In this document: piece after piece, positions 1 to 64,000 of the stretch
How the letters are laid out: each line of letters begins with the position of its first letter
Position numbering within the stretch: position 1 is the first letter of the stretch
Translations under genes and position numbers: made by a program
Source: Crambe crambe
Lineage: Eukaryota; Porifera; Demospongiae; Poecilosclerida; Crambeidae
Assembly (NCBI GenBank): GCA_963924555.1
Contig: OZ004583.1
Coordinates: forward strand, 2,327,501-2,391,500
Direction of reading: 5' to 3'
Length of the DNA stretch: 64,000 nucleotides
Notes under the pieces: generated by a model
Database searches by the model: none
The model's input: only the letters and a program-made list of their open reading frames with translations
What the model was told of the DNA's origin: nothing

Positions 1-464
1 GCGAAACTTTTTCTGGTGAAGCAACTCACTCAGATAAAGCCTTTTACCTGGTAGCTTCAAGCAATATGTTGCTAGTCCATTGGTTAGACCACCTTTTTCT
101 TTTTCTGAAACCGACACCGAAATGTACTGTCAATATAATTGTACTTACTGTCAATGTCTATTTTACCTGTTGATAAAAGGGAATCAATTTCATCTTCAAT
201 TTTTCCCCTTCCTGCAACATATGCAGCATGCTGACAGCATGTTATCACAAAGTTCTTAGCAGCAAGTAGAGTGTCCTCAGAAATGGTATCAGCTATAGTG
301 TCAGACATGACGATCTTCCCTTCATCATCTTCACAGTCACCAGACAGCACATGTAAGGCAGCAGCTACACGCAATACCTGTCCCTTAGCCTTGCTCAGCA
401 TTCCTATCATGAATATATCCCAATTTTAGATATACCACACCATGGGGGGAGGTAAGGATGGTCT

Positions 465-527
465 AGCCTCGTATGCAGGCCCCACTTTTTTGCAGGGCAG
501 TGGCTGCGAAAAAAGTGGGGCCTGCTA
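465..527. mobile_element. 63-bp hairpin MITE with 9-bp target duplication
   Basis: Two near-complementary arms (core GCAGGCCCCACTTTTTT and AAAAAAGTGGGGCCTGC) surround a short GGCAGTGG loop. The flanks repeat GGATGGTCT at 456-464 and 528-536, which reads as a 9-bp target-site duplication. It lies in an intron of the unit 1 DUF3987-like gene and is non-coding. Confidence 0.6.
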
Positions 528-1174
528 GGATGGTCTTGCTATGAATGTTTAGAATGGGCTGTTTATAACAGATGATATATGGGCCCCACAAAGTATGATG
601 AACCTCAATAATAATTTTATTATGGGTAAACATAGACACAAGATCAGGACATGATCAAGGAATAAGAATCAAAATACAGCCACTCTCATTTCTCATATTA
701 AGTAATATTGTATCTCATACCAGCTAATAGTTCATCCAAAATAGAGAGCTTTGCAATTTGAGTTTGCATGGAGTCGTGAAATTCCTGGAAACTTGTACTA
801 TTTTGCTGGATAGTGAACCTTCTCACTTCCTTCTGATCCTTATTCCACACTGAGGCAAGTCAATCAACTGGCAATAAAGGCATTTGTTTGTAGATAATTG
901 CCAACTTTCACTATTTCTACACACTTACCAAGGTATTGAGAAAAATTCTCTTCAATTAGTTCAAGAGAATTGAAAGGAGAGAAAGAAGGCTTTGGGAATA
1001 TCCAGAGAAAGCGTTGTGTGAGGCCCTTCTCAATACTTGCTGGAAGTTCAATTAAAGCCCGCCCCACACTAGGCTGGGTGAATCCTCCCACTGTAAGCGC
1101 TGTCCTTTGCATATCAAAATTGGCATCTCCGGATACTATATAAATTATAGTAATAAAATGTGTACATGCATAAT

Positions 1175-2254
1175 CAGAGAGTGCGGTAGCACTCTCTATG
1201 TAGGGATGACTCGGACGGCCGCGCGCGCCGCCTATAGACTAATACAAAAGTGAAATTCCAGTTCCCCCACTTAGACCTAACAAAAACTACTGTGAATGAT
1301 TATCCAGCCTACTAGAGCCTACTACAATGTGCAGACCAAGTTTCAGGACCAGGGAGCTTACCGTTTCAGAAATACGGCAAGCAGGTAAATCGCTATATTC
1401 TTCTTCTTCTCTATTATTATTATTATTATTATTCTTCTTATTATTATTCTTCTTAGACAACCATATCTCTCGAACCACTCAAGCTACAGCTATGATTTCT
1501 GGACAAATCCACTCCAAATTCTACGAACTACGATCTTTTCTACTCGTTGATCCTCGAAAGAGTCGATGAAAAAGGAGACACTATGGAGCACAGCACTCGA
1601 CTAATTCAATTAGGAAGCCATCTTTTCTATAATACGCATGCGCATGTATTTGAATATCCAATTATTCGAAATCATAATATTACTCAGCTGTCTCTAGCTA
1701 GCTAGCTAGCTAGCTCTAGCTGATGATAGACTACTGTATCGATTCGGGGATTTAGATTCACCACGGTAGACTCTATTTCAGCATCTTCGACCTCCAAGTA
1801 TGGCTCAACAACACAACACCTTGACTCGATAAATGATTGGGCTGGTATGCTATTGGAGAACTTCTTTCATCTGTCCCTGCATACACATAGAAGAATGAAC
1901 TCTAATCATAGCTAAAACCATAAAAGAGAGGAAAAAAGACCAGGAACAAGTAAGGGAAAAAGCATTTCGTGAAATGAAAAAAAGATGTAGGGATGACCAC
2001 TGCTCAAAAAAGTAAGGAAACAAGAAGGATGGAAATGGGATCAATCTTTGTTCTGTATATCCAGCCAACAATCCCTACATATACGTCAGGTAACTTCAGA
2101 TTATAGTGTAGTAATGTGTGTATATGTAGGGATTGTTGGCTGGATATACAGAACAAAGATTGATCCCATTTCCATCCTTCTTGTTTCCTTACTTTTTTGA
2201 GCAGTGGTCATCCCTACATCTTTTTTTCATTTCACGAAATGCTTTTTCCCTTAT
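1175..2254 (+). mobile_element. ~1.1-kb non-coding repeat (family R1), full copy
   Basis: Starts with a short palindrome (AGAGAGTGC-ggta-GCACTCTCT). It then has a GC-rich CGCGCGCGCC patch, a (TTC)/(ATT) microsatellite and a unique body, and ends in a long hairpin (about 1947-2253). The hairpin arms are about 125 bp with a loop of about 50 bp. The same structure recurs four to six times at 27.6-32.7 kb. It is inserted in an intron of the DUF3987-like gene. The short ORFs inside are microsatellite or hairpin reading frames and have no recognisable protein. Confidence 0.75.
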
Positions 2255-2908
2255 TACAAACCATTACCTGTTGAGCGATTCCAGGATTTCCCAGTGTACG
2301 GTGACAGGAATGTGGAAAGGTCATGGGAATCACAGAGACCTTTTCCTCTATACACATTAATTTGAGCTAAAAATGAAGAGAGCTCATCGTACATCCCTAG
2401 AAGTTTTGAATTGTTGGTAGCCATCAATTCTCCCATTTTTTCAAAACTAGCTTCATCTAGAAGCATGGAGGGTGGGATTTGGTTAGTTTTAATTGAGAAC
2501 GGACTTTTCGTAGAATATCAGTCAAAAGATGAAGAGAGGTGTTTTTCCGCTGCCAGTTGGCATTGAAATGGCAATCCATAAAATCACAGGCTCAACCCAC
2601 ACTGTTCCAGGTACTCTTACTGTGCAGTGTGACATGCAAAAACTCAATAACAGCAGCAGACCACTCAATATAGCTTCTGGTGGCATATCAATTGCCTTCC
2701 TAACCTGAAAGCAACCCTAAAATATGATATAGCAGAGTGGCTATTTAGACCTATAGTAGTAAATAGTTACTTAGCTAATCACCTTCCGGATATGTTCTGG
2801 ATAAAGTGTCCACTCCAATGGAAGCTTCCAGCATCTATCAAGCCTTTCTTTCAAATCCATGAGTTTAGTTTTTGACTCACCACGACCAGGAGTAGAAATA
2901 GAAGCCAT

Positions 2909-3038
2909 GACTCATACAGAAGTAGCTCAGCTAACTACATGTGACAGTGTGGTTTTACTATTGCTGAGTGTGCTCTCACTTCTTATGTGCTAACCATAGT
3001 CACATGCACTGTGTGCTAGCTGTGTAGTTAAGCTTCCA
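2909..3038. promoter_or_regulatory. Short bidirectional intergenic region of KDZ unit 1
   Basis: Only about 130 bp separate the divergent DUF3987-like and Cys-cluster genes, so both promoters must lie here. The equivalent gap in unit 2 (8417-8568) is about 150 bp. No clear TATA box was identified. Confidence 0.4.
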
Positions 3039-4240
3039 GTGAGCAAGGATATAAAAGATGCTTCAGTGTTGAGAAGATTGGAGTTTGCAGCTAGCTATCT
3101 CCCAAAGGATATGCCAAACTACTTGGATTATGTCACAGCCTTTGCTTTGAAAGACAAAGAAGATAAAAACTCCCTGAACCCTGAAAAAGCTCTCCAGTTG
3201 ATTGAAAATCTCCAATTTATGGACCATGGGGCACTCATTTCTGAACAGGACCTCATCAAAGAGATAGTGATGATGAAAAAAGCTGGAGGTGATGCTCCTC
3301 TTGGTGTTGTTTTAGTTTCAAGCAAGCCTAATTGCAGAAACTGTGGAATGAAGCTGTATACAAGAGGAGACCGGACATCCAAGGTCATTATCTATGATGA
3401 CAAGCTGGGAACATTGCCTGCTACTCGCTACACAAGATATTGTCATAGAAAGGGATGTTCACTACAGCAGCACTATGGATATTACACTGAAGGTGACTAT
3501 AGTGAGGTGAAGTATGATGATGACTGGTGGAAGAATCCTATTTTATGGTAACCCGGGAAACTGCATTTTGTATGGACATGCTACATCGGCTTGATAAGGA
3601 AATATTAATTGGACAAATAAGTTACAAGCAACGGGCTGAGTTATTCACAAATGTGATGAGGAAGAGGAAAGGAGGTATGAAATGATTTTTAATCTAATTG
3701 CACAAAATTATCATTTCAAACTTTCAGTAAACTAGACAGGAGATGTTTGGAAGATGCTCACTTCAAATATGCTATATTGAATGTTTTGATCTGGTACCAA
3801 CTGAATGTGGAAGTAATTTTTTCCCCTAACTTGAATGATACTCTTTTAACTTTTTTTCCTACGCTTTTCATGAGAAATATTCAGGTATAGTTACATATAA
3901 GTTTTTTTGCTCTGTTGTAATTATCTGTGAACATAACACACCATTGCCAGAAAAAGGGTTGTGGTAAAGTGCTTGTTTTAGATGGTAATCAAAAAAATAA
4001 TCGCCCAGTGTGCGCAGCAGAAGATGCTGGATTTGTTGAATACAAAGGCTTGGCAGGAAGTGTCAAAACAGGATGCATGAATACACCCGAGCAAAAAAGT
4101 TTGTTTTGTACCTCCCACAAGCCATGACACATGAAAGTGCCATCATCTTCTAATCCACTGGGATATCATGGAGTAATAGAAATGATACTAAGCAAGAAAA
4201 CCACAAGAAATAACACCTTTTATGAGGTTAGTATCATCAA
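3039..4240 (+). pseudogene. KDZ transposase N-terminal half, unit 1 (CxC5/CxC6-like, truncated)
   Basis: First exon encodes a helical N-terminus, then a Cys cluster CRNCGMKLY...YCHRKGC typical of CxC5-like domains. A frameshift near 3540 leads into TRETAFCMDMLHRLDKE, which aligns with unit 2. Later exons give LDRRCLEDAHFKYAILNVL (from 3728) and the cluster HHCQKKGCGKVLVLDGN...VC...FCTSH (about 3930-4120). An in-frame TGA follows at 4124. The start of a chromodomain-like segment (GVIEMILSKKTTRNNTFYE) ends at an exon border near 4227. The transposase core seen in unit 2 is missing. The reading frame opens on GTG and no in-frame ATG is visible nearby, so the start is probably lost. Confidence 0.65.
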
Positions 4241-4457
4241 CTTCAAGTACTGTATAGCAGGAAATATGGGGTCCAAAAATTTCATGGTTTTTGCTGATCC
4301 CTCCCAGTACACCAAAAATGAGTCCACAAATAATGATGATGTAGGTGCAGTCAAACATACCTGGTGCATGTGGCTAGTACTACAATGGTTAGGTATTGGC
4401 CCACACGAGACTAAGTTGGTTGATCAATTGATCGCCAGATTAGATCACTACTGCTAG

Positions 4458-4700
4458 CTAGGCTAGCTGAAGACTCAGAGCAATATCACTGCATACGTAA
4501 GAAATCTTTTGGCACATGGCCGAAAGGATCACGAATCTACTTAGCTCAGCTCAGATAGGGCTCCCAATTCTCCTTGATAACCTCCAACTGAGTAAAGAAT
4601 CCTACAGCCAGAGCTAGAATTAGAACCAGAGCTAAGGCTAAGCTAGCTAGCTGCTGCATGTGCTGTGCATGCTGTTCAATTCAACATTTTGTCTCCACAC
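4458..4700. other. Spacer between the two KDZ units
   Basis: No gene is recognised. AGCTAGCT-rich sequence runs up to the left terminal repeat of unit 2. It is not homologous to the PEPS-like exon on the other side of unit 2, so the left flank of the insertion has been rearranged. Confidence 0.4.
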
Positions 4701-4730
4701 ATGTCCAGTATTGCCTACAAATGTCCATGA
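4701..4730 (+). repeat. Left terminal inverted repeat of KDZ element
   Basis: Begins ATGTCCAGTATTGCCTACAA and pairs with 13206-13235 at 25 of 30 bases. The match stops sharply outside position 4701. Confidence 0.7.
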
Positions 4731-4756
4731 GTACATTGGGATTCCCATCACGGGCA

Positions 4757-5520
4757 ATAGACAGTTGGAACCTTCCCACATAATCCCACCTGTTCCAATG
4801 TTCACGTAGGACAGTTAGGAAATTCTATGGAATTCCATCTCTAAGTGAACTTTGGGATTGCATGGGAATGTCCTAATCCTGTCTAAGTGTACTGGTGGGA
4901 CTATGTGGGATGGTACCAACTGTCCCACCATCCATCCTGTCTAAGTATACTGTATGGACTATAATTATAGGATCGTACAAACTGTCCCACAATCCATCCT
5001 GTCTAAGTGTACTGTATGGACTATGTAGGTAGGTACCAACTGTCCCACCATGTATTGAGCCATTCTGTATAAGTGTACCATATGGGACTCGTGGGACTGT
5101 ACCAACCATCCCACCATAGGTATACATGATATCCCATGTGTCCATCCTATTTAAGTGTACCGCATGGGACTGGCGGCGGGTCCATCCCGTCTAAGTGTTC
5201 CGTATGGGACTGGTGGGACTACATGGGACAGTACCAACCATCCCACCATAGGTATACATGATATCCCACGTCTAAGTGTATGGGACTGGTGGGACTACAT
5301 GGGACGGTACCAACCATCCCACCATAGATATACATGATATCCCACGTGTCCATCCCGTCTAAGTGTACCGCATGGAACTGGTGGGACTACATGGGACGGT
5401 ACCAACCATCCCACCATAGGTATACATGATATCCCATGTGTCCATCCCGTCTAAGTGTACTGCATGGGACTGGTGGGATTATGTGGGAAGGTACCAACTG
5501 TATACATGTCTAAGTGTACC
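4757..5520 (-). repeat. Left subterminal minisatellite array (~92-bp unit)
   Basis: Degenerate and partial copies of a unit containing CCGTCTAAGTGTACCGCATG, GGTGGGACTACATGGGACGG and CCACCATAGGTATACATGAT. It is the reverse complement of the array at 11607-13170. Copies nearest the element end are the most diverged. Short ORFs in both strands are products of the repeat, not genes. Confidence 0.85.
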
Positions 5521-5670
5521 ACGATATATGGAACTTCTTTGTGTCCCACTATGTCTCTAACTATCAAACCCAGTATCAGATTATAATTAATCAGCTAGCA
5601 AGGCGCTAGTAAGCTATACAGTGATTATTCAAAATGTTTATGCAAGATGTTCATGCCAATAGGTGGTCTA

Positions 5671-8416
5671 GGACTTCTGTATAGACTGAAGTGGCATGCT
5701 GGAAGCAGAGTCCTCCACTACCTTTCCCCTTTTAGATATTGGTGACTTGTTAGGAGTAGAGTCCTCTGCCATCTTTTCCTTTTTAGACCGCGATTTAACT
5801 GGTGTGCTGGGAGTAGAGTCCTCCGCCATTTTAGACCTAGATTTAACTGGTGTGCTGGGAGTAGAGTCCTCTGTCACCTTTCCCCTTTTACTATTTGGTG
5901 TCATTGAGGCGGAGGTTGTTCCTCTTTTTGTACCTTTTGTTTGGGGTGTTCTAATTGGGATATACAAGTAGGTAAAGTATGTAATTTTCTGCAGCATTAT
6001 ATTTAATAACTATACTACAGTAACTTGACCTACACTATTTCCTTTTCTTCAATACTTGTTGAATATTCCAAAAGAGAAACACCATACTCCATCAGAGATT
6101 TAGCAAATTGTGCTTTGCTCTCCAGTGTCTCTGGTATCTCTTCTTTCACAAAAGTGTATTGCTATGGTAATTAAATAGTGACTAGCTGAGTTTTATGTAC
6201 TGTAAGTATTATGAACTTACAGTTCCTGATTTAGACTTTTCCTCTTGAAGAGCCCCTAGTCCTTCTTCTCCAGCTCTCTAAAAGCTGCCAGAGCCCCTGA
6301 CTTGTAGTTATGGTTACGAAATTTCTTCGCATAGAGGAGAGCAGTAAGATTAAGTTTTTTCCCTGGTAACTTCAAGCAGTATCCTGGTGTGCTACATTGC
6401 TGTTCGGTTTTAGGCTCCTCAATATCTAATGCGTGGTCAATATGAGAGAGATTTTTATCAAAATAAGCAACATCCTCCTTATACAGAGGAGGTTGTTCAC
6501 ACACATAACATTGTTTGTGAGCCTTACTTCTTTTGATGAAATTTTAGCTATGCCTTGTAGATCGATAATTATGTGAAGATAAAGTGTGAACAACCTCCTC
6601 AGATCCTTATATGGACATAAAATATATCACCATCAAGGTTTATTTCAAGGGGGTGAGGGGGGGGGGGCTTCTGCCCCCCTGAACGATGGCTTGCCCCCCT
6701 AGGAATTCAAAATGAGATTATCATAGAATTCCACATACATGTAGTTGCCCCTCCTTAATTTTTTCACTCGGCATTTGACCCCCCTTAAGCAAATTCTGAA
6801 TTGACCATTATTCACTTACTTAATTTGAGAATTTGAATTTCTTCATCAATTTCTCCACGACCAGCAATAAAAGCAGTTTGCTTGAGGCAGAGTGCTACAA
6901 AGTCAATAGCAGCTTCCACTGCCTTCTCTGAGATTTCTGTGCTATTACCATCAAAAATCACATCGTCATCACATTCATTCAAGCTAAACAGAATGTGTAG
7001 GGAAGCTGCAACCCTCAGCACCTGGCCCTTAGACTTGCTTAGCATTCCTAAAAATGTCAAGAAAATCCACTAGTTGTTTTTGTTGTTGTTGTTGTTTTGT
7101 ATTATTACCAGATAAAAGGTCATCCATTGAAGCAAGTGTCTCTAACTGCTCTTGCACATAGTCAAAGTAGTTTGTGAAAGTTTTTGAATCTTTTCTGATT
7201 CTAAAAACCTTAGGTTTAGGTTTTTCAGCCTTTCCTGACACCCACTGTTTGTGTAGAAGATTAACTACATAATTATTATAAAATGAACTGTCAAATATCA
7301 GGTATAAAGTACGAGCTTACTAATTTTCTCAGTGGAAGATTTAATCTACAGCCTCCAATGTGCCAAATCTCGAGTATGATGGCTGAGGAAATAACCACAG
7401 GAATCTCTGAGAAAGACCCACTTCAGCACTACCACTTTGCCCTATCAATACTCTTGCGACACTGGGCTGACTGAAGCCACCTACAGTTAAACAGGTGCTT
7501 TCCATTGAAAAATTAGCATCTCCTGTCACTGCATGCATATAAAAATTATCACAGTAAATAATATATCAAAGACTGGTGTATTCACCAATTTAATTAGGGT
7601 GAGTGAAGTGAGTCCTGCACTGGGGGGTTTGTGGTGAAAATTTATACAGATTTTATATACTCTGTATGTCCTAATAATTTCGTTTTTGATAGTGACAACC
7701 ATTCAGTAAGAGCTTGCCCCACATTGCATGCTATATATTCACGGCCTGATGGCCTCTTATTTAGGCCACCTGTAATTTGGACATTACGTATAATATTCCT
7801 AAGTGTCACCTACCTGTTGTTCTGGTCCATGAATGTCCATTATACAGCTGAAGGAAGAGAGCCAGCTCATGTGATAAATTAAGCCCCTTCCCTCGATATA
7901 AATTCAATTGCGAAAGAAAGGTTGAGAGTTCATCATACAACCCCAACAAGCGTCCTCCGTTGCAGGCCATTAGGTCTCCCAGGTTGCATCCCCTAGCAAC
8001 CATGCAGGTTCCTGGCTACCCACTTTACATTTTTCTCGTACTTTTACAATGATATTATGCAAGTATTGATACAGGGCAGATTTTGTACTACCAGTGGGCA
8101 TATTTATTGATAGCCACACCAATGCCCTTTCTGACCACTCAGTTCCTGGCACTTGGACAATTGAAGGGGATATTATATAGCTTGTACATATCACTAGCCC
8201 TCCAAGGACAGCTGTAGGTGGTATACAAAGTGCCTTACTAATTTGAAGACAACCCTGTAAAGGGAGTATCATAAAAAAATCTAGCCATTAACCACAAAGA
8301 AAACCCTACAAAAATACACATACCTCTCTCAATGTTTGAGGGAACAATTCCCAATTCAATTTCTTGGACCAGCATCTCTCTAACCTCTGTCTTGTGCTCC
8401 TTGGATCTACAGCCAT
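5671..8416 (-). pseudogene. DUF3987-like P-loop ATPase gene of KDZ unit 2
   Basis: Start ATG at 8416 (MAVDPRSTRQRLERCW). Exon 2 (about 8254-7800) carries VWLSINMPTGSTKSALYQYL, where the Walker A glycine is replaced by T (PTGSTKS). It then has LYDELSTFLSQLNLYRGKG, but only after a frameshift near 7985. Downstream exons hold LTVGGFSQPSVARVL, GLSQRFLWLFPQP (about 7525-7345), VFRIRKDSKTFTNYF (about 7240-7115), SKSKGQVLRVAASLHIL (about 7048-6815), YCLKLPGKKLNLTALLYAKKF (about 6504-6250) and EEIPETLESKAQFAK (about 6165-6035). A last exon (5968-5671) is Ser/Thr/Pro/Lys-rich, with repeated EDSTPSTPVKSRSK blocks that look like a basic tail. Role unknown; it is inferred to help transposition because it travels with the transposase. 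Confidence 0.6.
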
Positions 8417-8568
8417 TGCCATATCCTAGACAGTCACTCACATGTGGCCAAATGAAAAGCACATGCTCATAAATGCATAATGTGCATATGAATTATGTAA
8501 TTTGCATGTGGTTTGCAGCATGCACCAACATGCACAGGAGGCATTAATTTAAGTTTTACAGCCTTGCC
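8417..8568. promoter_or_regulatory. Bidirectional intergenic region of KDZ unit 2
   Basis: About 150 bp between divergent ATGs (8416 minus, 8569 plus). It is rich in TGCATATGAATTATG-like motifs and contains ACATGCACAGGAGGCATTAA before the plus-strand start. Confidence 0.4.
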
Positions 8569-11566
8569 ATGGAAGTCTTGCCTCAGGAAATTCGAGATAA
8601 TATTGCTGTTTTGAGACGAATCATTTTTGCTTCAGTACACCTACCCAAAGAACTTCCAGGATACTGGTCTATTATTTCTAAATTTGCAAGCCAAGAAACT
8701 GACAAGGAAAAGACAATACAGCCAGAGTCCGTGAGGATAGCGATTGATAATATCAAGTTACTTAATGACAAAGCCTTTGCCACCGATGAGCAGTTAATCA
8801 GGGAAATCCATGCTTTCTCTTCTGGTACAGCAGATGTTTTACCACCACTAGGTATTGTGCTAATTTCACAAAACAGTGTGTGCAAACTCTGTAATAATAA
8901 GCTACTAGTAAAAGCTGATCGACCAAGTCACGTCACCGTTTATACAGAGTCATATGGTACAGTAATAGGAACTCACTATCACAAATACTGTCAAGCTTTT
9001 AAAAGAGGTTGCAGTTTCCGACAATACTATGGATATTCTTCGTCAACTCCTAAGGTCACCTCTTACGACTCCAACTGGCAGGACCACAAGTTCTTTTTTT
9101 CTAGTCGTGAAACAGTGTTTGAACTGAACATGCTCGACAGATTTGATGCTGAACTGCTTCTAGGTCAGATAAGTTATATATAGCCAAAAGGCTGAAATCT
9201 ACAACTATTACAACAGATACCCAGTACGTCCTAAGAAGTGCTCAAGTCTTGAAAAAGATGAACTTCCAACTCCTAAGAGGTAATGATATTTCACTTGGCA
9301 GGGTTTCATCTACTGGGGGGTGCAGGGGGGAAGCTTCCCCCCAAGCCCTCAATCTTCCCCCCCCCCCCCCCCCCCAAGGCTACTCCCTTTGGTGACCACA
9401 GGATGTTACATGTAGTCACCAAAGGGAGTAATTAAGGACCAATTTGGGATACTGTAGAATAGTAAGCATTTTTAGCTTCACGCTTCACACTTCGCGTGGA
9501 GGGGGCACATTCCCCTCTCACACCCTCCCCCCTGCTGTGGCCTATGACCATGCAATTGGTGAACTTCCCCCCCCCCCCCAAGGTGAAATTCCTAGATGAA
9601 ACCCTGGTTGGTGACTATACACAGTATGTCATTATACCAGATACAATTAATTATAGTTTTGATGATGATGGTAACGACCTAAATGGACGAATCAGGCTTG
9701 ATCGTAGGAGATTTGAATCTGCACATCTAAAATATGCTATGTTAAACATACTAAACCACTACCCTAAAATAGCCAAGGTGCCGATCACTATGACTGCAGA
9801 TATAGCACATATGTTGCAGATATTTACTCCAGTTTTTTATTCAGCCTTTTGTGAGAGATACTCAGGTATGTTTGTGTTGGATACAATCATATGTACGTAA
9901 TTCAAAAAAAAAAAATCTGCTTCTATTATGCAGAACACAAGTGTGGATTTCCAGGATGCAAGAATGTCATAGTATTGGATGGGAACATGAAGAACCGTCG
10001 AGATATCTGCTACGCCAAAGATGCTGGATCCATTCAATATCCAGGGCTACCTGGCCATAAAGACTGGATGCATAGCATCTCCTAGTTTCAAGTCTCGTTT
10101 TTGCTCCAGTCATGATGTGCATTCCTGTTCACCAGCCGACCCTTCATGCACTTTTTCCAACACAGATGGGACAGATGGTATAGTTGAAATGCTGCTGGCT
10201 GTGAAAGAAACACGAGGTTCAAAGTATTACCAGGTTAGCAAACACAATTAAGTAATCCAGATCTAACGTTGTTGTTCTTCATTTTTGTTGTTGTTGTTTT
10301 TGGCTTTTTATCCAGGTTCTCTGGCTGGGAAGACCAGAAATAGAAGTAAGCTGGGAACCAGCAGCCTCTCTTCCTGCAACAGCTATCCAAGAATTTGAGA
10401 AAGGACTAGTTTCTGAGACTGTGGAGACGAGATCAAATCCCTATGGCTGTGAAATTTCCACCTTAGTCATCCAAGAGAAGGAAAACAAAGTAACCACAGC
10501 TAAGAAGTCACGAACTGATCGTCCTCTAGTCCAGGAAAGTAGTGGGTAAGTATAATAATGATTTTGTTGAACAAGTACGTCATGTGCTGTGCTTAGCTTT
10601 ATATACGTCATGTGCTGTGCTTAGCTTTATATAAAGTTATAATGTTCCTACAATGCACCAATCCCTGTATAGTGCAATGATGAATTTGAACCAAGCACCG
10701 CTAACATGTAACACAGAAAAGGACAAGCACATTCGTCTTAACCTAAGGACAGCAGGTATTCCATAATTATGACACTTATATATGCATAGGTATAATGGGG
10801 AGGGTTGGAATTCACATCAAAATGGTTTTAATGTGTAGCTACATGATTCCTACACTTCCATCCAATCACCCCATGGCTGGTGTGCAATATATGGAAAATG
10901 TTTACTATCAGACAGACACAAGTGAGATAATGATACATGGGTGATAGTTAATGTCTATTTACAGGTATTCTTGCTGGAATGCGTCCATGCGGGATAATAA
11001 TTTTTCTGGCAGAGTTATTCACAGCAGAATCAAAGAGCCAAGTTTATGGGTGTCTACACAACTACTATTCTCTTTATCCTACGGCAGTTAAAGATATTGG
11101 TACATGATACACAAAGGTTTTTGCTATTTGCTGTTAACTTTATTTTATTACAGAATACATATGCTATGATGATGCATGCCATTTAAAGAAATTTGCAAGA
11201 AATCCAGTACGAGCTGATCTAACCACACAAACGAAGCAGCTTGCATTGGTTGGTAGAAATGGCTGTGGACAAAATGCACATGCGAGGTCATACAGATCAG
11301 TGGTGTAAAGAATTTTGTAATCCTGCAAATTTCCCTGCACTCAATAAAGTAAGTAGCTATGATTTGTACATGTACACAGCTACAAGTATAATGTAAACCT
11401 TCAGGTGGACACAGAAGTATGTGAGCAAGTATTTTCTTGGCTCTCCAAGTATTCTCGTATCACTCAGAAGATGAATCAACATACCTTCATATTTTTCCTT
11501 CTTTACATTTGCAACTTACACAACATGAATGAGGAAAAGAAACTACACAAAGCAGGATTTCTTTAA
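8569..11566 (+). pseudogene. KDZ-family transposase with Cys clusters and chromodomain
   Basis: ATG at 8569. Order read across exons: helical N-terminus (about 100 aa); CxC5-like cluster CKLCNNKLL...YCQAFKRGC; linker; a second cluster CGFPGCKNVIVLDGN...ICYAKDAG...FCSSH (about 9934-10118). A chromodomain-like segment follows (VEMLLAVKETRGSKYYQ, then VLWLGRPEIEVSWEP). The KDZ core comes last: TAGILAGMRPCG and ELFTAESKSQVY (10965-11098), YICYDDACHLKKF, DKMHMRGHTDQWC (11155-11349) and VDTEVCEQVFSWLSKYSRIT to TAA at 11566. YDDAC, H..H....C and TEVCEQ match the acidic and His/Cys positions of KDZ transposases; the D of VLDGN may be the first acidic residue. Frameshifts near 9178, 10058 and 11250 break the frame. 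Confidence 0.7.
9300..9607. mobile_element. Foldback-type repeat in KDZ intron
   Basis: Ends read CAGGGTTTCATCTA and TAGATGAAACCCTG, a 14-bp inverted pair. Inside are an inverted pair TACTCCCTTTGGTGAC / GTCACCAAAGGGAGTA and long C and G runs (for example about 9358-9375). It is non-coding; the reading frame that crosses it is a poly-C artefact. Confidence 0.55.
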
Positions 11567-11606
11567 TAGTATCATTAAAATGAAATGTATTACGTATAAT
11601 ACATAA

Positions 11607-13170
11607 AGTGAGACAGTACCTTCCCACATATTCCCACCAGTCCCATACAGTACACTTTCATGGTTATATGGAATGGATGATGGATCCGGACAGTCCCACC
11701 AGTCAGACGGGATGGACACATGGGAAATCGTGTATACCTATGGTGGGATGGTTGGTACCGTCCCATGTAGTCCCACCAGTCCCATGCGGTACACTTAGAC
11801 GGGATGGACACATGGGATATCATGTATACCTATGGTAGGATGGTTGGTACCGTCCCATGTAGTCCCACCAGTCCCATGCGGTACACTTAGACGGGATGGA
11901 CACGTGGGATATCATGTATACCTATGGTAGGATGGTTGGTACCGTCCCATGTAGTCCCACCAGTCCCATGCGGTACACTTAGACGGGATGGACACGTGGG
12001 ATATCATGTATACCTATGGTGGGATGGTTGGTACCGTCCCATGTAGTCCCACCAGTCCCATGCGGTACACTTAGACGGGATGGACACGTGGGATATCATG
12101 TATACCTATGGTGGGATGGTTGGTACCGTCCCATGTAGTCCCACCAGTCCCATGCGGTACACTTAGACGGGATGGACACATGCCTATGGTGGGATGGTTG
12201 GTACCTTCCCATATAGTCCCACCAGTCCCATGCGGTACACTTAGACGGGATGGACACATGGGATATCATGTATACCTATGGTGGGATGGTTAGTACCGTC
12301 CCATGTAGTCCCACCAGTCCCATGTGGTACACTTAGACGGGATGGACACGTGGGATATCATGTATACCTATGGTGGGATGGTTGGTACCGTCCCATGTAG
12401 TCCCACCAGTCCCATGCGGTACACTTAGACGGGATGGACACATGCCTATGGTGGGATGGTTGGTACCTTCCCATATAGTCCCACCAGTCCCATGCGGTAC
12501 ACTTAAACGGGATGGACACATGGGATATCATGTATACCTATGGTGGGATGGTTAGTACCGTCCCATGTAGTCCCACCAGTCCCATGCGGTACACTTAGAC
12601 GGGATGGACACATGGGATATCGTGTATACCTATGGTAGGATGGTTGGTACCTTCCCATATAGTCCCACCAGTCCCATGCGGTACACTTAGACGGGATGGA
12701 CACGTGGGATATCATGTATACCTATGGTGGGATGGTTGGTACCGTCCCATGTAGTCCCACCAGTCCCATGCGGTACACTTAGACGGGATGGACATATGCC
12801 TATGGTGGGATGGTTGGTACCTTCCCATATAGTCCCACCAGTCCCATGCGGTACACTTAGACGGGATGGACACATGGGATATCATGTATACCTATGCTGG
12901 GATGGTTGGTACCTTCCCATATAGTCCTACCAGTCCCATGCGGTACACTTAGATGGGATGGACACGTGGGATATCATGTATACCTATGGTGGGATGGTTG
13001 GTACTGTCCCATGTAGTCCCACCAGTCCCTAGTCCCACCAGTCCCTAGGAACACTTTAGACGGGATGATATCATGTATACCTATGGTGGGATGGTTGGTA
13101 CTATCCCATGTAGTCCCACCAGTCCACTTGGTACCATCCCATGTAGTCCCACCAGTCCACTTACCACCCT
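11607..13170 (+). repeat. Right subterminal minisatellite array (~92-bp unit)
   Basis: About 17 units of a 92-bp sequence with GGGATATCATGTATACCTAT, GGTGGGATGGTTGGTACC, TCCCATGTAGTCCCACCAGT and GGTACACTTAGACGGGATGG. Shorter units lack the GGGATATCATGTATA part, and some unit pairs recur as higher-order blocks (12,071-12,560). Every unit holds several self-complementary motifs (GGTACC, GATATC, GTATAC). Confidence 0.9.
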
Positions 13171-13205
13171 TCTGATATGGTACCATAGCATGGGACATAC
13201 AGTCC

Positions 13206-13235
13206 TATTGGACACCTGTAGGCACTACTGGACAT
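13206..13235 (-). repeat. Right terminal inverted repeat of KDZ element
   Basis: Reverse complement begins ATGTCCAGTAGTGCCTACAG and matches the left end. Directly outside, PEPS-like exon sequence resumes (ACCAGGTGTGTGTGGCC). Confidence 0.7.
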
Positions 13236-13240
13236 CTCTC

Positions 13241-16200
13241 ACCAGGTGTGTGTGGCCATCAAGAGGTGCTGGTGCTCCTGCTTCTCTGAGCGTGTGATGA
13301 GTCATCGCTTGGAGTGTGGAATGTCGACCACTGGACTGGCAATGGCTGTTGTGGTACAGGTGAGTGTTGTCAGGTCTCCAACCACACATGACACCTACAT
13401 ACGTGATAAGGTGTCCCATGTCTTCAGGTGATGGTGAATTCAGAGGTGAGTGGTGTGGGGTTCTCCAGACATCCCCTCAAGCCTCTCACGTCCAACACTG
13501 TCCTGATTGAAGCTGTATATGGACTGGGGGAGGGGCTAGTGAGTGGGGCACTAGAGGCTGACAGGTACGAGGTAAGTATGTAGTAAAGGTATACCTTTAA
13601 GGCTAATGTTGCTTGGGCACTACAATATGATATTCTAAATAAAGCACACAATCACCAGATACTTCACTATTTCCTCTCCTGCAGAAGAATACGGTGCATC
13701 TTTGCTAGCAATCATTTTCAACCTTACCTCTCGCAACGTGATCTTGATTTCGGTGTTGACAGGTTTCTCGGTCGGACTTTTCTGTGACTGTTGAGCTTGC
13801 AGAGAAGCCAGAGAAGTTTGTGCAGTGTGAGGGGGGAGGGATGGTGGAGGTGGGGGTGGAGGAGAACCTCCAGAAGAGTCCCTCTCTCAGTGACGAGGAA
13901 GCTGCTGACATAGCACGTCTCCTTGTAAGGTTGGAGGAGGAGATGGGAAAACCACAGGATTTCGAGTGGGCAATGGAAAAGGGTAAAGAGTTCATTAAAG
14001 GTCATTACTGTACTCTCCCTCAAGTATTGTCTGTACTTTGATCTAACTGACCAATAAGAATAGATCAACGGTTATCCTCAAATGCTTTCCTTACACAGGT
14101 CAGTTGTATTGCCTCCAGACACGCCCCATTGTGACGCTACCCCCTTCGTGTTTCTTCGACCTCTCTGTTCCCGGTAAAGTGGTGACTCTCTGGGATAACT
14201 CCAACATTGTGGAGAGCTACTCTGGGGTCACTTCACCTTTGACCTTTTCCTTTGCTATGAGACAGTAACTTGTAGCTTTCTTGACCAAGTTTTATGGTGT
14301 GACAGATTTGGTCCCCCCTTCCAGGTGTATACTCTAACGATGGGAACGGCAGGGGTTCCCCCTTCCATCGTTGCCCAGCATAAGCCGTATCTTAGCAACA
14401 TGCTTGGCCTGATGCAAGGCAACATCTACTACAACCTGATGAGCTGGTATCGCTGTCTCAGCTGTTTGCCTGTGGGGGACACTTCCAAGTACATGGAAAC
14501 CATGATGGGGGTCAAACAGGTACTGCATTAACCACACCCACCCACCCACTACTCAGGTACCTGTTGTTTTTCTAATGACTCATTCCAGAGTTTGGATCCG
14601 GAACTGGAAGCACAGTTAGGGGAGATTAACAAAACTGCCCCCAAGTACTCAATCTGGACCAAGATGAAGGTCAGTTGGAGGAGGTGGAGGGAGAGAAGGA
14701 GCACAGAATTCTCACTTGGTGCTTATTTTTTTCTCCTGCAGGTTCTTGGTGGAATGCTGTACAAGATTTACTATATCGACAGTTAGTTTGGTGGAGAATG
14801 TTTTTGTTAGCTTCAACCGGCACTATGCCGATACTATGGCAACTGATTTCGACAAACTCTCGCTCCAGGAGCAAGTGGCTTACGTCAAGTTACTATACAA
14901 GGTCAGCCAGCATGAAGGAGTTACTATACAAGGTGGGCTCATGCAAGTCAGGCTAGTGAGATTCATGGGGTAACTATGGGGTTCAAAGGTCAAATCTCCC
15001 TGGAGGTCCCACTATAATGTCATTGGGTTCAAAGGTCAAAATTTTCTATATTCAGTAGGAGTGGGAGACAATGACTGTTGGGGGTTCAAAGATCAGGTCG
15101 TAATTGCTAGCTGTATAATATCCTATAGGAGGTGCTTGGGAAGTGGGAGGTGCCCATTTACAATGACGTGTATGTGATGATCTTCTTTGGCATTCTCAAG
15201 AAGCTGGTCTCCAAGTGGCTTGCAGAGAACCCCATTCAGGTAGAGCACAATTGTTATTATACAAATAGTATACAAATAGTATACAAATAGTGTACCAATA
15301 GTATACAAATAGTATACCAATAGTATACAAATAGTATATGTGTGTTTATTCATTTTATTAACTCTTTTGCAGGCAGAGTCACTCCAAAATGACCTTCTCT
15401 GTGGACAAGGTACAGCAACATGAAGTCTTGTTTGAATAAAGGCCCCTTGTCAATTTTACATAATCTCTAGAGGGAAATGGTTGTCATACAGAGAAACTTC
15501 TTGGAATTGGTTTTGTCTGTGTGTCTTTGTAGGTAATGTGGAGAGTACTGAGCCGACCAAGAACCTGATGAGGATAGCAGAGTACATTGACGCCCACCAG
15601 TTGAAGGCGGAGCTTAAGGTGTGGTTTCTGGAGCAGAGGGAGGAAGTGCTGGACATGCTGGGGCAGGAAGAGGAGAGGGTGGCCAGGGAGAAGGGACGAG
15701 ACACAACTAGCAGGGAGTAAGTCAATTAAAGACGGCACAGCTACTTGTTTGACCAATCAGGTGGCATTATGATGGGCTTCGGTAGAATAACTCATGCATA
15801 AGAGTCCAAACTTGAATAGTTGCATGAATTGGCAAAGCACTTAATTTGTTTATGTTTAGTCCAAGTCTATCAGGCGCGTAGCCAGGGAGGGGCTCAGGGG
15901 GTTCGAGCATTCCTTTGAGCTGCATCAGATGCTAGCTAATTATTAACAGACCAAGATAGGTGTGGTTAGTGGGCGTGGCTAGGTAAAAAATTTTCCGCAT
16001 ATACTTCTTTTCTTGCTAAGCACCCCCTATGATAAATCCTCCTGTTTATGTCATTCATGACGCTGAAATTGATTCAAGAAATTTTTTGTACACTTGCAGC
16101 ATGGGAGATGGACTGCGTCAAAGAAAGGTTAAGTTTTCTTCTTCTTTTTCTTCTTCTTTCATCACCTCCACTTCTCTCCCTCCCTCCTCCTCCGACCCAC

Positions 16201-17392
16201 TCCATAAGGTGAGTCTTGCTTGTTCCATGTCTGGTGCACACTATCATAACTAATGAACCCTATCACATCACAAAGAAGAAAGATTTTAGTGATTTACAAA
16301 AAATTTTAATGCATGTAGCATGGAAATTTCAAAAAAAAGCATTCTTGTCCTAATCCGTATTTTTCCGGATGCAGGCCAAGCTGAACGTGATCCAATCTAT
16401 CCAGAGGTTCCTCAACAAGTACGGCTTCCGCTGCATCAACGAGCTCAAGTTGGAAGAACACACTCTCCACGATGATCCGGGATTTGTCATTGACACCATT
16501 GGAGGTACATGAAGTGATGACATATATATCAGAGAAAACGAGTTTTGATCCCTCCTCTGTCCTCAATGGAAAATAGATCTTGTATATAAAGGAACCAGAT
16601 AAGGTCCTACTCAGTGTACTATTTTTATTATACTATGTCAAGACAGGGTCCTACTCATTATGATACATGCTATGTCATGTTTGTAATTAGGACAGGGTCT
16701 TATTCATTGTACTATTTTTAATTAGGCTATGTCAAGACAGGATCCTACTCTGTTAATGCTATGCAAGAACGGGAGCACACCATTCTGAAAAATGCTCAGG
16801 GGATTGTGGATACGACTCTCGGTACTGCAAAACGGTTTGTCTTCTACCGGATATTGTTCCACACGAGGAGAGCAGTGAAGCACAGAGAGAACTTGAGGTT
16901 TGCCAGGACTAAGCTCTTTGGAGTGTTTCGTGACCTCTTCAGAGCTATTGGTAGCAATTTGGTGCAGCTGGGACTAATTAGAGAGAGACAGGTAAGGGAG
17001 TGAGGCCAAACATAGTCTTGATGTTATACATTCATTCTTTCTGCAGGATGTGTTTTATTTGACATTTGAAGAGATTTTTGCCTTCGTTGAAGGACGTTCA
17101 GTCACCAATAACCTCTCAGGACTGGTAGAACTGAATATGATGGATACAGAAAGGTCAGTTTCTGTGTCAGTAAGAGAGCCCATGGTTTAATCCATGCAGT
17201 TTTATCTGTTCCAGATTATTTCTGTGACGATCTTTACCAGATCATTCACCTTCTGAGAGGTTTATGACCCGAGCGGCTGTAGGTCCCTACCTCCTCTTCC
17301 CCCAACTACTGGACGACCTTGACATGTTGAAGACCCTGGAGGTCAAGGCCTCTTCTGACCCCAATATCCTCTGTGGGGTCTCCTGCGGATTG
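13241..17392 (+). pseudogene. PEP-synthase/rifampicin-phosphotransferase-like copy 1 (5' and 3' truncated)
   Basis: Exons match copy 2 in order, starting mid-exon after VAIKRCWCSCFSERVMSHRL. It includes VMVNSEVSGVGFSRHPLKPL, EEAADIARLLVRLEEEMG, GQLYCLQTRPIVTLPPS (diagnostic end of the PPDK N-terminal ATP-grasp), the helical middle and MQEREHTILKNAQGIV. The 5' end is cut by the KDZ element. At 17390 the exon coding GVSC joins sequence that in copy 3 lies about 800 bp further on (60,560), so the two exons with the phosphohistidine swivel are deleted. A TAGT insertion at about 14,785 also frameshifts one exon. It cannot encode a full enzyme. Confidence 0.8.
15249..15345 (+). repeat. 11-bp tandem repeat in PEPS copy 1 intron
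   Basis: Runs of ATACAAATAGT with occasional GTACCAATAGT. It is expanded at the same intron in copy 2 (41,175-41,382) and nearly lost in copy 3 (about 58,378). Confidence 0.85.
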
Positions 17393-17734
17393 CTTAAATT
17401 ATTAGCTTTGCATTATTTTTTTATAATCAATGTCATGAACAATGTAACACAATACTGTATGATGGCAATATACAACTGAGATGAGTGTTCTGCAACAAAA
17501 ATAGAACAAAATATAATGTTGCATGTGTTCACTGATTGCTTATAGTAAAGAGGTCATAATTAAGAAAAATAATGTTTCATGTATTAATAACTATTATGAT
17601 ATTCACAGGAAGATAAGTGAATCATGATTGACAGTTACATATAGTGTTTGTAGCCATACCATTGTTCCATGTGATGTGAGATAGATTGTGTCTTGATGTG
17701 TGCTTATTATTACAAATCTATCTCATTTTCAGGA

Positions 17735-17935
17735 GATGGTGATTTCAGTCTTTCATGGACCAATCCTCCGATACTCATGGGACGACCACCAAGGAAGTGA
17801 GGGAATACAGTTAGGTTTCTTTCATGCGGTGACACCGGCAAGTTGATCTGGGACTCATCACGGACACTGTAGCTTCAGTGCCCACAATTGCCATGCCTTT
17901 CCCAAAAACCAATGTTGTTGTGGTGTTTCTGCCCC
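17735..17935 (-). pseudogene. Relic of Ig/FN3 receptor cytoplasmic-tail exon
   Basis: The reverse strand matches the end of the receptor tail (frame fragments PHFLGGRPMSIGGLVHERLK). It has internal deletions and a foreign segment GKGMAIVGTEAT, also present at about 47,500-47,580. It marks the 3' boundary of the duplicated block. Confidence 0.6.
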
Positions 17936-17939
17936 TGCA

Positions 17940-20025
17940 TAGTGCCTCATGTGTGCACTGAGGGTTGCACTCTCAGTAGCTCTGTATAACAGTAGACATA
18001 GTGCCTCATGTGTGCACTGAGGGTTGCACTCTCAGTAGCTCTGTGTGACAGTAGACATAGTGCCTCATGTGTGCACTGAGGGTTGCACTCTCAGTAGCTC
18101 TGTGTGACAGTAGACATAGTGCCTCATGTGTGCACTGAGGGTTGCACTCTCAGTAGCTCTGTGTGACAGTAGACATAGTGCCTCATGTGTGCACTGAGGG
18201 TTGCACTCTCAGTAGCTCTGTGTGACAGTAGACATAGTGCCTCATGTGTGCACTGAGGGTTGCACTCTCAGTAGCTCTGTGTGACAGTAGACATAGTGCC
18301 TCATGTGTGCACTGAGGGTTGCACTCTCAGTAGCTCTGTGTGACAGTAGACATAGTGCCTCATGTGTGCACTGAGGGTTGCACTCTCAGTAGCTCTGTAT
18401 AATAGTAGACATAGTAGTGCCTCATGTGTGCACTGAGGGTTGCACTCTCAGTAGCTCTGTATAACAGTAGACATTGTGCCTCATGTGTGCACTGAGGGTT
18501 GCACTCTCAGTAGCTCTGTGTGACAGTAGACATAGTGCCTCATGTGTGCACTAAGGGTTGCACTCTTAGTAGCTCTGTATAACAGTAGACATAGTGCCTC
18601 ATGTGTGCACTGAGGGTTGCACTCTCAGTGGCTCTGTGACAGTAGACATAGTGCCTCATGTGTGCACTGAGGGTTGCACTCTCAGTGGCTCTGTGACAGT
18701 AGACATAGTGCCTCATGTGTGCACTGAGGGTTGCACTCTCAGTAGCTCTGTATAACAGTAGACATAGTAGTGCCTCATGTGTGCACTGAGGGTTGCACTC
18801 TCAGTAGCTCTGTGTGACAGTAGACATAGTGTCTCATGTGTGCACTGAGGGTTGCACTCTCAGTAGCTCTGTGTGACAGTAGACATAGTGTCTCATGTGT
18901 GCACTGAGGGTTGCACTCTCAGTAGCTCTGTATAACAGTAGACATAGTGCCTCATGTGTGCACTGTGGGTTGCACTCTCAGTAGCTCTGTGTGACAGTAG
19001 ACATAGTGCCTCATGTGTGCACTGAGGGTTGCACTCTCAGTAGCTCTGTATAACAGTAGACATTGTGCCTCATGTGTGCACTGAGGGTTGCACTCTCAGT
19101 AGCTCTGTGTGACAGTAGACATAGTGCCTCATGTGTGCACTAAGGGTTGCACTCTTAGTAGCTCTGTATAACAGTAGACATAGTGCCTCATGTGTGCACT
19201 GAGGGTTGCACTCTCAGTGGCTCTGTGACAGTAGACATAGTGCCTCATGTGTGCACTGAGGGTTGCACTCTCAGTGGCTCTGTGACAGTAGACATAGTGC
19301 CTCATGTGTGCACTGAGGGTTGCACTCTCAGTAGCTCTGTGTGACAGTAGACATAGTGTCTCATGTGTGCACTGAGGGTTGCACTCTCAGTAGCTCTGTA
19401 TAACAGTAGACATAGTGCCTCATGTGTGCACTGTGGGTTGCACTCTCAGTAGCTCTGTGTGACAGTAGACATAGTGCCTCATGTGTGCACTGAGGGTTGC
19501 ACTCTCAGTAGCTCTGTATAACAGTAGACATAGTAGTGCCTCATGTGTGCACTGAGGGTTACACTCTCAGTAGCTCTGTGTGACAGTAGACATAGTGCCT
19601 CATGTGTGCACTGAGGGTTGCACTCTCAGTAGCTCTGTGTGACAGTAGACATAGTGCCTCATGTGTGCACTGAGGGTTGCACTCTCAGTAGCTCTGTATA
19701 ACAGTAGACATAGTAGTGCCTCATGTGTGCACTGTGGGTTACACTCTCAGTAGCTCTGTGTGACAGTAGACATAGTGCCTCATGTGTGCACTGAGGGTTG
19801 CACTCTCAGTAGCTCTGTGTGACAGTAGACATAGTGCCTCATGTGTGCACTGAGGGTTGCACTCTCAGTAGCTCTGTATAACAGTAGACATAGTAGTGCC
19901 TCATGTGTGCACTGAGGGTTGCACTCTCAGTAGCTCTGTAGACATAGTGCCTCATGTGTGCACTGAGGGTTGCACTCTCAGTAGCTCTGTATAACAGTAG
20001 ACATAGTGCCTCATGTGTGCACTGA
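17940..20025 (+). repeat. 59-bp minisatellite, about 35 copies
   Basis: Unit GTGCCTCATGTGTGCACTGA plus GGGTTGCACTCTCAGTAGCT plus CTGTGTGACAGTAGACATA. Variants (GTGTGAC, GTATAAC, GTGAC, TAGTAG) are arranged in longer repeated blocks, so arrays grew by block duplication. The same unit occurs about 9 times at 51,549-52,056. Both arrays lie just downstream of a TRIM-NHL gene's 3' end. Confidence 0.95.
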
Positions 20026-20151
20026 GAGTTAGCACTTCAGTGCTTTTCATTCTATTTCCAGAGGACCAGTAGTGAGCAATCACAAGAAAGAGGACTGAAT
20101 ATCCAGGATCACAAGTTGCCATGGTTGACAGCAGATTCATTTAAGGTTAAA

Positions 20152-20434
20152 GGTCTGTCACGCAAAATTCAGTCCCCCACAAAAAGCGGTCCTCCCGGAC
20201 CAAACGTTTATGCTTCTAGATAAGTTGGGGGACTTACTTCAGTATGGAGGGGGACCATTTTTTTGCTGCCAATTTTGGTCTGGGAGGGGGACCATAATTT
20301 GCTTGGGGGGACTATATTTGGCAGCCAATTTCGGTCCAGGTTTGGTCTGGTGATGGGGAGATAATTTTTGGTTGTTGTCAATTTTGGGTCCAGGAATCGA
20401 TTTTTGGGTGGGACCAGATTTCACGTGACAGGCC
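20152..20434. mobile_element. MITE-like element with GGTCTGTCACG ends
   Basis: Left end GGTCTGTCACGCAAAAT and right end ATTTCACGTGACAGGCC are imperfect inverted repeats. The interior is rich in GGGGGACC/GGTCC motifs. The segment is absent at the matching place downstream of TRIM3 (about 52,165). Confidence 0.5.
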
Positions 20435-20558
20435 ACCCTTTGACCCCTTCAATTATTGTGATAATGAATAATAATGTCATATCAGTAAAAATTCCTTTAC
20501 ATAAAATTAATGATGTTTATAACTATAGTTAATAGCATGTGTGCAAAAACTGAGTGCA

Positions 20559-22760
20559 TTAAAATATTTGGAGTCTTTTATTACCACCATCACAAACATA
20601 CAACAAACCATCCTTATCAACATTCACTCCACGTGGACAAATAAAGTCACCTTCAGCATGACCACACTGTCCAAATGAGGTCACATGCTTCCCCTTGGTG
20701 GTGTATACTTCTATATTGTGTTTGTCCCAGGTGGCCACATAAACATATTCATCAGTTACACACACACCTTCAGGGTCACTCAACTCTTTCCTTCCAAATG
20801 AGTGGAGGACTTCACCTCTATTACTGAGGACTTGGATGCAAGGATTCTTGCTGATGACACTGACATACAAGTTACCATGTTTGTCGGAAGACATTAGATT
20901 GAATGTTCCTGTGCCTTCTTGATGAGAAACGATTTCCCTAACGTACTCCAGTTCTGTAGTGTATACCTTGATAGTACCATGATTATCACGTTCAGTCACC
21001 ACGACTTCATCTCCAACCACAGTCACACCTAGATGTCCAGACTGTTGTCCAACTCGTTTTGCAGTAACTTTGGTCATGTTCTTATTTGACTTGTAGATTG
21101 TACTACTGTTCATATCAACAAAGTAAATGTTGTCTTCTTTGTCCACTGCTACACTCCAGGGATTTTTGAACTTGTATTCTGATTGTTTGATGCTTCTCAG
21201 CTTCTTTCCCTCCTTATCCAACATCACCACATCTCCATCCCACTCGGTCACAATCATCTCTCCCTTTGAATTGAAGGCTACATCAGTTGGACCATTCAGT
21301 CCAGGGATAATCTTGACAGGCTTGCCCAGCTTACTTGGATGGATGGAGATAAACACAGGGAAGGGACTACTGGCTACTTCCTGGCCATTCACAGTGACAG
21401 TCAGTTCGTGACGTCCATGAACAGTGGGTGTGTACGAAATACGATATTCATTGCCTTCACTTCGATCGATGTTACATTTGACATTCGAATCATTCATCAG
21501 TGACTTCAATTGGCCAGTGACAGCACACTCTCGTTTAGTGCGTTTTCCATTAGTGAGTTTCGGTGTTAGGGAGAATTCACATTTTTTGTCTACTTCAGCA
21601 ATTTTGATTCCTTCACCAACTACTGTACACTTTGTAGGATCAATGCTAAGAGAAATTATCTTTGCTTTAGTCTGACAGAGCTTCTTCAGGTCTTCAGTAC
21701 AGCTCACCTCCACTCCTATGTCCACCTCCTCCACTGGATCCAGACTCCTCCCTTCTTTGCAATGCTCTTTGATCTCTCTGTCGATGCGACTCTTGATCTC
21801 AGCATGCATGCACATGACCTCATCTCTCGTCGAATGTTCCACACATTGTTCAGTGTATTCGATCACACTCTGGACGACTGCACAAGAAGTGGACAGACTC
21901 TTCTCCTGGCCAGAGAGATGCTCCAATTTCGTCTTCACTTTCAATGCAGCCTCTTTCAACAGTCCTTGCCTGCGATTTTGGAGGATCTTTTGGAGTTCAT
22001 CAAAAGAGCTGTTGATGTGGTCGGCCACAGAATCTCCCTGAGCCTCTATCTCGTGTTGTGTGGTTTGTATCTCCACCACAGCATCTGACAGCTCCACCTT
22101 CACTTTTCTTAAAGGCTCCAAATGTGCCACCAGCTTCTTCTTCATCTCGGGAGCACACTCTTTCACGAACTCGTAGTTGTGACCAAAATGATCTTTGACA
22201 GTGCAATCACGACAGATGAGAAGGTTGCAGTCAAAGCAATAGATCTTCAATGGTTCTTCATGCTTTTTACACATCTAAAGTGGCGATTCTTCCATAACAA
22301 TCTCTTTAGCTCCTTCTTTAAGCTCGTCTAGAGAAGCAATCTTGTGGCCAGCAAACACTTTCATTCGATGATGTGACTTGACACATTCTGTGCATATGAA
22401 CTGGGTACACTGTCGACAGAAGGCTTCGGCCTTGTCCCCAGAACACATCTCGCACTTGGCATCCACCTTACCATGAGCTCGTTCCAGCTTGGAGTGTAAC
22501 TCTTTCATACGATTGAGGAAAAAAGCTGTCGGGAGCTGATCTATATTGCCCTGGGGGAGGGTGGTGTCTTTACGACACTCGGGGCAAGAGAATGGCTTGT
22601 GGATACCAGTCCTCAGGGTCAACCTGTGGATGCACTGCTTGCAGTAGTAGTGGCAACAAGGAAGAACCTTGGGTTCTGTGTAGTGATCGTGACAGATGGC
22701 ACAGGTGATCTCCTTTTCAAGGTCTTCCACACTTTTCTCCACAACGTCCTTTTCAGCCAT
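20559..22760 (-). pseudogene. TRIM-NHL copy 1 with premature stop
   Basis: ATG at 22760. RING (CAICHDHYTEPKVLPCCHYYC...CPECRKD), B-box 1 (CEMCSGDKAEAFCRQC), B-box 2 (CKKHEEPLKIYCFDC), coiled coil, filamin/ABP280 domain (SIDPTKCTVVGEG...SPFPVFISI) and NHL repeats to QIF at 20562; single exon. A TAG at 22275-22277 replaces the CAG (Gln) of copy 2 between the B-boxes, leaving 161 residues of RING and B-box 1. The downstream frame stays open for 571 codons from an internal ATG, so the stop is recent or a sequencing error. The family (TRIM2/3/71-like) includes E3 ligases and RNA- or ligand-binding NHL proteins. Confidence 0.85.
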
Positions 22761-23107
22761 GTTGCAAGATGGTGAACTCAATACCAAACTAGGAGCTTAT
22801 TCGAGTAAGGAAAGTGGACAACTCCAATGGTAGCTGCAAGAATAAAAGAAAAGGGGTGGGTGCATTTCAAAATAGCCAGACGTTTACGAGACTACATTTC
22901 AAAAGGGACACCTAAGGCTTAGGATTCGGGGAATTTCTAAAGCTAGCTAGACAGCTAATTACCTAGGTAGAGGTAGTTGCTGCAAATCAGCAGTTGCTCA
23001 AAAGTTTGGCTAGGGTGGAGTTCTTGGGGGTTGGGTCGGTGTGCAGGTGATGTCAGCTGATCGCACGGAAGAAGAAACGTGATAGAAGGTCAAAGTTCTA
23101 GCAGTTT

Positions 23108-23600
23108 AAGTCTTCATGTCACCTTACATCGGTTTGCAGGACATTCTCCATGTGGATCAATCTGACCTGAAAGCTATCTCCCAGGGCGCCATATCGAGAG
23201 GTAGGTTACCATCTGGTTTGGAGGAGGAGGTGCCCAGTATATGCCCCACCACTGATTCCAGTGTGATATCTAGTGGCACTGATGAAGACTCAGTTGGTAA
23301 ACAAGGTTATGCTAGGCCTGGGACTGCTGGGAGGGACAATGTTATCATGTGATGTGGTGTGTTTCCTATTGTAGTTTGCTTTCTCATTCGGCTGTGGTTG
23401 CCAGGGAGTTGGGCCTTCCCACGGTAGTGGGTGTGTCAGGGGGACTAATGAAGTGTTTGAAGATGGGGATGAGAATTTTGTTGGACGCAGGCATGGGACG
23501 AGTCACCATCCTAGACAACCAGCAGGAAGATAATGCCACTGATAACCAAAACAAAATGAATGTCAAGGAAGACAAGACTTTGATGGAAACTGAAGCTTGA
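23108..23600 (+). pseudogene. PEPS-like copy with large internal deletion
   Basis: Starts with exon 2-type sequence (LQDILHVDQSDLKAISQG, RGRLPSGLEEEV, SSGTDEDSVG). At about 23,293-23,300 it jumps straight into the intron before the final exon (LLSHSAVVARELGLPTVVGV to METEA, stop at 23,600). All middle exons are missing. The first exon (GGKAHNLWELG) is also not found upstream. It is head to head with TRIM1, like the other copies. Confidence 0.75.
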
Positions 23601-23957
23601 AATGTTACAATCAGATTAATTAATTGATTTGCATAATTATATTCATAATTATAATCAATGTCATTTTTTTTCCATGAACAATAATTATGTAACACAATGC
23701 TGTAGCTACAATGGCAACCATTAAGATGAGTGTTCTGAAACAAAAATAGAATAATGCATGTGTTCACTGATTGCTTATAGTAAAGAGGTCATAATCATAA
23801 GAAAAATAATGTTTCATGTATTAATAACTATTATAATATTCACAGGAAGATAAGTGAATCATGATTGACAGGTACACAGTGTTTGTATCCATACCATTGT
23901 TCCATGCCATGTGATGTGAAATAGATTGTGTATGGATTATTATTACTTATGTACTTG

Positions 23958-24212
23958 TCATACATAAGTGGCACAGTTCAAATCTATCTCGTTTTCAGAA
24001 TCAGGAAATGGTGATTTCAGCCTTTCATGGACCAATCCTCCGATATTCATGGGACAACCACCAAGGAAGTGAGGGGATACAGTTTGATTTCTTTCACGTG
24101 GCAACACTGGCAAGTTAATCTGGTGATGATTCAGGCTCATCATGGGCATAGCAGTATTACTAACTGGTGTGGTCGGCTCTTTGGGGGCCAAGTGGCTGTA
24201 CTGTGTGTACTG
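23958..24212 (-). pseudogene. Receptor tail-exon relic 2
   Basis: Reads QYTQYSHLAPKEPTTPVSN...GGLVHERLKSPF...EIDLNCATYV on the minus strand, identical in kind to the last third of the receptor tail (45,024-45,699). Upstream exons are missing. Confidence 0.65.
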
Positions 24213-24259
24213 TGCTTTCTTTCTCCGCACATTAGTTCTAGCTACATATCAGCATTCTA

Positions 24260-24715
24260 GCTAGCTAAGATAGTCTATTTCCAAGAAAAGAACAACAATA
24301 CCTAACCGACTCATGATACCCACATCTACCTTATCAGAGGTGTTGGAAGCAAGATTAGATTGGTCAGGCCTGAAACTGCAATCCCCAGACCATTGAAGTT
24401 CTACAATTTACTATTAATTAGTATTCATGCATCATAGGACACTTTCTCAAGTTATTGATTGGTAGCCACATTAGTGATTAATAACTTTATTTAACTTGTT
24501 TTTCTTAAAATAATTATTGGTCAGGCCTGACTGGCCTTACCTGTTTGCCTATGCTTATATCCCAAGTGATCATTCCATAGCATTTATTGTGATGCAGTGA
24601 TATGTATGCCAGTTACCATCACTTTATTCAGGTGGTCACATACTCTATACATGTGGAGTAATAGTGGTCCCGCAGTCAGTTCCTAGTGCTAATATGATCA
24701 TAGTGGAAGTCTAAT
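24260..24715. other. Non-coding AT-rich spacer
   Basis: No ORF, exon homology or RNA gene was recognised. GGTCAGGCCTGA occurs twice (about 24,361 and 24,520), suggesting one more decayed repeat. Confidence 0.35.
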
Positions 24716-24845
24716 AAACCCCCTGCCTGGACTTTTATTCAATTTTTTATCATGCTTGATGATGGAACCCCCCTCCCCAGTCTCACCCCCCAAAAAAAGA
24801 AAAAAATCAGGTCTGGCTACGCGAGACTACTCCCCCCCCCCCAAA

Positions 24846-24878
<33 letters not shown>

Positions 24879-24948
24879 AAAAAAAACAATGTAGCCAGAC
24901 CCTTTACAGGAGTTCATCCATTGCTATGTAAGTCCAGGCAGGGGGTTT
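24716..24948. mobile_element. Nested MITEs: outer 19-bp TIR element with inner element
   Basis: Outer ends AAACCCCCTGCCTGGACTT (24716-24734) and its exact reverse complement (24930-24948). Inside, GGTCTGGCTAC at about 24,811 and GTAGCCAGACC at about 24,892-24,902 bracket a second insertion. The inner element holds CGCGAGACTACTCC, a C run and a (CAA)n tract. A CAA-derived glutamine ORF here is not a gene. Confidence 0.65.
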
Positions 24949-25179
24949 CATCATGATAGTGGGATTAAGTTGACAGTAGATTTCATTAACATAGCTAGTA
25001 TAGTACAGTGGGGAAGGATTATATCTATAAGGTTATTGCTGAAGACCCTTTACCATGACATTGGCAAGCGGTGTCATCGCTTTTTCCCACAGACACCTTC
25101 AACTAATTAATTACATAGCTAATAATAATTCGTTTTACATAATAAAATAATTATTTTAACAGCATGTGTGTAGCATATT

Positions 25180-26175
25180 AAAATATTTGGAGTCTGTTAT
25201 ATCTCAGAGTGGGAGATGGACTGTGTTAGAGTCTTCCACCACCTCCACTTCTCCCCTCCCTCCCTCCTCTGACCCACTCCATAAGGTGAATCTTGTTCCA
25301 TGTCTGGTGCATACTATCATACCTATCACATCACAAAGAATTGACAGAACCCTTACAAAATTTCAGTTATAATCGTCCTTAATCCTTTAGTTTTTCCCTG
25401 GCTACAGGTCAAGCTGAACGTTATCCAATCTATCCAGAGGTTTCTCGCATCAATGAGCTCAAGTTGGAAGGACATACCCTCCACGATGATCCTGGATTTG
25501 TCATCTACAGCATTGGAGGTATGTACCGTGATGTTTACTGAAATATCACAAGGAAAGGACAGAGTTTTTGAGTGGAAGAGCTCCTTCTCCTTATCTAGCA
25601 ATGATCCACAATAAAAATAATAGCTAGAACCATTCTTATAAATACTCGTGCTTTTAATTCGGTTATATCAAGACAGGATCCTACTCTTTATGATATGTTA
25701 TTTCAGGATAGGGTGCTACTCATTGAAGACAGGGTCCTACTCATGCTATAAATTGTCATCATCATTGGGACAGTTTTAATTAGGCTGTATCAAGATAAGG
25801 GTCTTACTCATTGTGTTATTTTAAGACAGGGTCCTACTCTATTAATCCCATAACCTCAGCTGCTGGTAGGTGAGTTACCCTTCTTTCTTTCCTCTATACA
25901 GTTTGAGACATACCTGTTCCAGCATGGTCGTTACCAGGTGTGTGTGGCTAACAAGTGCTGCTTCTCTGATCGTGTGGTGTGATGAGTCATTGCTTGGAGT
26001 GTGGAATGGACTGGCAATGGCTGTTGTAGTGCAGGTGAGTGTTGTCAGGTCTCCAACCACACATAGCTAGCCTCGTACCCAGCGAGGAAGCTGCTAACAT
26101 AGCATTGACATCTTGTGAGAAGATGGGATAACCTCAGGATTTCGAGTGGGCAATGCAAAAGGGTGAATACTGTGA
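25180..26175 (+). pseudogene. Scrambled PEPS-like exon relics
   Basis: In order: a piece like exon 13 (GGGAGATGGACTG at about 25,209), a piece like exon 14 (LNVIQSIQRF, about 25,410-25,520), exon 3-like sequence (FETYLFQHGRYQVCVAN, about 25,903-26,035) and a bit of exon 5 (EEAANIA, DFEWAMQKGE, about 26,080-26,170). This 13-14-3-5 order shows remains of two tandem copies with most exons lost. No open frame is maintained. Confidence 0.65.
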
Positions 26176-26179
26176 GTAC

Positions 26180-26454
26180 CTTTCAATAAGCATTCTTCCA
26201 TGTCCCCACTGAGTCACAGTAAAACTCCAAAATAAAATTATTTGTGGGTTTATTCATTGATTAGTAGCATCAATGGTTAAAATACCACATAGGCCTTTGA
26301 TATTCCTATCATAGCTGCATTTAATCACAAGAGGGGGAGGGGGTGTAAAATTGTAACCATTGGCTCTTTGAGATCTAAATAGGAGGTAGTTTGGTCATAT
26401 CATGTGTACATATCTCTCTGCTGTGGAACCTTTTCAGATAGACATTTACTGAAA

Positions 26455-26499
<45 letters not shown>

Positions 26500-27597
26500 C
26501 ACACACACACCAATACTAGGGGGTGGAATGAGAGGGTACTACTAAATGCCTTTGTGATATGGTGACATCATGCTTCACTTACCACAATACCTTGCATTTC
26601 CCTAATAAAATCAATGATGAATGGATATATCTTCAAGGGGAATCTCTCCCCCCTAGCTGTATGAAACCATGGTCAACAATTGTATAATAATGCATTGCAT
26701 GGAACAAGGGTTGTGTAGAAGCTAGCTACAATCCTGTGCAATTTAAACAATTGTTGAGGCTGAAGTTGAAGTGTTCTAATCACTACTGACTGCAGTTTTG
26801 ATGCAATAGGTACCTTCTGAGGTTGAAGTGGTTAGCTACTACTGGCTGTGAATAAGACTGCACATGTGCTGAGGGTTAATGCCTTGCTTGAATTATACTG
26901 ATAACTCTTGGCCAGTAGAGGAAGTATTGAAGTTGTATATAGCTAATTTATTACAACAGACTTTTTTAACTAGCTATTGTGCTTTATGTGCATGTCACTT
27001 TAGCTAGTGCTTTTCATTTTATCAGAGTATCAGAGAGTACGATAGTACTCTCTAAGTACGGATGGCACGGATGCTCCATTGGAGTAGTACCTAATATTTT
27101 CTTAGAATACTTCCCTCCTACAGTCAGCAACTCCTAACTTGAAGACAAAACACCTTCGACTCAAGTATGAAGAGCAGAAGACAAAGCAGTACGTGTTATT
27201 TTACAGTGACTTCTAAAATTGCCGTTTTCATCTGGTTGTTTATCATCATCATCATCATAATGTCCCACCCCTGTACACATGAATCTTGAACCTTGACCTC
27301 ACAACTTACTAGCAAATCTGACTCTCTTGATGTTGGTCAGGGTCTCTCAATGCTCAGAGTGTAAACCCTAGGCACCAGTAAAGGCCTTAAAAAAATTGCA
27401 TACAAAATTAATGGCAATCTTTATTATAAACTGTATAGATAGCATTAGTTATTCATTTCAGCTCATACAATAATTATGATGAAACTTCCAATGAACTACA
27501 TAGCTAAAATACGAACTTTAACTTTGATAGCAGGATCACAGCATCCAGTTGCCTTAAGCCATGGGCCCGGGTATGAGGCTACCAGTTGCCTATAATA
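26180..27597. other. Non-coding spacer with poly-C/CA tract
   Basis: No gene. A C run at about 26,457-26,485 continues into (CA)n. The stretch around 26,830-27,010 is paralogous to 34,140-34,300 (shared CTTGGCCAGTAGAG), so it belongs to the duplicated block. A short palindrome CAGAGAGTACGATAGTACTCTCT at about 27,027 resembles the 5' end of family R1. Confidence 0.45.
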
Positions 27598-29196
27598 TAA
27601 TAAGGGAAAAAGCATTTCGTGAAATGAAAAAAGATGTAGGGATGACCACTGCACAAAAAAGTAAGGAAACAAGAAGGATGGAATCTTTGTTCTGTATATC
27701 CAGCCAACAATCCCTACATATACGTCGGGTAGCTTCAGATTATAGTGTAGTAATGTACGTACATGTAGGGATTGTTGGCTGGATATACAGAACAAAGATT
27801 CCATCCTTCTTGTTTCCTTACTTTTTTGTGCAGTGGTCATCCCTACATCTTTTTTCATTTCACGAAATGCTTTTTCCCTTACTTGTTCCTGGTCTTTTTT
27901 TCCTCTCTTTTATGGTTTTAGCTATGTATAGAGTTCATTCTTCTATGTGTATGCAGGGACAGATGAAAGAAGAATAGTTCTCCAATAGCATATCAGCCCA
28001 ATCACTATCGAGTCAAGGTGGAGGTAGAAGATGCTGAAATAGAGTCTACCTTGTTGAATCTAAATCCCCGAGTCGATACAGTAGTCTATCATCATCATCA
28101 CTATTCTAGCTACATATAGCTAAAGTCTATTCGCGTTCACCTCGACCTTTTTATATCCGTGATAACTTGCTCAATTCTTGACCAATTTCAAAATTTCAAA
28201 CACCAGCAGCTAGCTAATTATCCGAGATTTATGATGATACTTTTTATAAAGACTTAATCCTTACCAGTAAGAAGTTAGCTGTATGTCCCATAAGCAAAGT
28301 ATGGAGCTGCCATTCACCACAAGGAATGTAGTGCGCGCGCATTGCGCGCGATAGAGCATGCAACAACAATGGCTGCCAGGTGCTACTGAATCTCGAGTAA
28401 GTTAGCTAGCTTACGCAAGTAACTGCTGGTTAAAACTAAGAAATATGAATAGTTCAGCTAACTAGAAAACTGAATCACAGAATCTTTTAGCTAACTAGAT
28501 CGATAGAATCAGAGAAGTCACATTTTCAAGTTTAACTACAATATTCGAATCACTGCTAATCTTCCCGGCAGTTTAGCTTATACAGAACATTCATTGCTAA
28601 ACCCTCCAGGAGTTGCTGGGATCAGGAAAGGAAGGAGCAGGCTTGAGATGTCAGCTGAACCACCCTACCTCTCTGGGGATTGTCCAGTAGAAGAACAAGG
28701 CAGAAGTCCAGGGAGAGTCATGGCAGGCATGAGAGAAAGTCACGCAAAAACGAGAAAAGAAACGAGAAAATAACTTGATCTAAACTGATAACACGTGGCT
28801 TGGCTCCAATTACCCGCGCATACTTCTAGCCATAACTATGTGGCTAATTGGATTAATACGCGTTCTTACGTAAGCTTACTACACCACAGCTACTTCCGGG
28901 GTCGAGGTGAACGCGAATAGACTTTAGCTAGCTAGAGGCAGCTGAATAATATTATAATTTCGAATAATTGGATATCAAATACATGCGCATGCGTATTATA
29001 GAAAAGATGGCTTCCTAATTGAATTAGTCGAGTGCTGTGCTCCTTAGTGTCTCCTTTTTCATCGACTCTTTCGAGGATCAACGAGTAGAAAAGATCGTAG
29101 TTCGTAGAATTTGGAGTGGATTTGTCCAGAAATCATAGCTGTAGCTTGAGTGGTTCGAGAGATATGGTTGTCTAAGAAGAATAATAAGAAGAAGAA
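27598..29196 (-). mobile_element. Family R1 copy in reverse orientation, interrupted
   Basis: Hairpin arms at about 27,602-27,725 and 27,765-27,882, followed by the R1 body in reverse (TATTATAGAAAAGATGGCTT etc. near 29,000) up to the microsatellite at 29,190. The 5' end is missing. The body is split by a separate 0.8-kb element at 28,118-28,930. Confidence 0.75.
28118..28930. mobile_element. 0.8-kb TIR element inserted into R1
   Basis: Perfect 28-bp inverted ends: CTAAAGTCTATTCGCGTTCA continuing to CCTCGACC (28120-28147), and the complement at 28900-28927. The uninterrupted R1 copy at about 31,050-31,090 is the empty site. It has no coding capacity; the interior contains a GCGCGCGC-ATT-GCGCGCG palindrome at about 28,333. 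Confidence 0.8.
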
Positions 29197-29200
29197 TAAT

Positions 29201-29446
29201 CAGAGAGTGCGGTAGCACTCTCTATGTAGGGATGACTCGGACGGCCGCGCGCGCCGCCTATAGACTAATACTAAAGTGAAATTCTAGTTCTCCCACTTAG
29301 ACCTAACAAAAGCTACTGTGAATGATTATCCAGCCTACTAGAGCCTACTACAATGTGCAGACCAAGTTTCAGGACCAGGGAGCTTACCGTTTCAGAAATA
29401 CGGCAAGCAGGTAAATCACTATATTCTTCTTCTTCTCTATTATTAT
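29201..29446 (+). mobile_element. Family R1, 5' end only
   Basis: Starts CAGAGAGTGCGGTAGCACTC and stops within the TTC/ATT microsatellite, where the next full copy begins directly. Confidence 0.75.
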
Positions 29447-30529
29447 CAGAGAGTGCGGTAGCACTCTCTATGTAGGGATGACTCGGACGGCCGCGCGCGC
29501 CGCCTATAGACTAATACTAAAGTGAAATTCCAGTTCTCCCACTTAGACCTAACAAAAGCTACTGTGAATGATTATCCAGCCTACTAGAGCCTACTACAAT
29601 GTGCAGACCAAGTTTCAGGACCAGGGAGCTTACCGTTTCAGAAATACGGCAAGCAGGTAAATCGCTATATTCTTCTTCTTCTCTATTATTATTATTATTA
29701 TTATTATTATTCTTCTTAGACAACCATATCTCTCGAACCACTCAAGCTACAGCCATGATTTCTGGACAAATCCACTCCAAATTCTACCAACTACGATCTT
29801 TTCTACTCGTTGATCCTCGAAAGAGTCGATGAAAAAGGAGACACTATGGAGCACAGCACTCGACTAATTCAATTAGGAAGCCATCTTTTCTATAATACGC
29901 ATGCGCATGTATTTGAATATCCAATTATTCGAAATCATAATATTACTCAGCTGTCTCTAGCTAGCTAGCTAGCTCTAGCTCTGGATAATGATGATGATAG
30001 ACTACTGTATCGATTCGGGGATTTAGATTCACCACGGTAGACTCTATTTCAGCATCTTCGACCTCCAAGTATGGCTCAACAACACAACACCTTGACTCGA
30101 TAATGATTGGGCTGGTATTGGAGAACTATTGGAGAACTTCTTTCATCTGTCCCTGCATACACATAGAAGAATGAACTCTAATCATAGCTAAAACCATAAA
30201 AGAGAGGAAAAAAGACCAGGAACAAGTAAGGGAAAAAGCATTTCGTGAAATGAAAAAAAGATGTAGGGATGACCACTGCTCAAAAAAGTAAGGAAACAAG
30301 AAGGATGGAAATGGGATCAATCTTTGTTCTGTATATCCAGCCAACAATCCCTACATATACGTCAGGTAACTTCAGATTATAGTGTAGTAATGTGTGTATA
30401 TGTAGGGATTGTTGGCTGGATATACAGAACAAAGATTGATCCCATTTCCATCCTTCTTGTTTCCTTACTTTTTTGAGCAGTGGTCATCCCTACATCTTTT
30501 TTTCATTTCACGAAATGCTTTTTCCCTTA
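29447..30529 (+). mobile_element. Family R1, full copy
   Basis: Same start, microsatellite, body and terminal hairpin (about 30,222-30,529) as the copy at 1175-2254. It ends TTTTCCCTTA and is followed at once by another R1 start, giving a head-to-tail junction. Confidence 0.85.
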
Positions 30530-30530
30530 T

Positions 30531-31596
30531 CAGAGAGTGCGGTAGCACTCTCTATGTAGGGATGACTCGGACGGCCGCGCGCGCCGCCTATAGACTAATA
30601 CTAAAGTGAAATTCTAGTTCTCCCACTTAGACCTAACAAAAGCTACTGTGAATGATTATCCAGCCTACTAGAGCCTACTACAATGTGCAGACCAAGTTTC
30701 AGGACCAGGGAGCTTACCGTTTCAGAAATACGGCAAGCAGGTAAATCGCTATATTCTTCTTCTTCTCTATTATTATTATTATTATTATTCTTCTTATTAT
30801 TATTCTTCTTAGACAACCATATCTCTCGAACCACTCAAGCTACAGCTATGATTTCTGGACAAATCCACTCCAAATTCTACGAACTACGATCTTTTCTACT
30901 CGTTGATCCTCGAAAGAGTCGATGAAAAAGGAGACACTAAGGAGCACAGCACTCGACTAATTCAATTAGGAAGCCATCTTTTCTATAATACGCATGCGCA
31001 TGTATTTGATATCCAATTATTCGAAATTATAATATTACTCAGCTGCCTCTAGCTAGGTCCTAGGTATAGGTATATGTAGCTAGAATAATGATGATGATGA
31101 TAGACTACTGTATCGACTCGGGGATTTAGATTAAACAAGGTAGACTCTATTTCAGCATCTTCTACCTCCACCTTGACTCGTTGATAGTGATTGGGCTGGT
31201 ATGCTATTGGAGAACTATTCTTCTTTCATCTGTCCCTGCATACACATAGAAGAATGAACTCTATACATAGCTAAAACCATAAAAGAGAGGAAAAAAAGAC
31301 CAGGAACAAGTAAGGGAAAAAGCATTTCGTGAAATGAAAAAAGATGTAGGGATGACCACTGCACAAAAAAGTAAGGAAACAAGAAGGATGGAATCTTTGT
31401 TCTGTATATCCAGCCAACAATCCCTACATGTACGTACATTAGCTACTACACTATAATCTGAAGCTACCCGACGTATATGTAGGGATTGTTGGCTGGATAT
31501 ACAGAACAAAGATTCCATCCTTCTTGTTTCCTTACTTTTTTGTGCAGTGGTCATCCCTACATCTTTTTTCATTTCACGAAATGCTTTTTCCCTTAC

Positions 31597-31600
<4 letters not shown>
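30531..31600 (+). mobile_element. Family R1, full copy with inverted hairpin loop
   Basis: Body as in the copy before it. Between the hairpin arms (about 31,310-31,430 and 31,480-31,600) the loop reads TTAGCTACTACACTATAATC, the reverse complement of the loop in the copies at 2.1, 30.4 and 32.3 kb, although the flanks keep the same orientation. Confidence 0.8.
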
Positions 31601-31628
<28 letters not shown>

Positions 31629-32440
31629 CTTAGACAACCATATCTCTCGAACCACTCAAGCTACAGCCATGATTTCTGGACAAATCCACTCCAAATTCTA
31701 CCAACTACGATCTTTTCTACTCGTTGATCCTCGAAAGAGTTGATGAAAAAGGAGACACTATGGAGCACAGCACTCGACTAATTCAATTAGGAAGCCATCT
31801 TTTCTATAATACGCATGCGCATGTATTTGAATATCCAATTATTCGAAATCATAATATTACTCAGCTGTCTCTAGCTAGCTAGCTAGCTCTAGCTAGCTCT
31901 GGATAATGATGATGATAGACTACTGTATCGATTCGGGGATTTAGATTCACCACGGTAGACTCTATTTCAGCATCTTCGACCTCCAAGTATGGCTCAACAA
32001 CACAACACCTTGACTGGATAATGATTGGGCTGGTATTGGAGAACTTCTTTCATCTGTCCCTGCATACACATAGAAGAATGAACTCTAATCATAGCTAAAA
32101 CCATAAAAGAGAGGAAAAAAGACCAGGAACAAGTAAGGGAAAAAGCATTTCGTGAAATGAAAAAAAGATGTAGGGATGACCACTGCTCAAAAAAGTAAGG
32201 AAACAAGAAGGATGGAAATGGGATCAATCTTTGTTCTGTATATCCAGCCAACAATCCCTACATATACGTCAGGTAACTTCAGATTATAGTGTAGTAATGT
32301 GTGTATATGTAGGGATTGTTGGCTGGATATACAGAACAAAGATTGATCCCATTTCCATCCTTCTTGTTTCCTTACTTTTTTGAGCAGTGGTCATCCCTAC
32401 ATCTTTTTTTCATTTCACGAAATGCTTTTTCCCTTACTTG
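31601..32440 (+). mobile_element. Family R1, 5'-truncated copy
   Basis: Begins inside the ATT microsatellite, then has the complete body and hairpin. It was probably joined to the previous copy by recombination in the microsatellite. Confidence 0.75.
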
Positions 32441-32692
32441 TAATAATAATAATAGAGAAGAAGAAGAATATAGCGATTTACCTGCTTGCCGTATTTCTGA
32501 AACGGTAAGCTCCCTGGTCCTGAAACTTGGTCTGCACATTGTAGTAGGCTCTAGTAGGCTGGATAATCATTCACAGTAGCTTTTGTTAGGTCTAAGTGGG
32601 GGAACTGGAATTTCACTTTTGTATTAGTCTATAGGCGGCGCGCGCGGCCGTCCGAGTCATCCCTACATAGAGAGTGCTACCGCACTCTCTGA
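32440..32692 (-). mobile_element. Family R1, inverted 5' end
   Basis: Reverse complement of the R1 5' part, ending GAGAGTGCTACCGCACTCTC at the right. With the upstream copy it forms a tail-to-tail junction. Confidence 0.75.
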
Positions 32693-32699
32693 TAATAGA

Positions 32700-33162
32700 T
32701 AATAGAGCATTACTAAGATTATGAACAAATGAAGGAAAAAATATTTATTCTAAACTAAAAAAGAAAAGTAGGATGGCTGTGTACAGTTCAAAAAAAAGTT
32801 CAGCAACAAGAGATTGAACCTCAGTCGAGTAACATTGACCATTCTTATAAATGTTTATGCTTTTAATTAGGCAATTAGGCTATATCAAGATATGGGTCCT
32901 ACTCGTTATGGCACATATCTGTTTTTAATTAGGCTATTTCAGGATAGGGTGCTACTCATTGTTCTCAATTAAGACAGGGTCCTACTCATTCATGTCATCA
33001 TTTGTCCTATTCATTGGGACAGAATTTAATTAGGCTGTGTCAAGATAAGGGTCCTACTCATTGTGCTATTTTAAGACAGGGTCCTACCCATAACCTTTAG
33101 CTTATCTGAGTTGTCATCTTCCTGGTAGGTGAATTATAATAACCCTTCTTTCTCTCCTCTTC
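32700..33162. other. PEPS-like intron remnant with GGGTCCTACTC repeats
   Basis: Holds several copies of GACAGGGTCCTACTCATT-type motifs separated by AT-rich sequence, the same family as the intronic array at 42,700-43,190. No exon is present. Confidence 0.5.
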
Positions 33163-33530
33163 ATGTACACTGCAGGTCAGTTTGAGACATACCTATTCCA
33201 GGGTGGTCTGTACCGTGTGTGCATGGCCATCAAGAGGTGCTGGTGCTTCTACTTCTCTGAGCGTGTGATGAGTCATCACTTGGAGTGTGGAATGTCTACC
33301 ACTGGACTGGCAATGGCTGTTGTGGTACAGGTGAGTGTTGTCAGGTCTCCAACCACATATAACACCTACATAGCTACATGATAAGGTGTCCCATGTCTTC
33401 AGGTGATGATGAAATCAGAGGCAAGTGGTGTGGGGTTCAAGCTCGGTGAAGCCAGCAGTGTGAGGGAGTAGGCTGTGGATAAGAACCTCCAGAAGAGCCC
33501 CTCAGGATTTTGAGTGCTCAATGAGCATTC
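33163..33530 (+). pseudogene. PEPS-like exon 3/4 relic
   Basis: Exon 3-type sequence GQFETYLFQGGLYRVCMAIK...MSTTGLAMAVVVQ, then a GT donor, then a degenerate exon 4 (VMMKSEASGVGF) that collapses into exon 5 debris with stops. Confidence 0.7.
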
Positions 33531-33539
33531 TTCCCTGTC

Positions 33540-34560
33540 CCCACTGAGTCACAGTAAAACCTCCAAGAAAGAATATTCATTGGCTTTATTTGTTGATTAG
33601 TAACAAACAAGTGTGTGTGTTGATGTTTGCATGCTTACTTTTAACAGGAGCTCATATCTTCATTATACTACCTTGATTTAGCTCTTGTCTTTGAGAGCTT
33701 TCCAATGTTGTACTTAGTTATAACTTTACCCCCCCCCCCCCCCCCCCCCAATTAAATGTCAGCTATGATAGGAATATCAAAGGCCTCCTAAGTATGTGGT
33801 AATTTTAACCACTGAGGTCATGTCAAGTCTTAGAGGTAGTGAAATGAAAATGACTAAGAAATCATCTCTTTGATTGCAAAATAGCTGTGGAAGGAGCAGA
33901 AATAGAATATGTTCTTTTTCAGGACGTGCTATATAGACATTTAAAAATCAAAAACAGATATAGCTATTCGATTGTAACTTCATTTATAGGGAAATGCAGG
34001 GCATTGTGGCAAATGAAGCATGATGTCACCATATTCCAAAGGACAGAATTGGAAGAATGTACGAGATACGTCATAATTATATACATAGTAGCACTCTCTC
34101 ATTCAACCCCCTAGTGGTTTGCTTCGCAATTTATGGGTGCATGTGCTGAGGGTTAATGGTCCTTATTCCATCCCAAATATTTTTATTACTTGAATTATAC
34201 TAACGATAATGTACTCTTGGCCAGTAGAGCAAGTATTGAAGTTGTGTGTAATTTATTATAGCAGACTATTTAACTAGCTATTGTGTTTTATGTGCATGTT
34301 GAGGGTTAGCACTTCAGTGCTGTTCATTCCAGTAGTGAGCGATAGCGATCACAAGAAAGAGGACTGAATATCCAGGCCATGGTTGACAGCAGATTCAATA
34401 TCCATCCTATACAAACGAGAGTTTGAAGACCCTTACCATGATTTTAATTGTGATAATGAATAATAATTTCATATCTGTAAAATTCCTTTACATAAAATTA
34501 ATGATGTTTATAACTATAGTTAATAGTAGCATGTGTGCAAAAACTGAGTGCATTAAAATA
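33540..34560. other. Non-coding spacer with poly-C tract
   Basis: C run at about 33,729-33,750. From 34,140 the sequence parallels 26,850-27,010, then the stretch next to the 59-bp arrays (GAGGGTTAGCACTTCAGTGC at about 34,300). The minisatellite itself is absent here. No gene seen. Confidence 0.45.
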
Positions 34561-34563
34561 TTT

Positions 34564-35030
34564 GGAGTCTGTTATTATTACCATCACAAACATACAACAA
34601 ACCATCCTCATCAACATTCACTCCACGTGGATGATTAAAGTGACCTTCATCACTACCACACTGTCCAAATGAGGCCACATGCTCCCCCTTGGTGGTGTAT
34701 ACTTGTATATTGTGTTTGTTGAAATTGGCCACATAAACATATTCATCACTTCAGTTACACACACACCATGAGGGTCACTCAACTCCTTCCTTCCAAATGA
34801 GTGGAGGACTTCACCTCTATTACTGAGGACTTGAACACAAGGATTCTTGTTAACAACACTAACATACAGGTTACCATGTTTGTCAGAAGATAATTTGATC
34901 GAATGTTCCTGTGCCTTCTTGATGAGAAACGATTTCCCTAACGTACTCCAGTTCTGTAGTGCATACCTTGATAGTACCATGATTATTACATTCAGTCACC
35001 ATGACTTCATCTCCAACCACAGTCACATCG
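34564..35030 (-). pseudogene. TRIM-NHL fragment (last NHL blades)
   Basis: Minus strand reads KVYTTELEYVREIV-like sequence, SSDKHGNLYVSVVNKNPCVQ, GEVLHSFGRKELSDPHGVCV, a frameshift near 34,750, then HNIQVYTTKGEHVASFG and GVNVDEDGLLYVC. It is cut at about 35,030, where 44-bp-repeat-type sequence begins. RING to filamin parts are absent. Confidence 0.8.
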
Positions 35031-35159
35031 TATCGTACGGATGTGACGGACGTACGGACCCATTAGGACACCATTGTACTGAATTGTATTGTACTGAAGA
35101 TTAATAGGGACGCCCCTCTGATTAGGACACCATTGTACTGAAGATTAATACATTAATAA

Positions 35160-35640
35160 TTGTTACAGCTGCAACTTTAATTAATCTGATATCTACAGGA
35201 AAAAAAATTACATGCCAAGAAAAAAAATGTTAATATAGTTCTGACTTGTAATAGGCAGCATCAAGTTAATATAATACTAGATGACAGGGGGTTCCTATCA
35301 TACTCAAAATTACTTTTGTAACTTGGGCAAGTTGGAAATGATGACGAAAGTGTTTCCACTATTGGTAGATACAGTGTCGAACATGTTTTGAGGATTACTT
35401 GCAAGCTGGTACATAACGACATAGTTAATGATCACCCTCTTGGAACAGATGGAGCCTGGACAGTGAAAATAATCATCATAGAAGAAAGTAATCTATCAAT
35501 CAAACTACTATCTGTGATAGGTTTAATTTCATGGAACAAGTATAAATTTTTAAAACTTACATTCCAAGTGATGTTAAGAGAATGTATCGGAAGGGGCACT
35601 CCTAGGGCTAGATATATTACACTTGCCTGGATTTACACCA
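35160..35640 (-). pseudogene. Receptor FN3 exon relic
   Basis: About 90 percent similar to the receptor segment at 48,100-48,540 on the minus strand (FN3 exon YVVMYQLASNPQNMFDTVST-like, plus the start of the next exon). Reading frames are broken. Confidence 0.6.
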
Positions 35641-36000
35641 CTTAGCTAGATTTTCATCCTGTAGCTTATTGAGTGGCTGCAAGTAGCACTGCAAGTTGCT
35701 CCTTCAATCAGAATGTATGGGGTTATAACGTTAAATCAATTAATGATGACGTCATTTAGTTCCTTCAAAATGGTCCTAGCCTAAAATTCTATCAATACCT
35801 GAAATAATACCTGCCAACTCTATACGTACGAGAGTTTGAAGACCCTTACCATGATTTTAATTTCTTGTTCATCACCCTTTGACCCCTTCAATTATTGTAA
35901 TAATGAATAATAATTTCATATCTGTAAAAATTCCTTAACATAAAAAAAAAGAAGATGTTTATAACTATAGTTAATAGCATGTGTGCAAAAACTGAGTGTG

Positions 36001-38202
36001 TTAAAATATTTGGAGTCTGTTATTATCATCATCACAAACATACAATAAACCATCCTTATCGACATTCACTCCACATGGATTATTAAAGTGACCTTCATCA
36101 TCACCATACTGTCCAAATGAGGTCACATGCTCCCCCTTGGTGGTGTATACTTCTATATTGTGGTTGTTGGAGTTGGCCACATAAACATATTCATCAGTTA
36201 CACACACACCTTCAGGGTCACTCAACTCTTTCCTGCCAAATGAGTGGAGGACTTCACCTCTATTACTGAGGACTTGAATGCAAGGATTCTTGTTAACAAC
36301 ACTGACATACAGGTTACCATGTTTGTCAGAAGACATTTGATCGAATGTTCCTGTGCCTTCTTGATGAGAAATGATTTCCCTAACGTACTCCAGTTCTGTA
36401 GTGTATACCTTGATAGTACCATGATTATCACGTTCAGTCACCATGACTTCATCTCCAACCACAGTCACACCTAGATGTCCAGACTGTCGTCCAACTCGTT
36501 TTGCAGTAACTTTGGTCATGTTCTTATTTGACATGTAGATTGTACTACTGTCCCTATCAACAAAGTAAATGTTGTCTTCTTTGTCCACTGCTACACTCCA
36601 GGGATGGTTGAACTTGTATTCTGATCGTTTGATGCTTCTCAGCTTCTTTCCCCCCTCCTTATCCAACATCACCACATCTCCATTCCACTTGGTCACAATC
36701 ATCTCTCCCTTTGAATTGAAGGCTACATCAGTTGGATAGTTCAGTACAGGGATGATCTTGACAGGTTTGCCCAGCTTACTTGGATGGATGGAGACGAACA
36801 CAGGGAAGGGACTACCGGCTACTTCCTGGTCATTCACAGTGACAGTCAGTTCATGACGTCTACGAACAGTGGGTGTGTATGAAATACGATATTCATTGCC
36901 TTCACTTCGATCGATGTTACACTTGACATTCGAATCATTCATCAGTGACTTCAATTGGCCTGTGACAGCACACTCTCGTTTAGTGCGTTTTCCATTAGTG
37001 AGTTTAGGTGTTAGGGAGAATTCACATTTTTTGTCGACTTCAGCAATTTTGATTCCTTCACCAACTACTGTACACTTTGTAGGATCAATGCTAAGAGAAA
37101 TTATCTTTGCTTTAGTCTGACAGAGCTTCTTCAGGTCTTCAGCACAGCTCACCTCCACCCCTATGTCCACCTCCTCCACTGGATCCAGACTCCTCCCTTC
37201 CTTGCAGTGCTCTTCAATCTCTCTGTCGATGCGACTCTTGATCTCAGCATGCATGCACATGACCTCATCTCTCGCCGAATGTTCCACACATTGTTCAGTG
37301 TATTCGATCACACTCTGGACGACTGCACAAGAAGTGGACAGACTCTTCTCCTGGCCAGAGAGATGCTCCAATTTCGTCCTCACTTTCAATGCAGCCTCTT
37401 TCAACAGTCCTTGCCTGCGATTTTGGAGGATCTTTTGGAGTTCATCAAAAGAACTGTTGATGTGGTCGGCCACAGAATCTCCCTGAGCCTCTATCTCATG
37501 TTGTGTGGTTTGTATCTCCACCACAGCATCTGACAGCTCCACCTTCACTTTTCTTAAAGGCTCCAAATGTGCCACCAGCTTCTTCTTCATCTCGGGAGCA
37601 CACTCTTTCACGAACTCGTAGTTGTGACCAAAATGATCTTTGACAGTGCAATCACGACAGATGAGAAGGTTGCAGTCAAAGCAATACATCTTCAATGGTT
37701 CTTCATGCTTTTTACACATCTGAAGTGGCGATTCTTCCATAACAATCTCTTTAGCTCCTTCTTTAAGCTCGTCTAGAGAAGCAATCTTGTGGCCAGCAAA
37801 CACTTTCATTCGATGATGTGACTTGACACATTCTGTGCATATGAACTGGGTACACTGTCGACAGAAGGCTTCGGCCTTGTCCCCAGAACACATTTCGCAC
37901 TTGGCATCCACCTTACCGTGAGCTCGTTCCAGCTTGGAGTGTAACTCTTTCATGCGATTGAGGAAGAAAGCTGTCGGGAGCTGATCTATGTTGCCCTGGG
38001 GGAGGGTGGTGTCTTTACGACACTCGGGGCAAGAGAATGGCTTGTCGATACCAGTCCTCAGGGTCAGCCTGTGGATGCACTGTTTGCAGTAGTAGTGGCA
38101 GCAAGGAAGAACCTTGGGTTCTGTGTAGTGATCGTGACAGATGGCACACGTGATCTCTTTCTCAAGGTCTTCCACACTTTTCTCCACGTCCTTTTCAGCC
38201 AT
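36001..38202 (-). CDS. TRIM-NHL copy 2, intact single-exon RING/B-box/filamin/NHL protein
   Basis: Start chosen at MAEKDVEKSVEDLEK (38202), since the other copies share this ATG while the upstream in-frame stretch is not conserved; about 733 aa. RING C3HC4 at about residues 19-60 (CAICHDHY...CPECRKD), B-box 1 at about 100-140, B-box 2 (CKKHEEPLKMYCFDC..LICRDC..H.GH) at about 155-195, coiled coil at about 200-330. A filamin-type Ig fold follows (about 355-460), then six NHL blades (PTDVAFNSKGEMIV, WSVAVDKEDNIYFVD, GVTVVGDEVMVTE, SSDKHGNLYVSVV, GVCVTDEYVYVA, GVNVDKDGLLYVCD). Architecture matches TRIM2/3/71. Inferred cytosolic E3 ubiquitin ligase whose NHL propeller binds a target. Head to head with PEPS2, sharing a gap of about 340 bp. 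Confidence 0.9.
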   Translation of the reverse strand: MAEKDVEKSVEDLEKEITCAICHDHYTEPKVLPCCHYYCKQCIHRLTLRTGIDKPFSCPECRKDTTLPQGNIDQLPTAFFLNRMKELHSKLERAHGKVDAKCEMCSGDKAEAFCRQCTQFICTECVKSHHRMKVFAGHKIASLDELKEGAKEIVMEESPLQMCKKHEEPLKMYCFDCNLLICRDCTVKDHFGHNYEFVKECAPEMKKKLVAHLEPLRKVKVELSDAVVEIQTTQHEIEAQGDSVADHINSSFDELQKILQNRRQGLLKEAALKVRTKLEHLSGQEKSLSTSCAVVQSVIEYTEQCVEHSARDEVMCMHAEIKSRIDREIEEHCKEGRSLDPVEEVDIGVEVSCAEDLKKLCQTKAKIISLSIDPTKCTVVGEGIKIAEVDKKCEFSLTPKLTNGKRTKRECAVTGQLKSLMNDSNVKCNIDRSEGNEYRISYTPTVRRRHELTVTVNDQEVAGSPFPVFVSIHPSKLGKPVKIIPVLNYPTDVAFNSKGEMIVTKWNGDVVMLDKEGGKKLRSIKRSEYKFNHPWSVAVDKEDNIYFVDRDSSTIYMSNKNMTKVTAKRVGRQSGHLGVTVVGDEVMVTERDNHGTIKVYTTELEYVREIISHQEGTGTFDQMSSDKHGNLYVSVVNKNPCIQVLSNRGEVLHSFGRKELSDPEGVCVTDEYVYVANSNNHNIEVYTTKGEHVTSFGQYGDDEGHFNNPCGVNVDKDGLLYVCDDDNNRLQIF

Positions 38203-38536
38203 GTTGCAGAATGGTGAACTCAATACCAAACTAGAGCTTATTCGAGTAAGGAAAGGTGGGACAACTCCAATGTGGTATAGCTGCAAGAACAAAAGGGGAG
38301 GATGAAAAGAGGGCGTATTTCATAAATGAGGGGTCGTCAGGCTAGGGTCTGGTTTACGAGATTAGGCTCGGGGAATTTCCTAGGAAACTAGCTAGACAGT
38401 TTGGCATCAGTAAAATTTACCTTAGTTCTTAGTCCAACTCTGTAGCTTTCTCGCGTAAATCTCACCCAGCACTGAAATAGGGGCGTGTCTCGAGCTGTAG
38501 AGGGTGGGGCTCCTGGGGGCGTGGTCGATGTGCTGG

Positions 38537-38544
38537 TGACGTCA
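38537..38544. promoter_or_regulatory. Palindromic CRE-like site TGACGTCA
   Basis: Perfect 8-bp CREB/ATF consensus one base before the PEPS2 ATG in the TRIM2/PEPS2 divergent gap. Kept in copy 3 (55,723-55,730) and changed to TGATGTCA in the deleted copy (23,048). If it is a promoter element, translation may start at the later in-frame ATG at 38,564. Confidence 0.5.
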
Positions 38545-38545
38545 C

Positions 38546-41500
38546 ATGATTGGGAAGAGGAACATGATAGTGGACAGTGAGTCTGAGAGTTGCTGCTCCT
38601 CCTTGGCCGGAGGAAAGGCGCACAATCTTTGGGAGTTGGGGAAGAGACTGAAGGAGTGTCACGTGCCTCCCTGGTTCTGCATCACCACTCGGGCATTTCA
38701 GCTCTTTGTTCAGGTGCAGTGACAAGTTTAGTGAGCCAGCTAAATGAACCTGACATATCCAGCTGCAATAGTCCATCAGAGGGCGATTCAGAGGGTGTGG
38801 TTGGTACCTGTTTGCTACGCTTAAAGCTTGGAGGGTCAAAATTTGAGCAGTTTAGCTACCAAAAAGTTACCCGTGTCTCTAATCTTGCATATCAGGACAA
38901 TGGTTTTCAGGACACCCTCCATGTGAATCCATCCGACCTGAATACTAGCTCAAAGACGGCCCAGGATGCCATAATGAGAGGCAGGTTACCATCTGGTTTG
39001 GAGGAGGAGGTGACTCAGAGACTGCGTGCCCCACCATTCCATGGAGTGTTTGTGGCTGTCAGATCTAGTGGCACTGATGAAGACTCTGCTGCCCATTCAT
39101 TTGCAGGTCTGAGGAAGTAACCATGCAGTCACAATAAAAACCCCATAATTCCAGCGTGATAAACATTGTTTCGTATTCATCCCCACCCATGAGAACTGTC
39201 CATGTGCACTGCAGGTCAGTTTGAGACATACCTGTTCCAGCGTGGTCTAGACCAGGTGTTTGCAGCCATCAAGAGGTGCTGGTGCTCCTGTTTCTCTGAG
39301 CGTGTGATGAGTCATCGCTTGGAGTGTGAAATGTCGACCACTGGACTGGCAATGGCTGTTGTGGTACAGGTGAGTGTTGTGTGGTCTCCAACCACACATG
39401 ACACCTACATACGTGATAAGGTGTCCCATGTCTTCAGGTGATGGTGAATTCAGAGGTGAGTGGTGTGGGATTCTCCAGACATCCCCTCAAGCCTCTCACG
39501 TCCAACACTGTCCTGGTGGAAGCTGTATATGGACTGGGGGAGGGGCTAGTGAGTGGGGCCCTAGAGGCTGACAGGTACGAGGTAAGTATGTAGTAAAGGT
39601 ATCACAATGATTTCATCTCATATAATGTTGCTTGGGCACTACAATATGATATTCTAAATAAAGCACACAATCACCAGATACTTCACTATTTCCTCTCCTG
39701 CAGAAGAATACGGTGCATCTTTGCATAATGTGGCTAGCAATCATCATTTTCAACCTTACCTCTCGCAACATGTGATCTTCATTTTGGTGTTTACAGGTTT
39801 CTCGGTCGGACTTTTCTGTTACTTCTGAGCTTGCAGAGAAGCCAGAGAAGTTTGTGCAGTGTGAGGGGGGGAGGGGTGGAGAAGGTGGGGGTGGAGGAGA
39901 ACCTCCAGAAGAGTCCCTCTCTCAGTGACGAGGAAGCTGCTGACATAGCACGTCTCCTTGTGAGGTTGGAGGAGGAGATGGGGAAACCACAGGATTTCGA
40001 GTGGGCAATGGAAAAGGGTAAAGTAGGGCTAAGTATTGAATGGGCAATTGAAAGGGTAAAGTGAGGCTAAAAACCAAGAGAGTTCATTAAAGAATAGATC
40101 AACGGTTATCCTCGAATGCTTTTCTTACACAGGTCAGTTGTATTGCCTCCAGACACGCCCCATTGTGACCCTGCCCCCTTCGTGTTTTTTTGACCTCTCT
40201 GTTCCCGGGAAAGTGGCGATTCTCTGGGATAACTCCAACATTGTGGAGAGCTATTCTGGGGTCACTTCACCTTTGACCTTTTCCTTCGCTTCATACGCCT
40301 ATGAGACAGTAACTTGTAGTTTTCTTGACCAAGTTTTAGACTTTCAGATATCACTACTTCCCAAGTAATCCGTAAGAGTGACTTGATCTGACATATTTGG
40401 TCCCCCCTTCCAGGTGTATACTCTAACGATGGGAACGGCAGGGGTTCCCCCTTCCATCGTTGCCCAGCATAAGCCGTATCTTAGCAACATGCTTGGCCTG
40501 ATGCGAGGCAACATCTACTACAACCTGATGAGCTGGTATCGCTGTCTCAGCTGTTTGCCTGTGGGGGACACTTCCAAGTACATGGAAACCATGATGGGGG
40601 TCAAACAGGTACTCCATTAACCACACCCACCCACCTACTACTCAGGTACCTGTCGTTTTCCTAATGACTTGTTCCAGGGTTTGGATCCGGAACTGGAGGC
40701 ACAGTTGGGGGAGATCAACAAAACTGCCCCCAAGTACTCAATCTGGACCAAGATGAAGGTCAGTTGGTGGAGGGAGGGAAGGAGCACAGAATTCTCACTT
40801 AGTGCTTATTTTTTTATCCTGCAGGTTCTTGGTGGAATGCTGTACAAGATTTATTACATCGACAGTTTGGTGGAGAATTTCTTCGTTAACTTCAACCGGC
40901 ACTATGCTGATGCTATGGCAACTGATTTCAACAAACTCTCGCTCCAGGAACAAGTAGCTTACGTCAAGTTACTATACAGGGTTAGGAATCAACTATTCGG
41001 GGTTCAAAGGTCAGATCTTAATGGTATGCTGTATAATATCCAATAGGAGGTGCTTGGAAAGTGGGAGGTGCCCATTTACAATGACGTGTATGTGATGCTC
41101 TTCTTTGGCATTCTCAAGAAGCTGGTCTCCAAGTGGCTTGCAGAAAACCCCATTCAGGTAGAGCACAATTGTAATTATACAAATAGTATACAAATAGTAT
41201 ACAAATAGTATACAAATAGTGTACCAATAGTATACAAATAGTATGTATACAAATAGTATACAAATAGTATACAAATAGTGTACCAATAGTATACAAATAG
41301 TATACAAATAGTATATAAATAGTATGCAAATAGTGTACCAATAGTATACAAATAGTATACCAATAGTATACAAATAGTATAGGTGTGTTTGTTTATTCAT
41401 TTTATTAACTTTTTTGCAGGCAGAGTCACTCCAAAATGACCTTCTCTGTGGACAAGGTACAGCAACATGGAGTCTTGTTTGCCTTTTCATAATCTCTAGA

Positions 41501-44500
41501 GGAAAATGATTGTCATACAGAGAAACTTCTTGGAATTGGTTTTGTCTGTGTGTCTTTGTAGGTAATGTGGAGAGTACTGAGCCGACCAAGAACCTGATGA
41601 GGATAGCAGAGTACATTGACACCCACCAGTTGAAGGCGGAGCTTAAGGTGTGGTTTCTGGAGCAGAGGGAGGAAGTGTTGGACATGCTGGGGCAGGAAGA
41701 GGAGAGGGTGGCCAGGGAGAAGGGACGAGACACAACCAGCAGGGGGTAAGTCAATCACAGCTACTTGTTTGACCATTGTGATAGGCTTTGGTAGAATAAC
41801 TCGTACATAAGAGTCCAAACTTGAATTGTTGCATGAATTACTGTGCTAAGGTAGAGGTAGGATTTGGCAAAGCACTTAATTTGTTTAGTCCAAGTCTATC
41901 AGGCGTGTAGAGGGGCTCAGGGGGTTCGAGCACCCCCTTTGAACTGCACCTGATGTGTAAATAGCTACTTTATTATTAACAGACCAAGATTTACTGATCT
42001 ACGTACTTACCACCAAGCTCAAATTGAGCTAGACTGTAAAAACTACGCTTGTTTTATAGCTAATTACTTCTGCTAATGTGCTACTATTATCATCAAGTGG
42101 GCGTGGTTTACCCAAAAGGTGTGGTTAGTTTAAAAATTTCCGCACACAAGCGCGCGGATACTTCTTTTCTTGCTAAGCACCCCCTATGATAAATCCTCCT
42201 CATTCATGATGCTGAAATTGATTCAAGAAATTTTTTGTACACTTGCAGCATGGGAGATGGACTGCGTCAGAGAAAGGTTAAGTCTTCTTCTTCTTATTTT
42301 TCTTTTTCCACCACCTCCACTTCTCTCCCTCCCTCTTCCTCTGACCCACTCCATAAGGTGAGTCTTGCTTGTTCCATGTCTGGTCATAACTAATGAACCC
42401 AAAGAAGAAAGATTTTCAAAATTTTTAAATGCATGTAGCATGGAAATTTCAAAAAATGTCCTAATCCGTATTTTTCCGGATGCAGGCCAAGCTGAACGTG
42501 ATCCAATCTATCCAGAGGTTCCTCAACAAGTACGGCTTCCGCTGCATCAACGAGCTCAAGTTGGAAGAACACACTCTCCACGATGATCCGGGATTTGTCA
42601 TTGACACCATTGGAGGTACATGAAGTGATGACATATATATCAGAGAAAACGAGTTTTGATCCCTCCTCTGTCCACAATAGTCTTGTCATAAGCTATATCA
42701 AGACAGGGTCCTTCTCATTGATTAGGCTAATATCAGCACAGGGTCCTACTCGTTATCATTTATTTATTTATATCAGCACAGGGTCCTACTCATTATGATA
42801 CATGCTACGTCATACTCGATCATTGTATGCAACTCATGGTATCATTAGGACAGGGTTCTACTCATTATGATACATGCTATGTCATACTCAATCATTGTAT
42901 GCAACTCATGGTATCATTAGGACAGGGTCCTACTCATTATGATACATGCTATGTCATACTCAATCATTGTATCCAACTCATTATGCTATCATTAGGACAG
43001 GGTCCTACTCATTATGATACATGCTATGTCATACTCAATCATTGTATCCAACTCGTGGTATAATTAGGACAGGGTCCTACTCATTATGATACATGTTATG
43101 TCATACTCAATCATTGTCATTATGGTATCATGTTTATAATTAGGACAGGGTCTTATTCATTGTACTATTTTTAATTAGGCTATGTCAAGACAGGGTCCTA
43201 CTCTGTTAATACTATGCAAGAACGGGAGCACACCATTCTGAAAAATGCTCAGGGGATTGTGGATACGACACTCAGTGCTGCAAAACGGTTTATCTTCTAC
43301 CGGATATTGTTCCACACGAGGAGAGCAGTGAAGCACAGAGAGAACTTGAGGTTTGCCAGGACTAAGCTCTTTGGAGTGTTTCGTGACCTCTTCAGAGCTA
43401 TTGGTAGCAATTTGGTGCAGCTGGGACTACTTAGAGAGAGACAGGTAAGGGAGTGAGGCCGAGCATAGTCTCAATGTTATACATTCATTCTTTCTGCAGG
43501 ATGTGTTTTATTTGACAGTTGAAGAGATTTTTGCCTTCGTTGAAGGACGTTCAGTCACCAATAACCTCTCAGGACTGGTAGAACTGAGAAGAAAAGAATA
43601 TGATGGATACAGAAAGGTCAGTTTTTGTATCAAATATTAGTAAGAGAGCCCATGATTTATTCCGTGCCCCATAAAAATTATGCTAGTTTTATCTCGTGGT
43701 AGTTTTTATCTGTGACAATCTTTACCAGATTGTTCAATTCATAGGGTATTGCACCTCCTGAGAGGTTTATGACCCGAGGGGCTGTAGGTCCCTACCTCCT
43801 CTTCCCCCAACTACTGGACGACCTTGACATGTTGAAGACCCTGGAGGTCGAGGCCTCTTCTGACCCCAATGTCCTCTGTGGGGTCTCCTGCTGTCCTGGT
43901 ATGGTAGAAGGTGTGGTCAGGGTTGTCACCTCCATTGAGCAAACTTCAGTAAGTTGTACTATTAACATAGAACTCTACTATGAACCTAATGAACACAAGT
44001 CATATGTGTATCATAATCATATCATATCAGATGTTTCCACTTCACCGTAATTACTATGTTTAATTTTGTTTTTCTGCAGGGTTTAGATGGTGAGATCTTA
44101 GTAACAGCTCGTACAGACCCAGGCTGGGTCCCCCTCTACCCCCTCTGCTCTGGACTCATCATTGAGAGAGGAAGGTAATGAACTAAGCATTGTATGTCAG
44201 GCTTTGTTTCACATAATCTGTATGGTTGTTGGACCAATAGTATTTTCCTGTCAATTATGAAGTCATGATCATGAATAGGTTCATTTTCACTCATGATTTT
44301 ATGAGTCCTGCCTATTTTCATGAATAAGGTTGGCAAGGCTATGTATATGCCTGGCAGATGATAGCTGGTCCAACCCTTGGGTTGGCAAGCAAGGCTATGC
44401 TAGGCCTGGGACTGCTGGGAGGGACAATGTTATCATGTGATGTGGTGTGTTTTTCCTATTGTAGTTTGCTTTCTCATTCGGCTGTGGTTGCCAGGGAGTT

Positions 44501-44681
44501 GGGCCTTCCCACGGTAGTAGGTGTGTCAGGGGGACTAATGAAGCGTTTGAAGACGGGGATGAGAGTTTTGTTGGACGCAGGCATGGGACGAGTCACCATC
44601 CTAGACAACCAGCAGGAAGACAATGCTACTGATAACCAAAACAAAATAAATGTCGATACTTTGATGGAAACTGAAGCTTGA
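38546..44681 (+). CDS. PEP-synthase/rifampicin-phosphotransferase-like enzyme, copy 2 (best copy)
   Basis: Nineteen exons with GT/AG borders, among them 38546-38713, about 38911-39106, 39215-39369, 39437-39581, 39797-40017, 40133-40308, 40414-40608, 43194-43444, 43745-43948, 44080-44174 and 44465-44681. N-terminal ATP-grasp: SLAGGKAHNLWELGKRLKE, VPPWFCITTRAF, AVRSSGTDEDSAAHSFAGQ, GVGFSRHPLKPL, LYCLQTRPI. Then a long helical middle part. The C-terminal phosphohistidine swivel spans two exons: DGEILVTARTDPGWVPLYPL and LLSHSAVVARELGLPTVVGV (His is the expected phospho-acceptor). There is no PEP-binding TIM barrel after the swivel, so the order fits rifampicin-phosphotransferase-like dikinases better than true PEP synthase; the substrate is unknown. 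A G run in exon 5 (about 39,862) has one G more than copy 1 and shifts the frame; this may be decay or a sequencing error. Confidence 0.8.
41175..41382 (+). repeat. 11-bp tandem repeat in PEPS copy 2 intron
   Basis: About 19 units of ATACAAATAGT/GTACCAATAGT between two exons. The Tyr/Ile/Leu-rich minus-strand ORF here is only the repeat read in frame. Confidence 0.9.
42700..43190 (+). repeat. ~72-bp tandem repeat with GACAGGGTCCTACTCATT core
   Basis: Five to six units (core GGACAGGGTCCTACTCATTA, then GATACATGCTATGTCATACT) in the intron before the MQEREHTIL exon. The last unit supplies the CAG|GGTCCTACTC splice acceptor and first codons of that exon, so repeat and exon start are homologous. 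Confidence 0.8.
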
Positions 44682-45023
44682 AATGTTACAATCACAATAT
44701 TATTTTAATTAATTGATTAGCATAATTATATTCATAATTATATTTTCCATGAACAATAATTATGTAACACAATGCTGTACAATGGCAACCATTAAGATGA
44801 GTGTTCTGAAACAATAAATGTTGCATGTGTTCACTGATTGCTTATAGTAAAGAGGTCATAATCATAAGAAAAATAATGTTTCATGTATTAATAACTATTA
44901 TAATATTCACAGGAAGATAAGTGAATCATGATTGACAGGTACACAGTGTTTGTATCCATACCATTGTTCCATGCCATGTGATGTGAAATAGATTGTGTAT
45001 GGATTATTATTCTTATGTACTTG

Positions 45024-48000
45024 TCATACATAAGTGGCACAGTTCAAATCTATCTCGTTTTCAGGAGATGGTGATTTCAGCCTTGCATGGACCAATCCTC
45101 CGATACTCATGGGACGACCACCAAGGAAGTGAGGGGATAGGGTTTGATTTCTTTCACGTGGCGATACTGGCAAGTTGATCTGGTGATGATTCGGGCTCAT
45201 CATGGGCATAGCGATATTACTAACTGGTGTGGTCGGCTCTTTGGGGGCCAAGTGGCTGTACTGTGTGTACTGGGAACAATCGGGATCTGTGTCTTCCGAA
45301 TAAGACTCAACAGTTTTCTTTTCAATGGAATTATCACTATCTTCATAGTTATACTCATTCACGATGTTATTAGTAGGAGAGAAAGCACCATGATCCGAGG
45401 GGATGGGAGTACTGGACTCCTGTTCACCATCCCAATTATGATCATTAGCAACAGGGTTCTCAAATGCCCTCCCTTGATTGTAAGCAGAGGCAGCGGAGTG
45501 AGAACGGGATCTGCTTTTGACTGTTTCCTCAAAGGAAGGAGGGTCAATGTAAGAGGGTGCTTGGATTAGCCTGCCATCTGATCCATAGGTAAAGCCGGAG
45601 GTGTAGGTGTAGTCAGTGCCTCCTCCAATCGAACTCTCTCCCTCCATCACCATGATGTCTGTCTCTGGTTTGGAACCAGTTGGAGAGGCTGAACTGAACC
45701 TACATTATTTTATAAAAATAGCAGAATTGATTACTTTCATCATTATTATGGTGATAAGACAAGTCTTTTAACAGTATAGAGTACAGCAACCTTTCCCTGA
45801 AACTCCCTCCCCCCTCCCCCAGCTATTATTGACTGAAAAGCCCCTCTGATTAAGACACTATTGTTAATAGGAACACCCCTCTGATTAGGACACCATTGTA
45901 CTGAAGATTAATAGGGACACCCTTCTGATTAGGATACCAGTGTACTGAAGATTAATAGGGACACCCCCTCTGATTATGACACTATTGTACTGAAAATTAA
46001 TAAGAGGACACCCAACACCATTGTACTGAAGATTAATAGGGACATCCCTCTGATTAGGACACCATTGTACTGAAGATTAATAGGGACACCCTTCTGATTA
46101 GGATACCAGTGTACTGAAGATTAATAGGGACACCCCCTCTGATTAGGACACCATTGTACTGAAGATTAATAGGGACACCCTTCTGATTAGGATACCAGTG
46201 TACTGAAGATTAATAGGGACACCCCCTCTGATTATGACACTATTGTACTGAAAATTAATAAGAGGACACCCAACACCATTGTACTGAAGATTAATAGGGA
46301 CATCCCTCTGATTAGGACACCATTGTACTGAAGATTAATAGGGACACCCTTCTGATTAGGATACCAGTGTACTGAAGATTAATAGGGACACCCCCTCTGA
46401 TTATGACACTATTGTACTGAAAATTAATAAGAGGACACCCAACACCATTATACTGAAGATTAATAGGGACACCCCTCTGATTAGGATACCATTGTACTGA
46501 AGATTAATAGGGACACTATTGTACTGCAAGTGTGTAGCATGCATCTATACATTTGCATTCATTATTATGTGAACTATTGTAACCATCACACGACTCAGTA
46601 CACCATGACTATAGTTAAGTTCATGAATAAAGAACTATGTAGGGGGAGTGGGGTTTCTCCTCCCCCAGGGCTCAGACACACCCACTTTCTCCCCTGAGAG
46701 TAAGGATATTCATTGCTAATGAGGCAGATCAAGTTACTACATACATAATGACCTTATAGAGTTACCACATCCATCCTATTCAAATCAACACATAGAGGGG
46801 AAATTCATTTGTTATTGGGTGTATCAGCTGTAAACCAACTCCACATTGGCACTGACTCTTTTCTGCTTAATTAAGGGCCTAAAATTTGCATACAGCTATT
46901 ATCTGAATAGGTGAACAAATTTACGTCTGGATTTATTGATACCTATTCTAGAACTTCATTTAGCAAGCCATGTAGTCACCACTAATGTTGCCATAGGAAT
47001 AAATTAAAAGATATCAACAAAAGCTCACGTAAATTTGTAAAAGATAGTAATAAGAAATGGCTGACCAAAAATCAGCCACTAAACTCAAGTATTTGGTGAG
47101 AAATAGTTTTTTATACTTTGAGAGTGATGAAGCTTCATATCTTGGGTAAGAATTGTCCTTTCTCCTTCATATTTGGTATGTGTGGTAGTGTTATAGTGTG
47201 TCTTAGTCATGTGGAGTTTCAAGTCCTTAGCATTAGTAGCTTTGGAGATTGGCTTCCTTAGCAACCATATGTCTGACCACCCTTAACTACATAAACATTA
47301 GTACTGTATTTTGGCCCACACAATCTTTGGTCATAATATTGATATGATATGCTTTGCACATTTATAGTAGCATTGGTTCATTAATACCACAGGTGTACAT
47401 GAGCTCCCCTACTTTCATGTAGGTGGGTTGGTTAGTATGTTCATTGGATCATTGTTATTGACACATGCCAAGTGCTAACTTACGCTCTATTGTGTCTGCT
47501 CCTGTAGCTGGTCATGGCATCTTCAGTGAGGTTAGTGTCCGTGGCTTCAGTGCCCACAACTGCCATGCCTTTCCCAAAGTACGCAGAGTTACGAACTACA
47601 ATCATAGGAATGAACATAGACAAGTCACCAGCAACTAGTATGGCATTGGTCGTTAAAAATATCCCTACATGTAGGGAAATGTAAAGCATTGCGGTGAGCG
47701 AAGGTTTACCATATCCCATTGGATGGAACCAGAAGAATGTATGAAATAAATATAACCAGTAGCACCCCTCATTCGACTCCATAGGTGGCTTGCTTCAAGG
47801 GGGAAAATTTTGGGAATTTTTTCAAGCATAAAATTTCCCCATTAAACCATTGGTATTATTATGATTATTATCTCATTTACTTACCATGATATCTGCCAGC
47901 AGTTTATTTTTCCCCCTGCGTGCTTTACGTACGATGAAGATGCTGACCATTACCACACACACCAGTAGGACTAACACAATCACAACCATCAGAATAATGA

Positions 48001-49944
48001 AGCCAATCGATTCTGAAAATATCACATTTGGTTCAATCAAAATCCCAGAAACTGATGTCACAGCTTCTGAAGTCGGAGAGAAGGGACCTCTTCCAGCTGA
48101 TGTTTCAGCTGCAACTTTAATCAGAAATCTACAGCAAAAAAGAAGTGATTTTATTGCTAATATAGTTATGTAATAGGTAGCATCAAAACTAGATGACAGG
48201 GGGTTCCTTATCATACTCTAAAATTAATTACTTTTGTAACTTGGGCAAGTTGGAAATGATGATGAAAGTGTTTCCACTGTTGGTAGACACAGTGTCGAAC
48301 ATGTTTTGAGGATTACTTGCAAGCCGGTACATAACGACATAGTTAATGATCATCCCTCTTGGAACAGATGGAGCCTGGATAGTGAAAATATCATAGAAGA
48401 AAGTAATCTATCAATCCAACTACTATCTTGGTTAATAGTATGTGGTAAGTTTATTATAGCAGTATTGGAGCAAGATATAATTATATAATTACATTCCAAG
48501 TGATGTTAAGAGATGTATCAGTAGGGGCACTCCCTCCCACGTTCGTTGGAGAATTTGGAATGCCAGTTCCAGTTCTGACACGCCCAGGCTCGCTCAGTGC
48601 CTGCCTCCCATCAGTATAGATGGCAACTACACGAACGCTGTAATAAGCGAATGCCATTAGGTCTTGGTTACTGATTTCAAGTGAAGTGACGGCATTGATT
48701 GAGCTACTGCTCAGACGTGTCCAGGAAGAAGGCAAGAGTTCTACTTCTATGGCATAGTTACTGAGCATGGACTGAGTTCCCATGAAGATCCATTGGATGC
48801 GGATGGAAGAGGGGGAGGAGCTATTTAGAGCAGTAATGACAGGGGCAACAGGAAGTTCTGCAGAGAGTGATATAGCATGCAATAATGTGAATAGGCAGAC
48901 TATGTGTGTATGCATTAGATAATCTGGAGAGCTTATTTATTTGATCCTTACAATAATTATTTTGTGCTCACCTGTAACTCTCATGTTAGTACTGGTACTT
49001 CTCACAGTAGGTGCTCTGAGACCACCCTCTGAAGTGGTCTCCACCACACACTGGTACACTCCGCTATCATTGTGTCCGACTCTATCTATTGTTAAATTTC
49101 CTGAGGTGTTTCGATTGGTGAATCGGATGTGCTCGTTGTCAAGGACCAGTGGACTGCCATCTTTAGTCCAGGAGTAAGTAATGCTTGCTCCTGCATGGTG
49201 AGTAGCTTCGCAAGGTAAAACGACAAGTTCAGTGTCTACTTCTCTGGTTACAACAGTTGCCACTGTAAAAAAAAAAATAGATTAAATAACATTGTTTGTG
49301 TACCATAATTCTGGGTATGATACTGTATGGAACTTTTTTACTACCTGTTCCTGTTAAGTAACTTTTCTAAGTCTTCTATTCGATAATTATTGTCCCTTTT
49401 TGTTCAACTAGGGCACCAGAGAGTTTACAATTAGAACCTTTATGCAACTAAATAAGGTAGTTGCACTTTTTAGCTTTTATGATATGCTTTATCAACATGC
49501 ACAGCTTCTCATGAGAGTGCTTGACCACAACTAGCCAGCGTTCTTTCCCTCATGGAAATGTATGCAGCAACAAAGCTGAGTTCAATGCACTGTAACCACT
49601 TGGTAATGAGGATGTTAAAAAAAAATTCCTTAGGTTTTGATGTTAGAAAGTGCTAATCGTTATCTCCACCAACAGGATATCAAGTCATACTTTATTGTTA
49701 GTTTCCTACTAAATAAACGTGGGAAAAACAGGTGAAAAAACAGCACCACTTAAGCAAACTGGCTCTCTTACTCCAGAATTTGAGTCTAGACTAATCAAAG
49801 TGAGATTCAGATGATGAAGTCTTAACATCAGTACATGTCAGTCTCAGTAAAGTGTAGTAAACAGGTACGGGCAGTTGTCTAGGAAACAGGGAATTCCCCA
49901 AACTATGGTTTATATTAAATAATTAGATTTGAAGGATATGAGAG

Positions 49945-50020
<76 letters not shown>

Positions 50021-50410
50021 CTTGGAAAAAATTCAATTTTAAGCGTAGCTAGGATAATAATGTATGAGAACAGAATAGCTATAGAAACACTGTTGAACAA
50101 CGTGGAAACTTACCAATTGTAGTGAGTGTAGTAATTGTCTCATCAGATCCTACAGTACTACCATCCGGAAGTGAGTTCCTGACTTGACATCTGTAGCTTC
50201 CCTCTGAACTGCCTTCCACATTACGAATGAGCAGTGTACCTGGAGTGCCCACATCAAAAACGCTCCCGGTCTCCAAAGGAGTGTCGGCTTTGAACCACCT
50301 ATACGTTGGAGGTGGGGCCCCGAGACCAGAGCAACCCATGGAGAAAGGCATACCTCTAAAGGCAAGCTGAGAGGAAGGGAGCTGACGAGTGATAGAAGCG
50401 GCGATGGCTA
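45024..50410 (-). CDS. Ig/FN3 single-pass membrane receptor (5' end not found)
   Basis: Exons on the minus strand: Ig domain 50407-50114 (Cys in SMGCSGLG, W in YRWFK, GSYRCQV); Ig domain 49262-48972 (LPCEATH, SWTKDG, DSGVYQCVV); FN3 48857-48493; FN3 continued 48374-48232; stalk plus membrane helix 48128-47885 (IGFIILMVVIVLVLLVCVVM, then KARRGK). The tail exon 45699-45024 is about 220 aa, acidic and Ser/Tyr-rich, with DYTYTSGFTYG, PSYIDPPSF, ENPV and YSHLAP. It ends CATYV, a class I PDZ-ligand-like C-terminus (T-x-V). No signal peptide exon was seen upstream. Inferred adhesion or signalling receptor, convergent with PEPS2. Only this copy has the ectodomain; the other blocks keep just the tail. 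Confidence 0.8.
45830..46530 (-). repeat. ~44-bp minisatellite in receptor intron
   Basis: Units read CTGATTAGGACACCATTGTA plus CTGAAGATTAATAGGGACAC, with variant units (GATTATGACACTATTG; AAGAGGACACCCAACACC) in a repeated multi-unit order. The same unit makes the arrays at 61,650-62,090 and, as two units, at about 35,080-35,150. Confidence 0.9.
46531..47884. other. Large receptor intron, mostly featureless
   Basis: No strong exon. A stretch at about 47,498-47,580 (minus strand GKGMAVVGTEATDTNLTEDA, followed by a GTAAGT donor) could be an extra exon, because a similar piece is attached to the tail relic at 17.9 kb. No clean acceptor is visible. Confidence 0.4.
49948..50018 (+). repeat. (GA)n microsatellite
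   Basis: About 35 GA dinucleotides without interruption, within an intron of the receptor. A Leu/Ser repeat ORF on the minus strand is an artefact of it. Confidence 0.95.
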
Positions 50411-51548
50411 GAGGATGAAAGAAAGGGAGATGAATGGAAATAAAGCTGTTTTTCTACCGTACATATGCTGTTATTCTACTATGCTTCCTATAAGCAACAC
50501 AACTGCTAAAAATAACTACAAGTAAAAATGTTTTTAAAACAATAACAACGACTACAAGTAGCTAAAATGTTAAAACAACAACAATTACAAGAAAAAACAA
50601 GAAAAAGCAACAACAAACAATACACAACTAGCTCCAGTGCACATTTGATTGTGGCTATTTATTGTGCCACTTATGATGTCTCTATTGTTTCATGCCTAAT
50701 TGATTTTAGGTGTACATTTTATCTATGTCAACATTGAATTACCACACTGGGTATGTTGGAAGATACTCAAAATATCATTAATAGGTATCTTGCAATAAGT
50801 TTCCATGCATGCTATCCATGGAATAGGAGGTTTGGTAATGTCATAGGGGCCACTGGCCTAAGATACGGGTGACCCGCACACATAGGCCACCCCTAGTACA
50901 TACAATATTATAGAGGCCAGCCTGGCCTGAATATTATAGTAAAAGACCTACAGCCTGAGCCAGCAAGGCCCAAGCCTGCACAGCTAAAGGGGATTACCCA
51001 CGTCACAGACTCAATACTAGGTGAAGGTAATCAAAATACTATTATCTTACATTCTATAATCTACACCTGTGTATAATAATACAATCCTTTAATGAGACCA
51101 CCCTAAATGACCTATTTCAGCTATTTTAATCAGACCACCCTAAAATGAGACTACTTCTCTAGTCTACCCTGTCCTATAACACCTATTCCAGCTATTTGCA
51201 ATCTCCCTAAGGCTACTTGTTCCTGGCCCATTTTTTGGTGGTCACAGTTCATGTGTCTCAGACTGGTTAAATGAATGACACAGTGATTTAGCAATGTGCA
51301 CATACCTCCATTCCATGTTACATGAAGAGAATTCCAATGTACCAAATATTTGAGTCACTATCCACATCATGTTAGTATGTGCACACAAGCCAAGATTATA
51401 CTTAGGTCTGGTGGGAATGAGGTTTAATGTTTTCCCCAATGCACATTTATTTAAGTGATCACCACTCTCTGATCAGACAAAAGGCTAACCATTGTCAAAG
51501 ATGTGAATTTACATGCTCATTTGGAAATTAACTATTGGCTGATTATAG
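50411..51548. other. Upstream region of receptor, no gene found
   Basis: AT-rich sequence with CAACAA-rich stretches (about 50,520-50,640) and several GGCCTG-type short repeats near 50,930. The receptor's first exon(s) should lie here or beyond, but no convincing signal peptide was found. Confidence 0.35.
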
Positions 51549-52056
51549 GAAATAGCGCCTCATGTGTGCACTGAGGGTTGCACCTTCTCAGTAGCTCTGT
51601 ATAACAGTAGACATAGTGCCTCATGTGTGCACTGAGGGTTGCACTCTCAGTAGCTCTGTGTGACAGTAGACATTGTGCCTCATGTGTGCACTGAGGGTTG
51701 CACTCTCAGTAGCTCTGTATAACAGTAGACATAGTGCCTCATGTGTGCACTGAGGGTTGCACTCTCAGTAGCTCTGTGTGACAGTAGACATTGTGCCTCA
51801 TGTGTGCACTGAGGGTTGCACTCTCAGTAGCTCTGTATAACAGTAGACATAGTGCCTCATGTGTGCACTGAGGGTTGCACTCTCAGTAGCTCTGTGTGAC
51901 AGTAGACATAGTGTCTTATGTGTGCACTGAGGGTTGCACTCTCAGTGGCTCTGTGTGACAGTAGACATAGTGTCTTATGTGTGCACTGAGGGTTGCACCT
52001 TCTTAGTAGCTCTGTATAACAGTAGACATAGTGCCTTATGTGTGCACTGAGGGTTA
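51549..52056 (+). repeat. 59-bp minisatellite, about 9 copies
   Basis: Same unit as 17,940-20,025, next to the 3' end of TRIM3. It is followed by the same single-copy sequence (GAGGGTTAGCACTTCAGTGC, then AGAGGACCAGTAGTGAGCAA), so the array is part of the ancestral duplicated block with a different copy number. Confidence 0.95.
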
Positions 52057-52356
52057 GCACTTCAGTGCTTTTCATTATTATACATTTCCAGAGGACCAGT
52101 AGTGAGCAATCACAAGAAAGAGGACTGAATATCCAGGATCACAAGTTGCCATGGTTGACAACAGATTCAAGTAATATCCACCCTATACATGAGTTTGAAG
52201 ACCCTTACCATGATTTTAATTCTTTGTTCATCACCCTTTGACCCCTTCAATTATTGTGATAATGAATAACAATTTCATATCTGTAAAAATTCCTTTACAT
52301 AAAATTAATGATGTTTATAACTATAGTTAATAGCATGTGTGCAAAAACTGAGTGCA

Positions 52357-54874
52357 TTAAAATATTTGGAGTCTTTTATTACACCAATCACAAACATACA
52401 ACAAACCATCCTTATCAACATTAACTCCACATGGAGAATTAAAGTCACCTTCATCATGACCAAACTGTCCAAATGAGGTCACATGCTCCCCCTTGGTGGT
52501 GTATACTTCTATATTGTCATTGTTGGAGTTGGCCACATAAACATATTCATCAGTTACACATACACCATAAGGTGAACTCAACTCTTTCCTGCCAAATGAG
52601 TGGAGGACTTCACCTCTATTATTGAGGACTTGAATGCAAGGATTCTTGTTAATGACACTGACATACAGGTTACCATGTTTGTCAGAAGATATTCGATGGA
52701 ATGTTCCTGTGCCTTCTTGATGAGAAACGATTTCCCTAACGTACTCCAGTTCTGTAGTGTATACCTTGATAGTACCATGATTAATACGTTCAGTCACCAT
52801 GACTTCATCTCCAACCACAGTCACACCTCAATGTCCAGACTGTTCTCCAACTCGTTTTGCAGTAACTTTGGTCATGTTCTTATTTGACTTGTAGATTGTA
52901 CTACTGTTCAAATCAACAAAGTAAATGTTATCTTCTTTATCCACTGCTACACTCCAGGGATTTTTGAACTTGTATTCTGATCGTTTGATGCTTCTCAGCT
53001 TCTTTCCCTCCTTATCTAAAATCACCACATCTCCATTCCACTCGGTCACAATCATCTCTCCCTTTGAATTGAAGGCTACATCAGTTAGATAGTTCAGTCC
53101 AGGGATGATCTTGACAGGCTTGCCCAGCTTACTTGGATGGATGGAGACAAACACAGGGAAGGGACTACCAGCTACTTCCTGGCCATTCACAGTGACAGTC
53201 AGTTCATGACGTCCACGAACAGTGGGTGTGTACGAAATACGATATTCATTGCCTTCACTTCGATCAATGTTACACTTGACATTCGAATCATTCATCAGTG
53301 ACTTCAATTGGCCTGTGACAGCACACTCTCGTTTAGTGCATTTTCCATTAGGTATTACGACTTCTGCAATTTTGATTCCTTCACCAACTACTGTACACTT
53401 TGTAGGATCAATGCTAAGAGAAATTATCTTTGCTTTAGTCTGACAGAGCTTCTTCAGGTCTTCGGCACAACTCACCTCCACCCCTATGTCCACCTCCTCC
53501 ACTGGATCCAGACTCCTCCCTTCCTTGCAGTGCTCTTCAATCTCTCTGTCGATGCGACTCTTGATCTCAGCATGCATGCACATGACCTCATCTCTCGTCG
53601 AATGTTCCACACATTGTTCAGTGTATTCGATCACACTCTGGACGACTGCACAAGAAGTGGACAGATTCTTCTCCTGGCCAGAGAGATGCTCCAACTTCTC
53701 CTTCACCTTCAATGCAGCCTCTTTCAACAGTCCTTGCCTGCGATTCTCAAGGATCTTTTGGAGTTCATCAAAAGAGCTATTGATGTGGTCGGCCATAGAA
53801 TCTCCCTTAGCCTCCATCTCATGTTGTGTGGTTTGTATCTCCTCCACAGCATGTGACAGCTCCACCTTCACTTTCCTCAAAGGCTCCAAATCTGCCATCA
53901 GTTTCTTCTTCATCTCAGGAGCAGACTTCTTTACGAACTCATGGTTGTGACCTGAATGGTCCTTGATGGTGCAATCACGACAGATGAGAAGGTTGCAGTC
54001 AAAGCAATACATCTTCATCGGTTCGTCATGCTCTTTACACATCTGAAGTGGCGATTCTTCCATAACAATCTCTTTAGCTCCTTCTTTAAGCTCATCTAAA
54101 GAAGCAACCTTGTGGCCAGCAAACACTTTCAACTTATCATGCAACTTGACACATTCTGTGCATATGAAATAGGTACACTGTCGACAGAAGGCTTCGGCTT
54201 TGCCCCCAGAACACATTTCGCACTTGGCGTCCACCTTACCGTGAGCTCGTTCCAGCTTGGAGTGTAACTCTTTCATGCGATTGAGGAAGAAAGCTGTCGG
54301 GAGCTGATCTATGTTGCCCTGGGGGAGGGTGGTGTCTTTACGACACTCGGGGCAAGAGAATGGCTTGTCGATACCAGTCCTCAGGGTCAACCTGTGGATG
54401 CACTGCTTGCAGTAGTAGTGGTAGCTAGGCCTGAGCTAATTATTCAGGAATAATTTTTTGAATAATAGGTAGCTTCTTTCAGAAATTGAATAATAGGCTC
54501 TAACTGAGACATCTTTGATGCTTCAGTACAATAATCGATGAGTTAATGAACTATGTAATAGTTATGACTGTCAATCCTGTCAATGTACATCCTTAATAAT
54601 GATCCTTATTACTTGTCTCTAGCCACATTGGTCAGTCAGTCAGAGTGTTGTCATCACTCTGTTTTGAATAATAGGGGGCTGTCTCTTGAATAATAGGGAG
54701 CAAAATGTTGAATAAAATACTTGAATAATGGGCATCTATATATGAATAATTAGCTCAGGGCTAGTGGTAGCAAGGAAGAACCTTGGGTTCTGTGTAGTGA
54801 TCGTGACAGATGGCACACGTGATCTCCTTCTCGAGGTCTTCCACACTTTTCTCCACAACGTCCTTTTCAGCCAT
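52357..54874 (-). pseudogene. TRIM-NHL copy 3, MITE in RING and stop in NHL
   Basis: Same ATG (54874) and domain order as copy 2. The RING is split after HYYCKQC-type sequence by a 340-bp MITE (54425-54764). Downstream the frame is open from 54,390 to a TGA at 52,828-52,830, where copy 4 has CGA (Arg): a C-to-T change in the third NHL blade. The frame then continues open to 52,357. An in-frame deletion shortens the filamin region (KIAEVVIPNGKC instead of KIAEVDKKCEFSLTPKLTNGKC). It keeps its own set of NHL loop residues. Confidence 0.85.
54425..54764. mobile_element. 340-bp MITE inside TRIM3 RING
   Basis: Ends CTAGGCCTGAGCTAATTATT and, reversed, CTAGCCCTGAGCTAATTATT (21 of the first 22 bases agree). 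Flanked by TGGTAG at 54419-54424 and 54765-54770 (match extends to TAGTGGTAG). The interior carries repeated TTGAATAATAGG motifs. Copies 1 and 2 show the empty site. Confidence 0.85.
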
Positions 54875-55027
54875 GTTGCAAGATGGTGAACTCAATACCA
54901 AACTAGAGTAAGGAAAGGTGGGACAACTCCAATGGTAGCTGCAAGAACAAAAGGGGGTTCACAAAAGGGGGCATGGCTTAAGGGGTGGTTTACGAGATTA
55001 GGCACATTATTTCATGGCTATTAATAG

Positions 55028-55480
55028 CATAGCCTCCACCTGTCCCGGAAGCTCCGGGACAGTCCCTGAATAGTGATCGCTAAATGTGTCCCGCAACAGA
55101 TTTACATAAGGCTATTGATTGTCCCGGAAGTGCTTGAATAGCTGTATAAACAATTGGAGTATAGTGCAACCTCATAGCAGTAGCTGAAAAAATTACATTA
55201 TTATTACATGCACATGTGCTGCATGCATGCTACAGTTTGACAATCTTTGTTGATGGCTGAGTGTGAAGACCCTGGAACACCTCCTCTGTCAAATTTAACA
55301 GTGATCCTCATACTTGTTATTTTGATGCTAAACTAAGCTACATCTCTAGCCAAACAAAAGCACAGTCACAATTGATATTCGCAACCATAAATTTTAATGA
55401 TATTCATAGTGGGCGGATCACCCTTTAATTGCTGGGTGTGGTTTGTCCCTGATTTTGATTTCCAAAAAGTGGAGGCTATG
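55028..55480. mobile_element. 453-bp TIR element between TRIM3 and PEPS3
   Basis: Ends CATAGCCTCCAC and GTGGAGGCTATG, flanked by TAATAG at 55022-55027 and 55481-55486. Near the left end is a perfect hairpin TGTCCCGGA-agc-TCCGGGACA. It explains why this divergent gap is larger than in copies 1 and 2. No coding capacity. Confidence 0.7.
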
Positions 55481-55722
55481 TAATAGGGAGGACATGGCTG
55501 GCTGCTAATAAAGAGGACATGGCTACTAATAGAATGGACAAGAGAGTTGTTGATGAAACTGATGGAAGTGAAGTCACCACATTTACCTTAGTTTAGTCTG
55601 CACTTATCCAGCTCCTCGCGCGTAAATCTCACCCTAGCACTGAAATAAGGGCGTGTCTCGAACTATAGAGAGAGAGAGCTAGAGCTAGAGCGGGGCTCGT
55701 GGGGGCGTGGTCGAAGTGCTGG

Positions 55723-55730
55723 TGACGTCA
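55723..55730. promoter_or_regulatory. CRE-like TGACGTCA before PEPS3
   Basis: Same site and position as in copy 2, directly before the ATG-like position. Confidence 0.45.
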
Positions 55731-55731
55731 A

Positions 55732-58700
55732 ATGATGATTGTGGACAGTGCGTGAGTCAGTTGCTGCTCCTCCTTGGCCGGAGGAAAGGCGCACAATCTA
55801 TGGGAGTTGGGGAAGAGACTGAAGGAGTTTCACGTGCCTTCCTGGTTCTGCATCACCACTCGGGCATTTCAGCTCTTTATTCAGGTGCAGTGACAAGTTT
55901 AGTGATCCAGCTAAATGAACCTGACATATCCAGCTGCAATAGTCCATCAGAGGGCGATTCAGAGGGTGTAGTTGGTACCTGTTTGCAAAGCGTAAAGCTA
56001 GAAATTTCGGAGGGTCGAAATTTGAGCAGTTTAGCTACCAAAAAATTACCCTCTGTCACCTTACATCTCTAAATTCTTGCATATCAGGACAATGGTTTGC
56101 AGGACACCCTCCATGTGAATCCATCTGACCTGAATGCTAGCTCCAAGATGGCCCAGGACGCCATAATGAGAGGCAGGTTACCATCTGGTTTGGAGGAGGA
56201 GGTGACTCAGAGACTGTGTGCCCCATCATTCCATGGAGTGTTTGTGGCCGTCAGATCTAGTGGCACTGATGAAGACTCAGCTGCCCATTCATTTGCAGGT
56301 CTGAGGAAGTAACCATGTAGTCACAATAAAAAACCCATAATTCCAGTGTGATAAACATTGTTTCGTATTCCTCCCCAACCATGAGAACTGTCCATGTGCA
56401 CTGCAGGTCAGTTTGAGACATACCTGTTCCAGAGTGGTCTGGACCAGGTGTGTGTGGCCATCAAGAGGTGCTGGTGCTCCTGCTTCTCTGAGCGTGTGAT
56501 GAGTCATCGCTTGGAGTGTGGAATGTCGACCACTGGACTGGCAATGGCTGTTGTGGTACAGGTGAGTGTTGTCAGGTCTCCAACCACACATGACACCTAC
56601 ATATGTGATAAGGTGTCCCATGTCTTCAGGTGATTGTCAATTCAGAGGTGAGTGGTATGGGGTTCTCCAGACATCCTCTCAAGCCTCTCACATCCAACAC
56701 TGTCCTGGTTGAAGCCGTATATGGACTGGGGGAGGGGCTAGTGAGTGGGGCCCTAGAGGCTGACAGGTACGAGGTAAGAGTGTAGTGATGTTGCTTGGAC
56801 ACTACAATATGATATTCTAAATAAAGCACACAATCACGATACTTCACTATTTCCTTTCCTGCAGAAGAATACAGTGCATCTTTGCTAGCAATCATCTTCA
56901 ACCTTACCTCTCGCAACATATGATCTTTATTTTGGTGTTGATAGGTTTCTCGGTCGGACTTTTCTGTGACTGCTGAGCTTGCAGAGAAGCCAGATAAGTT
57001 TTTGCAGTGTGAGGGGGGGAGGGATGGAGAAGGTGGGGGTGGAGGAGAACCTCCAGAAGAGTCCCTCTCTCAGTTGACATAGCACGTCTCCTTGTGAGGT
57101 TGGAGGAGAAAATGGGAAAACCACAGGATTTCGAGTGGGCAATGGAAAAGGGTAAAGTAGGGCTAACTACTGAATGGGCAATTGAAAGGGTAAAGTGAGG
57201 CTAAAGGTAAGAGAGGTACTCTCCCTCAAGTATTGTCTGTACTTTGATCTAACTGACCAATAAGAATAGATCGACGGTTATCCTCAAATGCTTTTCTTAC
57301 ACAGGTCAGTTGACTTGTCTTTGACCTCTCTATTCCCGGGAAAGTGGCGACTCTCTGGGATAACTCCAACATTGTGGAGAGCTACTCTGGGGTCACTTCA
57401 CCTTCGACCTTTTCTTTCGCTTCATATGCCTATGAGACAGTAACTTGTAGTTTTGCTCAGTTCTTGACCAATTTTTAGATTTTCAGATATCACCACTTCC
57501 CAAGTAATCTATAAGAGTGACTTGGTCTGACAGACTTGGTCCCCCTTCCAGGTATCGATGGGAACGGCAGGGGTTCCCCCTTCCATCGTTGCCCAGCATA
57601 AGCCATATCTTAGCAACATGCTTGGCCTGATGCGAGGCAACATCTACTACAACCTGATGAGCTGGTATCGCTGTCTCAGCTGTTTGCCTGTGGGGTAGTC
57701 TCGCGCGCCCGCCCCTCCAAAATAAAATCGGAGATTTTATTTTGGAGGGGCGGGCGCGCGAGACTAGCCTGTGGGGGACACCTCCAAGTACATGGAAACC
57801 ATGATGGGGGTCAAATAGGTACTGCATTAACCACACCCACCCACCCACTACTCAGGTACCTGTCGTTTTTCTAATGACTCATTCCAGAGTTTGGATCCGG
57901 AACTGGAAGCACAGTTGGGGAGATTAACAAAACTGCCCCCAAGTACTCAATCTGGACTAAGATGAAGGTCAGTTGGAGGAGGGTGGAGGGAGGGAAGGAG
58001 CACAGAATTCTCACTTGGTGCTTATTTGTTTCTCCTGCAGGTTCTTGGTGGAATGCTGTACAAGATTTGCTACATCGACAGTTTGGTGGAGAATTTCTTT
58101 GTTAACTTCAACCGGCACTATGCTTATGCTATGGCAACTGATTTCAACAAACTCTCACTCCAGGAGAAAGTAGCTTACGTCAAGTTACTATACAAGGTCA
58201 GGAATCGACTGTTCGGGGTTCAAAGATCAGATCTTAATTGTATGCTGTATAATATCCTATAGGAGGTGCTTGGGAAGTGGGAGGTGCCCATTCACAATGA
58301 CGTGTAGGTGATGCTCTTCTTTGGCATTCTCAAGAAGCTGGTCTCCAAGTGGCTTGCAGAGAACCCCACTCAATTGTTAGTATACAAATAATATGTTTAT
58401 TCATTTTATTAACTTTTTCGCAGGCAGAGTCACTCCAAAATGACCTTCTCTGTGGACAAGGTACAGCAACTTATTAATAAAGGCCTCTTGTCATAATTTA
58501 CTTAATCTCAGTTGTCATACAGAGAAACTTCTTTGAGTTGGTTTATCTGTGCATCTTTGTAGGTAATGTGGAGAGTACTGAGCCGACCAAGAACCTGATG
58601 AGGATAGCAGAGTACATTGACACCCACCAGTTGAAGGCGGAGCTTAAGGTGTGATTTCTGGAGCAGAGAGAGGAAGTGCTGGACATGCTGGGGCAGGAAG

Positions 58701-60536
58701 AGGAGAGGGTGGCCAGGGAGAAGGAACGAGACACAACCAGCAGGGGGTAAGTCAATCAAAGACAGCACAGCTACTTGTTTGACCAATCAGGTGGCATTGA
58801 TTCAAGCAATTTTTTTTGTACACTTGCAGCATGGGAGATGGACTGTGTCAGAGAAAAGGTCAAGTCTTCTTCTTCCACCACCTCCACTTCTCCCCCTCCT
58901 CCTCCTTTGACTCACTCCATAAGGTGAGTCTTGCTTGATCCATGTCTGGTGCATACCATCATACTAATGAACCCTATCATATCACAAAGACAGATTATAG
59001 TGATTTACAAAAAATTTTAATGCATATAGCGTAGAAATTTCAAATTAGCTATGCAATGCATTCTTGTCCTTAATCCGTATTTTTCTGGATGCAGGCCAAG
59101 CTGAACGTGATCCAATCTATCCAGAGGTTCCTCAACAAGTACGGCTTCTGCTGCATCAATGAGCTCAAGTTGGAAGAACACACCCTCCACGATGATCCGG
59201 GATTTGTCATGAAGTGATGACATAATTATTCTATCCCTCCTCTGTCCACAATGGAAAATAGATGTAAAGGAACCACTTTAATTAGGTCATATCAAGACAG
59301 GGTCTTTCTTATTTGATTAGGCTATAGTATCATCACAAGGTCCTACTTCATATATATCAAGACAGGGTCTTACTCATTATAACACGTTCATTTTTGTCTA
59401 GACAGGGTCCTACTCATTATGATACAACTCAATCATTGTGACTGGTGGAACTGAGAAGAAAAGAATATGATGGATCAGTTTTTGTGTCAAATATTGGTGA
59501 GATCCCATGGTTTATTCCGTGCCCCATTAAAAGTATGCTAGTTTTATCTCTACCAGATTATTCTAACTTGTGGTAGTTTTTATCTGTGACAATCATTACC
59601 AGATTATTCAATTCATAGGGTATTGCACCTCCTGAGAGGTTTATGACCTGAGGGGCTGTGGGTCCCTACCTCCTCTTCCCCCAACTACTGGATGACCTTG
59701 ACATGTTGAAGACCCTGGAGGTTGAGGCCTCTTCCGACCCCAATGTCCTCTGTGGGGTCTCCTGCTGTCCTGGTACGGTAGAGGGTGTGGTCAGGGTTGT
59801 CACCTCCATTGAGCAAACTTCAGTAAGTTGTATAATTAATCTACTATGAACCTAATGAACACGAGTCATATATGTGTCATATAACATATATCAGATGTTT
59901 CCACTTCACCGTATGTTTTCTGCAGGGTTTAGATGGTGAAATCTTAGTGACAGCTCGTACAGACCCAGGCTGGGTCCCCCTTTACCCCCTCTGCTCTGGA
60001 CTCATCATTGAGAAAGGAAGGTAATGAACTAAGCATTGTATGTCAGGCTTTGTTTCGCATAATCTGTATGGTTGTTGGACCAATAGTATTTTCCTGTCAA
60101 TTATGAAGTCATGATCATGAATAGGTTCATTTTCACTCATGATTTTATGAGTCCTGCCTATTTTCATGAATAAGGTTGGCAAGGCTATGTATATGCCTGG
60201 CAGATGATAGCTGATCCAACCCTTGGGTTGGCAAGCAAGGCTATGCTAGGCCTGGGACTGCTGGGAGGGACAATGTTATCATGTGATATGTGGTTTGTTT
60301 CCTATTATAGTTTGCTTTCTCATTCGGCTGTGGTTGCCAGGGAGTTGGGCCTTCCCACGGTAGTGGGTGTGTCAGGGGGACTAATGAAGTGTTTGAAGAC
60401 GGGGATGAGAGTTTTGTTGGACGCAGGCATGGGACGAGTCACCATCCTAGACAACCAGCAGGAAGACAATGCTACTGATAACCAAAACAAAATGAATGTC
60501 GAGGAAGACAAGACTTTGATGGAAACTGAAGCTTGA
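55732..60536 (+). pseudogene. PEPS-like copy 3, heavily disrupted
   Basis: Exon order follows copy 2. Lesions seen: in-frame TGA soon after the start (about 55,750); G-run frameshift and a deletion removing DEEAAD-type sequence (about 57,020-57,080); a 71-bp palindrome inside one exon (57,696); TGTAGG stop in the KWEVPIHNDV exon (about 58,305); TGG to TGA (about 58,652); and loss of the MQEREHTIL and DVFYLTVEE exons (junction about 59,440). The last exon still reads LLSHSAVVARELGLPTVVGV to METEA, stop at 60,536. Confidence 0.85.
57696..57766. mobile_element. 71-bp perfect hairpin MITE in PEPS3 exon
   Basis: Two 34-bp perfectly complementary arms (starting TAGTCTCGCGCGCCCGCCCC) around a 3-bp GGA loop. 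Flanked on both sides by GCCTGTGGGG (57686-57695 and 57767-57776), a 10-bp match that includes the target duplication. Copies 1 and 2 show the empty site. Perfect arms imply a recent insertion. Confidence 0.9.
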
Positions 60537-60897
60537 AATGTTACAATCACAATATTATCAGATTGCTTAAATTATTTGCTTCACATTATTTTTTTATAAT
60601 CAATGTCGTGAACAATGTAACACAATGCTGTACGATGGCAATATACAACTGAGATGAGTGTTCTGAAACAAAAATAGAATAAATGTTGCATGTGTTCACT
60701 GATTGCTTATAGTAAAGAGGTCATAATCACAAGAAAAATAATGTTTCATGTATTAATAACTATTATAATATTCACAGGAAGATAAGTGAATCATGATTGA
60801 CAGGTACACAGTGTTTGCATCCATACCATTGTTCCATGCCATGTGATGTGAAATAGATTGTGTATGGATTATTATTACAATGTTTCTTATGTACTTG

Positions 60898-61570
60898 TCA
60901 TACATAAGTGGCACAGTTCAAATCTATCTCGTTTTCAGGAGATGGTGATTTCAGCCTTTCATGGACCAATCCTCCGATACTCATGGGATGACCACCAAGG
61001 AAGTGAGGGGATACAGTTTGGTTTCTTTCACGTGGCAACACCGGCAAGTTGATCTGGTGATGGTTCGGGCTCATCATGGGCATAGCGATATTACTAACTG
61101 GTGTGGTCGGCTCTTTGGGGGCCAAGTGGCTGTACTGTGTGTACTGGGAACAATCGGGATCTGTGTGTTCGGAATAAGACTCAACAGTTTTCTTTTCAAT
61201 GGAATTATCACTATCTTCATAGTTATACTCATTCATGATGTTATTAGTAGGAGAGAAAGCACCACGATCCGAGGGGATGGGAGTACTGGACTCCTGTTCA
61301 TCATCCCAATTATGATTAATAGTGACAGGGTTCTCAAATGTCCTCCCTTGACTGTAAGCAGAGGCAGCGGAGTGAGAACGGGATCTGCTTTTGACTGTTT
61401 CCTCAAAGGAAGGAGGGTCAATGTAAGATGTAAGATGTAAGATGTAAGAGGGTGCTTGGATTAGCCTGCCATCTGGTAAAGCCAGAGGTGTAGGTGTAGT
61501 CAGTGCCTCCTTCAATCAAACTCCCCCCCTCCATCACCATGGTGTCCATCTCCGGTTTGGAGGCGAAACT
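60898..61570 (-). pseudogene. Receptor tail-exon relic 3
   Basis: Nearly full-length copy of the tail exon (to CATYV), but missing 8 bases (TATGGATC) after TYTSGFT, so frameshifted, and with a short TACATCTTACATCT expansion nearby. No membrane or Ig/FN3 exons follow upstream. Convergent with PEPS3 as in the intact block. Confidence 0.75.
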
Positions 61571-61649
61571 GAACCTACATTTTTAAAAATGCAGAATTGA
61601 TTACTTCTATCAATTATGCTAATAAGAAGTCTTTTAGATATAGATACAT

Positions 61650-62090
61650 CATTGTAGGAACACCCCTCTGATTAGGACACCATTGTACTGAAGATTAATA
61701 GGGACGCCCCTCTAATTAGGACACCATTGTACTGAAGATTAATAGGGACACCCCTCTGATTAGGACACCATTGTACTGAAGATTAATAGGGACGCCCCTC
61801 TGATTAGGACACCATTGTACTGAAGATTAATAGGGACGCCCCTCTGATTAGGACACCATTGTACTGAAGATTAATAGGGACGCCCCTCTGATTAGGACAC
61901 CATTGTACTGAAGATTAATAGGGACGCCCCTCTGATTAGGACACCATTGTACTGAAGATTAATAGGGACGCCCCTCTGATTAGGACACCATTGTACTGAA
62001 GATTAATAGGGACACCCCTCTGATTAGGACACTATTGTACTGAAGATTAATAGGGACGCCCCTCTGATTAGGACACTATTGTACTGTACG
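61650..62090 (-). repeat. 44-bp minisatellite, about 10 copies
   Basis: Very regular GGGACGCCCCTCTGATTAGG plus ACACCATTGTACTGAAGATT plus AATA units. Lies just downstream of TRIM4's 3' end, the position held by the 59-bp array in the other blocks. Confidence 0.95.
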
Positions 62091-62250
62091 ATGGCAATAT
62101 ACAAATGATTTTAATTTCTTGTTCATCACCCTTTGACCCCTTCTATTATTGTAATAATGAATAATAATTTCATATCTGTAAAAATTCCTTAACATAAATT
62201 AATGATGTTTATAACTATAGTTAATAGCATGTGTGCAAAAACTGAGTGTG

Positions 62251-64000
62251 TTAAAATATTTGGAGTCTGCTATTATCAGCATCACAAACACACAACAAAC
62301 CATCCTTATCAACATTCACTCCACATGGACACTTAAAGTGACCTTCATCACTACCACGCTGTCCAAATGAGGTCACATGCTCCCCCTTGGTGGTGTATAC
62401 TTCTATATTGTGTTTGTTGGAGTTGGCCACATAAACATATTCATCAGTTACACACACACCGCATGGGTCACTCAACTCTTTCCTGCCAAATGAGTGGAGG
62501 ACTTCATCTCTATTACTGAGGACTTGAACACAAGGATTCTTGTTAATGACACTGACATACAGGTTACCATGTTTGTCAGAAGACATTTGATTGAATGCTT
62601 CTTGACGAGAAACGATTTCCCTAACGTACTCCAGTTCTGTAGTGTATACCTTGATAGTACCATGATTATCACGTTCAGTCACCATGACTTCATCTCCAAC
62701 CACAGTCACACCTCGATGTCCAGGCTGTTGTCCAACTCGTTTTGCAGTAACTTTGGTCATGTTCTTATTTGACTTGTAGATTGTACTACTGTCCAAATCA
62801 ACAAAGTAAATGTTGTCTTCTTTGTCCACTGCTACACTGTAAGGGACTTTGAACTTGTATTCTGATCGTTTGATGCTTTTCAGCTTCTTTCCCATCTTAT
62901 CCAACATCACCACATCTCCAAAATACTCGGTCACAATCATCTCTCCCTTTGAATTGAAGGCTACATCAGTTGGACTATTCAGTCCAGGGATGATCTTGAC
63001 AGGCTTGCCCAGCTTACTTGGATGAATGGAGATAAACACAGGGAAGGGACTACCAGCTACTTCCTGGTCATTCACGGTGACAGTCAGTTCATGACGTCCA
63101 CGAACAGGGGGTGTGTACGAAATACGATATTCATTGCCTTCACTTCGATCAATGTTACACTTGACATTCGAATCATTCATCAGTGACTTCAATTGGCCAG
63201 TGACAGCACACTCTCGTTTAGTGCATTTTCCATTAGTGAGTTTCGGTGTTAGGGAGAATTCACATTTTTTGTCGACTTCAGCAATTTTGATTCCTTCACC
63301 AACTACTGTACACTTTGTAGGATCAATGCTAAGAGAGATTATCTTTGCTTTAGTCTGACAGAGCTTCTTCAGGTCTTCAGTACAGCTCATCTCCACCCCT
63401 ATGTCCACCTCCTCCACTGGATCCAGACTCCTCCCTTCCTTGCAGTGCTCTTTAATCTCTCTGTCGATGCGACTCTTGATCTCAGCATGCATGCACATGA
63501 CCTCGTCTCTCGTCGAATGTTCTACACATTGTTCAGTGTATTCGATCACACTCTGGACGACTGCACAAGAAGAGGACAGACTCTTCTCCTGGCCAGAGAG
63601 ATGCTCCAACTTCTCCCTCACTTTCAATGCAGCCTCTTTCAACAGTCCTTGCCTGCGATACTCAAGTATCTTTTGGAGTTCATCAAAAGAGCTGTTGATG
63701 TGGTCGGCCACAGAATCTCCCTTGGCCTCTATCTCGTGTTGTGTGGTTTGTATCTCCTCCACAGCATGTGACAGCTCCACCTTCACTTTTCTTAAAGGCT
63801 CCAAATCTGCAATCAGCTTCTTCTTCATCTCGGGGGCACACTCCTTCACAAATTCATGGTTGTGACCTGAATGGTCCTTGATGGTGCAATCACGACAGAT
63901 GAGAAGGCTGCAGTCAAAGCAATACATCTTCATTGGTTCGTCATGCTTTTTACACATCTGAAGTGGCAATTCTTCCATAACAATCTCTTTAGCTCCTTCT
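62251..64000 (-). CDS. TRIM-NHL copy 4 (5' end off window)
   Basis: Open frame from the right edge, through B-box 2 (CKKHDEPMKMYCFDCSLLICRDC), coiled coil, filamin domain and NHL blades to QIF at 62,254. RING and B-box 1 should lie beyond 64,000. NHL loops differ from the other copies (TEYFGD, KFKVPYSV, FGQRGSDEGHFKCPCG). A three-residue deletion shortens the HQEGTGTF loop to RQEAF. No stop or frameshift seen. Confidence 0.88.
   Translation of the reverse strand, partial: EGAKEIVMEELPLQMCKKHDEPMKMYCFDCSLLICRDCTIKDHSGHNHEFVKECAPEMKKKLIADLEPLRKVKVELSHAVEEIQTTQHEIEAKGDSVADHINSSFDELQKILEYRRQGLLKEAALKVREKLEHLSGQEKSLSSSCAVVQSVIEYTEQCVEHSTRDEVMCMHAEIKSRIDREIKEHCKEGRSLDPVEEVDIGVEMSCTEDLKKLCQTKAKIISLSIDPTKCTVVGEGIKIAEVDKKCEFSLTPKLTNGKCTKRECAVTGQLKSLMNDSNVKCNIDRSEGNEYRISYTPPVRGRHELTVTVNDQEVAGSPFPVFISIHPSKLGKPVKIIPGLNSPTDVAFNSKGEMIVTEYFGDVVMLDKMGKKLKSIKRSEYKFKVPYSVAVDKEDNIYFVDLDSSTIYKSNKNMTKVTAKRVGQQPGHRGVTVVGDEVMVTERDNHGTIKVYTTELEYVREIVSRQEAFNQMSSDKHGNLYVSVINKNPCVQVLSNRDEVLHSFGRKELSDPCGVCVTDEYVYVANSNKHNIEVYTTKGEHVTSFGQRGSDEGHFKCPCGVNVDKDGLLCVCDADNSRLQIF

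Follow-up and report, generated by a model that had tools for sequence, protein, structure and literature searches.

Known TRIM repertoires and TRIM-NHL proteins

The closest known systems to the gene family described here are the finTRIM (ftr), btr and trim35/hltr families of teleost fish, for which the accessible parts of two studies describe TRIM repertoires under selection in their B30.2 domains (PMC2657112; PMC3137616). According to the same excerpts, finTRIMs were found as virus-induced transcripts and B30.2 is their variable domain; in the present family, by contrast, the variable domain is an NHL propeller that follows a filamin domain. TRIM5α, as outlined in one of these sources (PMC3137616), resembles the family in joining an E3 body to loops under positive selection that determine what it binds. 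The family also resembles LIN41 in its filamin-NHL arrangement and in the face that would bind the ligand. TRIM5α differs in carrying a SPRY domain and in being a single restriction factor. In nematodes and plants, the expanded F-box and MATH-BTB adapters likewise form large families of ubiquitin ligases whose substrate-binding domains are under selection; they are, however, Cullin adapters and not RING ligases, and use other binding folds.

TRIM-NHL proteins such as TRIM71/LIN41, TRIM2, TRIM3, Brat, Mei-P26 and Thin are encoded by few genes that are kept between species, unlike the family here. A survey of TRIM proteins confines the fast-evolving group to vertebrates and describes a second group, with TRIM32 among its members, as conserved (Sardiello et al., 2008). 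In human TRIM-NHLs, too, differences are greatest near the top opening of the propeller (PMC9634614). For zebrafish LIN41, the partial structural account names 14 RNA-contacting residues, which lie on the upper face.

A large tandem TRIM-NHL family in Crambe crambe

The window, a stretch of 64,000 nucleotides from the sponge Crambe crambe, contains the four TRIM-NHL copies and the NHL fragment reported by the initial annotation, all on the minus strand, and the NHL loop motifs quoted there are identical on re-reading of the sequence. Copy 2 (36001..38202) is an intact single open frame of 733 amino acids with RING, two B-boxes, filamin and NHL domains and, presumably, the coiled coil expected from TRIM order. 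In copy 1 (20559..22760) the stretch between the B-boxes contains an in-frame TAG (22275-22277). Copy 3 (52357..54435) has an in-frame TGA at 52828-52830, inside the NHL domain; its RING is broken upstream of 54435, and its filamin region shows a gap of ten codons together with altered residues. The stops in copies 1 and 3 and the RING and filamin defects of copy 3 had gone unrecorded in the annotation. Copy 4 (62251..63999) is cut by the window edge; in the genome it is locus L007, whole, with one open frame of 768 amino acids. The fragment (about 34553..35050, ends approximate) holds only NHL sequence and is frameshifted.

The family extends far beyond the window. Searches of the 143-Mb genome with two protein queries scored 124 distinct places, 113 of them without an in-frame stop (stops in 6 of 61 places for one query and 5 of 63 for the other); this is a large, tandemly duplicated TRIM-NHL family, mostly in single open frames. 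RING, B-box, filamin and NHL follow one another on one chain, the order of filamin-bearing TRIM-NHL proteins. In Pfam, copy 2, L016 and L029 pass the cut-off for B-box, filamin and NHL, and L016, L029 and L063 pass it for RING; the RING of copy 2 (24.7 vs 25.2) and the B-box of L063 (22.6 vs 24.1) fall just below. NHL repeat units number six by motif reading, with six Pfam NHL stretches in L063 and one in copy 2. The zinc-binding residues are kept, the RING Cys/His columns being at least 90% conserved and the seven Cys/His of the second B-box invariant over 121 rows. No B30.2/SPRY domain, the mark of a finTRIM, appears in the Pfam results for the four proteins scanned.

Duplication and exchange are both visible in the family. 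The array to which the window belongs (C5) repeats at a spacing of 56,848 bp, and two pairs of its 10-kb stretches are nearly identical, one at 100% and the other at 99.7% over 9,076 bases, which would reflect either recent duplication or an assembly duplicate. From each of three same-score pairs one member was therefore dropped. Against assembly error as the source of the copies, 15 of 120 fetched proteins match loci at 100% while lying on contigs of different lengths, and hence occur in another assembly as well; no claim is made on gene presence or absence between assemblies, given a protein database clustered at 90% identity. Two copies, L019 and P0051, are chimeric, with NHL and body exchanged between copies.

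Variation is concentrated on one predicted face of the propeller

The NHL propeller of copy 2 spans 36004..36783 on the minus strand (residues 474-733). Its d-a and b-c loops lie, respectively, at 36730..36741 (488-491) and 36682..36687 (506-507) in blade 1, 36598..36609 (532-535) and 36550..36555 (550-551) in blade 2, 36472..36483 (574-577) and 36427..36432 (591-592) in blade 3, 36331..36342 (621-624, repeat alignment uncertain) and 36292..36297 (636-637) in blade 4, 36211..36222 (661-664) and 36166..36171 (678-679) in blade 5, and 36073..36084 (707-710) and 36025..36030 (725-726) in blade 6.

Differences between copies concentrate at five positions per blade, around a proline and just after an aspartate. 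These positions (P-2, P-1, P+1, D+1 and D+2 in each blade) make up a set of 30 sites, written down after the site lists of clusters A to D, described below, had been seen; its blade 4 positions were revised once. All 14 LIN41 contacts named in the partial account fall at one of these five positions. The contacts were looked up afterwards, and the set agrees with them.

Across the four window copies, 24 of the 30 face positions are variable in amino acid, compared with 27 of 230 elsewhere in the NHL and 52 of 442 in the body, which bears out the proposal that NHL differences recur at the same spots of each repeat. Nor are the variable sites scattered over both faces, the pattern that the initial annotation named as contrary to its reading: mean pairwise difference in the window's own cluster is 0.58 at the 30 sites assigned to the upper face and 0.05 in loops that we take, from general propeller topology, to be on the opposite face, an assignment that uses the LIN41 contacts, sequence alignment and that topology. 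Ser, Asn, Arg, Tyr and Trp are frequent at the face positions, Trp making up 6.1% of face residues vs 0.1% of the remaining NHL. The pattern repeats in a distant subfamily (C9) and in other assemblies, where 27 of the 40 most variable positions belong to the set (81 proteins). Between assemblies, comparison of 14 protein pairs places 33 of 269 differences at the 30 sites; P0004/L010, P0020/L023 and P0021/L027 (26, 34 and 12 differences) have none there.

Probable positive selection on the NHL domain

Codon analyses used four clusters, A (C5, the window's own), B, C and D, together with the C9 subfamily; nine of 61 loci were left out (L002, L005 and L009; L051 and L054, which are incomplete; and L058-L061, which have no NHL). 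Comparison of models M1a and M2a gave 2ΔlnL values for the NHL domain of 113, 62, 147 and 69 in A, B, C and D, and for the body of 6, 2, 11 and 6, the cluster C body value (10.9) being nominally significant too by chi-square. M8 against M8a gave 113 for the NHL of cluster A. Sites with posterior above 0.9 fall inside the 30-site set in 14 of 16 cases in A (Fisher 3e-13; site 622 rests on the uncertain blade 4 alignment), 6 of 7 in B, 15 of 23 in C and 7 of 10 in D. Independently of the set, 10 of the 16 A sites recur as selected sites in at least one of B, C and D (p 7e-7).

At the fixed sites, ω with shared dS is 5.9, 2.0, 4.6 and 1.7 in A, B, C and D (star trees similar) and 3.8 in C9; dN/dS is above 1 in all five groups. 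With local dS, the stricter test, it stays above 1 in A (2.6), C (2.2), D (1.9) and C9 (4.0), whereas in cluster B it drops to 0.96, in the range that the initial annotation named as contrary to its reading. On a star tree, the local-dS test for cluster D falls short of significance (LRT 2.4). Selection gains weak support from counts made without a tree, in which disjoint pairs were compared at sites chosen in other clusters: pN/pS is 1.06-1.41 (Fisher p 0.058-0.41). The family combines many gene copies with positive selection at the presumed ligand positions, as a recognition repertoire would, cluster B falling short in the local-dS form.

Alternative explanations

LIN41/Brat-like RNA-binding regulators may have split into many RNA specificities, which would make this a regulatory and not a defence family. 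We consider this unlikely, although the varying positions are the LIN41 RNA contacts and the NHL sequence, which matches solved NHL domains, has TRIM71 chains as its nearest solved structures by profile. Among 52 copies, net charge summed over the 30 sites ranges between -5 and +9, against the large basic patch described for LIN41 in the excerpt available. Most LIN41 contacts are also, in the accessible part of that study, identical across species (Kumari et al., 2018); the reverse holds here, where their equivalents are among the protein's most variable positions, and the conserved RNA contacts of a TRIM71/LIN41 orthologue are lacking.

Hypermutation local to the loop codons, or frequent gene conversion there, with no selection for new binding, is a distinctly improbable account of the whole pattern. 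Compared with the remaining codons, face codons in A, B and C show 2.2-2.6 times as much silent change (ML trees), and a locally raised rate of change therefore accounts for part of the signal there. For codons of A whose amino acid is unchanged, third-position difference falls from 0.101 in the set to 0.079 in codons no more than two away and 0.048 beyond that; the third codon position nearly matches the first two in variability in B (0.275) and D (0.375), and domain exchange is visible between copies. Against this, local dS ratios are 0.95 in C9 and 0.88 in D, with local-dS ω above 1 in both, and codon positions 1, 2 and 3 vary at 0.375, 0.306 and 0.214 in A and at 0.376, 0.308 and 0.175 in C. 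Targeted mutagenesis was given low odds on these grounds, since most changes in A and C affect codon positions 1 and 2, and dS is not raised in C9 and D. Null simulations on the NHL of A reached 2ΔlnL of at most 4.6 in 24 clonal and 11.2 in 24 recombinant runs; on these simulations and the star trees, recombination was rejected as the sole source of the site-model signal.

Relaxed constraint on redundant copies with drifting surface loops is very unlikely: surface loops tend to be under weaker constraint than strands and a few places carry stops, but site ω exceeds 1 with shared dS in every group, other-face loops are far less variable, and most scored places are free of in-frame stops.

A proposed diversified recognition face on a constant body

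We favour, at a probability of about 0.6, a near-constant body with an NHL domain diversified by positive selection for ligand recognition by each copy, probably as a defence repertoire; site models, ω and the contrast between faces support the diversified ligand face on a constant E3 body first suggested for the window copies. The effector body of RING, B-boxes and filamin is nearly constant, while positive selection would have diversified the NHL residues that form the ligand-binding upper face. Each copy would most likely recognise a different molecule through that face, and the bound molecule may be ubiquitinated, or a signal started, if the putative E3 activity is real. Tandem duplication and exchange of NHL and body between copies would supply the variants, and the germline set would form an intracellular recognition repertoire, with defence as the probable reason for selection. 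The best reading by analogy is that the family works like fish finTRIMs, but on a β-propeller, and the same comparison suggests an innate recognition repertoire with a putative immune role.

Animals without antibodies need other routes to recognise many targets inside cells, and this gene set looks like inherited recognition proteins shaped by natural selection. Tentatively, at somewhat less than even odds, more than 100 and perhaps several hundred NHL propellers make up an invertebrate germline set that serves as an intracellular recognition repertoire, with about 30 contact positions on one face, a fixed E3 body and shuffling between NHL and body. If true, such a large selected invertebrate NHL repertoire would break the division of Sardiello et al. 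(2008) and would be the propeller counterpart of the fish B30.2 repertoire. It would also name about 30 positions per protein for testing; the contact map from a solved complex makes ligand hunting and face swaps between paralogues directly testable.

TRIM-NHL Copies in the Window and the Genome

Contig C5, one of 119 in a genome of 143 Mb, contains the window, whose minus strand carries four TRIM-NHL copies and one fragment. Copy 2 is a single open frame of 733 residues with a RING (scoring slightly under the Pfam cut-off), two B-boxes, a filamin domain and an NHL domain by Pfam. Copies 1 and 3 each contain a single in-frame stop, the RING of copy 3 is also interrupted, and copy 4, truncated by the window edge, has an open frame in the genome. 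Comparison of the four copies shows variable residues at 24 of the 30 positions assigned to the ligand face, 27 of 230 elsewhere in the NHL and 52 of 442 in the body (the rest of the protein), in agreement with the initial annotation, which had described variable NHL loops on a constant body.

Further genome copies were collected, as also proposed there. A search from copy 2 scored 61 places among 586 first-look candidates, a count that takes in loci L058-L061 (C10, C10, C5, and C6), where RING to filamin are present and the open frame stops before the NHL. With L063, a distant member on C9, 63 places were scored among 616 candidates. Judged by coordinates, no place appears in both lists, so 124 were observed in total; they form arrays on many contigs, and in-frame stops occur in 6 of the 61 and 5 of the 63. 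The NHL profile alone gave 150 scored places among 1503 candidates. L063, L016, and L029 have the same Pfam domains as copy 2. A tandem repeat with a spacing of 56,848 bp (C5:2264870-2365705) extends into the window. Two pairs of 10-kb stretches from it are 100% identical and 99.7% identical over 9,076 bases, respectively, and it is either a recent duplication or an assembly duplicate. Three equal-score locus pairs in C5 lie 56,848 bp apart; if the repeat is an assembly duplicate, there are three fewer distinct genes.

An Ig/FN3 receptor-like gene (window 45027-50453, minus strand) is interleaved with the TRIM-NHL array. Its two Ig exons, FN3 exon, exon bearing a long hydrophobic segment and tail exon are, we infer, parts of a single gene; the tail exon is repeated beside other copies (60901-61515 and 23961-24248). 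The window also holds tandem arrays with units of 59 bp (17822-20400), 92/78 bp (11642-13095), and 44 bp (61567-62174), and two plus-strand open frames, alike by eye and with no Pfam match (3000-3551 and 8548-9183).

Variation Probably Concentrates on One Face of the Propeller

Each of six blades contributes five of the 30 positions: P-2, P-1 and P+1 relative to the repeat Pro, and D+1 and D+2 relative to the Asp. When the set was drawn up, the site lists were already known for clusters A-D, the four locus groups used for codon work (A being nine C5 copies), and it is post hoc for all four. Kumari et al. (2018; PMC5908797) describe 14 RNA-contacting residues of zebrafish LIN41 on the side of the propeller opposite filamin, its upper face. 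On alignment to the LIN41 chain, 14 of 14 fall on these five per-blade places; since they were looked up only after the set was fixed, its identity with ligand contacts is not post hoc, though the set remains so for A-D. Loops that we take, from general propeller topology, to lie on the opposite face have 48 sites with data. Mean pairwise amino-acid difference at the 30 sites, in these loops and elsewhere in the NHL is 0.58, 0.05, and 0.09 in A; 0.49, 0.18, and 0.18 in B; 0.56, 0.05, and 0.11 in C; and 0.69, 0.27, and 0.34 in D. With faces assigned in these two ways, the variation appears to concentrate on one face and not to scatter over both, as had been anticipated. All six blades vary, the first loop of blade 4 weakly in B, C, and D.

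Ser, Asn, Arg, Asp, Tyr, Lys, Trp, and Cys are common among face residues, with Trp at 6.1% versus 0.1% elsewhere in the NHL; Val, Ile, and Leu are scarce, which is less telling because the rest of the NHL includes buried strands. The net charge of the 30 sites ranges from -5 to +9. An RNA-binding face, the alternative to many kinds of target, seems less likely: judged from the residues, this charge spread would fit many target kinds better than one RNA class.

A protein database search scored 8000 candidates and gave 1900 matches, of which 120 were analyzed. Thirty-nine of the 120 match the 52 loci at 84-100%, are probably from the same species, and were set aside; the remaining 81, with best matches of 56-65%, probably come from other species. 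For the 81, mean entropy amounts to 2.97 bits at the 30 sites, compared with 1.18 for the other NHL positions and 0.94 for the body, and the set supplies 27 of the 40 positions that vary most across the entire protein. Within four groups of 10, 4, 3, and 3 proteins, the members of each coming from contigs of equal length, pairwise difference is 0.59-0.66 at the 30 sites, 0.12-0.21 for the other NHL positions and 0.06-0.11 for the body.

NHL and body can also be found in different combinations. Locus L019 has an L020-like body (88%) and an NHL nearer to L021, L026, and L028 (79-80%) than to L020 (52%); database protein P0051 has an L043-like body and an L053-like NHL. Across 14 protein pairs between assemblies, which may not be orthologues, 33 of 269 differences fall at the 30 sites (12 of 47 in P0009/L016, 10 of 51 in P0018/L020). 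Three pairs, P0021/L027, P0004/L010, and P0020/L023, differ at 12, 26, and 34 residues and at none of the 30, so faces can stay fixed while bodies change.

Probable Selection at the Putative Ligand Face

Codon site models were run in our own Python implementation on DNA covering part of the family. For the NHL, 2ΔlnL between M1a and M2a is 113, 62, 147, and 69 in A, B, C, and D, with M2a ω of 9.3, 6.0, 8.5, and 4.4 for 9, 4, 12, and 8% of codons. These values are far beyond the neutral range simulated on the NHL of A, where the maximum was 4.6 in 24 clonal runs and 11.2 in 24 runs with four segments on different trees. Body values (6.1, 2.3, 10.9, and 6.0) are inside the recombinant null range, although a chi-square test makes that of C nominally significant. 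Of the sites whose posterior exceeds 0.9 (under M8 in A and M2a in B, C, and D), 14 of 16, 6 of 7, 15 of 23, and 7 of 10 fall within the set. Without use of the set, 10 of the 16 A sites recur among the 31 sites selected in at least one of B, C, and D (p 7e-7); pairwise, the A-D and B-D overlaps are no greater than chance.

With one synonymous rate shared across the NHL, ω at the 30 sites is 5.9, 2.0, 4.6, and 1.7 in A-D (star trees: 6.9, 2.3, 4.8, and 1.6); the remaining NHL codons give 0.39-0.54. With a local rate, ω at the 30 sites is 2.6, 0.96, 2.2, and 1.9 (LRT against ω 1: 11.1, 0.0, 5.2, and 6.7; star trees: 14.4, 0.8, 7.5, and 2.4). The predicted dN/dS above 1 at variable positions therefore holds in all four clusters under shared dS, and under local dS in A, C and, weakly, D; B fails. 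When sites are borrowed from other clusters and counted on disjoint pairs, pN/pS is 1.06-1.41, not significant, compared with 0.43-0.57 for the remaining NHL.

In the distant C9 subfamily (five NHLs), 29 positions of the same classes were placed by hand once the alignment had been seen; 51 of 262 NHL columns vary, 21 of them in this set (Fisher 3e-11), and ω there is 3.8 with shared dS (LRT 36.5) and 4.0 with local dS (LRT 9.4). Local hypermutation or gene conversion at loop codons, without selection for new binding, is improbable as the source of the variation. In its favour, B and D are highly variable at third codon positions too, and in A, B, and C the face codons show 2.2-2.6 times as much silent change as the remaining NHL codons; neither D nor the C9 subfamily shows such a rise (ratio of set to rest 0.95 in C9).

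A Probable Set of Diversified Ligases

The TRIM group that includes TRIM32 is described as conserved by Sardiello et al., and in the survey of Marin (2012) few TRIMs of mammals, fly, and worm carry an NHL. A figure of recognition-receptor architectures in the sponge Halichondria panicea includes NHL repeats among the domains. The finTRIMs of fish, as described in PMC2657112, are the nearest parallel. No report of a diversified NHL repertoire was found among the matches listed from open-licence PMC papers, a coverage outside which most subscription papers fall.

TRIM ligases dimerize, bind the target through the C-terminal domain and add ubiquitin through the RING. In the Crambe proteins, assumed to work likewise, a putative target would be bound through the NHL face and then ubiquitinated via the RING. 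Because the set is post hoc for A-D and third positions are so variable in B and D, we put the probability of a constant E3 body with an NHL ligand face diversified by positive selection slightly lower, at about 0.60, and that of hypermutation slightly higher, though still improbable. Defence is the usual cause of selection of this kind, and by analogy may be its reason here. Diversifying the face alone would yield a set of ligases with different targets, probably an intracellular defence repertoire.
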